NCBI GenBank assembly: GCA_011037195.1
Contig: JAAEAF010003399.1
Coordinates: 1-64,000 of the forward strand
Source: Triatoma infestans
Lineage: Eukaryota; Arthropoda; Insecta; Hemiptera; Reduviidae
Direction: 5' to 3'
Length of the DNA stretch: 64,000 nt
Below, one piece after another: positions 1 through 64,000 of this stretch; position 1 is the first letter of the stretch; each line of letters begins with the position of its first letter. Below the pieces are notes generated by a model. That model worked only from the letters and a program-made list of their open reading frames with translations, did not search any database and was not told the origin of the DNA. The position numbers were made by a program, and so were the translations under genes.

Positions 1-50
1 CGATGACCACAAAAAGAAGTAGGCTATCAAGGAAAATATCTCTGATGCTA
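1..50. repeat. End of the 317-bp ribozyme-like element family
   Basis: The first 50 bases match the right end of the element at 18523-18839: a CCACAAAA stretch, then a GTAGGCTA-like stretch, then AAAATATCTCTGAT. Only this end lies inside the window; the body would lie to the left. Identity is by eye, with several substitutions, so this is an older copy. Confidence 0.6.
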
Positions 51-666
51 GTGTACATTGTGTTTCGTAAAAAAGTTATAATTAAAAATTTAAAAAACAA
101 TTATGTGTTAGTGCGGAAATGTAAAATTGGTGAATGTTTGTGTGTGTCAAATTATTGATTACAATCAAGAACACTTAGTGGTAGAGAGTTCCCCCCCTTA
201 GGGGCAGATGCAGTGCGGCCCCCCTTGTATTCTTGTTCTAGAAATCCGGGGGCTTTCCAAGAGAAAAGTAAGTTTTCCAATTTTTTTTACCAGTCTTTTT
301 ACTCAAAGCCCAATGAGCTTGGGTTGAAAGATTCCCCGAATTGTGAGAACGGTGAAGGAGACACGTGCTAGAAACCAGATGGAATTTAAACTGAGAAGAA
401 GGGGAGAGAACTGTCAGAAAATTGTAAAGAACTGACAAAAAGTGCCCAAAATTTTAAAGACTTTATGGAGTTTGCTTGAGAAGTAGCGGTTGAATGAAGG
501 ATTAGACGGATAAGGAGGCTCGCCTCCTCGTGGCAGGGACGGTAACTTTGCCTACTGATTGGCACCGGTTTTGGAGCCATGCGCAAGGTACGGTGGCCAG
601 GAGTGTATGGATAATATTAATAATGCACTCAGATGTGCCCGGATATAGTCATGGCCAGTCAGTATC
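51..666. other. Unassigned intergenic sequence
   Basis: I see no coding similarity and no repeat boundary here. There are short homopolymer runs (C near 190, T near 280) and ORFs below 70 codons on the minus strand with no recognisable motif. Confidence 0.4.
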
Positions 667-1180
667 CTAAAACAGGCAACACCCACTATGCGCGGTACAT
701 TGCCTGGTCAAAATTCTTTTTCTACCTGTTCTATTTCTAAATGCATCTTTTCCTCCAAGCTTATCTAAATTGCTTTCTCGTTCCTCAGAAATATCGTCAT
801 TGCTTGAGCATTGGAGTACAACTTGCACAACACTGGCTTGAGTGGTACTTATCAAATACCTTCCTTTTCTCAAATCATGTGAAAACATTGTGAGTTAGAA
901 ACCTGTACGGACTTTTTGCTTTGTTTTCTGCAAGGCCATGAAGATAGCTTTAGCTTCATTATCAAAACTAGAAGTCAACCAGCTTATCAACTAGGACTAA
1001 CAAAGATATATCAGGAAAGAAAACTCCCGCTCCAGCATTTCTGTTTCTCTCTGCCCCTGAGCCACCGGTATACACGTGAACCCAAACTTCAGGTGGGGTA
1101 CTCCGCAGATAGTGTCCAGGGCTAAATACTCTAGTCCATTCAATTGCCAGTGTCATTTTTGCCATCTCGTTTGTAGACAT
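667..1180 (-). pseudogene. LINE RNase H domain fragment
   Basis: The minus strand reads VWVHVYTGGSGAERNRNAG followed by GVFFPDIS, which is the first beta hairpin of a LINE-encoded RNase H (normally YTDGS). The first catalytic Asp is Gly here. After two stops near 960 the reading continues as EAKAIFMALQKTK, the second RNase H block containing the catalytic Glu. Further stops follow, so it is dead. It probably belongs to the same RNase H LINE family as the fragments at 2041-2665 and 22635-23612. Confidence 0.6.
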
Positions 1181-1799
1181 GAGATAGCAAGAAATTAGAA
1201 GAACAAAAGCTTAAACCCATGGGTTGGAAACTGTTGGGTTCTCTCCTCTTTTTCACGAAATAATCTCCACACGGTGCGTAGCGCATTAGAAGTCTCCGTA
1301 CAAGATGATAAGAGAGTACCAAACCAAATATAATGTAAGTACCAAAATAATGTACGGTTCTCCACCAACTGTATCATTGTGGGCAAAATTTTCATTTTTT
1401 TCTAAAAAAAAAAAAAAAAAAAAAAATCGGGCCATTGCCATATAAACATCTCATTCCATTATACCATTTTTGAACTGATGGCACAAAAGTTCAGTGCTTT
1501 AATGGCGGTCTATGTATCCAGTTATAGGCTCACAATCTTCTGATTTATCGGGATAATTTCCTGTCGAAATAAATCTGGAAAAATCAACTGGGTCTTTGGC
1601 TTAAAACACTTTAGTCCAGTTCTTCATCATAATTAGATACTTTTAAACAATTCCACCAACTTGTGACTAATTCCAGAATCTATTGCTATTTAGTGACCGT
1701 CATCCAGTTTTTGCATTTTCGCACTTACACGAGACAGGATATGGCAACTGGAATGCGATACATTCAAATTTTTGCAGACAAAAAGTAATTTAAAATTTT
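1181..1799. other. Unassigned sequence with a poly(A) run
   Basis: No gene is supported. A run of about 23 A occurs at 1404-1426, perhaps the tail of a retroposed sequence, but I cannot define its 5' end or a target duplication. Confidence 0.35.
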
Positions 1800-2040
1800 T
1801 ACTCTTCCTTACTGCTGTATGTGCAAAATGTTGCGATCAATTTTCAATTTTCTGAAATTGAGTTTCCACCGGAAATACATTTTTTGAGGTCCCCTGTATA
1901 CGAAAAAAAAAATTTAAGTTTTTAGTGATTGGTGTGTTTGTGTGTGTGCTTATATTGTTTGAATAAAAGATCTCATAAACGAGAGGGGAGTTACATACTT
2001 CAAATTTGACATTCCTTTCTATTTTTAATGTAAATGAACC
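1800..2040 (+). repeat. Rep-1 interspersed repeat, partial copy
   Basis: Shares an ordered set of phrases with 2985-3370 and 11105-11690: a TTGCGATC start, TTGAGTTT, a CCGGAAATACAT block, GGTCCCCTG, TATACGAAAAA, a GT-rich tract, then CTCATAAACGAGA and TTTGACATTCC. No coding capacity is seen. It stops at 2040, where a minus-strand LINE fragment begins. Confidence 0.6.
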
Positions 2041-2665
2041 CATTCAACGCCGCGCAGACCAATACAATTGAGCCGGTTTTTTTCCCATGGATTGTAACAG
2101 TGTCATTGTTTTGTCAATAGCCGTGTAAATTTCAAGGGGCTTTTCCGCATCTATTACACAATTCTGCATCATTCCTGTTCAAACGGGCCTACAAGTAATC
2201 ATAACCCTGTTACCAACAGGAAAATTTACAACAGCGACCTGTCTTGTCCCAAGTCCGAAGGACGTGTGGAGAGCTGTTCCCATCGTTTACCCGCAGCAAC
2301 TTGCTCTTCCAGATCTTTCCAGAAAAAAATTGCTGACGGACCTATAGGCGAATTATAACTTGTGGCTGATCCATATTAGCTTCTAATTTCGCCAGCTGAT
2401 TTACTCTATTGTAGCATGAACAGCCCTCATCAGTCAACCTGGCTTTCAGTCTATAAGAATGACAGCTCTCTTTATATGGATAATAGATTAGATTCTAGTG
2501 CTGCCAAACCTATAGCTGCTATTTCTCCCACGAAATTGCTAATCCTGTTGCAACTGGTATGGAAGTTTAAAACAACAATTCGGAGAAGACTGCAGCTCCA
2601 GCGTGCTTCCCATCTCTTGGCGTTACAGAACTATCAGTAAAAACTCGCACATATTTATCTGCAAG
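2041..2665 (-). pseudogene. LINE RNase H and C-terminal fragment
   Basis: Read on the minus strand from 2665, the sequence gives VRVFTDSSVTPRDGKHAGAA, an RNase H first strand with the catalytic Asp (TDSS). The frame then breaks several times. Lower down, LGQDRSLL, LLVTGL and AEKPLEIYTA resemble the poorly conserved tail after RNase H. Many stops and frame changes mark it as an old 5'-truncated LINE copy. Confidence 0.5.
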
Positions 2666-2679
2666 GTAACATAATTTTC

Positions 2680-3370
2680 ATAGTTCCAAAGCTCTCTCTA
2701 CCTTGTTCAACGTCAAAATGCGAATTCCTGCATTTGTATCTTTGGAACACCTGCTTACCACTGGCATCTGACACGAAAGATTGGACAAAATCCACCAAGT
2801 GAACGATTTTACTCTGGGATATTTCTTTTTGTCTTCAGTTTTCCGCGATTTATTCAAAAAATTACGCCAATATTTTTCTGTAAACTTTGTATATCTTCTA
2901 CACACATAAATGCCCATCACTTTTATTTGCAACATTTTTCTACGAAAATTGATTTTTTTCTCTTTTTTTTTTACCCACCTCTAAATAGGAGGAAGTATTG
3001 CGATTGTGCCAGATTTTAAAAATTGAGTTTTCATTGGAAATACATATTTGGAGTCCCCTGAATACGAAAAAGAAACATATTTTTAGCGAATGGTCTGTGT
3101 GTATGTATGTTTAACAGAATATCTCAAAAACGAAAAGTCGCAGGAAGCACAAATTTGATATTCCGTTTAGGAATTACCATCGCATCAGACAGATGGGCAA
3201 AATCAAGATTTCGGGCACAATCCATCTACTGGAAGTGCGACTTTTCAAAATCGGCATCAACGATTTTCTTTAAACTTCGTATTCTACACATATAGATTTA
3301 TGTAAATACGTGTCACTTTTATTTGAAACATTTTCCTGGGAAAATTGATTTTTGGGGGGAACAGTAGCCT
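2680..3370 (+). repeat. Rep-1 repeat, 3' piece followed by a fuller copy
   Basis: 2860-2960 holds the 3' phrases of Rep-1 (TAAACTTTGTATATCTTCTAC, then ACACACATAAATGCCCATCA, then ACTTTTATTTG). From 2985 to 3370 the whole unit appears: ATTGCGATTGTGCCAGATTT, GGAAATACAT, GAATACGAAAAA, ATATCTCAAAAACGAAAAGT, TTTGATATTCCGTTTAGGAA, ATTTCGGGCA, then the same 3' block. Two tandem pieces suggest either a head-to-tail arrangement or an insertion beside an older copy. Confidence 0.6.
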
Positions 3371-4130
3371 TATGGTTTCCTCTAAAGTATCACTTCATTA
3401 CAATGTATGATCTTCCAAGTTACATTAAAAAGCACTGCTCGATACACCAGCTATTCTTACGCTATAAGTAACAAGGATAACTGTAATCTCTTAACTATGC
3501 ACACACACACACACACAACATTCTGAGGTGAGAAGCTACTCAGCGGTAACCACTCCCTATAAGAGCTAATTACTTTCATCTGTTGTAGAGGGTTATTACA
3601 TCGGGTTTTAGCAACTAGACTGATAAAAAGGATTTCAAGATCTCTATGGATGCTTATTGTTCTTAAATTTTGGCGATAAGCACTAGAAAAATAGTAACAA
3701 TCTGCTTAGGATTAATATTCTGCCAAAGATAAAGGTCTTGCCAAAATTCTTAGCTTGAAGAAAATTGGGTTTTTCCAAAAGTGCATCATTTTTTTTTTTT
3801 TTTTGTACTTAATTTTATTTCGGATGTAATTTTTGTGCATTTTTCATTTGTGTGATATTTGTCTTGGAAGTTAATGGTTGCATTGCTTTCCAGTTGCCAA
3901 ATCCTATATGTATATAAATATATTGATGTGTATACCTTATTTTGCGTAGTGAGTGTGTATGTGTTGAAGTAAAAATTCTTGTTTTACTTCATATCTTTTC
4001 TTTGTGATTTGAATAAATGAGCAGCACTGTAGTTTGAAGTAGTGCAAGGCTTGTCCAAAGTTCATAGCTTGCCAATTTTTTTTTTTTCAATTTTTATCTT
4101 GCGATTTTTTTTTAACTCTGTCTCTCTAGG
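3371..4130. other. Unassigned AT-rich sequence with an AC microsatellite
   Basis: An (AC)n tract lies at about 3499-3518. T-rich runs occur at 3788-3804 and 4076-4088. Nothing coding is recognised. Confidence 0.4.
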
Positions 4131-4134
4131 CGCG

Positions 4135-5060
4135 ATTCAAGAAGGTGTCGTCATGAGTATCACCTAGCTCGGTCTTGGCTCTGTAAGAACTTTCAATGGA
4201 AGGAGGCTGAAGTCTATTGCCAAGTCTTAGACCATCAAGAACTACCCAGAAAGAAGTCCTTCCTTTGGATATTCTCTGATAGTCAAGCTACGCTAAAGGC
4301 TTTGAAAGCCTTATTGGAGCTCTAAACTAGTGGGTGAATATAGGAGGAGAAGACTTTAATGGCCTCGCTCAGAGGAACAGAGTAAGACCTCTTCTGGGTC
4401 TCCGGATATGGCGGTTGCAGACAGGGCAATAAGAGGGTGGACGAGTTGGAAAAGGTGGGATCCTCATTATCGTTTTATAGCCCCAGCAGCCAGCAGCTTA
4501 GGAATGGGGAACTGGAGAAGTAGTGGAGGGACATCGGAAGGGCAGGTTACAACTGAGAGTCCTGGTACTAACTGGGGCGCGGCTTTTATACCTAGGTCAA
4601 TGTCCCAGTTTCACCAGTATACACTGTGTGTGCACCCCTCCCTGTCCCTTCAATGACCAGTTTTGACTTCTTTAGTTCTCCATTCCTCCATTGTTTTGAC
4701 TTCTTTGTTGCAAAGTTGCAGTGGCTCCCAGACCACCTTAGCCAAACTCGTCCCGCCCTCTCATTGTCCTGTCAGTCAGTTATTTACACAAAATAGGCAG
4801 GAGTCTTGTAGCCTTTTGTGTCAGAATTGTTGTTCGTATACTACTCCATCCACTAGGTTCCTGTTTCACCAATACCATGTTTTACATATTTTGGGAGGGC
4901 AACACTCAAGGAAATGCTTTAAGAGAATTGGAAATTAAGGATATTGTTGTCAAACCGGTAGATTGCTGGGGGGGGGGTACTTCTAAGAGTAGCTAATTTT
5001 TTTTTTGGTACGGGGATAAGAGCCCATATTGGCTTAAAGGTCTCAGGAAGACCGTAATAA
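4135..5060 (+). pseudogene. RNase H LINE 3' end fragment (LINE-X)
   Basis: In shifting frames the plus strand encodes IFSDSQATLKALKAL (RNase H, DSQA with catalytic Asp), NGLAQRNRVRPLLGL, GHCPVSQLFTQNRQ, a Cys-rich FCVRIVVRILL region (CQNC in another frame), and ALRELEIKDIVVKPVD. The same closing block occurs at about 31500-31560 (ELKDIVDRPVD), so both copies are one family, called LINE-X here. Stops and frameshifts throughout. Confidence 0.6.
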
Positions 5061-5427
5061 TGAAGATCTCCATGTCTAATTAAGAACACGGATCTAGATT
5101 CATATAGACAAATAGGGGTACCTTTAACGACACTTACTTCGGGACAAGGCCTTTTAAAACCACCATGGGACGACTGGGCGGGCACAGTTCATTAAGAACG
5201 ATAAACGTGTTAATATGTTCTTACAACGAACGTTAATCCTAGGCAATCGCAGCTAAAAAAAAAGAATAAGAAATCCAAAATTTTAAACACGTGATAAGAA
5301 CTAGTGGTGATATTCAAAATTTTTGAAAAACCGGTACGTATAATCTAACGTAGCCAATAATTGTTACAAAAGTTTTTGTGTCAGAAAACAATGCTGATCT
5401 TGGAATCAGGGGAAAAAGAAAAAAAAC
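5061..5427. other. Unassigned sequence
   Basis: No supported gene or repeat. It bridges a LINE-X fragment and a Penelope-like fragment. Confidence 0.3.
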
Positions 5428-5460
5428 CTACGTTTCGCCCATATTGCAATAGAGCGGATA
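5428..5460 (-). ncRNA. Hammerhead-like motif remnant
   Basis: The minus strand reads GCTCT, ATTGCAATATGGGC, then GAAACGTAG, matching the stem II/GAAAC half of the motif at 12945-12985. The CTGANGA half is not recognisable, so this is a decayed copy. It lies on the same strand as, and downstream of, the Penelope-like coding fragment at 5640-6200. Confidence 0.4.
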
Positions 5461-5639
5461 GTGTTGCCTCTAATGCTGAAAGGACACTGGCAAGAAACAG
5501 GGCAGCTAGTGTTGAGCATGTGGAGGAGTGGGCTTATCTTCCCCCTCCATTTTGTAGGTGACTAAGTAGTGAGCGGGGCTTAAATTTTCTTTCCCATATG
5601 ATGGGCTGTTGGACGACGAGGTCTGAGCCTCCCCTCACA

Positions 5640-6200
5640 CAGGCTTGTGGCCAAAGTTGCAGCATTCGTTGCTCTGAAAAACCATGAATAATTTTTTCCT
5701 TTATTTTTTTCTCCTTTTCCTGAGCACTGGCGTAGCCATGTTCTGCTCAACGGGGTTTCTGTTTAAGCAGCAGTTTTCCTCCTTCTCAATTGTTTACTTG
5801 GGCAAGGACCTTGGTGTCATCAAAATTTATTGCCTATCAGGGTTGGAAGGCTTGGCGGTGTTGTGACTAACCTGTTGGTCTGTCCTATTTATACTTCTTC
5901 TCAATTGCAAGGAATCATAAAGAACCCACTTTTTTTTTACTTCACTTAATTTGTCTTTGCACTGTGGAAGCATTTGGGACATTTTGCAGTCCGTCCCATG
6001 TATGGCTGTTATATTTTGCTTTGCCAAGATTTTCTGATAACTGTAACTTTGTCCTGGTTTTCTCTCTTCTTTCCGATTTCCTTACACAACGAAGCTGTTT
6101 GGCCTTATTGAAGAGTGTACTTATTTGTCTGTCACCCTGTTTCTTGCCAGTGTTGTTTAAGCCTTATAGACAACATTATCCTAAACAAGCCTATTGTAAT
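5640..6200 (-). pseudogene. Penelope-like element C-terminal fragment
   Basis: The minus strand carries SQMLPQCKDKLSEVKKK, then SLQLRRSINRT, then (another frame) FDDTKVLAQVN. These match the spacer after a Penelope-type RT (a VKDKL-type segment), a degraded GIY-YIG region and the downstream FDxTKVLA block. Frames are broken and the GIY and YIG residues are not intact. A related fragment lies at 13020-13560. Family assignment rests on recalled motifs. Confidence 0.5.
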
Positions 6201-6680
6201 ATGGCGAAACTTAGGTTTATGATAAAACAATGACGCGATCTCAATCCGAAGGACTTAGTGATTTTGAATAATGCTAAAGTTACCTACTCTAACATCTTTA
6301 CCACTCATTTGCTATTTATAATGAAAATGCCCGTAGAAAAACTGTGATTCGCCCAGCTTCTTAGACAGGAAGTGGAAAGAGATAATGTGGTGTAACGAAA
6401 TATGGGCAGCGTTTTGTTTTTGAAGAAAGTGGATAGAGATCACCGAAATATGAGTAGCGTTTGGATTTAAAAATGTTTCCAATGTGGGAACACCCAGGCC
6501 CCTTAAGATGAACCCAAGTCCATCTTTCGCTTGTCGATGATGAGTAATTGCTCGAATGTGTAGAGCACAGGATCTGTATACAACCACCGGAGTAGGAGCT
6601 TCAAAACTCCACAGTGAGCCGCCATGTCAGAAAAAAGTTGAATGTACCGGAATTTAAGAAGCAAGATCAAAATCCCCATG
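6201..6680. other. Unassigned sequence with a short internal duplication
   Basis: A phrase like CGAAATATGGGCAGCGTTT near 6397 recurs as CGAAATATGAGTAGCGTTT near 6442. A 91-codon minus ORF spans it, without recognisable motifs. Confidence 0.3.
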
Positions 6681-7222
6681 ACACAGCCAATAGTGTTTAT
6701 TTCATTAGTTGAATTCCAACGTTTCGTGCACTTAACGTGCCATTATCAAGGAGTACATTTTTTACATTCTGAAAATAATTTTTATATATATACCTATTAC
6801 ATATATGTTAAATTAGGTTTACAACGTTTCTATTGAATTCCATCACACTAATTACCTTATAGATTATTGTATTGGTCGAGAGGCTTCGTCCATGATTAAA
6901 AATTATTTTTAAATTTTTTATTTTTATCCATATATCCTTAATTTCCTAATTAGTGTGAGGAAAAGGATATATGGATAAAAATAAAAAATTTAAAAATAAT
7001 TTTTAATCATGGACGAAAGCCTCTCGACCAATACAATAATCTATAAGGTAATTAGTGTGATGGAATTCAATAGAAACGTTGTAAACATAATTTAACATAT
7101 ATGTAATAGGTATATATATAAAAATTATTTTCAGAATGTAAAAAATGTACTCCTTGATAATGGCACGTTAAGTGCACGAAACGTTGGAATTCAACTAATG
7201 AAATAAACACTATTGGCTGTGT
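6681..7222. repeat. Near-perfect 260-bp inverted repeat (foldback element)
   Basis: The left arm 6681-6940 and right arm 6963-7222 are reverse complements along their whole length. I find only about two differences (one substitution near 6809/7093 and one extra A near 7018). The 22-base centre is TTAATTTCCTAATTAGTGTG-like. Each outer part contains a hammerhead-like core (plus-strand copy at 7151-7188). No ORF and no clear target duplication are seen. Such high arm identity implies recent formation or ongoing conversion. Confidence 0.9.
7151..7188 (+). ncRNA. Hammerhead-like core, TTGATAA type
   Basis: Read 5' to 3': TCC; core TTGATAA (7154-7160); one extra T; GGCAC (62-66), loop, GTGC plus a bulged A and C (72-77); GAAA (7178-7181); CGTT; GGA. 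TCC pairs with GGA as stem I, and ACGT is a self-complementary stem III. Relative to the canonical CTGANGA, core positions 3 and 8 are both changed (C to T, G to A), which preserves their pairing. The mirror copy is on the minus strand in the left arm of the inverted repeat. Confidence 0.5.
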
Positions 7223-7390
7223 AAATGGTTCAAATTAATTAAAATTAACCAGTATAAGTAAAATCAAAAAACAGCATAAAAATTAAAAAAGTAATCCCCA
7301 TGAATTTTCTTGAGTGCCAAATCCAAACAAATAATTACAAGTGATGAAAAGTGGATATATTTTTGAAAAATCCCAAAAAACGTAATCAGT

Positions 7391-7762
7391 ATGTACCTTA
7401 AAGCCAATGTAGCCGAACCAGAGAGAGATTGGCCAAGTTCGGTTCGGGGAAAAAAGTCATGCTTTGCTTTTCGTGGAACTTTGAAGGTGTTTGGCATTCT
7501 TGAGCTTGTTCCAGGACGGCAGAGCTGTTTTGACTCTGAACTTTATACTGAACGGTTGGATAGAGTTTATGAAGTCTTTAAAAAGACCCCCTTTTTTAAC
7601 CGAAATAAAACGGAGTTGGAAGGAGTTTTGCATCAGCCTGCCTACTGCTTCCAGATGTTGCACCCCTTATTACGATCTTTTGTTTCCGGCCAAAATGGCT
7701 CACTTTTTTCTCTTCCACAAAGGATGAAAGTTTTTGAAAATTATGAAGTACTGCGAGATTAG
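7391..7762 (+). CDS. Unrecognised 123-codon ORF
   Basis: An ATG-started ORF of 123 codons lies just right of the large inverted repeat. I recognise no domain, signal peptide or membrane segment. It contains a mildly basic, F-rich segment (KKTPFFNRNKTE near residues 64-75). The region has no visible splice partners or promoter signature. It may be chance or part of an unrecognised transposon. Confidence 0.2.
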   Translation: MYLKANVAEPERDWPSSVRGKKSCFAFRGTLKVFGILELVPGRQSCFDSELYTERLDRVYEVFKKTPFFNRNKTELEGVLHQPAYCFQMLHPLLRSFVSGQNGSLFSLPQRMKVFENYEVLRD

Positions 7763-8036
7763 GCCATTTCTTACATTACACTTTCCCAGAAAGAGATCAT
7801 TCAGTCCTTTTTTTCGCTTTAATCGTTTCCGAGTTCCATTCGGCTTTTTTCTTTGGGTTTTCTGAACAACAAAGTTTATATAGGGCTGAGTTGTTAGCCA
7901 GCGCCTATCTCCTACTTGGGATTTTGGGAGTTTTGTCACCTAGTCCTCCATAGCTTAAGAGTGTGAATCATCCTTGGTTTAGCTCCTAGCCTTTGAGGTT
8001 CCAACTCCTATCATGCAAGGCAGCATGAGATACTTC
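7763..8036. other. Unassigned sequence
   Basis: No supported feature between the 7391-7762 ORF and the SINE remnant. Confidence 0.3.
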
Positions 8037-8168
8037 ATTTTTTTTTTGTAAGGTGCATAAACATCTATGGTCATTGGCGGCCGGAGCCTTCTCACCACAT
8101 GAGTTGTATAGGTTCCTAGGAAGAAAAATCTAAGGATAGCACTTGAGGTAATCCCTTCCCTGATATAA
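8037..8168 (-). repeat. tRNA-derived SINE, internally deleted copy
   Basis: The minus strand reads GGGAAGGGATTACCTCAAGT, then CCTTAGATTTTTCTTCC, TAGGAACCTATACAACTCAT and GAGAAGGCTCCGG. It matches the SINE copies at 12134, 31655 and 33913. Most of the tRNA-like head is missing: the box A-like start runs straight into the TGCCCTTAGA junction, so box B is lost. Confidence 0.65.
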
Positions 8169-8631
8169 AAAGAATGGCGCCACCAACTGACAATTTTTTT
8201 TTAATGAAAAATGCCACCCAGGTTGGGTTCCTGGATTGTCGCGTATACCCACCCATAAAGTAGCCCCTAACGCTGAGCGTGAAGCTCCAAATACAAGGAA
8301 AGGAACTTAACCTTCCTAAACTAGTCCCAACCTACTGGTCCCTCCTCCCCAGTAGATATTCCTGGGGGAGACAAGGATCCTAACCTCCCTTCCAAAACTG
8401 TTTAAAATTGCTATATGCACCCTTGCACACTATGCTTGTTCATTCAACCATGCACACCACTGTGCCCGTCAATACTTAATATTATTCCTGGGGGGTACCA
8501 GGAAACCCTCCTACCTCTATCCTTACAAACCAGCCTAGATCTAGGGGCCATAACTACATCGCTAGCCTGGAATCTGCATTCATGCAACATCCACGCAATA
8601 AATTATCTTCATTCCAACATGCAATCTACCA
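8169..8631. other. Unassigned C-rich sequence
   Basis: An 80-codon ORF at 8415-8657 has no recognisable domain. No repeat is identified. Confidence 0.3.
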
Positions 8632-8689
8632 GAAAAACACTTGAGTTTCCGGGTTGAGACCGCGTCAATGGTTTGGCTTAAAAACCGAA

Positions 8690-8719
8690 GTTCGCCCATG
8701 TTGCAATGAACCTCTTCAG
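8690..8719 (-). ncRNA. Hammerhead-like core, degenerate (left arm)
   Basis: The minus strand gives CTGAAGA (8719-8713), a GTTCATTGCAACATGGGC stem region, then GAAC instead of GAAA. The core is mutated, so catalysis is unlikely. Confidence 0.35.
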
Positions 8720-8787
8720 GGTCGTTACACCTTGAAAACCGATATGGCTGAAAGCATTGTCTTATCGGCTTTCAAGATGTAACGATC

Positions 8788-8823
8788 CTGAAGAGGGTCA
8801 TTGCAACATGGGCGAAACGTCGG
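8788..8823 (+). ncRNA. Hammerhead-like core (right arm)
   Basis: CTGAAGA (8788-8794) is followed by GGGTCATTGCAACATGGGC and GAAACGTC then GG. The core bases CTGANGA and GAAA are exact and the ACGTC cleavage-side sequence is present. Stem II pairs poorly here (GGGTCAT against ATGGGC), while the copy at 12945-12985 keeps GCTCAT. Confidence 0.45.
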
Positions 8824-8873
8824 TTTTTTAGCTAACCATTGACACGGTCTCAACCTGGAAACAAATGTTTTTC

Positions 8874-10000
8874 ATGAAAATGGCCGCTGAAACGTAAAAG
8901 ATCATGCATCTTCCTACCAAAACAGTTCCCAGTTCCATAGCGACCCAATCAATTCTCCTTTTCAATGCTTCTTTCGCAAATCACCTAAAACGCGGCACCA
9001 TTTTCGAGCAGCAGAGACATACTGCTGTTCTCCAAGGCAAACGTTGAACCCAATGTCACCAGCCATGAAATACATGTGGATATGCAATAACGCGTGGTCC
9101 TATCACATGACATCCCACGAAAGCCCCGAAGGCGCTGGCGCCTTATTTGGGGGAACTTCCTTATTTGCTGCAGCTAGCCTATATATATATCTGTAGGCTG
9201 TTCGCTCTCTGCAACCTGCGGAACCGCCCAGTAGCTGAGCCCCGTCGTCTTGGAATGGTGTCACATGGCTGGAAGACGAGATTAGGATGATAGGAGATTT
9301 TCATCTGTAAAGGTGATGTAAAATAGGTAAAGGAGTTATGCCGTCAGACTGAAGTAAGCGTTTTTTATGTTTACGTTTAAATAAAACTGTTTTTATGCAC
9401 AACAGCTTTTCTAACCTCATTTATTGGATACAACTTAAACGACCGGCTGAATATTATCAATACTAATTAGAATCATAATTTATGTGAGTTACCGACGCCA
9501 TTAGCAATTTTTTCTTTTAGATTATGTGATTATATAATAATAAAATGCTTTAAATACTCCAAAACAGGAAAATGCACAAAAAAAATGGATATTTTTATTA
9601 GCAAAATTGTATTATAAATTCTCAGGTACAAGGTGGATATGTGAATTTAAAGCAATTCGTATTCGTATTTGTACACAACACACAACTAATAGTAATTTTA
9701 AATCTTAAAATAAAAGTAATAAATTTAAGAATAAATAAATTTATGTATATAATATCCAAATTTTTGTATCTTTTTTTAAAAAAATTTATTTATTTATTTA
9801 TTTATTGTTTATGTTGCTGTCAAAATTAGGTAGTCGAGTATTTTAAAAGAAAATTCGAAAACTGTGAAAATTTAGGCCTAAATTTAATATGTTTTATGGC
9901 TTCAGTGTGATGGTGGCAAAAGTTTGGTGTGAATCATTCACATGACTTTCTCTTGTTGCCGGCACCGCATGCCATCCGTGAACCACACTCCCCAGCCTTT
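8874..10000. other. Unassigned AT-rich region
   Basis: No supported gene. A CCTATATATATATCTG TATA-like run lies near 9178-9193, followed by a GC-richer stretch, which could be an LTR promoter, but no second LTR is seen. A (TTTA)n run lies at about 9783-9806. At 9927-9954, GTGTGAATCATTCACATGAC and CTTTCTCTT match a motif also seen near 11785, 19895 and 24836. Confidence 0.35.
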
Positions 10001-10520
10001 TTGGTCCATTCTACCCTTACTTAGTTGTCAGAAAATGATCAGTAAGTTACTGAAATGACGGTTTCAGATCAGGCTCCAGTGGGCATGATCATCGCAGCCA
10101 GAGTCTCCACTTCATATTCGTGCGGCACGTTTTCTGTTTTGGTCTACATTGAGTCGCAAACAAAATGATGTTTACCGAGAGGCAGTAGTTGAAAAGTTAT
10201 GCGAGGCCCTCTGTACGCGTGAGGGCCGGTTAGATAATGAACTGCCTCGTAGAATCAACGTGGCCGGTTTTCGACTGCTAACTGGCCATGACTGCTTACC
10301 AATATCATCTGTGGCGAATAGGATAGTGGGCAGCCAACTTGCCCTCTATGTAGTGTGGGGAAAGACATGTCGAGCGAGCACCTACTGAGATGTGCCCTGC
10401 AATGTTCTCGCCATGATTTGGGTATTATCGCGCAGCCAGGTTTTACCCAAATGGCTGCCTTTTATTGGACTGCTTGCCAACTAATTGCTCAATGCAGAAT
10501 GGAATGTGAAAACTGTACTT
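10001..10520 (+). pseudogene. LINE post-RNase H C-terminal fragment
   Basis: From about 10149 the plus strand reads VAGFRLLTGHDCLPISS, then in another frame CPLCSVGKDMSSEHLLRC. The LTGHD plus CPLC..HLLRC pattern is the Cys/His tail found after RNase H in several insect LINE ORF2 proteins. One frameshift separates the two parts. No upstream RT is seen. Confidence 0.6.
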
Positions 10521-10845
10521 TGTACTAATGCTATCCCCAGTCCTGGCTCGACTTTAGAATGCAGATACTGTGGGGGATGTGGGGCAAGGTGGAACAGTGC
10601 GAAGCGATTGTGTGAAATTTTTCCTGGAAGATTTTGCAAAATGGAGATTTTGCTCTATTGACGCCGGAGTGTCTAATTCTAGTCCTATAATACTCCCCAG
10701 CCTCAACACCGCCACGGAGTACTTGAACCGTGTACCAGCTATTAGCATATTCTTTCAGTACCAAACAGATCAGATTCATTGCTTCAATCAAGAGCTATTT
10801 ACTCAGCTCTGTAGAGAAATCTTAAACGAAATTATATTCTGGAGT
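10521..10845. other. Unassigned sequence
   Basis: Overlapping ORFs on both strands (86 and 135 codons) carry no recognisable motif, and one runs into the inverted repeat at 10850. I treat them as chance. Confidence 0.35.
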
Positions 10846-10849
10846 ATTT

Positions 10850-11045
10850 TATCCGTTGTAGCATGCATATTCCTTTTATTCCTGACCGGTTTCGGATTTT
10901 CATCCATCGTCAGAGCAAATTCACCAAGTTCGTGTAGAGAGTTCACTTCAACGCATTGGTTAGTGAATTTGCTCTGACAATGGATGAAAATCCAAAACCG
11001 GTCTGGAATAAAAGGAATATGCATGCTACGACGGATAAAATACCA
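10850..11045. repeat. Foldback element with GAAA-capped hammerhead-like core
   Basis: The left arm (ATTTTATCCGTTGTAGCATG onward) and the right arm (ending CATGCTACGACGGATAAAAT) are reverse complements, centred near 10945. Each arm contains the core CTGACRA, GGAT, GAAA, ATCC. A single-arm relative lies at 36490-36640. Confidence 0.75.
10881..10917 (-). ncRNA. Hammerhead-like core with GNRA-capped stem II
   Basis: Minus strand: CTGACGA (10913-10907), extra T, GGAT, GAAA loop, ATCC, GAAA (10893-10890), CCGGTC, AGG. Stem II is perfect with a GAAA tetraloop. ACCGGT is a self-complementary stem III and GTC would be the cleavage triplet. Stem I pairing is weak. The opposite-arm copy (10974-11011, +) has CTGACAA and AAAA, so it is decayed. 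Confidence 0.5.
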
Positions 11046-11104
11046 GATGTTATCCCAGCATTGCGGACCCATCCACATATTCAACAGAAGTTATATTCTC
11101 TTAA

Positions 11105-11690
11105 TTAATTTCCCTAGTAAGAGGAAGTATTGCGATCGTGCCAGATTTTCACCCGAAATACATGTTTTGTGGTCCCTTCAATGATCTGAAAAAATATGAT
11201 CTTTTATTTAGGTATCCACTGCCATTTTCATGAAAAACACTTCGAGTTCCCGGGTTGAGACAACGCGTCAGTGGTTTTCTAGAAACCATGACGCGCGGTC
11301 TCAACCCGGAAACTAAAGTGTTTTTCATGAAAAAAATGATTTTAGCGACTGGTATATGTGTGTGTGTGTTTTTTTTATTAACAGATATCTCAAAAACGAA
11401 AAGTCGTAGGAAGCTCAACAAACTTGGCATTCCGTTTAATGCACTACCAAATCGCGAAAGATTTCGGGCAAAATCCATTTCAACCAGAAGTACGACTTTA
11501 CTTAATGTTTTTTTTTTTTTGTAGTTTTGTGTGATTTTCTTCCAATGATTTCGTTTAAAATTTGTATTACTATCTACACACATAAATACCCATCACTTTT
11601 ATTGGAAACATTTTCCCAGGTAAATTGATTTTGGGGGTTCTTAAGAATACAGTAGCGTTATGCTTTCCTCTAAATGTATCACTTCAGTAT
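11105..11690 (+). repeat. Rep-1 repeat with a nested short foldback
   Basis: Contains GTATTGCGATCGTGCCAGAT, ATACATGTTTTGTGGTCCCT, TTTTAGCGACTGGT, a GT tract, ATATCTCAAAAACGAAAAGT, CATTCCGTTTAATG, AGTACGACTTTACTTAATG and the ACACATAAATACCCATCAC 3' block. Between the GGTCCC block and the TTAGCGACTGG block sits a foldback insertion at 11224-11333. The 144-codon minus ORF across it is not supported as a gene. Confidence 0.65.
11224..11333. repeat. Short foldback element nested in Rep-1
   Basis: Arms TTTTCATGAAAAACACTTCG and the reverse complement ending GTGTTTTTCATGAAAA meet near 11280 with only a TTTCTAGAAA-type centre. The outer block GGTTGAGAC..CGCGTCA..GG is shared with the 8632-8873 element; the ribozyme-like middle part is absent, so this is an internal-deletion derivative. 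Confidence 0.75.
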
Positions 11691-12133
11691 TTTACCACCT
11701 CCATAATATTAATAGACAGAAGTATTGAATAACGTTGCAATTTTAATGAATATTTTCTTGATTAAATTGTATTAATTAGTAAGAGAAAGTCGTGTGAGTG
11801 TTTCACACCAGCCTTTTTTTTTTTTTAATATTTTATTACATCTGTGTAATTCGCAATAAAATTATTTTAAAAATCAAAGTTTGTGTAAAGTACAAAAATA
11901 TTATATATAAATTTTTAAAATGTTTTTTGTAATTAAAAAAAAAAACTCGTAAAACACAGTAGCGCTCAGTTTGATGTAGTGGATGGATTTATGTGGCCAA
12001 AAATGGCAGCTCTAATTTTTTTAGCGATGTTTTTTTTTTATAATTTAAATATTTTGCAAAAAAAAATTAATGTATTTTGCTGGATCGGCTTCCGCCTAGG
12101 TTGAAACTACGGGGTGGGTTAAAAGGGGTGAAA
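11691..12133. other. Unassigned AT-rich sequence
   Basis: Contains AAGAGAAAGTCGTGTGAGTG followed by TTTCACACC at 11781-11809, the reverse complement of the motif at 19892-19926. Otherwise poly(A)/poly(T) rich with no gene. Confidence 0.35.
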
Positions 12134-12335
12134 AGGAAGGGAATAGTTAAGTGGTTAGCGTACTGGACTCCCACGCGGAGAACCCGGGTTAGAGTCCAGC
12201 TGCGCTACCCTTAGAGTTTTTCTTCCTAGGAGCCTCTACAGCTCACTGTCCGGTGATGGACAGTGTTGTTTGTAACGAGAGAACACTGTCCGGAGGCCGG
12301 CAGTGCACTAAGAAGGCTCCGGGCGCCTTAAATTT
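12134..12335 (+). repeat. tRNA-derived SINE
   Basis: Begins GGAAGGGAATAGTTAAGTGG (box A-like TAGTTAAGTGGTTAGCG), then a GGACTCCCACGCGGAGAACC anticodon-arm-like region and GGGTTAGAGTCC in the box B position. The tRNA-unrelated body follows (CTTAGAGTTTTTCTTCCTAG, CTCTACAGCTCACTGTCCGG, CCGGCAGTGCACTAAGAAGG). It matches the copies at 31655 and 33913. RNA polymerase III transcription is inferred from the boxes. Confidence 0.75.
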
Positions 12336-12389
12336 AAAAAAAAAAAACGGGGGGTGAAGTATTGCGATCGGGTCAAAAGTAGCCTAACC

Positions 12390-12890
12390 AAAGTGGGTGT
12401 TCGGAATAGACTTGTGTGCTGGGACACGCTGGATTTCTGGGCAATAAGATAGCAGATGCGCTGCCAAGGCAGAGCTCGAAAGACATTTTCATAGGTGATG
12501 AACCATTTTGCGGCCTGTCCAGAAGCCAAACATCCATGAAAGGTTGTTCCTATACATAAGAAACCACAGTCGGATGATTATAAGAATAATTATAGGTCTA
12601 TTGTCCGGGAATTTGTAGGCTGTACACCAGTTAGCACTTATAGTGGATGCGATGTGCCGGATACTGAAAGGTTGAGGAAGAAATCCCCGTTACAAATTTT
12701 GTGAGAATGTGCCGGCCTAGGCGGGGATAGTGTTTCCACAGTTGGGAACAAGCTGTGACTGCAGCTTTCAGCACTGCTAAGCCTGCTTAAAGAGGACGAA
12801 GCTGGAAGACAACTTCTAGAGGATCCCTAATAGACCTCCTTGTTATGTCACGGTGGAATGAAGGTTTAGGCATCTCTTTTTCCAATTCTA
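12390..12890 (+). pseudogene. RNase H LINE fragment
   Basis: Frame-broken plus-strand reading gives a GHAGFLGNKIAD-like stretch near 12420-12460 (RNase H His block), FIGDEPFCGLSRSQT, and later EEETPVTNFVRMCRP, equivalent to the TPIHLMTDC Cys/His block at about 23330. Multiple stops. Family is the same as, or close to, the 22635-23612 copy. Confidence 0.45.
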
Positions 12891-12944
12891 ATATAATCTG
12901 ATCTTAGGTTTCAAGGTTGGAGACCGCGTCAGTGGTTTGCTAGA

Positions 12945-12990
12945 AACTGACGTTTCAACCATATTGCAATGAGCTTCTTTCAGGCTAGTT
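12945..12990 (-). ncRNA. Hammerhead-like core downstream of a Penelope-like RT
   Basis: Minus strand: CTGAAAGA (one base inserted relative to CTGAAGA), A, GCTCAT, loop TGCA, ATATGGTT, GAAACGTC, AG. It lies about 30 bases after the Penelope-like coding fragment on the same strand. Hammerhead motifs have been reported in terminal repeats of Penelope-like elements, so the placement fits. The inserted base in the core suggests this copy is inactive. Confidence 0.5.
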
Positions 12991-13019
12991 TCACTTCAAA
13001 AAGCTAATGCACCAATGAA

Positions 13020-13560
13020 CCAATGAAGAAAAGGGGCGGCGCTCCTTATTCCGCCATCTTAGCTGGCGGATGACGAGGTCTAAGTCTTACATCCCACATC
13101 CCTCCTGCCAGTGTTTTATAACCTTGTTCCGCTTTTTCTCTCTCTCCTTTCCCTGAACAGGGGCAGCCATGTTCTGCTCAGACGTAGTCCATCAGATCTC
13201 CTTTTCGACAATTTTCCTCATATTCAATTTTCCGTTGACTCTCTTTACGACACTTTCGTAATAATTGTTTGTTATATTGTGCTTTGCCAGAAATTTAAGA
13301 AATCTCCTAAACTCCTTGCACATTATGGGAGGATAGATCTCGTTTTATCTCTTCTTTCCTCTATCTTCTCAGGTTTCCTGATACCACGGTTGATCAACTA
13401 AGTGATCAAACCTTTCTTCTATGTAGTATCTTGGAGTGAACGAACTCTTCTTCAAGTATCAGTTAGTATGGGTTTTCTTCCGGTATACTTTATGTCCCAA
13501 ATGTTCGATCCTTTTTTTTTTTCATCCGAACTAGTAAATCCAAAAAGGGGAACGCTTTCT
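13020..13560 (-). pseudogene. Penelope-like element RT fragment
   Basis: The minus strand carries LGHKVYRKKTHTN (13508-13470), the highly characteristic block near the end of the Penelope-type RT. Downstream in other frames are PPIMCKEFRRFLKFLAKHNI and SVVKRVNGKLNMRK. Stops are frequent. The 13111-13401 and 13402-13656 plus ORFs are antisense shadows of this fragment. The hammerhead-like motif follows on the same strand. Confidence 0.6.
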
Positions 13561-14449
13561 ATTCTCCAAAGAGGTCACTCATATGGTCTCAACGTGGAAA
13601 ACTCAAATTTGTTTTTTTCTAATGTAATCACACTCAGGCATACACCACATCTGTAACCAGCTTTTTTATGGTAAGCCCAAACGAGCCGAGTTTCTAAATA
13701 TGTTAAAAGATAAAAAGTCAGATTTTGATGGCTGCGGTGCCGGGGTATAGCCTACCAGAGGACTTTAATCTAATCTAGGGGCCATTAAAAATCATACATT
13801 TTTGGAGTATATAACTCAATTTTGAAAATATAATACGATTCGCAATACTTCCTACTTATTAGTGTAAAAAAAAAATTACCAGATTTATAACAAAAGTTTC
13901 AGCCTTGGACTTAATTTTTGCAAGATCAATGCATTAGTGCATTGTCATACAGGAAGTGTGTATAATGTATTCCAAAAAAAAAAAAAAAAAAAAAAATTGT
14001 TTTTTTTTTTTAAATTCGCTGATTATAAATTCTACCATTGCAAATTACAAGCCAACATAATACAATCAAGAAGATTTTCATGCTTGTAGCAAAAAATTTG
14101 TGACTGCACCTCGTTTTTTTCTGTTTTTTTTCCATTTTCTTTGGAATTTTCATTTTGAGTTTACTATTTTCCAAAATACTGCCCTCTAATATTTATTAAA
14201 TAAAAATTGTAAATAACTATAAAATGACTGTAAATGTAAACAATTCAGTTGTAATTTAGTTTAAGTAAAACATTGTGATTAATTTTTTTTTTGTATTTAA
14301 ACTTTTTAGCAGTTTTTTGATTTTTTTTTTTTTCTGGAAAAATTGCCTTACCTTGTTTTGTAAAAAAAAAAAAAAAAATATATATAAATTAAAAACATAC
14401 AAATTTTTGGCTTCTTTATTGAATTTGACATGATCACAATAGAATAGAA
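13561..14449. other. Unassigned AT-rich region
   Basis: Long A and T runs at 13974-13996, 14000-14012 and 14363-14378. CGCAATACTTCCTACTTATT near 13850 is the reverse complement of the Rep-1 start, so a Rep-1 end may be present. No gene. Confidence 0.35.
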
Positions 14450-14796
14450 TAGAATAGAAATGCTTTATTGACAAAGATTTATGACATGTAAATAAACAAA
14501 AAAAAACTTCAAAGCTAATCGGCTTGGTGCTTAACGCCGTCAGCCAGAGTTGTCATCAATCGTGTACAACAGTATTTATACCTCTAACACTACCAAATAA
14601 CAAAATAAATAAAAGCAACATAAACATAATAAATTTTCTTCTAAATAGAAATAAATATAACTTCTGAAAAACATACGAATAATCGTACAAACACTTTAAA
14701 AAATAAATATCTTACGAAAATAGAATAAACTAAAAGAACTATTTGTATATATACAATATTGGTAGAGAGATAGGTTTTCAATTTTTCATTATGTGC
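14442..14796 (-). repeat. 3' UTR and pentanucleotide tail of LINE-M
   Basis: On the minus strand the LINE ends in a short (TTCTA)n array at about 14442-14459, after an AT-rich 3' UTR. Short tandem repeats rather than poly(A) close several non-LTR families. A similar (AGAAT)n run at about 35578-35592 may mark another 3' end. Confidence 0.5.
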
Positions 14797-16830
14797 TCAA
14801 TAGTTAAACTCCTGCACAAGTAGGCTTCTACATTTATAGGCATATTTATGAAAATTAATTAGGTTTCTCCAATTTGCACCATTCAATACATTTATCACTT
14901 CATTCAGCGATAGTAACTTCTTACCAAACCACTTCACGCGCCATTCCTGTAAAGTGGAGCATACACCCAAATAATGATAAACATCCTCCATTTCATTACT
15001 GTTGCAAAGAGAGCTCATAATCTTTGTTCCTCGGATCTACAAATACTGGCATTAAGCTTAATTAGCTGTCCACGCAATTTAAATATAACTCTTATAGACC
15101 TTAAATTATTGTGATCTGAGATATAATGATTTTCTGAGAAGAACAACTTCAGATCCTTATACAAAATATGAAAACTAAATTTTTGCGCCTTACATATCAT
15201 TTCATACCTAAATTCTTTTTTTAACGCTTCTAAAATATTTGTACACATATCTTCTGACAGATAATCCAACTGCAAACCCAATTTATTACACAAGTGAAAA
15301 TTATCTTTATGCCACGATATTCTCTTCTCAATAATTTGCTTCGCCACAATTTTAGGCAGCCTTGAATCCAGCATCAACAAAACCTTATTAATATAGTTAA
15401 AGTGCAAACTCATCGTAAAGAAAAAAATCGGGTAAAGATTTGTTTCCAGGTACAAAATATACATAGGGGAATTAAATGGTAACGAGAACAATCTTTTTAT
15501 AAAGTATAGATTTAATTTTTCAATTTCTTCAAAACTACGTCTCCCCCAGACCTCGCCGCATAACATATTATTGAGCGCACACAGGCATTAAAGATGACCA
15601 TTTTCTTTGATATTGGTATTTCATTTTTATTAAGAATGTTACTTTAGGTGAAATTCAAGGCGAACTTAGCTTTAAGAGACTTTTCTAAAAAGTGTTTTTT
15701 AAGATTGATACGTGGGGTAAAACCAATCCCTAAATAACTATAATAATTAACGATTTCCAAGGGTTTACCATCCATCTTCCACTTTTCATTTTTCGCACGC
15801 CTACCTCCTCGCCCAAATATCATCACTTTAGATTTCCCTTTATTACTGTTAAATTCCACAGAGTGGAATAGCGTGATAAATTATTAATCATCATTTGCAG
15901 TACATTTGGATCCGGCGCCAGCAACACAATGTCGTCGGCGAACGTAAGACATCTTATGTTTACTCCTCCGAGAAAGACTCCTCCACCAATATTATCATGA
16001 AAATCATTCATGAAAATTGAAAATAAACTAGGGGAGAGTAAACAACCCTGTTTCAATCCTACCGCCGTTTCAAAAGACTCTGTAAGCCCGTTTTTAGTCC
16101 TTACTGAGGATTCCGTAAACCTATACAACCCTCGAACGGCTTTAATAAATTTATTTGATGGTCCTAATTGGAATAATTTGTAAAAAATTCAGTTCCTATC
16201 CGGAGAGTCAAATGCTGCCTTAAAATCTATAAAAAAAAGCATATGTTTTGTGACGTTTTAAACGGGTTTGCAGTCCGATAACATTCACCAAATTAAATAT
16301 GTTGTCAATTGTTGAATACCCTTTTCGGAATCCCGCTTGATATTCATTAATTACATTATTTTCAGATATCCAACGTTCCAGTCTCAATAATAATAAACCC
16401 GAAAATAATTTAGCTACGCAATCTGTGAATGCTATTCCACGATAATTACTAATTTCTCCTACATCACCTTTCTTAAAAAGCGGAAAAATAATTGATTTAC
16501 AGAAACTGTTTGGTATATCAGAAGATTCATAAATTGAATTAAAAAACCTTATCAAAGTTTCCAAAAAATTATCGGGGCTAGCTTTATAAAATTCATAAGG
16601 GATACGATCGTATCCCGGCGCTTTTCCATCTTTTGCTTTCTTTAATACTTGTTTAATTCTGAAACTTCAAAGGGTCTATCGAGAGTTTCATTACAAATAA
16701 ACGGAAGCGCATATAAGAAAGGTGACGCTTCAACAGATGGGTTTAAAAGATTCCTGAAGTGTTCTACCCATTTTTCTCCTTTTATTTTCGGACTTCCTAC
16801 AAACTTTCTGTTTTTTTGTAAAGTGACCAA
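14797..16830 (-). pseudogene. LINE-M reverse transcriptase and C-terminal region
   Basis: From 16830 down: FEVSELN, then SIIFPLFKKGDVGEISNYRG (RT motif region 1-2), QAGFRKGYSTIDNIFNLVN (motif 2a), GLKQGCLLSPSLFSIFMND (motif B), LTFADDIVLLAPDP (motif C, catalytic FADD intact), SYLGIGFTPR, and in the C-terminal part EDVYHYLGVCSTLQEW (H..C). No RNase H is seen. At least four frame changes or stops separate the pieces, so the copy is dead but recent enough to be read. Clade not assigned with confidence. Truncated 3' relative at 57277-57835. Confidence 0.8.
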
Positions 16831-16954
16831 ATCCCAAAATTCTTTCGAAGTACTAACATTATTAAATTTTTCTATAATGGCTAATTGGTGGTTTTTCTTT
16901 TTTAATTTACATAATTGTTTAAAATCTCTATTACACTTACATAATGCCTTCTAA

Positions 16955-18130
16955 TCAATTCACTATTGGTTTTTTAAATAGTTTCAGCAATGTAAATGTT
17001 TTATTTCTTAACTTTCTACAATCAAAATCAAACCATTTCTCTCTAAATTGTGATTTTACTTTATTTTCACATTTATTACGATTACCAAAATATGCTGCCT
17101 CATAAACTGTACTCGCAAGGTAACAAACTGTATCCTGTGGATCTTCCGGAGTTACGTCATAATTATTGCGTTCCATGCGTTTTTTAAAGTATAGATCATC
17201 CATCTCAGACCATTTAAGTTTAGGCAGAAGAGACATTAATATATCTTTTGTTTCTGAATTTAAATTTAATTCTAAGTAAATGGGCATATGGTTGGAGAAA
17301 ATTTCCGACTTCACTTTAAAATTTTTTATTAAAGGTACCATATTCATGGAAACACAACAATAGTCAATAACCGAACAAGCATCTCCTCTGATAAAAGTAT
17401 ATTCCCCCAGTGAGTCACCTGATATTCTACCGTTTAAAACTGTTAAATCAAAATCCGAACACAGTTCGAGAAACTCTTCACCTTTTTTATTCGTAGTTTT
17501 ATCTTTGGATTTTCTACCCGGTTCAAACCCTTCTACAATAAATTAACTCCGAGGGAATGGTTTGATTTTCTCCTATCCCTACGTTACAATCCCCTATAAG
17601 AATTAAATTATTATTGCTCATGCACTAAAAACATTTCTCATTTTTATAAAATCCTCTCTCCACTTATCAACACTCACATAGACTGGAAGAACATAGAAAT
17701 TAATATCATCTTTTTGATACATAATTAAACTTTGCCTCTCTATCACTTGAAAGCTAAACCCTTCAGAAATTAAATTTAGTTTGATTCCGTAAAGACTTCC
17801 TTTCTTAGCTCTACCAAACTTAACTTCCCTTTCCGCGCTAACCCAACATAATTTGTAATTAGCAAAAAAATGTTCGAAATAACTTTGATCTACTTCCTCT
17901 AAAAACGTTTCGTATAAACAGAAAATATCAAATTCTTTAACAAAACTGAAAAAATTTACCTTCTCTATTTTGTTTTTTAGACCAGCCACATTATAACTTA
18001 ACACTGAACAAATACACTTATTATTTTCCACATTCTCACTTGCTGCTCTTTCCACCTTTATTCCTTCTCTCCGTTTTTTGCCTTTCCTGCCTCGTAGCTT
18101 TTTCCAGATTCTACCTCTTGCACAGTACAA
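16955..18130 (-). pseudogene. LINE-M APE-type endonuclease region
   Basis: The minus strand reads VLSYNVAGLKNKIEKVNFFS, EFDIFCLYETFLEE (YET replaces the usual QET/QEP) and, after a frameshift near 17618, LILIGDCNVGIG (the GDxN block), then SNHMPIYLELNL (the SDH block, here SNH). This order is typical of apurinic-like endonucleases of non-LTR elements, which nick target DNA for reverse transcription. Frameshifts and unusual catalytic residues indicate an inactive copy. Confidence 0.75.
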
Positions 18131-18522
18131 GTTTCTTGAAAAGATAAGGGTGTATTACTTGTAATAAATATGTCATCAAGCAATAAATTCCTGAACCAGT
18201 TCCTTTCGTTCGCCGAAAACCTAATACCAATCATCTGTTCCAATTCTGTTAGTCCATCTTTTCCATCACACTTCAGACCATCATCCATATCCCAAATAAA
18301 TCTCTTATTTTTATAAATAAAGTAGGAATTCTCATAAGAACAACTCCAGCCCTGTCGAGTTCCAACACTTTGGCTCTAACTCTCCACAAACATCTTCTTC
18401 TCATTCTTGTTCTGTTACAAAGATCTTTGTGAATCACTATTCCGGTACCTTTTAATCTTTTAACATTCCTCATAATTTCCCATACAGTATTCTCTGAATT
18501 AAACTCTGCCAAAAAATACATT
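18131..18522 (-). pseudogene. LINE-M ORF1, C-terminal part after the insertion
   Basis: Continues ORF1 of the 18840-19349 segment: MYFLAEFNSENTVWEIMRN, KRLKGTGIVIHKDLC, a basic RMRRRCLWRVRAKVLE segment, then LFGIWMMV. The layout of coiled coil followed by an RRM-like segment and a basic C-terminal domain resembles L1-type ORF1 RNA chaperones. It is separated from its N-terminal part by the 317-bp insertion. A frameshift lies near 18280. Confidence 0.65.
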
Positions 18523-18839
18523 TTCGTTGTGGTGGTTGGTTCCGCAGAGCTGGAAAGTATCAGAGACATTTTCCGTGGTAGCCTGCTTCATTTTGTGGCC
18601 ATCGACCGGTTTCGGGCGTTCGCCCATCTTCAGGATGCGTTTTTCAGACAGTGTGAAACACAGACAAATTCAGTTTACTCTCAAATTCACCACAACAACT
18701 TGTAACCTGGTATCTTACTCAGGTGCAGCCAGTTTCTCAAATAAAATTTACTCAATAACAAAAAACTATGGTATGAGACCGGAAAGACATTATGAAACCA
18801 CAAAATGAAGCAGGCTACCGCGGAAAATGTCTCTGATAC
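18523..18839. mobile_element. 317-bp non-autonomous element inserted in LINE-M
   Basis: It is flanked by the 7-bp direct repeat ATACATT (18516-18522 and 18840-18846). Removing it makes the LINE-M ORF1 reading continuous (KGGMY joined to FLAEF), which proves an insertion. Near its ends are inverted repeats (TATCAGAGACATTTTCCG, GGTAGCCTGCTTCATTTTGT and complements), but one end carries a further roughly 37 bases outside the repeat. The minus strand contains a hammerhead-like core. The window start holds another copy end. Confidence 0.85.
18599..18638 (-). ncRNA. Hammerhead-like core inside the 317-bp element
   Basis: Minus strand in order: CATC (18637-18634), CTGAAGA (18633-18627), extra T, GGGC, loop GAAC, GCCC, GAAA (18613-18610), CCGGTC, GATG (18603-18600). 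CATC/GATG form stem I, GGGC/GCCC stem II, ACCGGT is self-complementary stem III, and GTC is a canonical cleavage triplet. The one departure from the hammerhead consensus is the single T between the core A9 and stem II. Best-formed copy in the window together with 32127-32164. Confidence 0.55.
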
Positions 18840-19349
18840 ATACATTCCACCTTTATTCTTAATTTCAAACGCCTTATATATAATAACGTTATAAACTCCT
18901 AAAACTTTTCCACATAGCTCTTTTATTGGCTCAACAATCTCTTCATTGTCTTTTTTATTTATGCCTCTAAAAATAAAATTTTTTGCTTTATCCTTATTTA
19001 CTAGACCTTCCACTATACCACTTAGTCTCTTTTCCCTGTTTTTCAACTCTTCCACTTCCTGTTTTAATTTTGCATTTTCCGCTACTATAAAATCTAATTT
19101 ACTCCCTAAAATTTTAAAATCTTCTTTAGAGGGTAATTCTTGCGTAAGTGTCTTTAATTTAGAATCAAGCATGTTACTCAATTTGTCCATTATACCCTCC
19201 ATAACAATATTTTCTTCTGGACAGCTGTTTTGACTTTGTAACCTTTTATTTTGATTCTCTTCTGGTGAACTTTTACTTCTTCTCCTTTTTGACGTTTTAG
19301 AAGTTTTTAGTGCGCAGTATTTATTTAAAGTATTATCTTCGTTACTCAT
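18840..19349 (-). pseudogene. LINE-M ORF1, N-terminal part
   Basis: Starts MSNEDNTLNKYC and has a Lys/Arg/Ser-rich N-terminus (KTSKRRRSKSSPEENQNK). A predicted coiled coil covers roughly residues 55-105 (KLKQEVEELKNREKRL), and an RRM-like segment follows (NFIFRGINKKDNEE, VYNVIIYKAFEIKNKGG). This is an L1-like RNA-binding ORF1. The frame is open until the 317-bp insertion after GGMY. The ATG choice is the first Met of the open frame. Confidence 0.7.
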
Positions 19350-19870
19350 ATAATTTAGATTCAGACTAGCTAATAAACTTAATAAGAGCTACAATGGTTA
19401 ATTTTATGAACTCTATATTAAATATTTAGTATATTGCGGCATCTAAACTTCATAAAAATCTGTAGTTATCAGTAACGTTCAGTACCTTTACCAGATTATC
19501 AATGTGCAAATTACAAATATGCACTGACCTTGAGGTGTTCCCCCACCTACACAACTCTCACGTACTCCTACTCTTCTCCCAATACACACTTCTCTTGTCG
19601 CAACTATTCTCTTGAACTCTGATTCCAAATTCACAAATATCAATCAACGATTACCTAAATTTTCGTAATTTTCGGGCTTTCCACTAAGCTTTTCCAAATG
19701 AGATTTCATAAAATTACTCTCTAAAGGGGAATTTAACTCCACCGAAAAAAAACTACACAAAAATCGTTCAACAAACCACTTTAAAATGTAAGTAAACTCG
19801 GAGCGACAACACACATGTGTTTACTTCCAGTACCAGATAACAACTCTCACATGATCACAATACTTGAGTC
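19350..19870 (-). other. Probable 5' UTR of LINE-M
   Basis: Upstream of ORF1 on the minus strand, about 500 bases without ORFs separate it from the Rep-1-like sequence. The exact 5' end and any target duplication are not visible. Confidence 0.35.
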
Positions 19871-19879
19871 TTTTTTGCA

Positions 19880-20640
19880 ATTTAAAAAAAATCTGGTGTG
19901 AAACACTCACACAACTTTCTCTTACTCCAGTTCTCAAAATTATAACTGACAAATTTTATAGCTTGTGTACCAAATTTATTGAAATTCGTCGAAAACTGAA
20001 AAAAACTGTTCAGTAAAAGAGCACTTCCGGTTTACTAATTTTCTTGAAACTCGAAATTTTGGCCATTTATTTATTTCTAATTAATTTTGTTTGCATGATA
20101 GAATTGTATAATCAACTATGATAGCACTTTAGAGCGAAACATAACCGTACCCCTCCCCCAAAAGTACCCTTAAATGAAGTTTCCCAGAGAAATGTTTTAA
20201 ATAAAAGTTATAGATCTTTGTATGTGTAGTTGATATACCAAGTTTGAAGAAAATCGTCGCATCCATTTTTGAGAAAAACTCAAAAAAGGAAAAAAACAAA
20301 CTAGTAAAGTGGTACTTCCGGTTGAGGAATTTTGACAGATAACGTACTGTCAGATCCCATGGTGATACCTAAACGGAATATCGTTTCAACTTTCTAAGGT
20401 TTTTCGTTTTGGAGCTATGCTGTTCACAAAACACACACACAGAGCCATTTACCAAAAACCACTTTTTTGGACTCAGGAGACCTCAAAACGGATATTTCCG
20501 GTGATAACTCAATATCGAAAATTTCATAGTTTTAGTATATCCAAATTTTATGAAATTCGTCGGTTTTTTTAATGGAGAAAAATCACAAAAATTGAAAAAA
20601 AAAGTTTTCAGTAAAAACGCTCTTGCGATTTAGTTGTGCA
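19880..20640 (-). repeat. Rep-1 family copy, reverse orientation
   Basis: Reverse-oriented phrases: CTGGTGTGAAACACTCACAC and AACTTTCTCTTACT at 19894-19927, AGTTTGAAGAAAATCGTCGC, ATTTTTGAGAAAAACTC, GTACTTCCGGTTGAG, CGGAATATCG, TTTTCGTTTTGGAGCTATGC, GGACTCAGGAGACCTC. They are reverse complements of the ordered Rep-1 phrases at 2985-3370 and 11105-11690. Confidence 0.6.
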
Positions 20641-20779
20641 ATTTCAATTTTTTTTCTGAACTTCCAGGTTATCTTCTTCCTTCTACTGACGATAAGACAA
20701 AGTAATTGCTTAGCTATAAGACAGTTCTATTGTCCATCCCATTTTACAAAGAAATCTCTTGGGAACAAATATTCAATCA

Positions 20780-21095
20780 ATTCTTTATCTCATCTTCATG
20801 ATTTTAACAATATTTGCGGTTGGTATGGGTCGGCACAAGGGGATAAAAGGTAATGAACTAGCCAGCCAACTGGCCAGCAATGGAGCGAAGACCCCTTTCT
20901 TTGGGCCGGAACTTGTTCTGGGGATAGCCAAAAGTATGGCGAGGGCGTCTCTGAGAGAATGGACTCTCGGAGAGAACATAATCGCACTGTGAGGCTAAGT
21001 ATTGGGGCAAAACACGGCAAAATGGTCATGCCAGGCCTGTTGTAAGAGAAGAACCAGAAAGAGCCTAGGTCTAAGCAGGTATCAGATTTGTCGGC
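20780..21095 (+). pseudogene. LINE RNase H C-terminal fragment
   Basis: The plus strand reads VGMGRHKGIKGNELASQLAS, then NGAKTPFFGPELVLG and REWTLGE. This is the HxGIxGNExAD block of RNase H (catalytic region near the final Asp, here LAS) and the following linker. A stop occurs after LGENIIAL and the family tail is cut off. Confidence 0.6.
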
Positions 21096-21104
21096 CAGGC
21101 CTGT

Positions 21105-21716
21105 AAAGAAAGTGGAATAATTTCAAGTACCTGGGCTCAGTGTTGGAAGAAGTAGGTGGATGTGACACCGAGGTGAGTTTAAGAAGTCCGCAGGTCGCGC
21201 AAGTCCACAAGAATGCTCCATTCCCCCTATGGAACAAAACAATTTCTAAAGAAAATAAAAAGAAGATATTTCACTCCATCGTGGAAGGAATTCTTACCTA
21301 TAGGGGCCGAGACGTGGACTGCAACGCAACGGCTGTTTTCGTGGGTAACAGCAGTTGAAATGGATTTTTGGGGGAGATGTTTAAGACCAGAGCAGATCGT
21401 GTGAGAAATGAAGATGTACGGCGGGAAATGAATATAGAGGAATCCGTGGGGAGAGAGAGTTATGAGGAAAAAGCTGACGTGGTATGGGCATCTCAGGCGG
21501 ATGGATCCTAAAAAATGGTCGGAAAAAGTCTGAAAATGGGACCCCCTCCACAAAGAAGAAGGCGGGGAAGACCAGCGCTTCGATGGGAAGAGGAGATAGA
21601 GGAGGAAATTGCGGCCAGAGGATTACACAAGGAGACTGGTCGGACAAGGATTTGTGGAGAGAAATGACCTGGCGGCAACCCAATAGAGGGAAACGCTGAT
21701 GTAAGTAAGTAAGTAG
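21105..21716 (+). pseudogene. RTE-type LINE C-terminal fragment
   Basis: Frame-shifted plus-strand blocks: FKYLGSVLEEVGGCDTEVSL, KIFHSIVEGILTY, GAETWTATQR, MDFWGRCLR, KLTWYGHLRRMDPKKW, RRRRGRPALRWEEEI. These are the diagnostic C-terminal blocks of RTE-clade ORFs (YLGS, YGAETW, WYGHxxRM, GRPxxRW). It ends in a (GTAA)n tail at about 21702-21716. 5'-truncated. Confidence 0.75.
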
Positions 21717-22140
21717 GGGACAAATACGCCCCCCATGGTCCTCAAAGGGTCTAAAAGGAAAACATAACCCCACCACTTCTTCAAAAGGGCCTTTAAATGA
21801 ATTTTCCCAGTGCAATGTTTTGAAAAAAAAATAGTTGTATCTCGTTGTATCGCAAAAAAAAAATCTATTTAAGTAAAGTGATACTTCTGGTTGAGCAATT
21901 TTGACAGGTAAGTTCCTGTCGGACGTCCTTGATGATATCCTCATGAATCCGTGAAGTATGGAACGTTCTGCGGAATTTTTTTTTTTTTTTTTGCTTTTTG
22001 AGTTATGCAAAGTAATTTAAGGCCACAGATCATTATCTAAAAAACTACTTTTAGGGACCCAAGAAGTTGAGGTCCGCCTTAGATTTTAAAATATTTTGGG
22101 AACGAACTAGTTATTTACCTGCTATGTGTGGTAACAACTA
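21717..22140 (-). repeat. Rep-1 family copy, reverse orientation
   Basis: Phrases CATAACCCCACCACTTCTTC, GGGCCTTTAAATGAATTTTC, GTGATACTTCTGGTTGAGCA and TTGACAGGTAAGTTCCTGTC correspond to the 20140-20370 copy. Older and shorter. The 209-codon ORF at 21381-22010 is an antisense shadow of the RTE fragment and this repeat. Confidence 0.5.
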
Positions 22141-22178
22141 AAAATTTATAAAGACTAAAAAAAAAAAAATATACACAA

Positions 22179-22184
22179 TTTATT
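22179..22184 (-). terminator. TXNDC9: Candidate poly(A) signal for TXNDC9
   Basis: Minus-strand AATAAA lies about 280 bases downstream of the TXNDC9 stop codon. The region is AT-rich, so the match could be chance. Confidence 0.25.
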
Positions 22185-22460
22185 TAAGTAAAAATATATT
22201 AAAGCATTAATTTAAACATTTTTTAATATAATAAAGTTATTTTTATCTGTTTTAGTAACTGTTCAAGTTAGAATGCTTGGAATGTGGTCGCCAATCTGGT
22301 CGAACGACTAACTAACTTCCAATCAAAGTTTGTCTTTTTAATTCTGAACAATTCGATCTTTAAATTTTAATAAATTCGATTTAAAAAATTAATGAATGGT
22401 TAATTTAAACAAAAAAAAAGTTAAAGCAAAATTTAGGTTTATGTTTGTTGTACTCCCCAA

Positions 22461-22581
22461 TTACTCAAAGTCATCATCGCTTTGGTCGTCTTCATCAGTC
22501 TCCCGGATGGTTCGCTTCTTGGCAAAGCGCACTGGTTTGTGCTCGGAAGAAAACGGAGGCTTATCCAGATCGCCTTCGTAT
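22461..22581 (-). CDS. TXNDC9: TXNDC9 exon 4 and stop
   Basis: 121 nt. Acceptor TTTTGCAG followed by ATACGAAG. Encodes YEGDLDKPPFSSE, a basic KKRTIRE segment and the acidic tail, ending in TAA at 22463-22461. Confidence 0.93.
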
Positions 22582-25500
22582 CTGCAAAACAGACACGATT
22601 TAATTTACAATACAAATTTATAAATATATAGCCAAGATTGGGTCCGTCTGGTGTGATACCTGATAATTACCTCCGTAGGTCTGGAGCTACGGTCTATTTT
22701 GAGACCGGAGATCATTTGGCAAGTATCTCTTGGTGAATGGACCACAGTCTTCCAGACTGACGTTTATGCAATTCTTTCTTGTGTCTTGGATGAGAGAATA
22801 CGTAACACTAACTTAAAAGTGTTTGAATCTGCTCGGACAGCCAAGCTGCGCTGAAGGCGCTGAGTTCATGGGTTTTCACTTCCAGGTTGGTGTTAGAATG
22901 TTCTAAAACACTGGAAGAACTTTCTTCTCTGAAGGATGTTCTTCCAGTCTGGGTGCTAGGTAATATGGGAATTTTTGGGAATGAGGAGGTGGATAGGTTT
23001 GCCAAATTAGGCGCCTCTCTCCCTTTCATTGGTCCCGAGCCTGCTGTTGGCGTGTCTTCTGGCTCATGTCTGCCAGGCTTCCAATCATGGACAGCTTCAC
23101 AGCATTCATCCTTATAGATGAGCTCAGTTGGTTTCCGGCAGTCCAAAATGCTCATCGGGGGTCCGGACAAGGCCATTAGTGAGACGTTGCTGTGTTTTTC
23201 ACGGACTGCTCTCGGGCATCTGGTTGGATCTCTTACTGGACATTGTGGTTTAAGGAGACATCTCTACATAATGGGGCTCATGCCGGATTCATTTTTAGAG
23301 TCTGTGAGACAGAGGAGGAAACACCCATCCATCTTATGACTGACTGCCTGGTTTGTGAGGAAATTAGGTTCAGGACCTTTGGTCGAATAGGATGTCTGTG
23401 GAAGAGCTTAGGCTATTTCCGCTTAAGGTTATTGTCCGATTTATTCGGACTGCGGTGAATCTTAGATGGATTAGACCCGGGTCTGGATTTTTGTTCTAGA
23501 CCCAGTTTGTTGTTGTTTTTCTTGGGGTGGCTATATGGGCCCATTGGGGCTTTGGATAGCGTAGGGTTTGGTCCCTCCCCACAAACAAATAATAATAATA
23601 ATAATAATAATAATATAGCCACACTGTGGCTTACAATAATCTCAAAAGGTGTTTATAGCCCCTTTAAATCCACAGGAAAGCCTGTTGTACTTCGTGGAGA
23701 GATTCCAGTCACAGAGGGTCCAATACAACATAACCCACACCGTTAACAAAATGGATTAGCTAGGTTCTCCTTAAAACATCACGTTGATCTCACCCCCACC
23801 CAAACGTCTTAAATTTCTTAATCAAAGCAGCAATCTGGAATATATTTCATAAATTCAAATATTTTGGAATAAATCATAGGCGGTCTCCTTTTGTACCAAA
23901 ACCGTGTGAGAGGATCAATTCTGCCAGCCTAAAGATTTCCATTTGAGGAAACTGATTAAACCCTATCAGCCTTCTACATAGGTGTGGATCTCATAGTCCT
24001 CAAACAGATACGTACAGCTTTGTATGGAATATTATCTATCTTGGACAAAACTGTATGATAGGCAAATAATATAAATAATTAACAGTATTGCGTAAATAAT
24101 ATAACAGGAGTTCATGTATTAGCCATCTATGCCGATGATGTGGCCATTTTGGCTTGGTCATAGGAAAAGCAATGGAGATAGTCAATTCAAGACTGCTTGG
24201 GCATCCTCATCGAAAATTAGTAATCAAAAATAAGGTTTATCTTGTCTCGGTAACCTGGGCATTCAGAGTATAGGGGTAACAAGGCGGCAAATCGCCTAGC
24301 CGGGGTAGGGCTTACCAAGAGATACCATTACACATGCTTGCTAAATTCATCACAAAAATGGTGGGTGAAAACTTCTAACCTGCTAACTGGACCCTTTATA
24401 TTTAAGAAGCACGGGCACAGCACGGGACTGACAATGGATAGCTGAGTCGCTTCAAGCTCTTGCCTTCACAGAGTTTATAAATTCAAAATGACTGTTAGTT
24501 TTACCTTATTATACCTGACTGAGCGATTCTCCATTCCATCAGTTCCGTGGGAAAGTCGAGGACATTGCCAAACTTTGTTATGCCAATAAGTTTTCCTATA
24601 GTCTTATTGTTTTTTACGAATAATACAGTTGGTACACTATTGATTCCTAACCTCCCTGCAACAATAAAATTTTATTTTCAGACAAGATATTTCAGCAAAC
24701 AGTCCCATAAAAGACTCCGGATGCCATTGGCCAACATCACTCTTTCTAAATCTTTGAACCACGTTAAAATGAAACAAAAACTATTAGCGATTCTTTCCGG
24801 CACTCACCCATCTTCATTTACAGGGGCATAACAACTGTGAAACACCCACACCTCATTCTCTTACCACTTAATCAAGATTTTTTTTTTTAAATTGCAACGT
24901 TACAATGTTTAGTTGGGCTGGACATAAACATAGTGGTGGCAATTTTACTTGTATACATGAGCGGCCTTATGTGAAGCACTCTATGGCAAAACCAACAAAG
25001 CTTTGGTAAATTTAATTTTGAACTACCTCCAATACACCTCAAAAATCGATCTTTTCAGAAAAACGTTTTAAATAAAAGTCATACGTTTCTATCTATGCAG
25101 CAAGCATTCCAAGTTTAAAGGAAATCGTTGTAACCGTTTTCTAGGAAATTCCAAAAAAATCTCGAAAACCTATTCTGTAAAATCGCACTTTCGGTTTACC
25201 ACTTTTTTGAAATTTTGAATTCCATCATCTGTGTACTATGTAGCTTGGCATTACCATATATTGTACCTCCAAAACATCGATTTTGCCGGGAATTGTTTCA
25301 AATAAACGTGATAGGTATTTATGTGTGTAGATAATATAAGAAGTTTAATGAAAATCGTTGGAGCCGTTTTCGAGAAAATCGCTCGAATCTAGTGGTAACT
25401 AGAGCAATGTGTGCATACCTTTTAAAAACGGCGCCTTCTCATAGTTGATTTTGATAAAGCGGGTCTCTAGGTGTCTTTTAGCTAGAATAGCTAAGTGATG

Positions 25501-28500
25501 ATCAAATACTGTGCATGCTTCTGAGCTAGATCCATAGAAATGGACGACAACATAACTACTGGCCTTACAAACCGCAAAGAAATCTTTCTCTTCAACTTCT
25601 GTGAATGTTCCGTGACCCTGAGAACACAGAAATTAACGTAAGTATAAATACATCATTATTAAGTGAAGGGATTTGTAGAAGAAGGCTTAATGCCTTAGCT
25701 CAGAGTGGCAAAGTGCAGTTCTTTTGGGTTTCCGGACATGCGGGAATAGAGGGCGGACCGGTTGGTTAGGGTGGGATCCTCCTCACCATTTTGTGGTCCT
25801 GAGCCAGCCGTTGCCGTCACTAAGAGGTTCTGCGACGGACAGACTTTGGAAGACGAGAGTTTTGGGGGCACGACGGGGTGCCTCCAGGCCGAAAGATTTA
25901 TTAAAGGTAATTAAGTAGGGGGTTTCGGATTACTTCCTGTCCCTGAGTAGGATAAGATTGAGGATTTTAGTAGGTATGGTGACTGGACAGACATAGGCGG
26001 CTAGTCAATTACATAAAATAGGGAGGACGTCCAGTCCCACATGTCAGAATTGTGATGATGGAGTTAGGGAAACGGTGTATCACTGTCAGTCCCTTTATTT
26101 CCAAGGAAAAGCATGAGGGTTTCTTTTTAAGTAGGTTCAACCGGATTCTAGAGGCTCAGAAAGAGTTAGTTGGCGACTTTGAGAAGATGAATAGGATGCT
26201 GAACAGGATTTTGGTAGTAGAAAGGAAGGTAAAAGAAATGTCAGGAGGTGACGAGGGAGAGATCAACAGAAGGATTGAGCAATTGGAGAAAAGACTAATA
26301 GAAGGAATGAAGGAGGAAAATAGGTTGGTGATGGAGAAAGTGAAGGCTGAGGTGGAAAGGAGCAGGGTAATGTTAGAAAATGAGGATGCCCAGCGGCAGG
26401 AAGATGTGGAAAGACTAGAAAAGTGCATGAAAACCCAAAAGAAGGAATTGGAGAAAAAGCTGGATGAGGGTTTGGTCAAGTTAAGGCATGAAAGTATTGA
26501 GAGGGTGGAGGGCCACCTGAAGAAGTTAGCAGAGGAGCAGCGAAGAGTGACGGACAGTTGGAAGAGTGTGAAGGACCATATCAAAGTAACGGAGGAGAAA
26601 TGTAAGAAGATAGAAGGTGGTGTTAAGGAGGTGAAGGAAGTTAAGGACCTGGTAGGTAGACTTGAGGGGAACTTGGAAGGAATTAAGGAATTTCAGGGTA
26701 CAAGTGGTTTAGTAGGAGGGGAAGTTAGAGCGTTTATTGAAGAAGTTAAGAAGTTAGAAGGGTCAATTAGGACAGGGGTTGGCGAGTTCCAAGAAGTCAA
26801 GGACTTGAAAGAGGTGATGCGGGAGGAGCAGGCAATGAGAAGGGCTGAATTAGGAGAAATCGTCAGAACGATGAAATCGGTGGAGAGAATGGAAGTTGAC
26901 CACGATGTAAGAACGGAATGGAGTGAAGTTGTGAAGAGAGGGCGAAGGAAAAGAGGGCCAATGGTCGTAATTGAGCCTACAGAGAGGTTACAAGAAGCAG
27001 ATGTTAGGAAGGAGTTGGTGCGGTGTCTGGATCCGGCAGAAGGAGAAGTAAGAATTAAGTCGTTAAGGAAACAAGGACGGAACTTCGTGTTGGAGGTGCA
27101 TGACGAGGATGATATAAGAAGGTTAAGGGAAATGCCGAAAATAGAAGAAGGAGGTTTCAAGGTCGATGGAGAACCTAATATGTGGAATCCAAGGGTGGTG
27201 GTATACGATGTGGATAGAGAGATGGCCGAAGAAGAAGTGAAGAGGTCAATATGGAAGAAGAACGCGCGGATGATGACAGGCATTGGTGAAGAGGAATGGG
27301 AAAGGGACTTTAAATTAAAGAATAAAATAGGGCCAAGAGGGTTTAGTACTACGTCGTGGGTGGCACAGGTGTCGCCTACGTTATTTGGGGTGTTGTTGCG
27401 CGAAGGAAGAGTGTATGTAGGGTTGAGGTCATGCAGAGTGAGGGAATATGTAGGTGTTACGAGGTGCTTTCGGTGTCAGGGGTTGGGGCATATAGGAAGA
27501 GTGTGTGGTCGACCAGTGACTTGTAGCAGATGCGGCGAGGAAGGGCACCATATAACAAGATGCGCCTATCGGGGTGGGGAATTCCAGTGTGCTAATTGCA
27601 AGCGTATGGGATTTCGGGAGTTAGGTCACTCGGTGGTATGGAGTGGGTGCCCATACTTACAGATTTTCAAAAGTAGGGTGTTGGCGAGGACTAAGTATGA
27701 CTAATGAGAGTGATTCAAATCAACGCGGATCGGTCGAGGAAGGTGGCGGCGGAAATTAGGGAAATAGTGGGTAAAGAGAAGATTGATGTGGTGTTACTGC
27801 AAGAACCTTATGTCTGGCAGGATAAAGTAGTGGGTTTTGGGATGGGAAATAGGGTGGTGACATGTGAAGGAGGGGGTAGGCCTTGGGCGGCGATTGCGAT
27901 TATGAGTAATGACATAGGGGTGATGAGGGTACAGGAGTTGTGCGATCATCATTGTGTCTGTGTGGAGTTGTTGTTGGAGAAGCAAGTGCGAGTCTATGTG
28001 TGCTCCATCTATTGCCAGTTTTCGGAGGACATTGAACCATACTTGGGAAGGTTGAAGAAGATTAGAAGAAAGCTGAGGGGGGAAAAAATACTGGTTGGGA
28101 TGGATGCCAATGCGAGATCACAATTATGGGGTGGGGAGGTAAGGGACGAACGGGGCATAAAATTGGAAGATTTAATAGCAGAAGATGGATGGTGGGTTGT
28201 TAATGTACCTTCGGAAGGACCTACGTATGAGACGAGGAGAGGGGCCAGCTACATCGATGTGACACTTCAAAGTCAAGATATGGTTACGAAGTGGGTATTA
28301 AGGGACTGGACATCAAGTGGGCATAAAATAATAGAAATGGAGATTGGATTCAGGAAGGATGATGGTAAGTTAATAAGGAAAGGGACAGAGAGGTATAGAA
28401 GATATAATTTGATGAAGGCGAACTGGGAGGGGTACCGGGGTAGGTTACAAGGGTTGGAACAAGGTATGGGGGAAATACGGGTGAACAATAGATTGGCAGT

Positions 28501-31500
28501 AATGAAGTTGGAAAGGGGAATAAGGCGGATGATTTTGGAGGCCGCAAATAGTGCTGTACCTAAGAAGAGTTGTGGAGGGCGAGGGAATCGTTGGTGGGAT
28601 AATGAGTTGGAGGAGAAAAAGAAGGAGGTACTCGCCATGAGGAGGAAATTCAAGAGGGAAATGGGGGAAGAAGAAAGAAGAAGGGTGGCAGGCGTATTTA
28701 AAGCGTGTAGAGCAGAGTATAGGCGACTAATTAGGGAGAAAAAGGAAAGAAGCTGGGATGACTTCGTCAAGGAAGAAACTGAGAAAGATGCGTGGGGATT
28801 GCCCTACAAGCTGGCGGTGGGGAAAGTCAAACCTAGAGAGGTTATGAGTGCGATTGGAGGTGAAGACGTAGTAACTTGGGAAAGATCAGGGAAGGTGTTG
28901 ATGGATAGCTTGATCTTGGATGATTCACGTGAAGAAGAAGGTGAATACCATCAGATGGTGAGAAGTGAGGTTGCAGGATTGGAGGCAGCTGAGGGAAGAG
29001 TAAGAGTGACAGAGTCCGAGCTAGCGGCAGCGATAAGCGGATGTAAGAATGGGAAGGCTTCGGGTTGGGATGGTGTGGCTACGGAATTTGTGAAGGAAGG
29101 ATTTCCGATATTAAAGAAGAGGTTGTTGGATCTCTATAACGGATGCTTCAGGTATGGTGTGTTTCCCAACGTCTGGAAGAGAGGTATAGTTGTAACCCTG
29201 TTAAAAGGTGACGGAAGAGATGCATCGCTGACGTCCTCATATAGGCCCATATGTTTGTTGCCGGTCTTAGGAAAGATTTTAGAAAGAATTGTGGTTACGA
29301 AGTTGGAAACGGTTTTTTATGAGAAAGTGTCTTGGAGACAATATGGATTTATGAGGGGGAAATCTACTGAACAGGCTATTATGAAAATGAGAAGTATTGT
29401 GGAGAGTAGGTCAGAAAGTTATGTGATGGGGATCTTCTTGGACATGTCGGGGGCTTTTGATCGCGTATGGTGGCCGGGGGTGTTGAGAAGTATGTGGCAA
29501 ATGGGTATTGGAGGGGACAATTACAGACTCTTAAAAGACTATTTAAAGGGGAGATGGGTCGAAATGAGATAGGGGGCTTGGAAAATAGGGAAAAGAGTGA
29601 ACAGGGGGTGTCCACAAGGGTCGGTATTGGGGCCACAGTTATGGAAATTGGTGTTCAACGAATTAATAGAAGAATTAGAGGAGGAAGAGGGAGGAGAGCT
29701 AATAGCATATGCGGATGATGGTGCACTGATTATATGGGGTAACTCAAGAAGGCAACTGGAGGAAAGAGGAGCGAGATATTTGGAACGGGTTATGGTATGG
29801 ACGGAAAAGAGTAAGATGCTCATATCAAGAGAGAAGACGGTAACCATGTTATTGAAAGGGAAATTGGCAGCAGATAGGCAGCCTAGGATTGTGGTAAGAG
29901 GGGCGGTGTTGAGGTCGGTAAGTCAAGTAAAATATTTAGGAGTTACTTGGAGTAGGGGTTTGGGGATAATGAAACACCTGGAAGAGACTACAGCGAAAGC
30001 GTATGGTAAAATGATGGCGCTTTTGAGAATCATAAAGGATCGGGGGGTGTCGTATGATACGATTAAAAGAGTTTATAATGGAATGTACTTGGCCATAGTG
30101 GCGTATGCAGCAGGATCATGGGTAGACAAGATTGGGGTAAAAGGAAGGGAAAAGTTACTAAGGGAACAACGAAGAGTGCTGTTAAGGATGATCAAGGGAT
30201 ACAAAACGATGTCAAGGGAGGCATGCTTGGTGATAGCGGGGATTCTACCTATTGATTTGGAGCTGGAGAAGAGAAAATTGATGGGAATAATCAGGACGGA
30301 GGGCAGTGTGAATTGGGGGGATCGACAAATAAGTGCAGGCGGGCATAAAGGAAAGTTAAGAAAGGCGATGTTAGAGATATGGCAGAATAGGTGGGAGGGG
30401 TCGAGTAAGGGCAGATGGACATATCGTTGGTGGCAGAATGTTGAGGATAGGCTAAACAGTGTTTGGATAGCTCCGGAATATTATATGACTCAAATGGTAA
30501 GTGGGCATGGGAATTTTAGGGCCAAGTTGTATGAGTTGGGTTTAAGTGATAATGATAGATGTGGTTGTGGAGAGTTAGATACAGCGGAGCATGTGATGTT
30601 TGGTTGTTCACAGTGGGGGGTAATTAGGAATGATTTGGAGCAAGTGTTAGTAAGGAAAGGGTTAAGAATGGAATATAAGGATTTGTTGAGTAGGGAAGGG
30701 TTTGTTCTGTTTAGAGAGTTTTGTAAGAAAGTGTTGGAGGAAAAGGAAAGAATGGATGTATTGGGTGATGTATAGGATAGGTTAAGAGTAGGTTAGGTAG
30801 ATTTAGTTGAGTACCTGATTAGTATAGTTAAAAAGGGGGCCCAGGAATATAGAGTACTGGTGCCCCATAGGATAGGGAATGGGAGTAGAGTGTGAATGTA
30901 TTTATGGGCGTGAGTGTATTTATTGAATGTGTGGGTGGTTATATGAGTGTAGTAGTAGGGTAAGGTTAGTAGTTTTAGTTAGGTTAGCTGAGTACCTGAT
31001 AGAATAGTGGAATTATGGCACAGGAATATAGAGTACTGGAGTCAGTAGGTTAAGGTATGAGTGTGAGGTATGCATGTATTTATTAGTGTGGTTGTAAGTT
31101 TGGAGGAGTGAGTGGTGCAACGGAATGAATGGCTTGGGGTTGGGGAAGGTACGGAAGACCTACCTCGCCTGGAATGGCACGGCAAGTCCAAGCGGGTGCC
31201 AGGAGGACGAGGTAAAACCGTAGGCGATGCATATATTGCATGGTCGGGCCAGTGACCATTCTAGGCCTTTAAGTAGGAGAATTTCCTACAAAATGGTACC
31301 ACGGGATCGTGAGCCGAGCCCGGCGGAGATTATCTCCGTTCTCACGAGTTGCGGAAAGGTTTCGTGGTGGTCGTGGTATCGCAGTGAGTAGTAGTGTCAG
31401 ATAGTAGCGTGGTGTATTTCTAGTTTTTTCATTTTCATGTTTCCCACTATGCTGGCACTAGGTTTCGAATTTTTGGGTGAGTCTCGCTCTCACGGGACAG

Positions 31501-32497
31501 CCTTGGAGGGTTGGAGTTGAAGGATATTGTAGACAGGCCGGTAGACTACAGGGGGAGATTAATTAGGGGGATGATTTGGGGGGATAAAAGTCATATTGGC
31601 TTAGGTCCCACACCGATTGGCACCCAGATTTAATTAAATAATAATAATAAGAGAAGGGATTAGGCACAGTGGTAGCGTGCTGGACTAGCAACGCAGAGTT
31701 CCCGGGTTCGAACCCAGCAGTGCTGCCCTTAGGCATTCTCTTCCTAGAAGCCTCTACAGCTCACTTCCTGGTGCTGGGTAGTGCACTGAGAAGGATCCGG
31801 GGGGAGGTACAATAGATCTTTAAGGTCGCACTGCAATATCCCCTATAACAATCTACATCTAAACATAACACTAAATAATCAAGTTTCAAATTTGAAAGAT
31901 ATTTTCCCCTATCATAACCTGCGACACCAGGATGTTACATAAGTTTTTGTACATGAAAAAGAAGCTGAACTTTAAAAAAGTCCGAAGAAAAATGTGTACT
32001 CCGAATCAGCTCGGTTTGTTTTTATGTAAATATTTTAAATTAAGAAGTTTTATGTGTTTTCTGATTATCAATCTGTTTTGGGCGTTAGCAGATGTTTCTA
32101 AGTAGTAACTACATATATAAATTAAAGCCTTGATAAAGACAGGAAATTCTGTCGAAACGTTGGCATAACTGAATGTCCCCCTTTCTTGACCGATCTTCAC
32201 CAAATTTCTTCATAAAATTACCTTAAGAGGTAATTTGGATAAAAAACGTTTACCACAGTAATATTACTGCTTATTCTTACAGCTATAAGAAAAAGTAAAC
32301 AAAATTATAATTAAAATAAGATACATTACATTGGCTCGCCATAATTCAAGCTGTTTAGCTTCCACTTTCATGGCGTTTAAACGTTCCATTCTTAATGTTT
32401 CAATATCATTAAACTTATCTAGTTCTGCGTCAACACGTTCTTCTACTTTGTTAACAACTTCTTTTAATAGTTCTGCACATTGTTTACTTGAATCCAT
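22461..32497 (-). CDS. TXNDC9: TXNDC9 (PhLP3), complete four-exon gene
   Basis: Coding exons 32497-32330, 25617-25419, 24655-24505 and 22581-22461 total 639 nt, 212 residues plus stop (human orthologue about 226). Residues 1-56 form the N-terminal charged helical region (VNKVEERVDAELDKFNDI). 57-123 include HFYGSSSEACTVFDHHLAIL with one Cys (91) where thioredoxins have CxxC, and FIKINYEKAPFL. 124-172 include INSVPTVLFV with the cis-Pro and DFPTELMEWRI. The acidic tail is DEDDQSDDDFE. The family is a cytosolic phosducin-like regulator of the CCT chaperonin in tubulin and actin folding. Splice phases agree at every junction and introns are GT..AG. Met 1 is chosen by homology; the open frame extends 33 codons upstream. 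Introns of 6712, 763 and 1923 bp hold transposons. Confidence 0.93.
22626..23621 (+). mobile_element. 5'-truncated RNase H LINE with 9-bp target duplication
   Basis: The 22635-23612 insert lies between two copies of ATATAGCCA (22626-22634 and 23613-23621). The paralogous intron at about 37170-37200 lacks the insert and has a single related GTAGCCA, so it is a pre-integration site. Coding remnants: SAWLSEQ-antisense region, PVWVLGNMGIFGNEEVDRFA (RNase H), KLGASLPFIGPEPAVG, LVGSLTGHCGLRRHL, TPIHLMTDCLVCEEIRFRTF. The 3' tail is (AAT)n at about 23588-23613. Confidence 0.85.
23622..24094. other. TXNDC9 intron 3 sequence shared with the 37-kb duplicate
   Basis: CACACTGTGGCTTACAATAA and the following about 90 bases match 37195-37290 with substitutions. 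No gene. Confidence 0.6.
24095..24460 (+). pseudogene. LINE fragment, RT YADD joined to RNase H
   Basis: ITGVHVLAIYADDVAILAWS is RT motif C with an intact YADD. Soon after, PGHSEYRGNKAANRLAGVG is the RNase H His block. The roughly 200 codons that should lie between are missing, so this copy is internally deleted. Inserted in TXNDC9 intron 3, same strand as the other RNase H LINE copy. Confidence 0.65.
24505..24655 (-). CDS. TXNDC9: TXNDC9 exon 3
   Basis: 151 nt. Acceptor TTGTTGCAG followed by GGAGG; donor ATAATAAG followed by GTAAAA. Codon 123, completed at this junction, is GGG (Gly); the duplicate exon at 38269-38400 would give GAG (Glu), as in vertebrate TXNDC9 (ERL). Confidence 0.92.
24656..25418 (-). 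repeat. TXNDC9 intron 2 with two Rep-1 copies
   Basis: Two reverse Rep-1 pieces lie at 25035-25170 and 25255-25390 (ATCGATTTTGCCGGGAATTG, TTTCAAATAAACGTGATAGG, ATTTATGTGTGTAGATAATA, GAAAATCGTTGGAGCCGTTT). At 24834-24862 is a GTGAAACACCCACACC plus CATTCTCTTACC motif, as at 19892. The two pieces may be a tandem pair. Confidence 0.6.
25419..25617 (-). CDS. TXNDC9: TXNDC9 exon 2
   Basis: 199 nt. Acceptor TTCTCAG followed by GGTCACGG; donor AAAAG followed by GTATGC. Encodes residues 57-122 plus the first base of codon 123: GHGTFTEVEEKDFFAV to EKAPFLK. Confidence 0.93.
25694..26105 (+). pseudogene. LINE-X 5' half, target of the R1-clade insertion
   Basis: RRLNALAQSGKVQFFWVSGH, AGIEGGPVG (RNase H His block), a broken stretch, ILVGMVTGQT, SQLHKIGRTSSPTCQNC and RETVYHCQSLYFQ. 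The Cys/His tail (CQNC..YHC) then stops abruptly; its continuation (ELKDIVDRPVD) appears at about 31500. The R1-clade LINE is therefore nested in LINE-X. Junction is about 26095-26105. Confidence 0.65.
26055..27704 (+). CDS. R1-clade LINE ORF1 (gag-like), 5'-truncated
   Basis: Open frame of about 549 codons. The first 15-17 residues overlap LINE-X coding sequence in another frame, so the true ORF1 is 5'-truncated at the insertion junction near 26100. Residues about 30-260 are Lys/Glu-rich coiled coil. Three zinc knuckles close the protein: CFRCQGLGHIGRVC, CSRCGEEGHHITRC and a longer CANC..H..C. Such proteins package the element RNA. Codons are strongly purine-rich. The stop overlaps the ORF2 start as TAATG. 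Confidence 0.85.
   Translation: MMELGKRCITVSPFISKEKHEGFFLSRFNRILEAQKELVGDFEKMNRMLNRILVVERKVKEMSGGDEGEINRRIEQLEKRLIEGMKEENRLVMEKVKAEVERSRVMLENEDAQRQEDVERLEKCMKTQKKELEKKLDEGLVKLRHESIERVEGHLKKLAEEQRRVTDSWKSVKDHIKVTEEKCKKIEGGVKEVKEVKDLVGRLEGNLEGIKEFQGTSGLVGGEVRAFIEEVKKLEGSIRTGVGEFQEVKDLKEVMREEQAMRRAELGEIVRTMKSVERMEVDHDVRTEWSEVVKRGRRKRGPMVVIEPTERLQEADVRKELVRCLDPAEGEVRIKSLRKQGRNFVLEVHDEDDIRRLREMPKIEEGGFKVDGEPNMWNPRVVVYDVDREMAEEEVKRSIWKKNARMMTGIGEEEWERDFKLKNKIGPRGFSTTSWVAQVSPTLFGVLLREGRVYVGLRSCRVREYVGVTRCFRCQGLGHIGRVCGRPVTCSRCGEEGHHITRCAYRGGEFQCANCKRMGFRELGHSVVWSGCPYLQIFKSRVLARTKYD
27702..27706 (+). promoter_or_regulatory. TAATG stop-start overlap
   Basis: The ORF1 stop TAA (27702-27704) and ORF2 start ATG (27704-27706) share one base. 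In the R1-clade element SART1 such a UAAUG junction has been shown to give ORF2 translation by coupled termination and reinitiation. The same mechanism is inferred here. Confidence 0.75.
27704..30775 (+). pseudogene. R1-clade LINE ORF2, one in-frame stop
   Basis: 1024 codons in one frame, interrupted only by TAG at 29570-29572. The endonuclease has MRVIQINADRSRKVAAE, LLQEPYV, VGMDANARSQLWG and SYIDVTL, but SSGHKI where SDH is usual. The RT has SSYRPICLLPVLGK, YGFMRGKSTEQA, FLDMSGAFD (motif A), CPQGSVLGP (motif B), IAYADDGALI (motif C) and QVKYLGV. The tail has CGCGELDTAEHVMFGC (CCHC). The stop falls between RT motifs A and B, so no full RT can be made without readthrough. The nearly clean frame indicates a young copy. 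Confidence 0.9.
30776..31485 (+). other. 3' UTR of the R1-clade LINE
   Basis: Contains two imperfect copies of a roughly 180-base unit (30781-30960 and 30961-31110), each with GAGTACCTGAT and an AGGAATATAGAGTACT hairpin loop. Many GTGAATGTATTTAT-type phrases follow. After 31130 is a GC-rich structured part with GGAGATTATCTCC near 31325. No poly(A) tail is clear; the 3' junction lies near 31480-31495. Confidence 0.6.
31490..31652 (+). pseudogene. LINE-X 3' half with (AAT)n tail
   Basis: ELKDIVDRPVDYRGRLIRG and SHIGLG match the end of the 4135-5060 copy (ELEIKDIVVKPVD, AHIGL). It ends in an AATTAAATAATAATAATAA tail at 31634-31652 and continues the fragment interrupted at about 26100. Confidence 0.6.
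31655..31875 (+). repeat. tRNA-derived SINE, best-preserved copy
   Basis: The head has GGGATTAGGCACAGTGGTAG (box A) and GGGTTCGAACCC (perfect box B), with GGACTAGCAACGCAGAG between them. The tRNA-unrelated body matches the copies at 12134 and 33913 and ends in ATCCCCTATAACAATCTAC. It abuts the LINE-X (AAT)n tail directly. Lies in TXNDC9 intron 1, opposite strand. Confidence 0.8.
32127..32164 (+). ncRNA. Hammerhead-like core, TTGATAA type
   Basis: GCC (32127-32129), core TTGATAA (32130-32136), extra A, GACAG, loop GAAATT, CTGTC, GAAA (32154-32157), CGTT, GGC (32162-32164). Stem I is GCC/GGC, stem II is five perfect pairs, stem III is self-complementary ACGT and the cleavage triplet would be GTT. 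Compared with 7151-7188, stems I and II differ in sequence but keep pairing. It lies about 170 bases inside TXNDC9 intron 1 on the antisense strand. Confidence 0.55.
32330..32497 (-). CDS. TXNDC9: TXNDC9 exon 1
   Basis: 168 nt encoding residues 1-56, MDSSKQCAELLKEVV to LELWRAN. The ATG is in a fair context (G at -3, G at +4). The donor is AAT followed by GTAATG, phase 0. Confidence 0.92.
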
Positions 32498-33375
32498 GTC
32501 TCTTATAATTATAATGATTACGAGTTTTTCAACACAGCAAAATATTTTCTTAAATCTGTAAATAAAATATTTTACAGTATTAATTTGTGAATTCAATTAA
32601 TAAGGACGTTGCCTAGAAACGTTAATTATAATTTAAAACTTTTAACTCACTGTTTAATTGATAAAATTTTTCACTTTAATTTATAAGAAAATATATGTTC
32701 AACAATTATACCTTTTTTATATCTCACATGCATTTACAGCCTAATAAACCATCTGACAGTTTCTTAATTTCAAATTTATCGATAAATTTTTAAAAATCGA
32801 TTTACAATTTTATTATAGTGAAATTAAGAAGATATAAAATTTTGTTTATATCTTTAAAAATATCTTTTATCTGTTTATCAATGTAAAAAAATGTTCTTAA
32901 ATTTGTCTAGGCATAGTTTAACTATTAGTCAGGCCACATAATACGGGAGGGCCCCACTCCAAAAATTTCACCATTTTAATTTATGATTTTAACATGTTGC
33001 AAGAGTCTGTGTGCAGATGTGGGCAAAGTTCACGTTAACACATAATATTCATTCTATTCTAATCTATTCACTTTTAGTTTCCTCTTATTTAATTTTATTT
33101 TATATTTTCGTTTTCTGATTTATTTCATTTTTTTTTTATATTTTGTAATACTTTGTGTTTATTTGAAAATAAAATTGAGGATATTAGTTCGGAGCAAGAA
33201 GTGGGCTTGCTGCCGGATATAGAGATGGGTAAAAAGATGCGGAAAATGGAAAACAAAAAGTGAAAAACAAATTGAATATAGAATTGATGATTCTTTAAAA
33301 AATATGAAAATATCTATGCAGATAAATCACATTTTACTGGTAATAATAGATAGTTTAATGTTATGAAAGAAAAGG
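32498..33375. other. TXNDC9 upstream region
   Basis: AT-rich. It should hold the TXNDC9 promoter, but no TATA box can be singled out. GTTGCCTAGAAAC near 32610 is weakly RFX-site-like. Nothing else recognised. Confidence 0.35.
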
Positions 33376-33379
33376 GGTG

Positions 33380-33740
33380 AACACCATCAGATTCTACGAA
33401 CATAGTCGATATTCGTAGAAACGTGCTGATCTAGGATTCGAGTAAACCTGGGTGAGGAAGTTACCAAATCTGAGGAAATTATTTTGTATCACCTGGCGAG
33501 GCGATACTGGATCCGGACATGCCAGGCTCCAGGAGAGATGTAACATTGGTCTAACCACTGTCTTATAGAGTAGAAGCTTATTCTCTTGGGAGAGCCTAGA
33601 CTCCCTACAAATCAAGGGAAATAACGCCCGTATGGTCGCCTTTCCCCTATTGATCTCTTATGTGGTTAGCAAAGGTGAGCCTCCGGTCGAGAACCACGCC
33701 TAGATACTTGACAGTGGCCGGCAAGGGGTATCTGTTGCAT
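33380..33740 (-). pseudogene. Jockey-like LINE RT C-terminal fragment
   Basis: From 33740 down the minus strand reads KYLGVVLDRRLTFANHIRDQ, a stop and frame change, then SQENKLLLYKTVVRPMLHL and IQNNFLRF. The DRRLTFxxHI and LYKTVxRP blocks are typical of the jockey superfamily after the RT palm. It ends YEYRLCS. Confidence 0.7.
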
Positions 33741-33904
33741 GCAGTTACTTGGGGAGTAGCTACCCCACTGGCTACCACAGCTCAGTACTCCATGCAATTC
33801 ATCAAAACAGTACACAATACACTAAATTACATACACTCTACATTTTACAGATAAGGACAAACACAGTACACAAACTAGGGTCTCCGCCCCTATTAATTGG
33901 CGAA
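33741..33904. other. Unassigned spacer
   Basis: Short AC-rich spacer between jockey and SINE fragments. No feature. Confidence 0.3.
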
Positions 33905-34152
33905 AGCCAATGGAGAAGGAAGGGATTAGCTCAGTGGTAGCGCGCTGGGCTAGCAACGCGGAGGCCCCAGCATGCTGCCCTTAGATTTTTTCTTCCTAAG
34001 AGCCTCTACAACTCATTGTCCGGTAATGGGCAGTGTTGTCTGTAGTTAGAGAACGCTGCTTGGAGGCCGGCAGTGCATTGGAGGAAGCTCCAGGGGGAGG
34101 CACAGCAGATCTTTTAGGTCGCAGTGCAATAATCTCCTACAAAAATCTACAA
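33905..34152 (+). repeat. tRNA-derived SINE lacking box B
   Basis: Box A region GGGATTAGCTCAGTGGTAGC is well kept and GGGCTAGCAACGCGGAGGCC follows. The GGGTTCGAACCC box B is missing, replaced by CCAGCATGCTGCCC. The body is full length with GGCAGTGTTGTCTG, AGAACGCTG and CCGGCAGTGCATTGG. It ends CTACAAAAATCTACAATCTAC. Confidence 0.75.
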
Positions 34153-34599
34153 TCTACTTGACAGTGGTAGACCAAGGCGCATAGCATAGCCCTGCTAATA
34201 GCAAAATTTATGTTATTTATGTCTCGTTCTGTTAAGAGGAGACATAAATAGCTATGTCGTACGGTACAGGGCCATTCTGACGTCCTTCAGGAGACAAAAC
34301 TCGGTTTATAGTGTTTTTAAATATTAGTGGATCAGAAATATTCAAAATGTTCTCTTCCTTTATTTCTTTTAAAAGCAAAAACAGCTTGAGATACCCAGTT
34401 ATATTTAGAGTTGTTTTTTAAATCAACAGAAGAAAAAGACAATAGTCTTTCGAAACATAGTTTTGGAAAGCGATTTTCGTACATTGAAAACAATTTTAAA
34501 ACCCAATTTAAAGTAAGTTTTTAGTATAATCAGTTTAACGTGACTAATGTCATACTCAAAGTCTTTAACATATAAGGTGGTATAGATTTGTTTAGATGG
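34153..34599. other. Unassigned sequence with a small inverted repeat
   Basis: ATTTATGTCTC and GGAGACATAAAT face each other at about 34216-34250. No gene is recognised. Confidence 0.35.
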
Positions 34600-35370
34600 A
34601 AGCATCTTTTAAAGAAACTGTAAGTGGGTAGTTTCGATTAAGTCTGGGATATCTGAGCCCTCCCCCCCAGATATGAACTGCATAAGATATAGAAGATAAA
34701 ATGATTGACTCATTTAGTTTTTTAAGTGCCTCTATGGAGTTCGAATTTGCTTAGTATATTCAGGACCTTGCCTTGGATCACCATGCCTTTAGAAGTAGCA
34801 GCTTTCATGACGGCATTTGAATACAAACCTGAACTGGCAAGCATAATGCCTAGATAATTTAAATTCTTTTACTGCTTCAATTTTTGTATTATTAAAATAA
34901 ATATTCGAATCTTGCAAGTTTTTATTTTTGCCTTAATAATTGTTTTAAGAGACCAAAAATTTTTTCCCAGACAGAACAATACGTCTCTGAATTTCCTTTG
35001 ATAATCCTGTCTTGAAAGCATAAAGTTTGTACCAGATACACTACATCCTCCAACTATCTCCACACTGCATTGGGACATTTCTGTGTGATCCGCCATGCTA
35101 TTTGTTATTGTTTTAGTTTTCATGTGGTTTAGGTTGGGGGTGAGGTGTTATGGGCCCTATAATTTTTTATTTTACTTCTTTCTCCTTTCTCGTGTAGCAG
35201 AATAATTTTGGAATGTTTCCGCTGTAAAGATATTTCTTCCTTAACTAGAATATCATTAAAAAGAGAGCGCAAAACACCTATCAAGGCACCCCATCTCCTG
35301 CCTTGTATGATTTCATTTGCAATTCCATCTTCCCCTGATGTTTTATTATTTTTCAAACCTCTTATAACAC
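34600..35370 (-). pseudogene. RTE-type LINE RT fragment
   Basis: From 35356 down: MKNNKTSGEDGIANEIIQG (the NNKAPGEDGI block of RTE RTs), SKIILLHEKGERSKIKNYR, then an internal deletion to MKTKTITNS (35123), the LKTKVMTN block that follows motif C. The catalytic core between them is gone. Confidence 0.7.
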
Positions 35371-35639
35371 CTAGCCAGCTTCTACAGCCACAGCATATTA
35401 TTTAGGTTACTTGTGGATCTATGAGTCCCACCACAATTAACACACTTCAAGGAGGCTTCAACATTCCTTTGGGGGCACACTCTTTAGTCTCATGACTGCA
35501 AGTGTAGTGCTCACATTTTTGGGGTCTTGAAACAGTGCAGAGCCAAATAGCCAAAGCTTTGACAACTGAAGCATCTAGAATAGAATAGAATAAAAATGGG
35601 GGGAACGACCTTCATTCCACTGCGACTTACAAGACGAGG
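35371..35639. other. Unassigned, with an AGAAT microsatellite
   Basis: A short (AGAAT)n run at about 35578-35595 resembles the LINE-M 3' tail. No gene. Confidence 0.4.
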
Positions 35640-36400
35640 TCTATTGTGGATCCCCTTAAATTATAGCACAACCCCCAGCTTTGCCCTCCTAATCAGTCCT
35701 AGCAAAGCTGAGAGCGGCTCCATCATGAAGCTCATAGCTTCGGGATTGCCTGTCCCCCATTGAAGAAACCTTGTCCTCGCCAGGCCGGCATACTCACAAA
35801 GGATGTGTACCGCTATCTGCAAGTTGTAGATGGTGCATGTGTCTGTTCAGCCTACAATGCCCAGTTAGTAGACCCACAATTAGCCTTATATCCCTTCGGC
35901 TATGGCTCAGTAGATCTCTAGTGAATTCAGGCAAATGTCTCTTGATAAAGAGCTTTGCCTGCCTCTGTCCTGGTTTGTCTCCCACCAAAGCAGTCGCTGT
36001 TCTTCTATCCAACCTTTGATAGAAGTTTGAATAAGGCTCCTGGACAAGCCGTAGAAGGGTTTGGGGCCTATAAAGGTATCCTCGAACCCTCCCTCACTAG
36101 GGCATCCGCCCTTTCATTGCCCAGAAACCCCGCATGTCTCGGCACCCAGGCGAGTGTCAGTTTGTTCCGAGCACCCTCCTCGGTTAGGGCAGTTAGGCTA
36201 TCCCACACATTTCTTGAGATTATTTGGTGTGAAGAGAGTGCCTTCAGGGCCTGACTATCGGACTATTGTGGGTATAGTGGGGTCACTTTCCTACCCACTA
36301 TGCCTTGCCTTATAATCTCCTTAGCGCAGAGTTGTAGCGCCACGACTTCAGCCTGAAAGACCATGGCGTATGTCCTAGGCTGGCCTTGATAACTGAAGCA
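35640..36400 (-). pseudogene. LINE RNase H and C-terminal fragment
   Basis: The minus strand gives FQAEVVALQLCAKEIIRQG, SDSQALKAL, KLTLAWVPRHAGFLGNERAD (RNase H with GHAG changed to RHAG), KLFIKRHLPEFTRDLLSHSR, RLIVGLLTGHCRLNRHMHHL and CEYAG. This is the same protein region as 22635-23612 but longer. Two or three stops. Confidence 0.75.
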
Positions 36401-36489
36401 TCTAATTAATTATCATGTCCTTACTTCTGTATTTTTGCCAGTGAACATGTTCCCTTTAATGAGTAAACCTTTTTTAAAGGTAATTACAA

Positions 36490-36640
36490 ATATTGAATAT
36501 GTGGATGGGGCCGCAATGCTGGATTAATATCCGATATTTTATCCGTCATAGCATGCATATTCCTTTTGTTCCTGATCGGTTTCGGATTTTCATCCATCGT
36601 CAGAGCAAAGTCACTAAGTTCGTGTGGAGAGTTCACTTTT
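36490..36640 (-). repeat. Single-arm relative of the 10850 foldback, with hammerhead-like core
   Basis: GAATATGTGGATGGGGCCGC, TTTTATCCGTCATAGCATGC and CGGATTTTCATCCATCGTCA match the 10850-11090 element. The minus-strand core is CTGACGA (36603-36597), T, GGAT, GAAA loop, ATCC, GAAA, CCGATC, so the cleavage-side triplet is ATC instead of GTC. Confidence 0.6.
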
Positions 36641-36743
36641 CAACATAATATTTCTGTTAGTTATACAGTATCCTTAAAAACGTATTTATTATACATTATT
36701 TTCTAATGTCTAATCATAATTTATAATAATTCCATTTTGTCAT

Positions 36744-36757
36744 TACACACACACACT

Positions 36758-36796
<39 letters not shown>
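36744..36796. repeat. (AC)n microsatellite
   Basis: Dinucleotide run of about 50 bases interrupted once by a TCC. Confidence 0.9.
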
Positions 36797-36799
<3 letters not shown>

Positions 36800-37070
36800 A
36801 CATAACCTTATAACCTCCCGTACATACATATAATCAACAAACCAACAAGTGTCGAATGTAACAGAAACATTACGTTGAAGTAACCGATAGGATGTGAACT
36901 GTTTGCTAGTCAAAGGCCATCTGATCAGATTGATGTAGATAAGAGCTCATGCTTGTTTATTTAAAAATATACAAGAAAGAAACAAAAAAACAATGCAAAA
37001 AACAAATTTTTAATGTAGACTTCCAATTAATGAACAATTTTTTGTTTTTGTTTGCTGAATTTCAATCACA

Positions 37071-37143
37071 CTACTCATCTTCGTCAATCTCCCGGCTTCA
37101 TTTCTTGTTAAAGCGCATTGACGGTGGCATATCACCTTTATAT
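37071..37143 (-). pseudogene. Duplicated TXNDC9 exon 4 (dead)
   Basis: After a TGCAG acceptor the minus strand reads YKGDMPPSMRFNKK, a stop TGA at 37100-37098, then SREIDEDE and a second stop. It aligns with YEGDLDKPP..RFAKK..IRETDED of the functional exon. A deletion of about eight codons and the nonsense codon show loss of function. Confidence 0.8.
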
Positions 37144-37290
37144 CTGCAAAATATACGTTTTACATTAAAGTACAAAATTATAAATAGATGTAGCCACAAC
37201 ACTGTGGCTTACAATAATTTCAAAAGATATTCATAGCTCCACCAAAGCCCACGGGAAAACCCGTACTTCACGGAGATCCCAGCTAGGTTC
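37144..37290. other. Duplicated TXNDC9 intron 3, pre-integration site
   Basis: GTAGCCACAACACTGTGGC and GCTTACAATAATTTCAAAAG match the sequence flanking the LINE at 22635-23612 but without the LINE, so this paralogue preserves the empty site. Confidence 0.75.
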
Positions 37291-38010
37291 CTCTTAAGGT
37301 AGCCATACATGTAGAGGAAATCCTCAAGGAAAAAGCCCCCAGGATTTCCTTGAGGAATTCCTCTCCGAACCCTTGCATACATCCGATGTGTATTTTCCTC
37401 AAGGAAATCCTCTAGCATTGACAGGCCTTGATGATTTTCTACAGGTCAATGCATTCTGTCTAGACGTCAGTCTTAAGTTTCTCGTTGATCCGCAATCAAT
37501 GGATGAAAATATTTTAGCGGCTGTTGGTTGCAAAGTTGCATGGGATTGCATTCGCAAGAAAAGGCGTAAAAGAAGTGTTTGGTGTAAGGAGTGACTTTTA
37601 AAAAGAATCGTGGATTCCCACAAAAACCTGATTAGTGAGCTTTTAGTCTTGTTTGGGTCTATTTCTTTCAATTTTTCTTGCAGTTTCAAGTAAGTCGCTT
37701 CCTTTTTATTACGATCACGGTAGTCTTTAGAACTAACTTGCCACAAGCAAGACTCATTTTCATACATTCGGATGAATGAGGTTAAAAATTCACGAGACAT
37801 GATTGGTGTGAAGCCTCCAGGCCGACTGAGCATCAACCACACACATAATAAAAAGGGCGGGAAAATCTGGCCTCAAGGCCAAAAAAAAATTGAATTTCCT
37901 TCGGGATTTTTCAGCCTCTCGACTCCTCCGCGGCCTCAAGAAAACCGCCATACACGAGCGGGATTTCCTCAAGGCTTGGCCTCTTCGGGCAAACATAAAA
38001 AAAAAAGGAA
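37291..38010 (-). mobile_element. Degraded Harbinger-like element with MADF gene remnant
   Basis: The minus ORF at 37842-37609 contains MSREFLTSFIRMYENESCLW, QVSSKDYRDRNKK and KLQEKLKEIDPNKTKSSL. This is a MADF (Myb/SANT-like) domain as in the second protein of Harbinger transposons and in host transcription factors. The frame is lost after KSSL. Flanks carry repeated GGAAATCCTCAAGG-type blocks. It sits in the duplicated intron right after CTCTTAA, which suggests a TAA/TTA target. Both exact ends are uncertain. Confidence 0.55.
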
Positions 38011-38268
38011 AAAAAAAGGAGAACCAATTTACCAAAAAAATAAAAAAAACACTTTTTCAAAACTCAGATGACCAAATTTCCAAATCTGACACGATCGTAG
38101 TAAGGAGTAAAAGTTTTTAATCTAGCTCAACAACTTTGGGTTCAGGCACAGCTTCAAAATACCATCAGACCATACTAGAGTCATACTCAATTTTGCTAAT
38201 CTGAATAGATCGTAACGAGCTTCTTGATGTCAGAATGTTTATAAAATCAAAATGGCTGTTAGTTTTAC

Positions 38269-38400
38269 CTTATTACACCTGACTGAGCTCCGTGAGGAAG
38301 TCGAGGACATATCCAAACTTCGTTAGGCCAATTAGTCTTCCTATAGTCTCATTATCTTCCACGAATACTACAGTTGGTACACTATTGATTCCTAACCTCT
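38269..38400 (-). pseudogene. Duplicated TXNDC9 exon 3 (dead)
   Basis: Minus strand after a TTGTTGCAG acceptor: ERLGINSVPTVVFVEDNETI, GRLIGLTKFGYVLDFLTEL, then frame loss. A 19-base deletion removes the counterpart of MEWRIA while the donor AATAAG/GTAAAAC is kept. It retains Glu at the first junction codon, where the functional gene has Gly. Intron flanks on both sides also match 24.47-24.73 kb. Confidence 0.85.
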
Positions 38401-38410
38401 CTGCAACAAT

Positions 38411-38689
38411 AAAATTTCATTTTCAGACAATATTTCATCAAAGAGTCCCATAAAAGGTCCGGAGGTAATCTGGCCAACAACACTCTTTCTAAATTTTTTT
38501 TTTTTTGCATTGACATATAGTCATTCAGCCAGCATCCACCCAATTACTACGGTACTCCAAGTGTTACAGCTGCGCACCTATACATGACGAATCATGCTGA
38601 ATTTACACTTGCAGACAGACTCTAAATTCATTCGTTCACGCCTCCATACACTCATTTTCATTTTAGCTTTAAACTAATTTAGGGGTACT
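38411..38689. other. End of the TXNDC9 duplication, then unassigned
   Basis: Homology to 24665-24765 (CCGGAGGTAATCTGGCCAAC, AACACTCTTTCTAAAT) stops at about 38492 at a poly(T) run. No exon 1 or 2 copy is found further right. Confidence 0.5.
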
Positions 38690-40745
38690 GTTTAAAAACC
38701 CTAAGCATTTGTTTTGCAAAATTTCCAATGCAGTATTACTTGCTTGACAGTAAAACATACTCCCGAAATCTAAAGTAGACGAATTGTAGCTCGATAAAAG
38801 GTTAAATATATTTCAGGACCAGCCCCCCATTTTTTGTGAGAAATACTTTTTTATTCAGGTATTTTTCACTTTTTTCCAAAACATTCCGAACGTGTCTTTT
38901 CCAGTTAGAGTTTTATCTAACATGAGTCCCAGGAACCTGACCGATACCCCACAAGGGAAGTATTTATTGCCTAATTTGACCTCGTTTGATAGATTTAGTC
39001 TTCTTTTCCGAGTGAAAGGGCACAACGAGGACTTTTTCTCGGAAATCAATAAACCATTATTTATGCACCAGGCTTCTAGGCTGCTTGCAACCAATGATAG
39101 GTACTCCTGACATTCTGAGACCGTGTTTTTTATTGTATACAGACACACATTATCTGCATATTGCAAAATTTTGACTCTCTCTGTGAGTGATCTTCCAGAT
39201 TTGCGACGTATATTGCGTAAAGAATAGGACTTAGTATACTTCCCTGCGGCAAACCAACCCGAGTAGATCTAGGTCCCACTATCTCGTCATTTATTTTGAA
39301 GTACAATCGCCTAATATGAATTAATGAAATTATATTTTTAATAAATTTACTCGGAAGTCCTATCTCTCCCATTTTTTCGATTAAAATTGGCATTTGTACG
39401 CAATCATATGCCGACGTAAAATCTAGAAACAGGGGCTAACAGTGTTTTATTAGAAGTGAATGCTGACTGAATATCCATTATGTCTACAGAATGTGGCTAT
39501 GGTAAACGGAATACCTTTTCGAAACCCATACTGGGATTTAGGGAATTTGTCATTGTTTTCCAGCCACCACTGCAGTCTACATTTTATCATTTCCTCAAAT
39601 ATATTCATTAGACAAGAAGCCAATGATATTGGACGATATGATTCGCTTTCGTCCCTAATTTTATTAGGTTTCATAATGAGAATTGTGAGATATTCTTTGC
39701 ACTGAGGAGGGAAATTTGCTGATGCCCACATTACCTTAAATATATTTAATTGGACACTTCTGACCGTTAAAGGGAAATTGTGTATCATAGAATAATGTAT
39801 CTGGTCCAAGCCAGGAGCTGTATTTGCGTCTAATACTGTATTAGCTGCGTCTAATTCTGTCATTGTGAAAGGTTTCAACAGCATATGATTGTTGTCGGTT
39901 TGTGAATCGTCGATCGGAATATCCAAACACTTTTGTATGTAAGGGGGTCTAGTTTGTTGATAAATCCATCTGTCCAGTCACCTTTATCAAGGGCCATGTT
40001 TTTTCCGAATAATCATTTATAGACTTTATTTTACGCCATATGGTCTTAACGGGAGTGCTTTTGTTTAGCTTACTACAAATAATGCCCAAGATTCCTTTTT
40101 ACATCTATTTATAATTAATCTTGTTTCAGCAACCTGTCTCTTATATTCAAGGAAATTATTTAAAGTAGTAGATTGTTTATATTTAGTGAATGCAGGCAGC
40201 CCTTCTTTTTTTAACACTTTCCTCACATTTTTCATTCCACCAAGGTTTGGAATTGTCGATAATTTGTTTCATCTTAGGGATTGACTTTTCACAAACTTTG
40301 TTTAACACTTCAACCATTAATTATACATTCTTTTTGGAAACAATCCCAATTTGCTTTAATTAAATTCCACTTCCTTAAAGAAGAATTATTACTATATTTA
40401 ACAGATTTCGCATTAGACGTAATCAAAATGGGGGAGTGATTAACGCCCAAAGTGTCATCATAAACACGCCAACTTAATATGGGGGACAAACATGCGCTAC
40501 AAAATGTAATATCAACTGCAGATTTATTTTTTGTCTGATATTATTTAAGAGAGTGGGAGAGCCGTCATTTAAGTAAATAAGGTTGTTATCTGTAATTGCA
40601 TCCAATAAACTTTGACCCTTTGAATCGGTGAAACTAGAGCCGAATGCCCGAGAGTGAACATTGAAGTCCCCTCCCACTATGCAAGGTTTGGATATACTTT
40701 TCATGAATTTACCCCACTCCCCGTATGATATTTTATTTGTTGGAT
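38690..40745 (-). pseudogene. I-like LINE ORF2, truncated
   Basis: From 40704 down: KPCIVGGDFNVHSRAFGSSF (endonuclease GDFN block), then after frame breaks ANTAPGLDQIHYSMI, SYRPISLASCLMNIFEEMIK (RT), QYGFRKGIP, VGLPQGSILSPILYAIYVAN (motif B), MQYADNVCLY (YADN, catalytic Asp changed to Asn) and VRFLGLMLDKTLTG. The 5' part is cut at about 40745, where the plus-strand LINE begins. Dead by frameshifts and the YADN change. Confidence 0.8.
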
Positions 40746-41476
40746 AGGTCGCGGCACCTTTGACAGTTTAACTTCGCTTGCCTTTATTGCCCTTTTATTA
40801 CCACACTACTGTTAATCCCTTGCCATTTCCAGATTACTATTATTTCCTTTTCTTCATCGTCCACCGGTTCTCACGCTTCCCCGCATTTTTCCCTCTCTTT
40901 CTCTCTTGGTGGTGGGATTGTCGGCACTTTTATCTTTCGGAGTTCGCGCGTTATTTAGTTTCCCACACCCTTCAAACGTTCTCTATTCCTCTAAAATTTC
41001 TTCACTTGTCGTCTATATCTCGCCTGAACCACAGTGTTTGTGCCGTTCTCTTCTTCTGTCGCCCGACTAGCTAACAGTCTGTTAATTTCGCTTTTCGCCC
41101 CTGCAGGACCGGGGATAAGAATAGGCCTGCTCCTGTCCAGGATGTCGTAAGAGGCGACTAAAGGACTACGCAAGGGCAGCTTACAGCCGTCTGGGTTTAG
41201 CAATCCCACGGAACCTGAGATCAATATACTTTCATACAAATATATACATGAAACACACACACACACACACACACACAAACTGCACACATACATTTACGAC
41301 ACCCCCAAATTCCGGTGTTGGCTCCCGAGCCGGGAGGTTTGTGGGCAAGGGATCGGCCCATATATCGGCCCCACTGAGCACCATGTCGAACTGAGTTCAC
41401 ACAGTAAGCAGGCCCCCGACGGTAAGGACGCTCTGCCGAAGGGGTCGTATAGATCGTCCTGACTCGTGGGAATCTG
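40746..41476 (+). other. Probable 5' UTR of the plus-strand I-like LINE
   Basis: A pyrimidine-rich leader, then GATGTCGTAAGAGGCGACTA, a phrase I recall as common in insect LINE leaders. It also has an (AC)n run at 41253-41276. No ORF1 start is clear before 41477. Confidence 0.45.
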
Positions 41477-42600
41477 ATGTTGGAACCTACAAAAAATTCA
41501 GCTGGCTTATTAGATAGGAATGAAGAGAATTCTTCATTGAAAAAAAATATGGAAAACAAAGTTTTGGGTCCAAAAATACATTTTTCGGGAATTAGGACTG
41601 GACAGCAGTTTTTGGTAATGTCCTGTCTAGACGAAGACAAGAACTTTGAGCCATTTTGGCCTTATAAAGTATTCAGTTTTTTGAAAAAGGTGTGTCCGGG
41701 AACTAAAACTAAAAAACTAAGAAATGGTTCCCTATTAATAGAAACCAGCGCAACAAATGAACAAGCAAAATCACTTTTAGTCTTAGATAAGTACCAAGGC
41801 TTAAATATTAAAGTTGAACCGCACAAAAGTTTGAACTTCTCCCAAGGCGTGATCTCAAGTACGACCTTCTGCACTGTTCAGAGGAAGAGATTCTAGATGA
41901 ATCTAGATCGCAAGGGGTGGTTGAAGTGAAGCGACTATATAAGAAACAAACTCATTCTTACTTTTGAAGGACCTCAACCTCCAGAGAAAATTAATGCTGG
42001 TTTCTTATCGCTGCCTGTGAGGCATTATATTCCGAATCCACTGCGCTGTTTTAAATGCTGGTCAGTAGGTCACATTGCAAACAATTGCATTATTGGTGAC
42101 CGCTGCAAGCTATATTCAGAGCCCATTCACCAGAATGAGTGTCCCATTCCACCTGAATGCATAAATTGCAAGGGCCCCCACTCATCATTATCAGCACAAT
42201 GTATGGTTTTTAAAAAAGAAAAAAGAATTCAAGAAATTAAGGTGAAGGAGTGAATCAGCTACAAAGGCGCGTTAAGGAAGGTGAATGCCGAAATTGCCAG
42301 ACCAGTTTCATATGCCGAGTGTGTTTCTCAAAAACCCGCTGAAACAAAAAACTTAGATTTGATAACCCGTCTTACAGGAGTCGTAGAAGTTCTGGCGAAA
42401 AGTGTAGAAAGACAGTAATTATGAAAAAGTAATTAAAATTTAGAAAACCAAGTGAAGGAAGATAAACCTGAACTATCTCAACAAGAGATGGAGGTAGTCA
42501 CGGTAGAACCCGTGAGAGAAAGCAAAAAGCGTCCTAAAACTCCAAGCTCCCCAACAACTAAAGTTAATACTATCTCCTCACCCCCAGAAAAATAGCTGGT
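41477..42600 (+). pseudogene. I-like LINE ORF1 (gag-like)
   Basis: 41477-41896 encodes an N-terminal part with an RRM-like FSFLKKVCPGTKTKKLRNGS. After frame breaks, 42017-42253 has zinc knuckles CFKCWSVGHIANNC (intact), CKLYSEPIHQNEC (one Cys changed to Tyr) and CINCKGPHSSLSAQC. A Lys/Pro/Ser-rich tail follows. Stops near 41895, 42254 and 42593 break it. Confidence 0.75.
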
Positions 42601-42804
42601 GGCGTAAATCGCAAGATAGAAAATAAAACCGAGCTCAGGAGAGAATTGAGTAGTAACGCCTCCTCAAATTCCTCCTTGGCTAGTGTTGAGAATAAGGATT
42701 TGGAAAACATGAACTTGGAGGAACTAAAAAAAATTGTGTCTGACCTTCGGAAAAAGGGGAAGGGAAAAAAATGAAGAGAAATTAAAATTATAATACTAGT
42801 TTAG

Positions 42805-45800
42805 ATGATTCTGCAGTGGAATTGTCGTGGTTTTTATAGAAATTTGGAAGATTTGAAGCTTTTGGTACATAGATATAACCCCAAAATAGTTTGTCTACAG
42901 GAAACCAATTTTAGGGATAGAGATATTCCAAAATTAACGGGTTACCGGGTATATCGTAAAGATTTCCTCCAGGTGGCGTGGCTATTTTTGTGAAAAACGA
43001 TATCTATTGTGAAAATGTCATCAGCGTTGCTGGGAACATCCAAACCATATATCTAACAATATACATCCCAATAAAGATTACCATTTGTAATGTCTATTTA
43101 CCCCCTGTGACTAACATTTCTAAAGGGGATCTGACAAGGCATATATGGGCATTACCATCGCCTTACATAATAGTAGGTGATTTTAACGCCCACCATACTT
43201 TATGGGGATCTACACATGTAAGTCAGCGAGGAAGAATACTTGAAGATATTCTCACCACAGAAAACATTTGCCTTAATAAATAAAGGGGCTACTCATTTCA
43301 GTAGCAGCAATGGTACGTTCACAGCTATAGATCTAGCTCTATCTTCCCCATCGCTCATACCAATTCTCGATTGGGTTGTTCACAAGGATCTATGGTGGAA
43401 GTGATCATTTTCCAATTATGATCAATTGTGATCACCAACATGAGGAACTATTTGTGGCCCCAAAATGGTCGATAAAACGAGCTCAGTGGGATAAATACGC
43501 ATTATTGGCCAATTTCAGTGACCAAGAGTTTCGAAGCATTGATGAACATACTGACTATATCACGCGAGTACTCAATGCCGCAGCAGAGGATTCTATTCCA
43601 AAAACGAGTGGATTTATACGGTAAAATCCCGCACCCTGGTGGAATAATGAGTGCAAAATCGCTATTAGAGAAAGGAGAAAAGCTCTAAGACACTTCTATA
43701 ACCAGCCCTCTGAAGAGAATCTCGCCCATTATAAAATATCAAGATCTAAGGCGAGGAGGGTAATAAAGGAGAGTAGAAGAGAGTCTTGGAGACAATTTAC
43801 TTCAACTATTACACAGTCAATGCCTTCGACAGAAATATGGAAAAGAATTAAGTCAATTATTGGCGTAAGATCTGAAACCCACATATCTGGGATGAGTATT
43901 AACGGCAGCGTCAAAACAGACGATTTAGAGAAGGCAGAATTTCTTGCTGAAACTTTTGTCAAGGTTTCCCAAACGAGCAGATATTCGCAGGAATTTCAGT
44001 CCACTAAACAAGAAGAGTAGAACAATGTTATCAACTTCTCCGATAATGATAACTGTCATACTTATAATATTCCTTTTAAAATTTGGGAACTTGAGACGTC
44101 CTTATGATACATCCAATGATACATCTCCAGGTGCTGATAATATACATTACAAATTTCTAAAATATTTAACAAAACAAAATAAAATGTACCTACTAAAGTT
44201 TTATAATAAAATTTGGTGTCACAATCTATTTCCGAAAGCATGGAATTTGGTTATAACGATACCTATTCCAAAAGAAGGGATAGATAAGTCAAACCCGGAA
44301 TCGTATCGTCCAATTACTCTGATAAGTTGCCTATGCAAGACTCTTGAGAGAATGGTCTGCAAAAGATTAACGTGGTATTTAGAGTCGCGCCACCTTTTAA
44401 GTAAATGTCAAGCAGGATTCAGGAGTAATCATAGTACACTGGATCCTCTTATAAAACTTGAAAGTGCTATCCAGAATGCTTTTTAAAAAAGCAACACCTT
44501 ATAGCAATTTTTTTTGATATCGAAAAAGCATTCGATATGGTGTGGAGGTACAGCATTCTTAAACAGCTGCATCAATGGAACTTAAGAGGAAACCTTCCAA
44601 TTTTTATCCAAAACTTTTTAAAATTGCGATTGTTTAGAGTGCGACTAAGAGGAGCCCTTTCTTCTTCATTCATCCAAGAAAATGGTGTCCCTCAAGGAAA
44701 GTATTCTCAGCCCGATTCTATTTCTTATAGCTATTAACAGTGTACTTGAGTCATTGGAGTCATCTGTAGAGGGAATGCTCTGTGCAGATGATCTGGTGAT
44801 ATTTAGCAGTTATCCCAGTTTCAATGTAGTGGAAGAAAGTTTGCAGCTCGTCATCCAAAATCTCGAAGAATGGTCACCGTTTCTCTTCAACAAAAAGTAA
44901 TTGCGTGCATTTTCATCGATTTCGAAGGGTACAACCAACTATTGATCTAAGATTGGAAGGTAGAGAACCGTACCTTGCATAAATAAAGTCAGGTACTTGG
45001 GAGTAATTCTAGACTCAAAATTAAGTTGGCGTCCTCATTTAGAGGATTTAAAGCAAAGATGCATTAGGAAACTGAATGCGCTTAAATTTGTAAAAGGGAC
45101 TACATGGGGAGCGGACCGACATAGTCTATTGAACTTTTATAAAGCTTATGTCCGATCAAAAATCGATTATGGCAGTATAATTTATGGTTCGAGCAGAGAT
45201 TCTGTACTGAAGATTTTAAACCCAGTACATAATGAAGGAATCCACGTAGCTCTTAAAGCGTTGAGAACAAGCCCAGTAGAAAGTTTGTATGCGGAAAGCG
45301 GGGAACACCCGTTACAAACTAGAAGAAATGTTTTAATTTGTAATTATGCGGCAAAGTTGCTACCATTCAAAAATCATATGACTTATGAAACTGTCTATTC
45401 ACCCGAGTTCGCGGATTCGTACAGTACCTGTGCTAACAACAAGCCGTCAGGTATACGTTTTGCTAACTTTTGTATCCAAAACAATATCGTCATGCCTTCT
45501 GCAGATAGCACCAAAACCCAGAAGGTAGAACCTTGGATACTTAACAAGCCTACAGTAGATTTTACCCTCAGTAAATATATAAAAAGAAATACGCCTGATT
45601 ATGTGTATAGAAATAAGTTTCTGGAAAGGATAGACACTAATTATAGGAATTACAAACAAATTTTCACTGATGGTTCTAAAACAATGTCTAAAGTGGGATG
45701 TGCCTGGGTGATAGATGGAAGAGTTTATAGCTTTTCATTGAATAATATTTCCAGTGTCTTCACGGCGGAATTATTCGCAATTTGCAAAGCTCTTGAACAT

Positions 45801-46450
45801 GTAGTGAATTATATCGGGAGAAGCTTCATAATCTGCACACACTCCAAAAGTGCTTCAGTTGCGATATGTAAGTTAGATAATGATAATATATTGATCAAGG
45901 CAATACATAACTATCTGCATCTTTGTGCACAAAATTATAAAAGAGTTACCTTTCCCTGGAATCCTTGACATACTGGGATCAAATAGAATGAAGCAGCAGA
46001 CAAGGCCGCTAAAAAAGCAGCATTAATAGACACCCAATATAAATATGTATTGCCGGACGATTGGAAGAATGCGTTGCCTAATAAGGTGTTATCACAGTGG
46101 AAGCAGGTCTGGGAAGCACTCCCATTAACAAATAAATTAAGAACTGTTAAGGCAATACCAGTGAAATGGATAACTTCGTGCAGAGACTCCCGCCGCGAAG
46201 AAGTCGTATTGGCAAGACTGAGAATTGGCCACACAATGCTAACTCACGGTTATATTTTTAGAGGGGAACGACCTCCTAACTGTGAGACTTGCGGTGTACA
46301 ATTAACAGTCCAACACATTTTCATGAATGTTCGAAATGTGCATCCACTAAAGACAAGTTGAATATTAGTAATACTATGAAAGAAATACTGGAGGATAACG
46401 AAGAAAGTGTAGGAAGAACATTCCAGTTTCTAAAAAATATAAATGTATTC
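42805..46450 (+). pseudogene. I-like LINE ORF2: endonuclease, RT, RNase H
   Basis: Endonuclease: MILQWNCRGFYRNLEDLKLL, VCLQETNF, IIVGDFNAHHTLWG, GGSDHFPIMI (catalytic blocks intact). RT: SPGADNIHYKFLKYL, SYRPITLISCLCKTLERMV, CQAGFRSNHSTLDPLI, IFFDIEKAFDMVW (motif A), SPILFLIAINSV and LCADDLVIF (CADD). RNase H: KQIFTDGSKTMSKVGCAWVI, SSVFTAELFAICKALEHVVN, HSKSA. The tail has CETCGVQLTVQHIF. At least six frameshifts or stops. RNase H presence and order fit the I superfamily. Confidence 0.88.
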
Positions 46451-47196
46451 AACTTAATATGACACTGTACTAGATTCGAATGTAATTTCTTATGTAAATA
46501 GTTAATGATAGATTTAATAGGGTTCGTTCGGATTAGAGTTTGAGTAGTATTTACGGATTACGTTTAAAGAAAGGCTGTAAGAATGTGTGTACATGTGTGT
46601 GTGAATGAAGTGGGGGGGTGTCAATCCCGGGGCAGGGGTGGCAAGCTTCTAGTCTTCCGGGGACGTCTTCGCCGCTTATCTTAGGGAGCCACTGTACCTT
46701 GGAGGGGTGGGTCTGTGTCGGGTTTGGCACTCCGACACATGTGTGAATGAATTGTCGTATGAATGTGAAGTTTTATTGTAAATAGATAGGATTTTAATTT
46801 AGGTTAGGTTATTACTGAGGTGGAGGAATATCGAGTACTCCACCTCAATTTTTTAACTGGGTGTAAGCTTGAACATATGTGTGACTGTATTTATAGTATG
46901 ATCGTATTTATAGGCATGAATGTATTTATTAGGATGAATGTTTGATGAATGTATGTGGTATAAATGTATTAGTATGAATACGTAAATACTTGTTTTTTCT
47001 TCTCAGGATTAGGCCATCAATGAACTCTAGTACTCTACCTCCGTTTTATTAAGAATGTAGTAATTTATGAAAGGCTATTCAATTTATAGATAATCTAATG
47101 TTATGTTCAATTAGTATAGTGTCATTGTCAGGTGATGATTATCAGGTGCGAAAGACCTTAGATGTTGTGAACCTTATAAAAAAAAAAAAAAAAAAT
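46451..47196 (+). other. 3' UTR and poly(A) of the I-like LINE
   Basis: Contains the hairpin TGAGGTGGAG / CTCCACCTCA around the loop GAATATCGAGTA (46816-46847), preceded by TTAGGTTAGGTT. GAATGTATTTAT-type phrases follow. Ends in A17 at about 47179-47196. Confidence 0.7.
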
Positions 47197-47565
47197 TTCG
47201 CCTTTAAATTTTGTGTCGCCTTATACGCGCCTAGTCACCGTGTTAATTATTATTATTGACTCCTCGGTGAGTAACAAGACTCATCTCTACGCGCCATCAC
47301 CTTCACGAGGCTATTTCATCTGCACCTTAGTGGACTCGCCATCACCTGCCGCTTCAACAACGGCATCATCCGCTTCTGAAGTAGCATTCCAATCCTTCTA
47401 CGCTCACCTGAGTTCCTTTCTTTCGCCACTCACGCACCCACACCCACACGCACACCACACACACGCACACACACATACATACGTACCTCTTCCTTTTTCA
47501 GTCCGCCATTCGTCTCATCAATTCTTCTTCAATTCATCACTCACCGTCACCAAAGGGTAAGTCTG
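47197..47565 (+). other. Pyrimidine-rich stretch ending in a donor-like site
   Basis: C/T-rich and CpG-containing, open in one frame for 115 codons but without any ATG. It ends CACCAAAGGGTAAGT, a good 5' splice-site match at about 47560. It could be a non-coding first exon of a host gene or another LINE leader. Nothing decides between them. Confidence 0.3.
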
Positions 47566-48120
47566 GTTTTCATTTGTTTTATATTATTATTCATTTTGTT
47601 TGTCATCTGCTACTTCCCATCTCGCTTTGGGTGTCTGCCGCGCAGACATAATCAATTAATATTAATTTGTGTTGAATTAAATTAACGCTAATTATAATTA
47701 TGTTTGGCCGTTGTTAATCAAGCAAGTAAAAAATATTAGTTGGCTGGAGGCCAGATTTCTCTTTACAAGTTTTTATTCAACGTTTCGGAGACTTTTGGTG
47801 TTCTACCTCAGGAACTACATAAACAAAAAAAAACAAAGAGAAATACAGAAAATTAAAAGACTAAAAACCAGAAACCTAAATGATTAAATAATATTAAAAA
47901 TTAAAAAGATACGATACCTGTAAAAGAAGGTTAGAGAGTTAAACGTTAGAAGGAGTTATTGTTTCGGTATGGAGTAAGGTTTGCTTACAAAGAAAGCTAG
48001 AAGAGAAAATTTAAAAAAGCTGGGAAATATTAAGTTGGTAGAAGAAAAAAAAAATCAATAAAAAATTAAAAGATAAATAAATGAATAGAAATAAACTAGA
48101 AAATAAGTGGAAGGTGTAAA
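47566..48120. other. Unassigned sequence
   Basis: CAACGTTTCGG near 47780 resembles the 3' half of the hammerhead-like motifs on the minus strand, but the stem does not fit. No gene. Confidence 0.3.
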
Positions 48121-48348
48121 TAGTTACAAAATAGTAACTACCACAAAATAGACAAAATAGTACAGTTACAAAATAGTAACTACCACAAAATAGACAAAAT
48201 AGTACAGTTACAAAATAGTAACTACCACAAAATAGACAAAATAGTACAGTTACAAAATAGTAACTACCACAAAATAGACAAAATAGTACAGTTACAAAAT
48301 AGTAACTACCACAAAATAGACAAAATAATACAGTTACAAAATAGTAAT
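48121..48348. repeat. 42-bp minisatellite, about 5.4 copies
   Basis: Unit AGTTACAAAATAGTAACTAC plus CACAAAATAGACAAAATAGT plus AC, repeated nearly without change. The minus-strand open frame through it is a repeat artefact. Confidence 0.95.
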
Positions 48349-48393
48349 AAAAAATTTGATCAAGTAACATTACAAACTAAAATCGTAATTTGT

Positions 48394-48406
48394 GTTGCTT
48401 GGCAAC
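48394..48406 (+). promoter_or_regulatory. RFX/X-box-like palindrome
   Basis: GTTGCTTGGCAAC, two GTTGC half sites facing each other, 61 bases upstream of the 48467 ATG. RFX sites are GTTGCC/GGCAAC half sites with short spacers. One match in AT-rich DNA is suggestive only. Confidence 0.3.
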
Positions 48407-48466
48407 GGCATCTTTAATTTAAACAGTTCCTATTTCTACAGTTAAAAATATTTATATTTTTAAAAT

Positions 48467-48904
48467 ATGCAGTTCCCTCATAACAAAGCTGAACAAATTA
48501 GAGAAACGCTGTATATGATTGATGAATTAACGGATCCTGAGCTACGCCATGAGTTAGGAAGAATAAAAGAACTCTTACGCAAATGGAAGCGCCAGCAATT
48601 CGAACTCACCATTGTTCTAGATCATTTACACAGAACGAGTGAATGTATAAGGAGAATAGGTAAATCAAATGACGCTGTACTGTGGTGGGAAATTGTTAGA
48701 AAGCAAGGACTGGTTAAGTGGTGGAGGTACCAACAAAATGAATTTGCAGTACTTCTCCGAAAAATTATTGACATGGGAGAAATTATACGTATTTTGAAAC
48801 AATCAGTTTATCCGGGACTGTGGTGGGAGATGCGGAGGAGGGAGGAAATTTTGCGAAGGTGGAGGATGCAACTGCTTGCATCTGCAAGATTCCCAAGATG
48901 GTAA
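48467..48904 (+). CDS. 145-residue protein of three 46-residue repeats
   Basis: ATG-started ORF of unknown function. Residues 26-71, 72-117 and 118-145 (partial) are repeats with an exact 46-residue period. Each begins LxxE (LRHE26, LWWE72, LWWE118) and has W[KR]xQ fourteen residues later (W40, W86, W132). A basic helical stretch follows, and the first two repeats have E[CI]IR near their ends. The protein is basic and Trp-rich with no signal peptide or membrane segment. No similarity to the surrounding transposons is seen. The third repeat is cut by TAA, and a TGGTAATG donor-like site at the end could instead extend it by splicing. Lies just left of the errantivirus 5' LTR. Confidence 0.55.
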   Translation: MQFPHNKAEQIRETLYMIDELTDPELRHELGRIKELLRKWKRQQFELTIVLDHLHRTSECIRRIGKSNDAVLWWEIVRKQGLVKWWRYQQNEFAVLLRKIIDMGEIIRILKQSVYPGLWWEMRRREEILRRWRMQLLASARFPRW

Positions 48905-48997
48905 TGTATCTTATTTTACTTGATCTATTACATTTTGTTTTGCCAACGTGGTTACTTGGGTTATCCTTTCAGATTATTAGTAATCCATACATGTGTA
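48905..48997. other. Spacer up to the errantivirus, ending in TGTA
   Basis: The 4 bases before the LTR, TGTA (48994-48997), are repeated after the 3' LTR (53326-53329). Confidence 0.7.
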
Positions 48998-49230
48998 AGT
49001 TAAATAAACCGTCAGCATAAGATTATCTGAGGTGACTCCAGTTAGTAAACAACGTCCCACGCATTCCTATATTTACTATATATATATATATATATGTACT
49101 TAGATTATTACTGTCATTCTCAATTTCTCACTCTCACACTTGACATAGTGATTGTACTACTGTATGTTTGTATTGCTAATAAAACTTGTGCTTTTTTAAA
49201 AAGAGTTTTCCCTCGAATAAAAACATAACT
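48998..49230 (+). repeat. Errantivirus 5' LTR
   Basis: 233 bp, AGTTAAATAAACCG to AAAACATAACT. Identical to the 3' LTR except for the (TA)n length and a block at about 49107-49135. A poly(A)-signal-like AATAAA occurs near the 3' part (CTAATAAAACTTGTG). Confidence 0.93.
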
Positions 49231-49247
49231 GGCGCAGTCGGTAGGAC
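49230..49247 (+). promoter_or_regulatory. Primer binding site, tRNA-Ser type
   Basis: TGGCGCAGTCGGTAGGAC overlaps the last LTR base. TGG plus CGCAGTCG is complementary to the CGACTGCG-CCA 3' end of insect tRNA-Ser, as used by 17.6 and 297. Confidence 0.8.
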
Positions 49248-49293
49248 ACACCACCTCGAATAAATTTTCTTTCGGAGATTTGACAGCGAAAAT

Positions 49294-51262
49294 TTGGCTG
49301 GAAATTCAATCCGTTTAAGAAGAAATTTATTTCTGTATTTTAATACTCAAGAGGTGTCCAGAGCAAGTAGAACTTTAAATGACCACGAACTAAATTACTC
49401 GACTACAGAAAAAGAACTCCTAAGCATTGTTTGGAGCACGAAATATTTTAGGCCTTACCTCTATGGTACAAAATTTACAATAAAGACAGATCATCGACCC
49501 TTAGTTTGGCTAATGTCTTTAAAAGATCCCAACAGCAGTCTCATGAGATGGAAAATTCGTTTAGACGAATTCAACTTCGACATTGAATACAAAAAAGGAA
49601 AGCTAAATTGTAACGCCGACGCCCTATCAAGAATAAGACCCCCGTTTGAAATAACAAAAACAAAAGAAAACATTTTGGAAAACCCCCAAAACATAATACA
49701 CTTTATAACCACTAACGGACAAACCTTAGAGAAAAACCCAGATCAAATAAATAATAAATTTACTTATAAAGATTATTTAAAAACCAAGAGATTACAAATT
49801 GGTAAAGTTTATCCCCAACACCTTCAAGATAACAACACGCTATTTCATTTAACAATAAAACAAAACAACACAGACAAGGTAGAAAGAAAACCCTTAGAAA
49901 CATGCTTATTAAATCTCAGAGACTATTGCATTCAAAATGACATATTCGCTCTACACATGTCAGACACTATTGAAAACATTGAAGAAAACTTGCAAGAAAT
50001 ATTCAAAGAAACACACATAAAAATTATCATACATGAAACACCACCAGCAGAAATTTACATAAACGACAATGAAAGTTTAATCCCGAATATAGACGAAGAT
50101 GACTTAGAGACATGTCACTCAGCCGAAGAAAATGAACTAAACGGAATAACATATAAAGAAACATGTATAAACGTAGGAAAAAACCAAATTATAATAGAAG
50201 CACACGAAAACAGTACAGAGGTAAACTTGATAAAATTACATGGACAAAGTAAACAGAGACTAACAATTAAATTAGACAAAAGAGATTTAAAAAACGAAAT
50301 ATTTAAATTCATCAAAGACTATTTAGTACCGAAAGTTAACTACTATTGTTTAATAAACAAAGATATAATCCTAACAATAAACGATGTACTACAATCACAA
50401 TTTACAAAAGACTCGTACAAATTAATACAATGTGAAAACGTACTAACAGATGTAGAAAACACAGCAGACCAATTAGAAATTATTACAAATTACCACCTGG
50501 GAAAAACAAATCACAGAGCGATTATGGAAACATATATTCGATTAAAAAGACAATACTACTGGCCAAAACTACACGAAAATATCCAAAGATTTATCAATAA
50601 CTGCGAAACATGCCAATTGAATAAGTATGAAAGAAACCCATACAAACTCACAGATAACTTAACAAACACGCCCAAATATCCATTTGATATTATTCACATA
50701 GACACACTCACATTAGAAAATGAGAAATACCTAACAATCATAGACGCTTTCTCCAAATTCGCCCAAATACACGCACTAAAAACATTAAACGCGACAGAGA
50801 TAGTAGAAAAACTATTACAACACTTTGGTCAATATAAAATCCCTAACGAAATAACATATGACAACGGCACGGAATTCAATAACAACTTAGTAAAAGAATT
50901 ACTAAAACTATATAAAATTACAGCCCACATGACCTGCATAGACAATCCAAAAAGTAATGGAATAATAGAAAGGTTCCATTCGACCTTAATAGAACACCTT
51001 AGAATAATAAATCAAAATGAAGAATTAAAAAAAGAAAACAAAATAAATAAAATAAATTTTGCTATACTAGCGTATAATAACTCTATTAATATAAATTTAA
51101 AATTTACCCCTATGGAAATCCTATTCGGAGCGGATAAGGATAAAAATATATTTAATACGAAATCCACAGCGGATGATTATATGTTGAATTATAAAAATAA
51201 ATTAAAAATCCTCCACGAGGAAATTAATAAAAAAATTAGTATCGAAAAAATAAGAGATTTTT
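49294..51262 (+). pseudogene. Errantivirus pol remnant: RNase H end and integrase
   Basis: The listed start codon is TTG, so this is an open frame rather than a true start. RNase H/tether: SRTLNDHELNYSTTEKELL, TKYFRPYLYGTKFTIKTDHR, NADALSRI. Integrase: zinc site HLGKTNHRAIMETY..NCETCQLNKY, core Asp in DIIHIDTL, Asp in TYDNGTEFN and Glu in GIIERFHSTL, all present. About the first 20 residues (before ASRTLND) do not fit RNase H and mark the deletion junction. The frame ends at a stop near 51262. Confidence 0.9.
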
Positions 51263-51269
51263 AAAGCAA

Positions 51270-51512
51270 AGGGAAACTGAACCCCTACCAGATCAATTGC
51301 CGAATAAAATCCTCATAAAGGAAGGCAAGAGAAGAATAAATAAAATTAGGAAACCGCTATATAAAGCACATATTGCGGAAAACTACAACCCAAAATTAGG
51401 AGTAATAAAAGTAGGCCCAAATAAGAGGCACAAAATCGACAAAATAAAACGTAAACGGCTATATGTTGCAGATGCCGCTGCACAGCAAGAGCCGCAGAAC
51501 TTGAACCCGTAA
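51270..51512 (+). pseudogene. Errantivirus pol C-terminal tail, other frame
   Basis: Basic tail with YKAHIAENYNPKLGVIKVG and PNKRHKIDKIKRKRL, in the frame two bases offset from the integrase ORF. The offset at about 51262 is therefore a frameshift in this copy. Confidence 0.65.
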
Positions 51513-51550
51513 GCCAGAAGACAGGGCTAAATATTTTAGAATTAGGAAAT

Positions 51551-53086
51551 GTGTATATATATCTAACCTCTCAATATTCATATTATAGCTACAATCTAAG
51601 TAGTATAGAGATAGAGTATTTAAAGTTAAAAGAATATAACGATAAAATTAGTATAAAAATAGAAGAGACAAATTCCTCGAGTAGAGTAATTATTAGAGAA
51701 ATAGAAACCCCCTTAAACATACTAAATTTTAATTTGAATAGATTAACGTTAAAAATAAACAATTTATTTAAGAACAATAATAAAAGAACGAAACGTGGAT
51801 TAATAAATGGAATCGGAACAATAATTAAAGCCATTTCCGGAAACTTAGATGCGGAAGATGGAGAAAAATATAATCAGTTGTTTGAACAAATAAATAAAAA
51901 TCAAGAGATACTGCAAAAACAAAATTTAGAGTCAATTAGAATAAATAAAGAAATGATAGAGAAATTTAACAAACAAATTGATAACATTAAACACAATGAA
52001 CTAGTAGTAGAATCTAGGATCGCACAATTAGAAGTAATATTTAAGGAAGAGATAACATGGAAAAATACATTAATAATAAAAGACACAATAAACCAACTAA
52101 CACTAATAACAATAAATTTAATTGAAGTTATGGCCGAGATAGAAACCAGCCTAACATTTTGTAATCTAAATAAATTACACAGCTCAATAATAACAATGCC
52201 AGATTTAATGAAACTAACAAACCATGTAGATAACACCAATTTTTGGGACAGTAGTTCTCAAATTTCAAGCCACTGTAAATTGCAAAATAAACAAATAGAA
52301 TATCTATTGGAAATACCTGTCTATGAAAAAGAGTATGAACATAATGTATTGTTACAAATAACACCTATCCCAATTGTAAATAATAATGAAATGTTAATGT
52401 TAGACCAAAAGAAAGAATTAATAATCAACAAAAATAAAAAATTATTAACCACCAGTAAGTGTAACAAGAACAAAGGTAATTATTATTGTAAAACAAATTA
52501 CGTAGAAGTAAATAATTGTTTAAAAAGTATATTGTTAAATCACAATAATAAAGATTGCAAATACCACAAAGTAAACGAAGGTTTTGTGATAATAAAAATT
52601 GAAAACTCAAATATTGCAATCATAATTAGCAGAGAACCTAAACAACTCAAAATAGAATGTATAGACTTTAAAAAACAAATAGAAATAATAGGAATATACA
52701 AATTTAGAACAGATAGAAATTGTAAAATCAATGACTATAAATTAAACCATTATATCACAAGAAGTAAAGAAATGATATTCGAAAATTTAAAATTAAATTT
52801 TACATTAGAACATTTTAGCAATAAGAGCATTATGTTAAAAACAATAAGTAAACAAAATATTTTATTTAAGGAAGTACCTAAGATAAATAGTATAAGTATA
52901 AATAATAATCATTCAATTATTAATACTGTCATAATAGCAATAATAATAATAATTGTAATTTGTATTGTTATAATAAAATATAATTTCTCACGATGCAGCA
53001 AAAGCGCATCAGAGATAAGCTCACAGGACATCAAAGATAACAGGAAGCCGACAGGAAGTCTAGCGGCACCTGGAGTCCCCTTTTAG
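51551..53086 (+). CDS. env: Errantivirus env-like (fusion-protein-type) ORF
   Basis: Open for 511 codons from a GTG; no ATG opens it, and in this group env is made from a spliced subgenomic RNA, so the first exon or start is not visible. A furin-type site RTKR is at about residues 79-82, followed by GLINGIGTIIKAISG, the position of the fusion-peptide-like segment. A coiled-coil stretch is at about 105-170. Cys residues are in the C-terminal half. A membrane anchor (IIAIIIIIVICIVII) is at about 458-474 with a short tail. The frame is intact over this stretch. Insect errantivirus Env proteins belong to the baculovirus F-type family. No full signal peptide is seen. Confidence 0.85.
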   Translation: MYIYLTSQYSYYSYNLSSIEIEYLKLKEYNDKISIKIEETNSSSRVIIREIETPLNILNFNLNRLTLKINNLFKNNNKRTKRGLINGIGTIIKAISGNLDAEDGEKYNQLFEQINKNQEILQKQNLESIRINKEMIEKFNKQIDNIKHNELVVESRIAQLEVIFKEEITWKNTLIIKDTINQLTLITINLIEVMAEIETSLTFCNLNKLHSSIITMPDLMKLTNHVDNTNFWDSSSQISSHCKLQNKQIEYLLEIPVYEKEYEHNVLLQITPIPIVNNNEMLMLDQKKELIINKNKKLLTTSKCNKNKGNYYCKTNYVEVNNCLKSILLNHNNKDCKYHKVNEGFVIIKIENSNIAIIISREPKQLKIECIDFKKQIEIIGIYKFRTDRNCKINDYKLNHYITRSKEMIFENLKLNFTLEHFSNKSIMLKTISKQNILFKEVPKINSISINNNHSIINTVIIAIIIIIVICIVIIKYNFSRCSKSASEISSQDIKDNRKPTGSLAAPGVPF

Positions 53087-53087
53087 C

Positions 53088-53095
53088 CTGGGAGG
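53088..53095 (+). promoter_or_regulatory. Polypurine tract
   Basis: A short purine run TGGGAGG immediately precedes the 3' LTR, the expected plus-strand primer position. It is shorter than many. Confidence 0.55.
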
Positions 53096-53325
53096 AGTTA
53101 AATAAACCGTCAGCATAAGATTATCTGAGGTGACTCCAGTTAGTAAACAACGTCCCACGCATTCCTATATTTACTATATATACATGTACTTAGATTATGA
53201 TTCGCATTCTCATTTCTCAATTCATTTGTCACACTTGACATAGTGATTGTACTACTGTATGTTTGTATTGCTAATAAAACTTGTGCTTTTTTAAAAAGAG
53301 TTTTCCCTCGAATAAAAACATAACT
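53096..53325 (+). repeat. Errantivirus 3' LTR
   Basis: 230 bp, same ends as the 5' LTR. Differs only in the TA run and in the block at about 53197-53232, where the 5' LTR has a different sequence of similar composition. Followed by TGTA. Confidence 0.93.
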
Positions 53326-53343
53326 TGTACATCAAAAATTGTA

Positions 53344-56285
53344 GGTTTGGATTTTCCCTTTTCTTTTTAGTTTCTCTGCAAGTGTTGTAATCTATAATGT
53401 AATCCTTCTCTATCCTCAGCCATTGTCCACCATCTTGAAGCTTCCAGGTTCACAGCTTCCTTACCCACTTGATCCAGCCATCTCATTCGAGGTCTACCCT
53501 TTTTTTTGTTCCTACTGGCTTAAAATTCATAATCTTCTTAGGAACCCTATCATCCTCCATTCTAAGGAAAGCCCGGACCATTGTAGCCTAGAAATCTATA
53601 TTAAACGACCAACGACCCGGTTTCATTGAACCTATCACACAGTTCCCGATTATATATTTTTCCCCAACCATCATTTTCCTTTACAGCTGCGAAATACTGA
53701 GGCCTTCTGCTCGACCGCCTTCTTCAGGACCGGCCTAATCAGGCTCTTATTTGGTGTCGCTTTCGTCTTGGTGATTTCCTTAGATTTAAATTGGTTGATC
53801 AAGCCATAATAACTTCTGTTAGCCGCTATTATCCTTTTTTCAATCTATTTAGATAACTTATTGTCAGCATCTACAAAGGTTCCGAGATATACGAAGGTTC
53901 CGAGATTACTTTTCGAATTGGTAATTTCAAATCTGGAGAGACGAAGATCGGATATCAGCAGCCACTGATATACTTCGTTTTACTTTCGTTTACCTTCAAT
54001 CTCATAGACCTAGCTGATAATTCGATCGCCTAAAAAAGCCTATTTATGCCTGATTCTGATGTGCACATAATATCAATATCATTGGCATACGCTAAAAGTT
54101 GCACTTGCTTATTAAAGATATGGCCACTGGTCTGCAATCTGGAGTCCATAATCACTTTCTCCAATGCTATATTAAAGAGGCAACACGCTAAACCATCTCT
54201 TTGCTTCAAGCCATTCATCGCTTGTAAGGGTTCCGATAGTCTGTACTGAGTTCTAATTAGGCACTTTGAGTTGGACACACCTATTTGGATCGTTTTAATT
54301 AATATATTTAGATCGCTGATAGCTTTGTACATCATGGTCCTATTAACTGAGTCGTATGCTGCTTGGAATTCTATAAAAAGTTGGTGTGTTACTATGCCAA
54401 ATTCTGTTGTCTTTTCCAGGATTTGTCGTAAAACAAATATTTGGTCAACAGTTGACATTCCCTTCGTGAAGCCATATTGGTAATCTTTAATGTTTTCCTC
54501 GACATAAGGTAGTAGTCTACTGAAAATGATATTAGATAAAACTTTATATGCTGTGTTAAGGAGAATAATATCTTTATAATTTTTTGCATACAATATATTT
54601 TTGCATCCATCATGTGGATTAGACAGATTATACCATTATTCCATTCTTCAGGCATCTTCACCTCAGCCGATGTCCAGTCAATGAGGTGTGCAATTTTTTT
54701 AATAAAATCAGGTCCTGCAATTTTTAATACTTCCCCAGGAAGTCCAACAGAGCCCGCAAACTTATGATTTTTTTTAATTTTTCTAATGCTTCATATACCT
54801 GATCATAGGAAGGCACTAATTCTCTGTCATCCACCACTTCTCCTCTCTCCACATCATCCCCAAAATTTCTTACAGGATTTCCCTCAGCCGATACCTGTGT
54901 CCAACAACTCCTCCAAGGAGTCCGTCCATCTCTACAATACACCAACGCAATCGTTAATAAGGTCACCTTCTTTGCTTCTGCCTGCATTAGATCTTGGCTG
55001 AAAGTCACGCCTTTGATTGTACATACATATCCCTGGTTAATCACTTACTTTTATAATACTCGATCATTTTTAGTTGTTCAGTCATAAACTCCCTTTCTTT
55101 TACGTCTATGGGTTTTATTTTCCACTCTTCTGGCCTTTCTATACTCTTCTAGCGCCTTGTAGCATCATGTGGTAGGCCTTATTCTTTAGCTCAGTGGCCC
55201 TTTGGCAGTCCATGTCAAACCATTTATATCTTCTATTATTCTCTTTTTTACCGACTACTTCCTCAGTTGCAGTGTGCAGGGTGTTTTTGAGGTTGCGCCA
55301 AACATTTTCAAAATTTTGAACTCTTCAATCACTTAATCTCTTCTCTGTGGCCTATCCTCCCTTAATCTCCCTTACCTCTTCGTCTTTAAGTTTTTCTAAG
55401 TCATACCTAAGGTTCCTCCTCTTTCCTTCTGACTAGAATATTCTAGCTCTCAGTTTGGCCACAAGGAGGAAAGTGATCATTGTCTATATTTGCGCTTCTG
55501 TACACTCTGACATCTTGCAGGTCCGGAGAGGTCCATGTACCCTTATGTATGTCCTTGTGAGCAAAGAAGTGCTTATAATTACAATTAAACAGGATCCAAC
55601 CACAAAGTTTAAGAGCCTGAATCCGTTACCTGAGTGTTCAGAATGAAGGCCATGTTGGCATATTCATTGCCTGCTTTGGCATTTAAGTCGCCTATTATGA
55701 TTTTGACGTCATGTCTAGGGCATACGGAATAGGCATTTTCATGTAAGTCATAGTAATTGTCCTTTTCATCCTCAGAGTTGGCATCAGTTAGGACATATGT
55801 GTTGGCAATGGAATAGTTGAAAAAGGTTTCTCTAATTCTTATTTTGCACATCCTAGGCGAGTAGGATGTAAAGAATAATTTTTTGCTTGTTTCCGATTTA
55901 TTAAAAAGCCGGTTCCAAACCTATGATCTTGCTCATGGCTCCTTTCGATCCATTATTTCCTTTCCTGTCCATCTCATTTCCTGGATGGCTAGAAGGTCAT
56001 ATTTCACAGCCTCATTTGACAGAGTAGTCAAGGCTCCAGGTCTGTATATGGAACGTATATTCCAGGTCACGATCTTCGTGTCATTGCGGCTTTTCAATGC
56101 TGCGGTCTTTTTTCCATTAGTCAGGGTTTGTCTTTTCAGTTTGGTTTCGTAACAGTTGGATTTTACAAGGTTAACCTTACGCCCAACCCCCAACCTGAAG
56201 GACGAGGGCTTTTCTGTTGGCAATTTCCTTCCCTTGAGTAGCTGCCGGCCAAGGCTATAGGGACCTACCCCCCGACAGAACGCTT
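53344..56285 (-). pseudogene. RTE-clade LINE, nearly full-length but dead
   Basis: From 56223 down: KIVTWNIRSIYRPGALTTL, LLAIQEMRWTGKEI, VKIIIGDLNAKAGNE (endonuclease), an eroded middle, then TAYKVLSNIIFSRLLPYVEE, QYGFTKGMSTVDQIFVLRQI, LFIEFQAAYDSVNR (motif A, Asp changed to Glu), GLKQRDGLACCLFNIALEKV (motif B), LLAYANDIDIM (YADD changed to YAND) and EASRWWTMAEDREGL near the end. Both catalytic changes abolish RT. The 3' end lies just right of the errantivirus, which inserted beside it. Confidence 0.85.
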
Positions 56286-56829
56286 ATTTGAAATGGCGGC
56301 GTTCACCCTCCATTGTCACACATCATCATTGAGTTGTGAGGCTTTTTGTAAAACTGTTTGAGTCACCAGACAGCTTACCTCTTCTCCGATGTGCCCCTCT
56401 TGTCTACGACTACTTATTCATCAGGTAGTGCCTGCTTATTTTGCAGCTGAAATACCATTTCATTCACCTGAAAATAAGCTTATCGAAAAATTGTTCAACT
56501 GGAAGTGCGTTTTACTGAAGTTGTTCAGTTTCGCGATTTTCTTCATAATAACGACGAATTTCATTAAATTTGGTATTTAAACTATAAAATAGTGTGTGAT
56601 AATTTGAGTACAAATTAATTGAAGCAATAGGCATGTCTGCGGAGAAATCATTTGTGATCGGGTTTCTTCAGCGACAAGGCTGGTTTAATTATCGCTAGAA
56701 AAGTGTGCCCTCCTAAATATAAAAGGTTGTTAAGATGGATGAGAAGGGAAAAGCTTGCTTGTTTCAAAGCTTGCCGAAGATGATTTTCTTATTTGGGCAA
56801 CTCACTCCGTTGGCTTAGGCAATCCTGAT
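56286..56829. other. Unassigned sequence
   Basis: No supported gene; ORFs are below 65 codons without motifs. Confidence 0.3.
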
Positions 56830-57045
56830 ACATAATAATCAAACCTCTCTTCTGTGTGAACTCTCCTTCACGTATCGGTTGGTATGGGTTTTCCTTCCGG
56901 TATACCGTATGTCCAAGTGTTCCATCCTTTTTTTTTTATCTCTGAACGAGTACATCCAAGAAGGGAAGCTACCCCATTCTCCACAATCTCTCGGCTATCT
57001 TCGGGCGATTCTCAGGATATGCTCGGAAGGTAATGTAATTGTGTG
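56830..57045 (-). pseudogene. Penelope-like RT fragment
   Basis: The minus strand reads FLDVLVHSEIKKKRMEHLDI, RYTGRKTHTNRYVKESSH. FLDVLV and the YRKxTHTxRY block mark the end of the Penelope-type RT. 5'-truncated and frame-broken; no hammerhead-like core is found just downstream. Confidence 0.65.
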
Positions 57046-57180
57046 TGCCACAATAGAGCCTTAAAAATGGGTCACGCTAGCATATGCTTACTATTAATTT
57101 TAACTGTTGCAGGCCACTGTGTGGCTACCTCCTATTATTTCTTTAAACTTACAGTTTTAATCTAAATCGTATATTTGCAG

Positions 57181-57276
57181 GCATCGTCGTCAATGGATCG
57201 TATCTCCAGAATACCAAGAGAGACCATTGTGCCGCCACTGCAGGAGGAGGAGGAGGAGGAGGTTGTTTTATAATAA
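57181..57276 (+). other. Candidate exon after a consensus acceptor
   Basis: ATCGTATATTTGCAG precedes GCATCGTCGTCAATGG, and two frames are open to the (GGA)n run and beyond. It ends where a truncated LINE-M copy begins. It could be a 3' exon of a plus-strand host gene, perhaps of the 48467 ORF, but there is no homology to support that. Confidence 0.2.
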
Positions 57277-57835
57277 TAATAAAAGTCTTTATTTTTAATT
57301 GTTAAAAAAAAATTAGAATTAAAATTAAAATAAAGAAGAAATAATAATCCGCAACTGATAATTAAATGAGTAAAATGAAATATCAATCAATAATTAAATT
57401 ATTGTACCAAAAATGTCCCACACTGCCGTACGTGCTTGCAGTCATTAATTAAATGTTCCCATTTACTGAAGTTTAAGCGCTCTTTAAATTATATTGTTGT
57501 TAATGATCTTCTTTGCAAATGTCTTATCCTGAACTCGGTCAAAATGGGACATTTCCACATAAAATGATAAACATTTTCTTCCTCTTTATAATTACGAAGT
57601 GAACACAACCTAATTTCTTGTTAAAAGTTCAATTTAGGTTCAATAGCTCACATCTTATCTTTAATATCCAACTTCCATGGATGTACCCACTTAACGTAGT
57701 AATTATTATTGGATTCTAACCGTTTGTACCATTCATGTTGTTCACTATTGGGCTTCATTAAATGATACTTAGCAATTAATTTCTCCATAATTTTTTTTAA
57801 TTACAGTGTCCACATTTATCTGGTTGTTTATTACA
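57277..57835 (-). pseudogene. LINE-M 3' end fragment
   Basis: The minus strand reads LRNYKEEENVYHFMWKCPIL, ERLNFSKWEHLINDCKHV and RQCGTFLVQ, parallel to EDVYHYLGVC, NWRNLINFHKY and KCRSLLVQEFNY of the 14.8-kb copy. It ends in a TTATTATTATT run next to the (GGA)n tract. Confidence 0.7.
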
Positions 57836-57849
57836 ACCTAGGATGAGTT

Positions 57850-58290
57850 TCTGCTGAGATGAGAGCGGAGTACTGCTTGGCGATGCAAATGATATACAGA
57901 AAAGATGGGCCCGATACTTTAAAAATTTACTGAATGCCAAAGTAAGAGAGGTAAATGGAAGTGGAGTATTGTCAGGACAGAGGGGTGTGAATGTATGTGA
58001 GGCCCCTCAGAAACAGATGGAGAACAAGTAGAGGAAACGCCTGAATTAGTGGAGATAATTGAGACTATTGCCGCTCTGAAGAACAATAAAGCTGCTGGGG
58101 AAGACGGAATCGCGGCTGAGCTTTTGAAGCATGGTGGAGAGGAACTGTGGAAAGAAATATACGCCTTGATCTGGGATGTATTGTGCAAGAAGAAATCCCT
58201 GAAGGGTGGCTAACAGCCATTAATTTCCAATTTTTAAAAAAGGTGATCGGCAAGACTGCGGAAGGTATCATTGGTGCCATCTAGGAGAGA
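57850..58290 (+). pseudogene. RTE-type LINE RT N-terminal fragment
   Basis: Plus-strand blocks RYFKNLLNAK, IETIAALKNNKAAGEDGIAA, ELLKHGGEELWKEIYALIWD and KVIGKTAEGI, with frame breaks. The NNKAAGEDGI block is RTE-typical. Only the region before the catalytic core is present. Confidence 0.75.
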
Positions 58291-58619
58291 AAGCAGGTAC
58301 CTCAAGTTCTCCTGTGGCCGCTAGGGAGCGCTGGCGGGTGCTCTAGCCCTTTCCTGAATGTTCTAGAACCTTACAGACCCTTCTCCACTGCTTCAAATAG
58401 TGAACAACAGCTGAAGTCGAGTCAGTTTACACAGAGTCTCGCTACAAACGGAGTGCGCGTTTGTGAAAAGTGTATAAAAAAATGAAATTAGAGAACTTTT
58501 GTTGTGTATTAATTATTATTAAGAGCTTTTGTTATTATTATTATTTATTTTGTTAAACAATAAATTGGTGTTTTTCTTATTGAAGTTTAGAATGTTTTTT
58601 TATCTAAACGAACCCATTT
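58291..58619. other. Unassigned; possible copia leader
   Basis: Contains a GC-richer part and then AT-rich sequence before the first gag-like codons. A 5' LTR was looked for and not recognised. Confidence 0.3.
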
Positions 58620-61600
58620 AGAAACTTCTTGCAGTAGCTAGTTCAGAGGGAAAAACGTTACAATCCGAACCGGGCTCAGATGTAGCTACTCATATAAGCA
58701 AAATTGAAGATTTAGCTTTCAGATTAAAATCACTTGATCATGATGTTGATGACCTAACTATTATGTCAAAAATACTTGTAACTACCAGAAAAATTTAAAT
58801 ATTTTTACTAGTGCATGGGAATCTACTCCAAAATCTGAAAAAACACTCACTAATTTAATATCACGTTTGCTTTCAGAAGAAAATCGCCTAATAACAAAAG
58901 AAGAAAGTGTGGAACAGGTTGCCTTTAAGGCAGAAAGACACAATATAAAACTAAAAAATTTAATTTTAATTGCAGGAAAAATGCTCAGAAGGAGCCTAAA
59001 TGTTTTAGGTGTCAACAACCAGGTCTAAAGCTGATAAATGTGACATTTGTAAAAAGATAAACCATGAAAGCAAGAATTGTTTCTTTAGGAAACAGAAAAG
59101 AAGCAAAAAAGAAGAAAACAATAACCAACACGTATCCTTTCTAACAAATTTTAGTAGCGATGCAAACATATGTGAATGGATCGTAGATTCTGGTACTACA
59201 AAACATCTAACGAAACAATGAAAAGGATTTAATAAATGCTAAAGTATCTACAGCCGAAATAACAGTAGTAAAAAGGTCTTGTGCTATGAAATTGTCTCCT
59301 GTGGCAAAATTGAAGCAAAAGAATGTGATCTAAACAATGTTCTGTATGTCCCTGAGCTTACTAAAAAGTTGATGTCTGTGATCTGCAATTACACAAAATG
59401 ATGGAATAGTAACATTTACAAAAAATGAAGTAATCATTAGCAAAAATGACGCTGTGGATTTAAAAGGAGAAAGAAAAAAAGGTTTGTTTACATCAACTTA
59501 GAAAAGGCCTTAACAACAGAGGAAAATCAAGACGCTTTAATTTGGCACCGCAGTCTAGGCAATATAGGAAACACCGGTCTTCAAGAACTTTCAGAAATTT
59601 CTGATGATTTAAATTTAACACAGAAGGAAATTAATACACTTCAAGATTGTAATAACTGTATCCGAGCGAAACAAACGTCTTGTTTGCCATATGTCTTAGC
59701 CATATTAAAAGGAAGCAAACAAGAGCTACTCGACCTCTTGAACTGATTTGTGTGGCCCAGTCCACTAACATGGGATGGAAAAAGTTACATACTTACCTTC
59801 CTAGATGATTTTACTCATTTTGCAATGATACAGCTTTTAGAATTCAAACATGATGTCAGCGAAGCAATTAAAACCTTAATCAATCAGGTAGAAAGAAAAT
59901 GGTCTCCTAAAGTATACAAAATCAGATCTGACAATGGTAAAGGATACGTCAATAATCACTTACCAAATTGGTGCAAAGAGAGAGGAATTGTCTAAATGAA
60001 CGGCTAAATCGTACATTAATGGACAAGACCAGAGCTCTTCTATTCGATACAGCAGCAGATGTGAAGCAGTCAGGACAGCTACATACATTGTTAATAGAAT
60101 TCCAACTTATGGCAGTAAAAGAACACCGGCTGAAATGTGATTCAGTCAAAAGCCAGATCTTAGTCACCTTAAAGTATAATTGGGTGCGAAGCCTACAAAA
60201 GATAAACAGTCCACGTAAAAAACTTGAAGAAAGAAGTGAAAAACTAGTAATGGTTGGATACTCTAACACATCGTATAGAAAATGGATCCAAATAAAAGAA
60301 GAATAGTACTCTCAATTCTATCTATCTTAGTGAAAGAAACATTAAAAATAATAAAAACTTAGAAAAGTCCAAAATTAATATAACATTACCTCTCAATGAT
60401 ACTAAATAAATTAACAAAATAAGTGACTACAATCATAGTGAAGAGAACGATCGAGAACAAGGAGAGAACAATGAAGATAAAAATCAAGATGAAGTGGAAG
60501 AACTTGATAAAGAATAAGAAATTAACGTGCAGAAGCCAAAAAGAACTATTAAAAATATCCTCAAAATTAAAAGATTGTTTTATTGACATATGAAGAAGCA
60601 ATTAATGGACCAGGAAAGGAAAAATGGAAATCCGCTATACAAGAAGAAAGAGAAGCTCATGAAATAAACACAAACTACTTAAAAACCTTAAAGAGGAATT
60701 CAAGATGACAGCGGAGAATAAACCAACATAAGTTTTAGGAATGAAAACTAATCATACTCAATAAGAAACCAAATTGTCTCAAGAAAATTATCTAGATTAC
60801 AAAAAAGAAAAAGAAAGATTAATTAACCTTATTACAGAAAATTTCAAATGGAAGACAGCAAACCAGTTGCTACGCCAGTTATGAAAGAACAACTGAGTCG
60901 CAATGTCAACTCCAAAGTGACAAAATACCCTTAAAAAGAAGCAATAGGAAGCTTGTTATATCTATCAAGTAGAACAAGACCTGATATACATATATTTTGC
61001 AGCAAACTTCGCCAGTCGATTTATGCAAGAACCAACAGAAGAAGATGCAAACATTATGAAAAGAATATTTCGTTATCTCAATTCAACAAGAAAAGGCGGA
61101 ATAAGGTAAAAAACAGATGCCGATAATTTGCAGTTAGTAACCTATTCAGATGCAGATTTTTGTAGGAGATATCCAAATGAGGAAGAGCACTTCGGGATAT
61201 ATAATATTCTATGGTGGAGGTCCAGCCCACTGGTGTTCACGCAAACAACAGTTTAGTTTCCCTTTCAACAACAGAATCGCAGCTGATTGCTGCTGCAGAA
61301 TGCTGCATTACTCTACTTCAGAACTTTAATAGAACAGCTTGCAGAAGAAAAGCAAAAACATCTTTATTTGTTGATAATCAGAGCTTGTAATAGTATCCAA
61401 AGAGAGTGTTCGTAGCAGAGAAAGAGAGACAAAATGACAGGACCACTCTCTCGGACTAGAGTGGGAGAAACCACATAAATACAGCGACGGGAGACAGAAC
61501 GAGAGCAGTTCATACAGCCAGTCACTACGTGTCATTACCCCTTTTCCACTCTACCATACTCTTAGGCAGTCAGTGTCATTTATCATATTAGACAGTGTTA

Positions 61601-62093
61601 ACCATATTTAGTTGATTCATTCTAACCAGACCATTTCTCTCCTTCATCAATCCCATTATAGAGCTCAATAAAATTAATGAAGAATGGACAATTTAATAGA
61701 CGAACTAAACACATTGATATGCGCTATCATTTCTTAAATGATATCTCAGAAACTACAACGATCAACTGTTGTCTTTCAGAAAAGCAAAAAGTTGACTTAT
61801 TGACGAAACCGTTAACAAAAGAAAAAATTCGTAATGAACAGAAATGTGATAATGTATTTTCAAGACTAGTGAATTGGTGTATTGTCAGCACAGTGTTTCA
61901 AAAAAACATAAAAAGTGTAAAATTCAGTAATTTCAAAATAAAACTTAAAATTGTTTGTGTTACAATTTTGCAAGTTAATTATTTTGATTGGTTTTTGTTT
62001 TTCGTAAGTTATTTCTTATTTAAAACTTTAATAAATAAAAACTTAAAAAATTAATTAAAGAAAAATTTCAAATGTAGCAAAATTAAGAGGGAG
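58620..62093 (+). pseudogene. Ty1/copia retrotransposon relic
   Basis: In order, with many stops and frameshifts: gag (VATHISKIEDLAFRLKSL, LISRLLSEENRLITKEE), zinc knuckle (CDICKKINHESKNCFF), protease (WIVDSGTTKHL), pre-integrase (LIWHRSLGNIGNTGLQEL, LQDCNNCIRAKQT), integrase (ILTFLDDFTHFAMIQLLE, YKIRSDNGKGYV), RT start (TYEEAINGPGKEKWKSAIQE), RNase H (QLVTYSDADF, TESQLIAAAECC, LFVDNQSL) and, after the nested solo LTR, MKNGQFNRRTKHIDMRYHFL and VDLLTKPL. The RT catalytic core is deleted. Order protease-integrase-RT is diagnostic of copia. Confidence 0.88.
61386..61660 (+). mobile_element. Solo LTR (275 bp) nested in the copia relic
   Basis: Starts TGTAATAG and ends CCATTATA (imperfect inverted ends), flanked by the 5-bp repeat GAGCT (61381-61385 and 61661-61665). 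Copia coding sequence resumes on the right (DNQSL then IKLMKNGQF). A TATA-like CATAAATAC is at 61474-61482. Size, ends and 5-bp target duplication fit an LTR left by recombination. The family is not identified. Confidence 0.75.
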
Positions 62094-62190
62094 TGTTGAG
62101 AGAAGTAATAATAAGATTAATAAACATACAAACTTACAATAAACGACACACTTTGGTGTAAGACCGTCAGGCAAGTCCCACAAATGAAAA
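62081..62190 (+). repeat. Probable copia 3' polypurine tract and 3' LTR start
   Basis: AAGAGGGAG is followed by TGTTGAGAGAAGTAATAATA at 62094, the usual copia arrangement of purine tract then TGTTGAGA. The rest of the LTR runs into a hairpin element and its end is not defined. Confidence 0.5.
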
Positions 62191-62353
62191 GTGGGTTCAA
62201 TACTAGAACTAGACAACTCGAATTTTCTAGATTTTGAGTTAACTGCTTTGAGCATATTGTTTAGATTAAAACGGTTACTAGCTGAACAATATGCCGAAAC
62301 AGTTTACTCAAAATCTAGAAAATTCGAGTTGTCTAGTTCTAGTATTGCACCCA
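62191..62353. repeat. Inverted repeat (foldback) of about 65-bp arms
   Basis: GGGTTCAATACTAGAACTAG, ACAACTCGAATTTTCTAG and ATTTTGAGTTAA face their complements ending CTAGTTCTAGTATTGCACCC. The inner parts (CATATTGTTTAG / CTGAACAATATG) pair too. Only a few mismatches. The centre is near 62272. Confidence 0.85.
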
Positions 62354-62445
62354 CGATATAATTTTATTAATTCACTATTTACAAAAATCAAAATAAATTA
62401 TTTATTTTTTAATAATGAGCAATCTATAATGGTAGGCGTCCCTAA
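62354..62445. other. Spacer ending in TAA
   Basis: AT-rich; TAA at 62443-62445 is the left target duplication of the Harbinger element. Confidence 0.6.
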
Positions 62446-62747
62446 AGTGCCCTCAGACTATCAGTAATACTGACAATATCAATTAATTTATGAATTTATT
62501 TATTCCAAATATAATTAATATTGACAGTATTACTGATATTAATATTGACAGTATTAATATCAATTAATATTGACAGTATTACTGATAGTGTGAGGGCAGG
62601 TACTGATGGACTGTCAGTAAGACTGATGTACTTTTGGGATTTCAAAAGTATTCCATCAATATTGTGGGCGTGGTCAGTATACTGATGAAATACTGATAGT
62701 ATGAGGGATGTATTGACAGTATCTTGCTCAGTATAGTGCATGGAGCG

Positions 62748-62890
62748 ATGGCGGAAGCATCTCCCCAAATGGAATTTAATAATGAAGAAATTGAGGAAGT
62801 TGAGAAATCGGAAAGAGAACTAATGATAAAATTAATTCATACTTATCGCGATTTACCAGAATTGTGGGACTCTTCATTAAAGGAATATAA
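62748..62890 (+). pseudogene. Harbinger MADF protein, N-terminal part
   Basis: MAEASPQMEFNNEEIEEVEK, then ELMIKLIHTYRDLPELWDSS, LKEYND: the first helix of a MADF DNA-binding domain. Truncated at the internal deletion, then runs into unrelated antisense sequence. Confidence 0.75.
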
Positions 62891-63063
62891 TGACCTTTTT
62901 TTGCAATATAAGGTTTTAAAAGTTTTAATAATTCGTCGAACATCTCACTATTCATGCGATAGTAATTGCGGTAATCGCTAGGGTCACTTCCTTTAACATA
63001 ATTTAATAGGTTCAAGTGACCAAATTCATTTCTTTTTAAAAACCATTCTTTCATCCAACGCAT
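62886..63063 (-). pseudogene. Harbinger nuclease, N-terminal part
   Basis: MRWMKEWFLKRNEFGHLNLL, SDPSDYRNYYRMNSEMFDEL and LKLLKPYIAKKG match the start of HARBI1-type transposases (YxRM..xFxxLLxLxxPxIxK). The catalytic DDE part is absent. Confidence 0.8.
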
Positions 63064-63311
63064 ATTTTGTTGTTTTTAAATTTTCCAAAATAATTGCAAG
63101 ACAAGCTTTTTCCTTATTATTCAATTATAAACGCGATCTTTTTACTTTGACTGAAAACTGACCCACACCAAGTCGAGGCAACAAAGTGACTGAGTACTGA
63201 TGTACTGACTGAACAAATACTGATAGTGTGAGGGTAAACATTCGGAATACTGTCAGTATCCCATGAAGTACAGATACTGTCAATATTACTGATAGTCTGA
63301 GGGGGCCTTAA

Positions 63312-64000
63312 CATAGGCACTAAGTGCAGACCAATCTCTTCCATTAAATAACTCAGTACAATGTGGGATGCAATCTCGAGGAACCAAAATATTTGAGGCG
63401 TATATCATTGTACTTAGGGTACTCAGTCATAAAATGGTGTAAGCCTTCATTACAATTTAGATTACACCAGTGGCGGCTCGTGACTTGGATATGTGGGGGT
63501 TCAACATTTTTTTTTAAATACTTACATTTCCTATCATACTTAGTAGCTTGTCTAGATAGAAATCATGAAGTAAGCCAGAAGCCAAACTCCTCAGTGTATT
63601 AGCACAAACTCCCCACCTATCTCCGGCATGATAGGGACCACATGTACTTGCAGTAAATCCGCCAAATACCGAGCAGCAGCCGTGGAACCTCCACAAACGG
63701 TTACTAACTTCGTAAATCTTTGTAAACTAATACCTGTCCAAAGAGAACAAAATTGCATTGTGCAAATCTCCCTTCTCTTCTCTTTCACACTCATTCACCA
63801 CCATCTGGAGCCGTTAAGACAAATCGAGACTGAGTCAGTAGACAATATACTTGCCCACTGCTCGATAGACCAATGATGCATTGCCAAGAAAATTCAAGGT
63901 GAGAAATTCGGTGCTCCCTGGTTTGTTCTGGCCCTCATGTGGGGCATAAAGCCATCAAATCTTGCTCATTCAATCTCCTTCTTTGCTATTCTCTCAGAAA
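63312..64000. other. Unassigned; possible DNA-transposon end at 63470
   Basis: CAGTGGCGGCTCGTGAC at 63470-63486 resembles the terminal sequence of some hAT-type elements, but no matching right end or transposase is inside the window. ORFs on both strands near 63514-63876 carry no motif I recognise. Confidence 0.3.

Follow-up and report, generated by a model that had tools for sequence, protein, structure and literature searches.

Small hammerhead variants of Penelope-like elements (PLEs), those of Lunse 2017 and of Cervera and de la Pena 2014, reportedly cleave as dimers. In Poseidon of Anolis, the open reading frame (ORF) begins at stem II of the hammerhead, with C3 and G8 preceding the start codon; the cut lies 26 bp into the ORF and reverse transcription starts 111-118 nt into it. 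In the available parts of the report on this element, reads ending at the predicted cut were absent, and insertion persisted in catalytic mutants (PMC11167929). Penelope copies of Adineta vaga carry head-to-head inverted pLTRs that include the ORF start, together with duplications of 8-10 bp and a tail on one side (PMC3846280), and the available portion of that paper's text makes no mention of a hammerhead. The exchange of C3-G8 for U3-A8 is described, in the accessible part of PMC3088659, as a known natural covariation with several natural examples and activity in vitro, and the role of Penelope hammerheads is called a mystery in a review available in extract (PMC7761336).

The hammerhead-like cores within the 64,000-nt stretch of Triatoma infestans DNA analysed here (the window) are real, though some copies are no longer intact. 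With a probability of roughly 80%, we suggest that the loci would be end fragments, each made up of a pLTR and an ORF start, that were retrotransposed from several PLEs or their non-autonomous derivatives and carry minimal type I hammerheads; most motifs probably sit in broken Penelope-type copies with the ribozyme overlapping the start codon. All eight places named in the initial annotation were located, five of them on the minus strand (10881, 12945, 18599, 8690 and 36574), and two further copies were found (6713-6755, minus; 10968-11008, plus). The common architecture proposed for these places is present in full at 10881 and 18599, and at 36574 with a broken stem III palindrome. At 7151 and 32127 it holds except for U3/A8 replacing C3/G8, with an additional bulged A in stem II at 7151, and it is incomplete at three places: 12945 has a surplus base in its core (CTGAAAGA), 8690 reads GAAC instead of GAAA, and stem II of 8788 contains a G.G mismatch.

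The best-formed copies belong to two elements, C and D:

10841-11086, element C, a palindrome tailed only on its right side
10879-10919, minus strand, hammerhead-like motif of C, canonical core, A9-U-G forming the ATG at 10907
10968-11008, plus strand, mirror copy of the C motif, with G8A and G12A
10980-11086, plus strand, ORF start of C, 107 nt, open to the insertion end
36493-36638, minus strand, solo copy of C, ending 105 nt into the ORF, an end placed where homology stops
36569-36609, minus strand, hammerhead-like motif of the solo copy, canonical core, stem III palindrome broken
18557-18839, element D, an end fragment with a 42-nt inverted piece, inside a LINE ORF1-like frame
18599-18639, minus strand, hammerhead-like motif of D, canonical core
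18557-18627, minus strand, ORF start of D, MGERPKPVDGHKMKQATTENVSD, 71 nt

Both insertions of C and that of D share the canonical core CUGANGA-N-stem II-GAAA, with UH at the cut (C at 10913 and 36603, and D), whereas the core of C at 10974 deviates. Stem III is the short palindrome ACCGGU at C 10913 and in D, and is broken at C 36603. Between C and D, five of the eight pairs of stems I and II are changed on both sides (0-2 in slid controls), a count based on three sequences, two of them close copies; 2 of 500 shuffles scored as high on three measures. In both elements, moreover, the extra U sits between A9 and the G that begins stem II, and the three bases read as an AUG that opens a conserved frame, starting MDENPKPV... 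and MGERPKPV..., in which GAAACCGGUC is coding (PKPV). This frame is open to the 3' end in the right arm of C (107 nt), the C solo copy (105 nt) and D (71 nt), and the similarity of the starts extends beyond the ribozyme (shuffled-codon frequencies of 0.0019 and 0.004), third codon positions being the least conserved. Relative to D, the stem changes in C preserve pairing while altering the encoded protein. C and D are, by their sequences, homologous elements, and the three sites of family B (below) are a single family, contrary to the initial description of the elements as unrelated.

In C and D the extra base is thus the U of a start codon, flanked by A9 and the first G of stem II. A base between A9 and stem II (U, A or G) is present in all five groups, as aligned by hand for the decayed copies of B, whereas an AUG occupies this slot in three (C, D and A). 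The initial annotation was right that the slot is consistently filled; its proposal of a variant class fares less well, the C/D base fitting an AUG start. A structural subclass of hammerhead, in which folding or catalysis depends on the base after A9 and the AUG of C, D and A is secondary, would account for the two groups with a filled slot and no AUG, E and B. We regard this as unlikely, given the conserved reading frame from that AUG in C and D and the published PLE whose ORF starts at stem II (PMC11167929, in the parts available).

Elements A and E share a U3/A8 core, and family B comprises older copies:

6681-7292, element A, a near-perfect head-to-head palindrome (arms 6681-6947 and 6958-7222) with a 70-nt one-sided tail
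6713-6755, minus strand, mirror copy of the A hammerhead-like motif
7148-7190, plus strand, hammerhead-like motif of A: UUGAUAA (U3/A8), extra U, GGCAC stem II, ACGU palindrome
32124-32166, plus strand, hammerhead-like motif of E: UUGAUAA, extra A, stem II GACAG/CTGTC
8632-8873, element B, an older palindrome, no duplication found
8681-8725, minus strand, decayed B motif (GAAC)
8782-8826, plus strand, B motif, core CTGAAGA, G.G mismatch in stem II
12944-12989, minus strand, B copy outside the palindrome, core CTGAAAGA

The variant core UUGAUAA...CGAAACGUUGG is common to A and E around different paired hairpins, with UH at the cut and ACGU as stem III, the palindrome also seen in B at 8788 and 12983. 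The words CCTTGATAA-gap-CGAAACGTTGG, chosen after they had been seen, would be expected 2e-6 times in the window on base composition. Stem II of A has a single bulged A on its 3' side, which throws an ungapped alignment off, so that the pairs were counted by hand: two are changed on both sides between A and E in stem II and one in stem I. All B copies deviate from the core, and family B (8690, 8788, 12945) is decayed or doubtful as hammerheads. Hammerhead identity with compensatory change, as first claimed for all loci, is supported for C/D and A/E, and not for B. No open reading frame was found in A, B or E, and the frame from the AUG of A meets a stop at codon 4. This lack, and the abundance of such elements in animals (PMC7229834, PMC7761336, both in part), would suit a reading of A, B and E as non-autonomous retrozyme-like elements with their own hammerheads rather than Penelope derivatives. 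It is, in our view, quite unlikely: described animal retrozymes are tandem repeats, no head-to-tail array was found at the loci, and A and B are palindromic, as are C and D.

Head-to-head palindromes make up four of the seven motif-bearing insertions (A, B, C and D), and two of these four (A and C) combine a target-site duplication with a one-sided tail:

6671-6681, left target-site duplication of A, AATCCCCATGA, an exact 11-bp repeat first spotted by eye
7293-7303, right target-site duplication of A
10828-10840, left target-site duplication of C, GAAATTATATTCT, 12/13 match
11087-11099, right target-site duplication of C, GAAGTTATATTCT

Duplications as good arose in 0.0013 (A) and 0.0017 (C) of 3000 random placements, the ends having been chosen after they were seen; none was detected for B, D or the C solo copy. 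The tail of A is 70 nt rather than 30-40 nt. The 3' end lies about 110 nt into the ORF starting at stem II in C (107 and 105 nt), and earlier or later in D and A. Palindromes, duplications, tails and the ORF start match the published anatomy of PLEs. Against a Penelope origin, no attached Penelope gene was found at the motif loci within the window. Among 20 of the 204 window frames of at least 70 aa that were scanned with Pfam, none matched GIY-YIG and seven matched RVT_1, an assignment at the level of that domain. We note that the end of the 42-nt inverted arm of D, which begins about 5 nt past the predicted cut, resembles the run-off of a cleaved template, a likeness that is only suggestive.

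A strict descriptor (CTGANGA, offset 0-2, stem II of at least 4 bp, GAAA) has three matches in the window, two of them independent and every one at offset 1; means in 200 dinucleotide shuffles were 0.075, 0.13 and 0.115 at offsets 0, 1 and 2. The loose YTGANRA form, which misses A (through its bulge) and every B copy, has four matches, all at offset 1, where the shuffle mean is 0.87 (about 2.6 over three offsets), and is by itself weak evidence because the shuffle counts come near the observed one. Rfam 15 gave no hammerhead match at gathering scores, nor up to an E-value of 10, in the whole window or three elements; sub-threshold matches spanning the C and D palindromes were miRNA models fitting a long hairpin. 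MAFFT misplaced the stems when aligning all nine copies, so the families were aligned separately. The covariance models suggested in the initial annotation each recover their own family: that of C/D finds its three training loci and the untrained 10968 copy, and that of A/E finds E, A and the identical mirror of A, each with weak matches besides, but the two miss each other and B. The best extra match (53708-53733, E-value 0.04) lacks stem II and was rejected. In outside collections, a stem II of at least four contiguous pairs at offsets 0-2 accompanied 0 of 27 primary-sequence matches (sets of 16, 9 and 2, several near-identical to each other). Fold-back DNA transposons or MITEs with chance hammerhead-like words, which the four palindromes among seven insertions and the near-chance loose descriptor over all offsets would allow, are most improbable in view of the strict matches above shuffles, the double changes of C/D, the words common to A and E, the absence of stem II from those 27 outside matches, and the arms of C, unequal by the tail, with a solo copy (36493-36638) sharing the same 3' end within 2 nt.

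In the Penelope-type reading, which we prefer, each locus would present a type I hammerhead (stems I and II, core, and a 4-6 nt palindrome replacing stem III) at the start codon, E and B retaining the one-base slot with the AUG absent. E folds into stems I and II, as stably in 0 of 200 shuffles; C, D, A and B show no striking excess of stability over shuffles, and C monomers favour a fold that hides the core. These folds speak against the Penelope-type reading, as do the duplications missing from B, D and the C solo copy, the 70-nt tail and early stop of A, the lack of an AUG in E and B, the failure of the two covariance models to find each other or B, and the Anolis results on cutting and insertion. 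The minimal hammerheads are probably dimer- or protein-dependent: two PLE transcripts may join by pairing of their palindromic stems III, or a single RNA may fold with help from the element's protein. The cut would then fall 24 nt into the ORF, past the start codon and ahead of a reverse-transcription start that we place, by inference, 64-107 nt into the ORF. For the palindromes, we favour a route in which the enzyme would prime from the two ends left by a staggered break, the resulting cDNAs being joined in head-to-head orientation; self-priming, proposed by the Adineta authors (PMC3846280, in part), would be the alternative. Within palindromic copies, the putative ribozymes are probably inert, given the mutations in some cores and the ability of the arms to pair with each other. 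Speculatively, and with considerable doubt, the start codon in the core may act as a switch, A9 serving either the ribosome or the ribozyme; a cut behind codon 8, downstream of the AUG and short of the reverse-transcription start, would decide between translation and template. If so, the one-base slot would be a general selected feature of such hammerheads, retained even by copies without the AUG.

With A9 doubling as the first base of the start codon, and with stems that change the protein yet stay paired, the extra base can be read in concrete terms, and ribozyme folding, translation and priming are joined by a link open to testing. We met no statement in the portions available of the hammerhead and Penelope literature that the extra base is the U of a start codon, although this follows from the overlap of ORF and ribozyme stated in PMC11167929 (in part). 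The find probably adds a new example to an already known phenomenon. It also suggests that Penelope end fragments, which went unreported by Rfam models in this window, may be recognized by the combination of core-AUG-stem II, palindrome, duplication and one-sided tail.

By their descriptions, the variants of Lunse 2017 and of Cervera and de la Pena 2014 resemble the loci in their palindromic, diminished stem III and their dispersal in animal genomes. A and E share the change from C3-G8 to U3-A8 with the hammerheads of PMC3088659 and, unlike those, also carry an extra base and a minimal stem III, as far as the available parts of that source go. Adineta vaga Penelope shares its inverted pLTRs, duplication and one-sided tail with A and C, and not, for lack of a duplication, with B and D; its inverted pLTRs flank an ORF or captured DNA, whereas the window loci are end fragments only (PMC3846280, in part). 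Poseidon of Anolis differs in that its copies are described as tandem while those of the window are palindromic, that an attached gene was not found at our loci, whose putative ribozymes are known from sequence alone, and that the A tail is longer (PMC11167929, in the parts available). Yet it is like the loci in its ORF at stem II, C3/G8 before the start and an optional tail; the predicted cut lies 24 nt into the ORF in C/D and 26 bp in Poseidon, and the C copies end 105-107 nt into the ORF, compared with a Poseidon reverse-transcription start at 111-118 nt (PMC11167929).

Reading every reported site in both orientations and counting the motif parts site by site, we find 10 hammerhead-like motif copies in seven insertions within the window, which sort into five groups (A–E).

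7154, plus strand, with a mirror copy at 6749, minus strand: group A, core UUGAUAA
8788 plus, 8719 minus and 12983 minus: group B, degenerate
10913 minus, 10974 plus and 36603 minus: group C, canonical core, except 10974
18633, minus strand: group D, canonical core
32130, plus strand: group E, core UUGAUAA

Groups C and D have a canonical core with a single base separating A9 from stem II, except that copy 10974 has lost G8 and G12, and in the core of A and E, U3 and A8 replace C3 and G8. The architecture that the initial annotation regarded as common to all loci is retained in C and D and, as the U3/A8 variant, in A and E, but breaks down in B, where stem II of 8788 contains a G.G mismatch, 8719 has GAAC at the GAAA position and 12983 has an additional core base. 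Judged from their sequence, these are real hammerhead-type motifs, most likely minimal type I hammerheads borne by Penelope-like elements (PLEs) within end fragments.

The loose YTGANRA motif by itself would not convince as evidence, with four sites versus 0.87 at offset 1, and ~2.6 summed over three offsets, in dinucleotide shuffles. The strict descriptor finds three sites (two independent) in the window, all at offset 1, the means in 200 dinucleotide shuffles being 0.075, 0.13 and 0.115 at offsets 0, 1 and 2. Among 27 control loci from viral and bacterial collections that fit the primary-sequence pattern, several near-identical to one another, none has a stem II of at least four pairs at offsets 0–2.

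Comparisons of C with D and of A with E are stronger evidence than these counts. The C/D alignment contains just three sequences, and the two from C are nearly the same. In it, both partners have changed in 5/8 stem I and II pairs, and pairing holds in 91.7% of cells, versus 19–46% with the 3' sides slid; for these three sequences, 2/500 shuffles match the percentage paired, double changes and covariation score, and the pair-type count is uninformative (reached by 500/500). CCUUGAUAA and CGAAACGUUGG each occur unchanged in both A and E, forming a gapped word with an expectation of 2e-6 in the window, albeit picked post hoc, after being seen, and the hairpins between these words are unlike in sequence and paired in both. 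Compensatory stem change, as initially proposed, is thus seen in both comparisons. The C/D covariance model misses A, E and B, and the A/E model misses C, D and B; a single origin of all five groups would rest on shared architecture rather than on sequence.

E is predicted to fold into stems I and II exactly (z −3.62, 0/200 shuffles equally stable), and A nearly so, with unexceptional stability (z −1.14, 25/200). C, D and B do not stand out from shuffles in stability (z −1.84 to +0.39). As monomers, the C copies are predicted to favour a fold in which some core bases are taken up by the 3' side; this would fit dependence on a partner or protein.

C and D have an AUG made up of A9, the extra U and the G with which stem II begins. 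Translation from this AUG would give MDENPKPVWNKRNMHATTDKIPDVIPALRTHPHIQ in the right arm of C (107 nt) and MGERPKPVDGHKMKQATTENVSD in D (71 nt), with a close relative in the solo C copy (105 nt), each frame being open up to the end. Past the ribozyme, residues 9–24 are similar in C and D, with a score of 18 (4/16 identical) that is equalled by 0.19% and 0.4% of codon shuffles; the correct frame scores 50 and 49, the other two 1–18, and third codon positions are the least conserved. Where stem II differs between C and D, two residues of the protein change and both base pairs remain intact. The one-base slot is occupied in 5/5 groups in our own alignment and AUG occurs in three, since A also has an AUG, with a stop at codon 4, and the triplet is AAG in E and AGG in the B palindrome. 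The extra base suggested by the initial annotation holds in all groups as aligned; the best interpretation is that it belongs to a start codon, rather than that it defines a variant class. That ribozyme core and translation start compete for the same bases is an idea worth testing.

Four of the seven insertions (A, B, C and D) are palindromic, with 5' ends meeting inside and 3' ends outermost. Target duplications flank A (11 bp, exact) and C (12/13 bp), with scores this high in 0.13% and 0.17%, respectively, of 3000 random placements, the repeats having been seen before the ends were set; none is detectable at B, D or the solo C copy. A tail extends one arm by 70 nt in A and 43 nt in C. In element D (18557–18839), the right arm is a 42-nt piece whose start lies ~5 nt beyond the predicted ribozyme cut; it may have arisen by run-off on a cleaved template. 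D sits inside a LINE ORF1-like frame that, read by eye, resumes on the far side, the domains of this LINE being below Pfam cut-offs. Two more palindromes (62191–62354 and 62448–62598) match neither covariance model at E up to 10.

Among 20 frames scanned with Pfam, of 204 of at least 70 aa in the window, GIY-YIG is absent and seven match RVT_1. Other repeats include an LTR retrotransposon (48998–53325) with near-identical repeats (48998–49230 and 53096–53325), between them an RNase H/integrase ORF (49264–51261) and a second ORF of 543 aa, env-like by eye; a long LINE-like element (26022–30772) with a 560-aa ORF followed by endonuclease/reverse transcriptase ORFs, their strand being markedly rich in G (GC skew ~0.5); three related short repeats (12173–12307, 31691–31783 and 33943–34077), one with a GGTTCGAA-like box, possibly a tRNA-derived SINE; and a tandem repeat (48122–48347; 42-bp unit, 5.4 copies, 99% matches). 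Taken by themselves, the LINE and LTR elements would point to animal DNA, probably that of an arthropod.

In Adineta, Penelope insertions are described with inverted, head-to-head pLTRs (the PLE end repeats), 8–10 bp duplications and a 31-bp tail on one side; as the origin of the palindromes, the authors favour self-priming (PMC3846280). For Anolis Poseidon, the account in PMC11167929 has both target strands cut and extended, with an optional 30–40 bp tail between two start sites. We prefer priming from both strands for the palindromes here, the present data fitting either. In the same account, the Poseidon ORF starts at stem II, C3 and G8 lying upstream of the start codon, the hammerhead cut site is 26 bp into the ORF and reverse transcription starts 111–118 nt into it; cleavage is described only with protein present, and catalytic mutants still insert, with no reads ending at the cut reported there. 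Reviews (including PMC7761336) describe minimal type I hammerheads scattered by the thousands through the genomes of animals; some lie in Penelope pLTRs, dimers may be the active form, and the role is given as unknown. U3–A8 cores have been reported (PMC3088659), with the same replacement of C3–G8 as in A and E. Minimal Penelope hammerheads are known as a kind, of which those described here would be further members.
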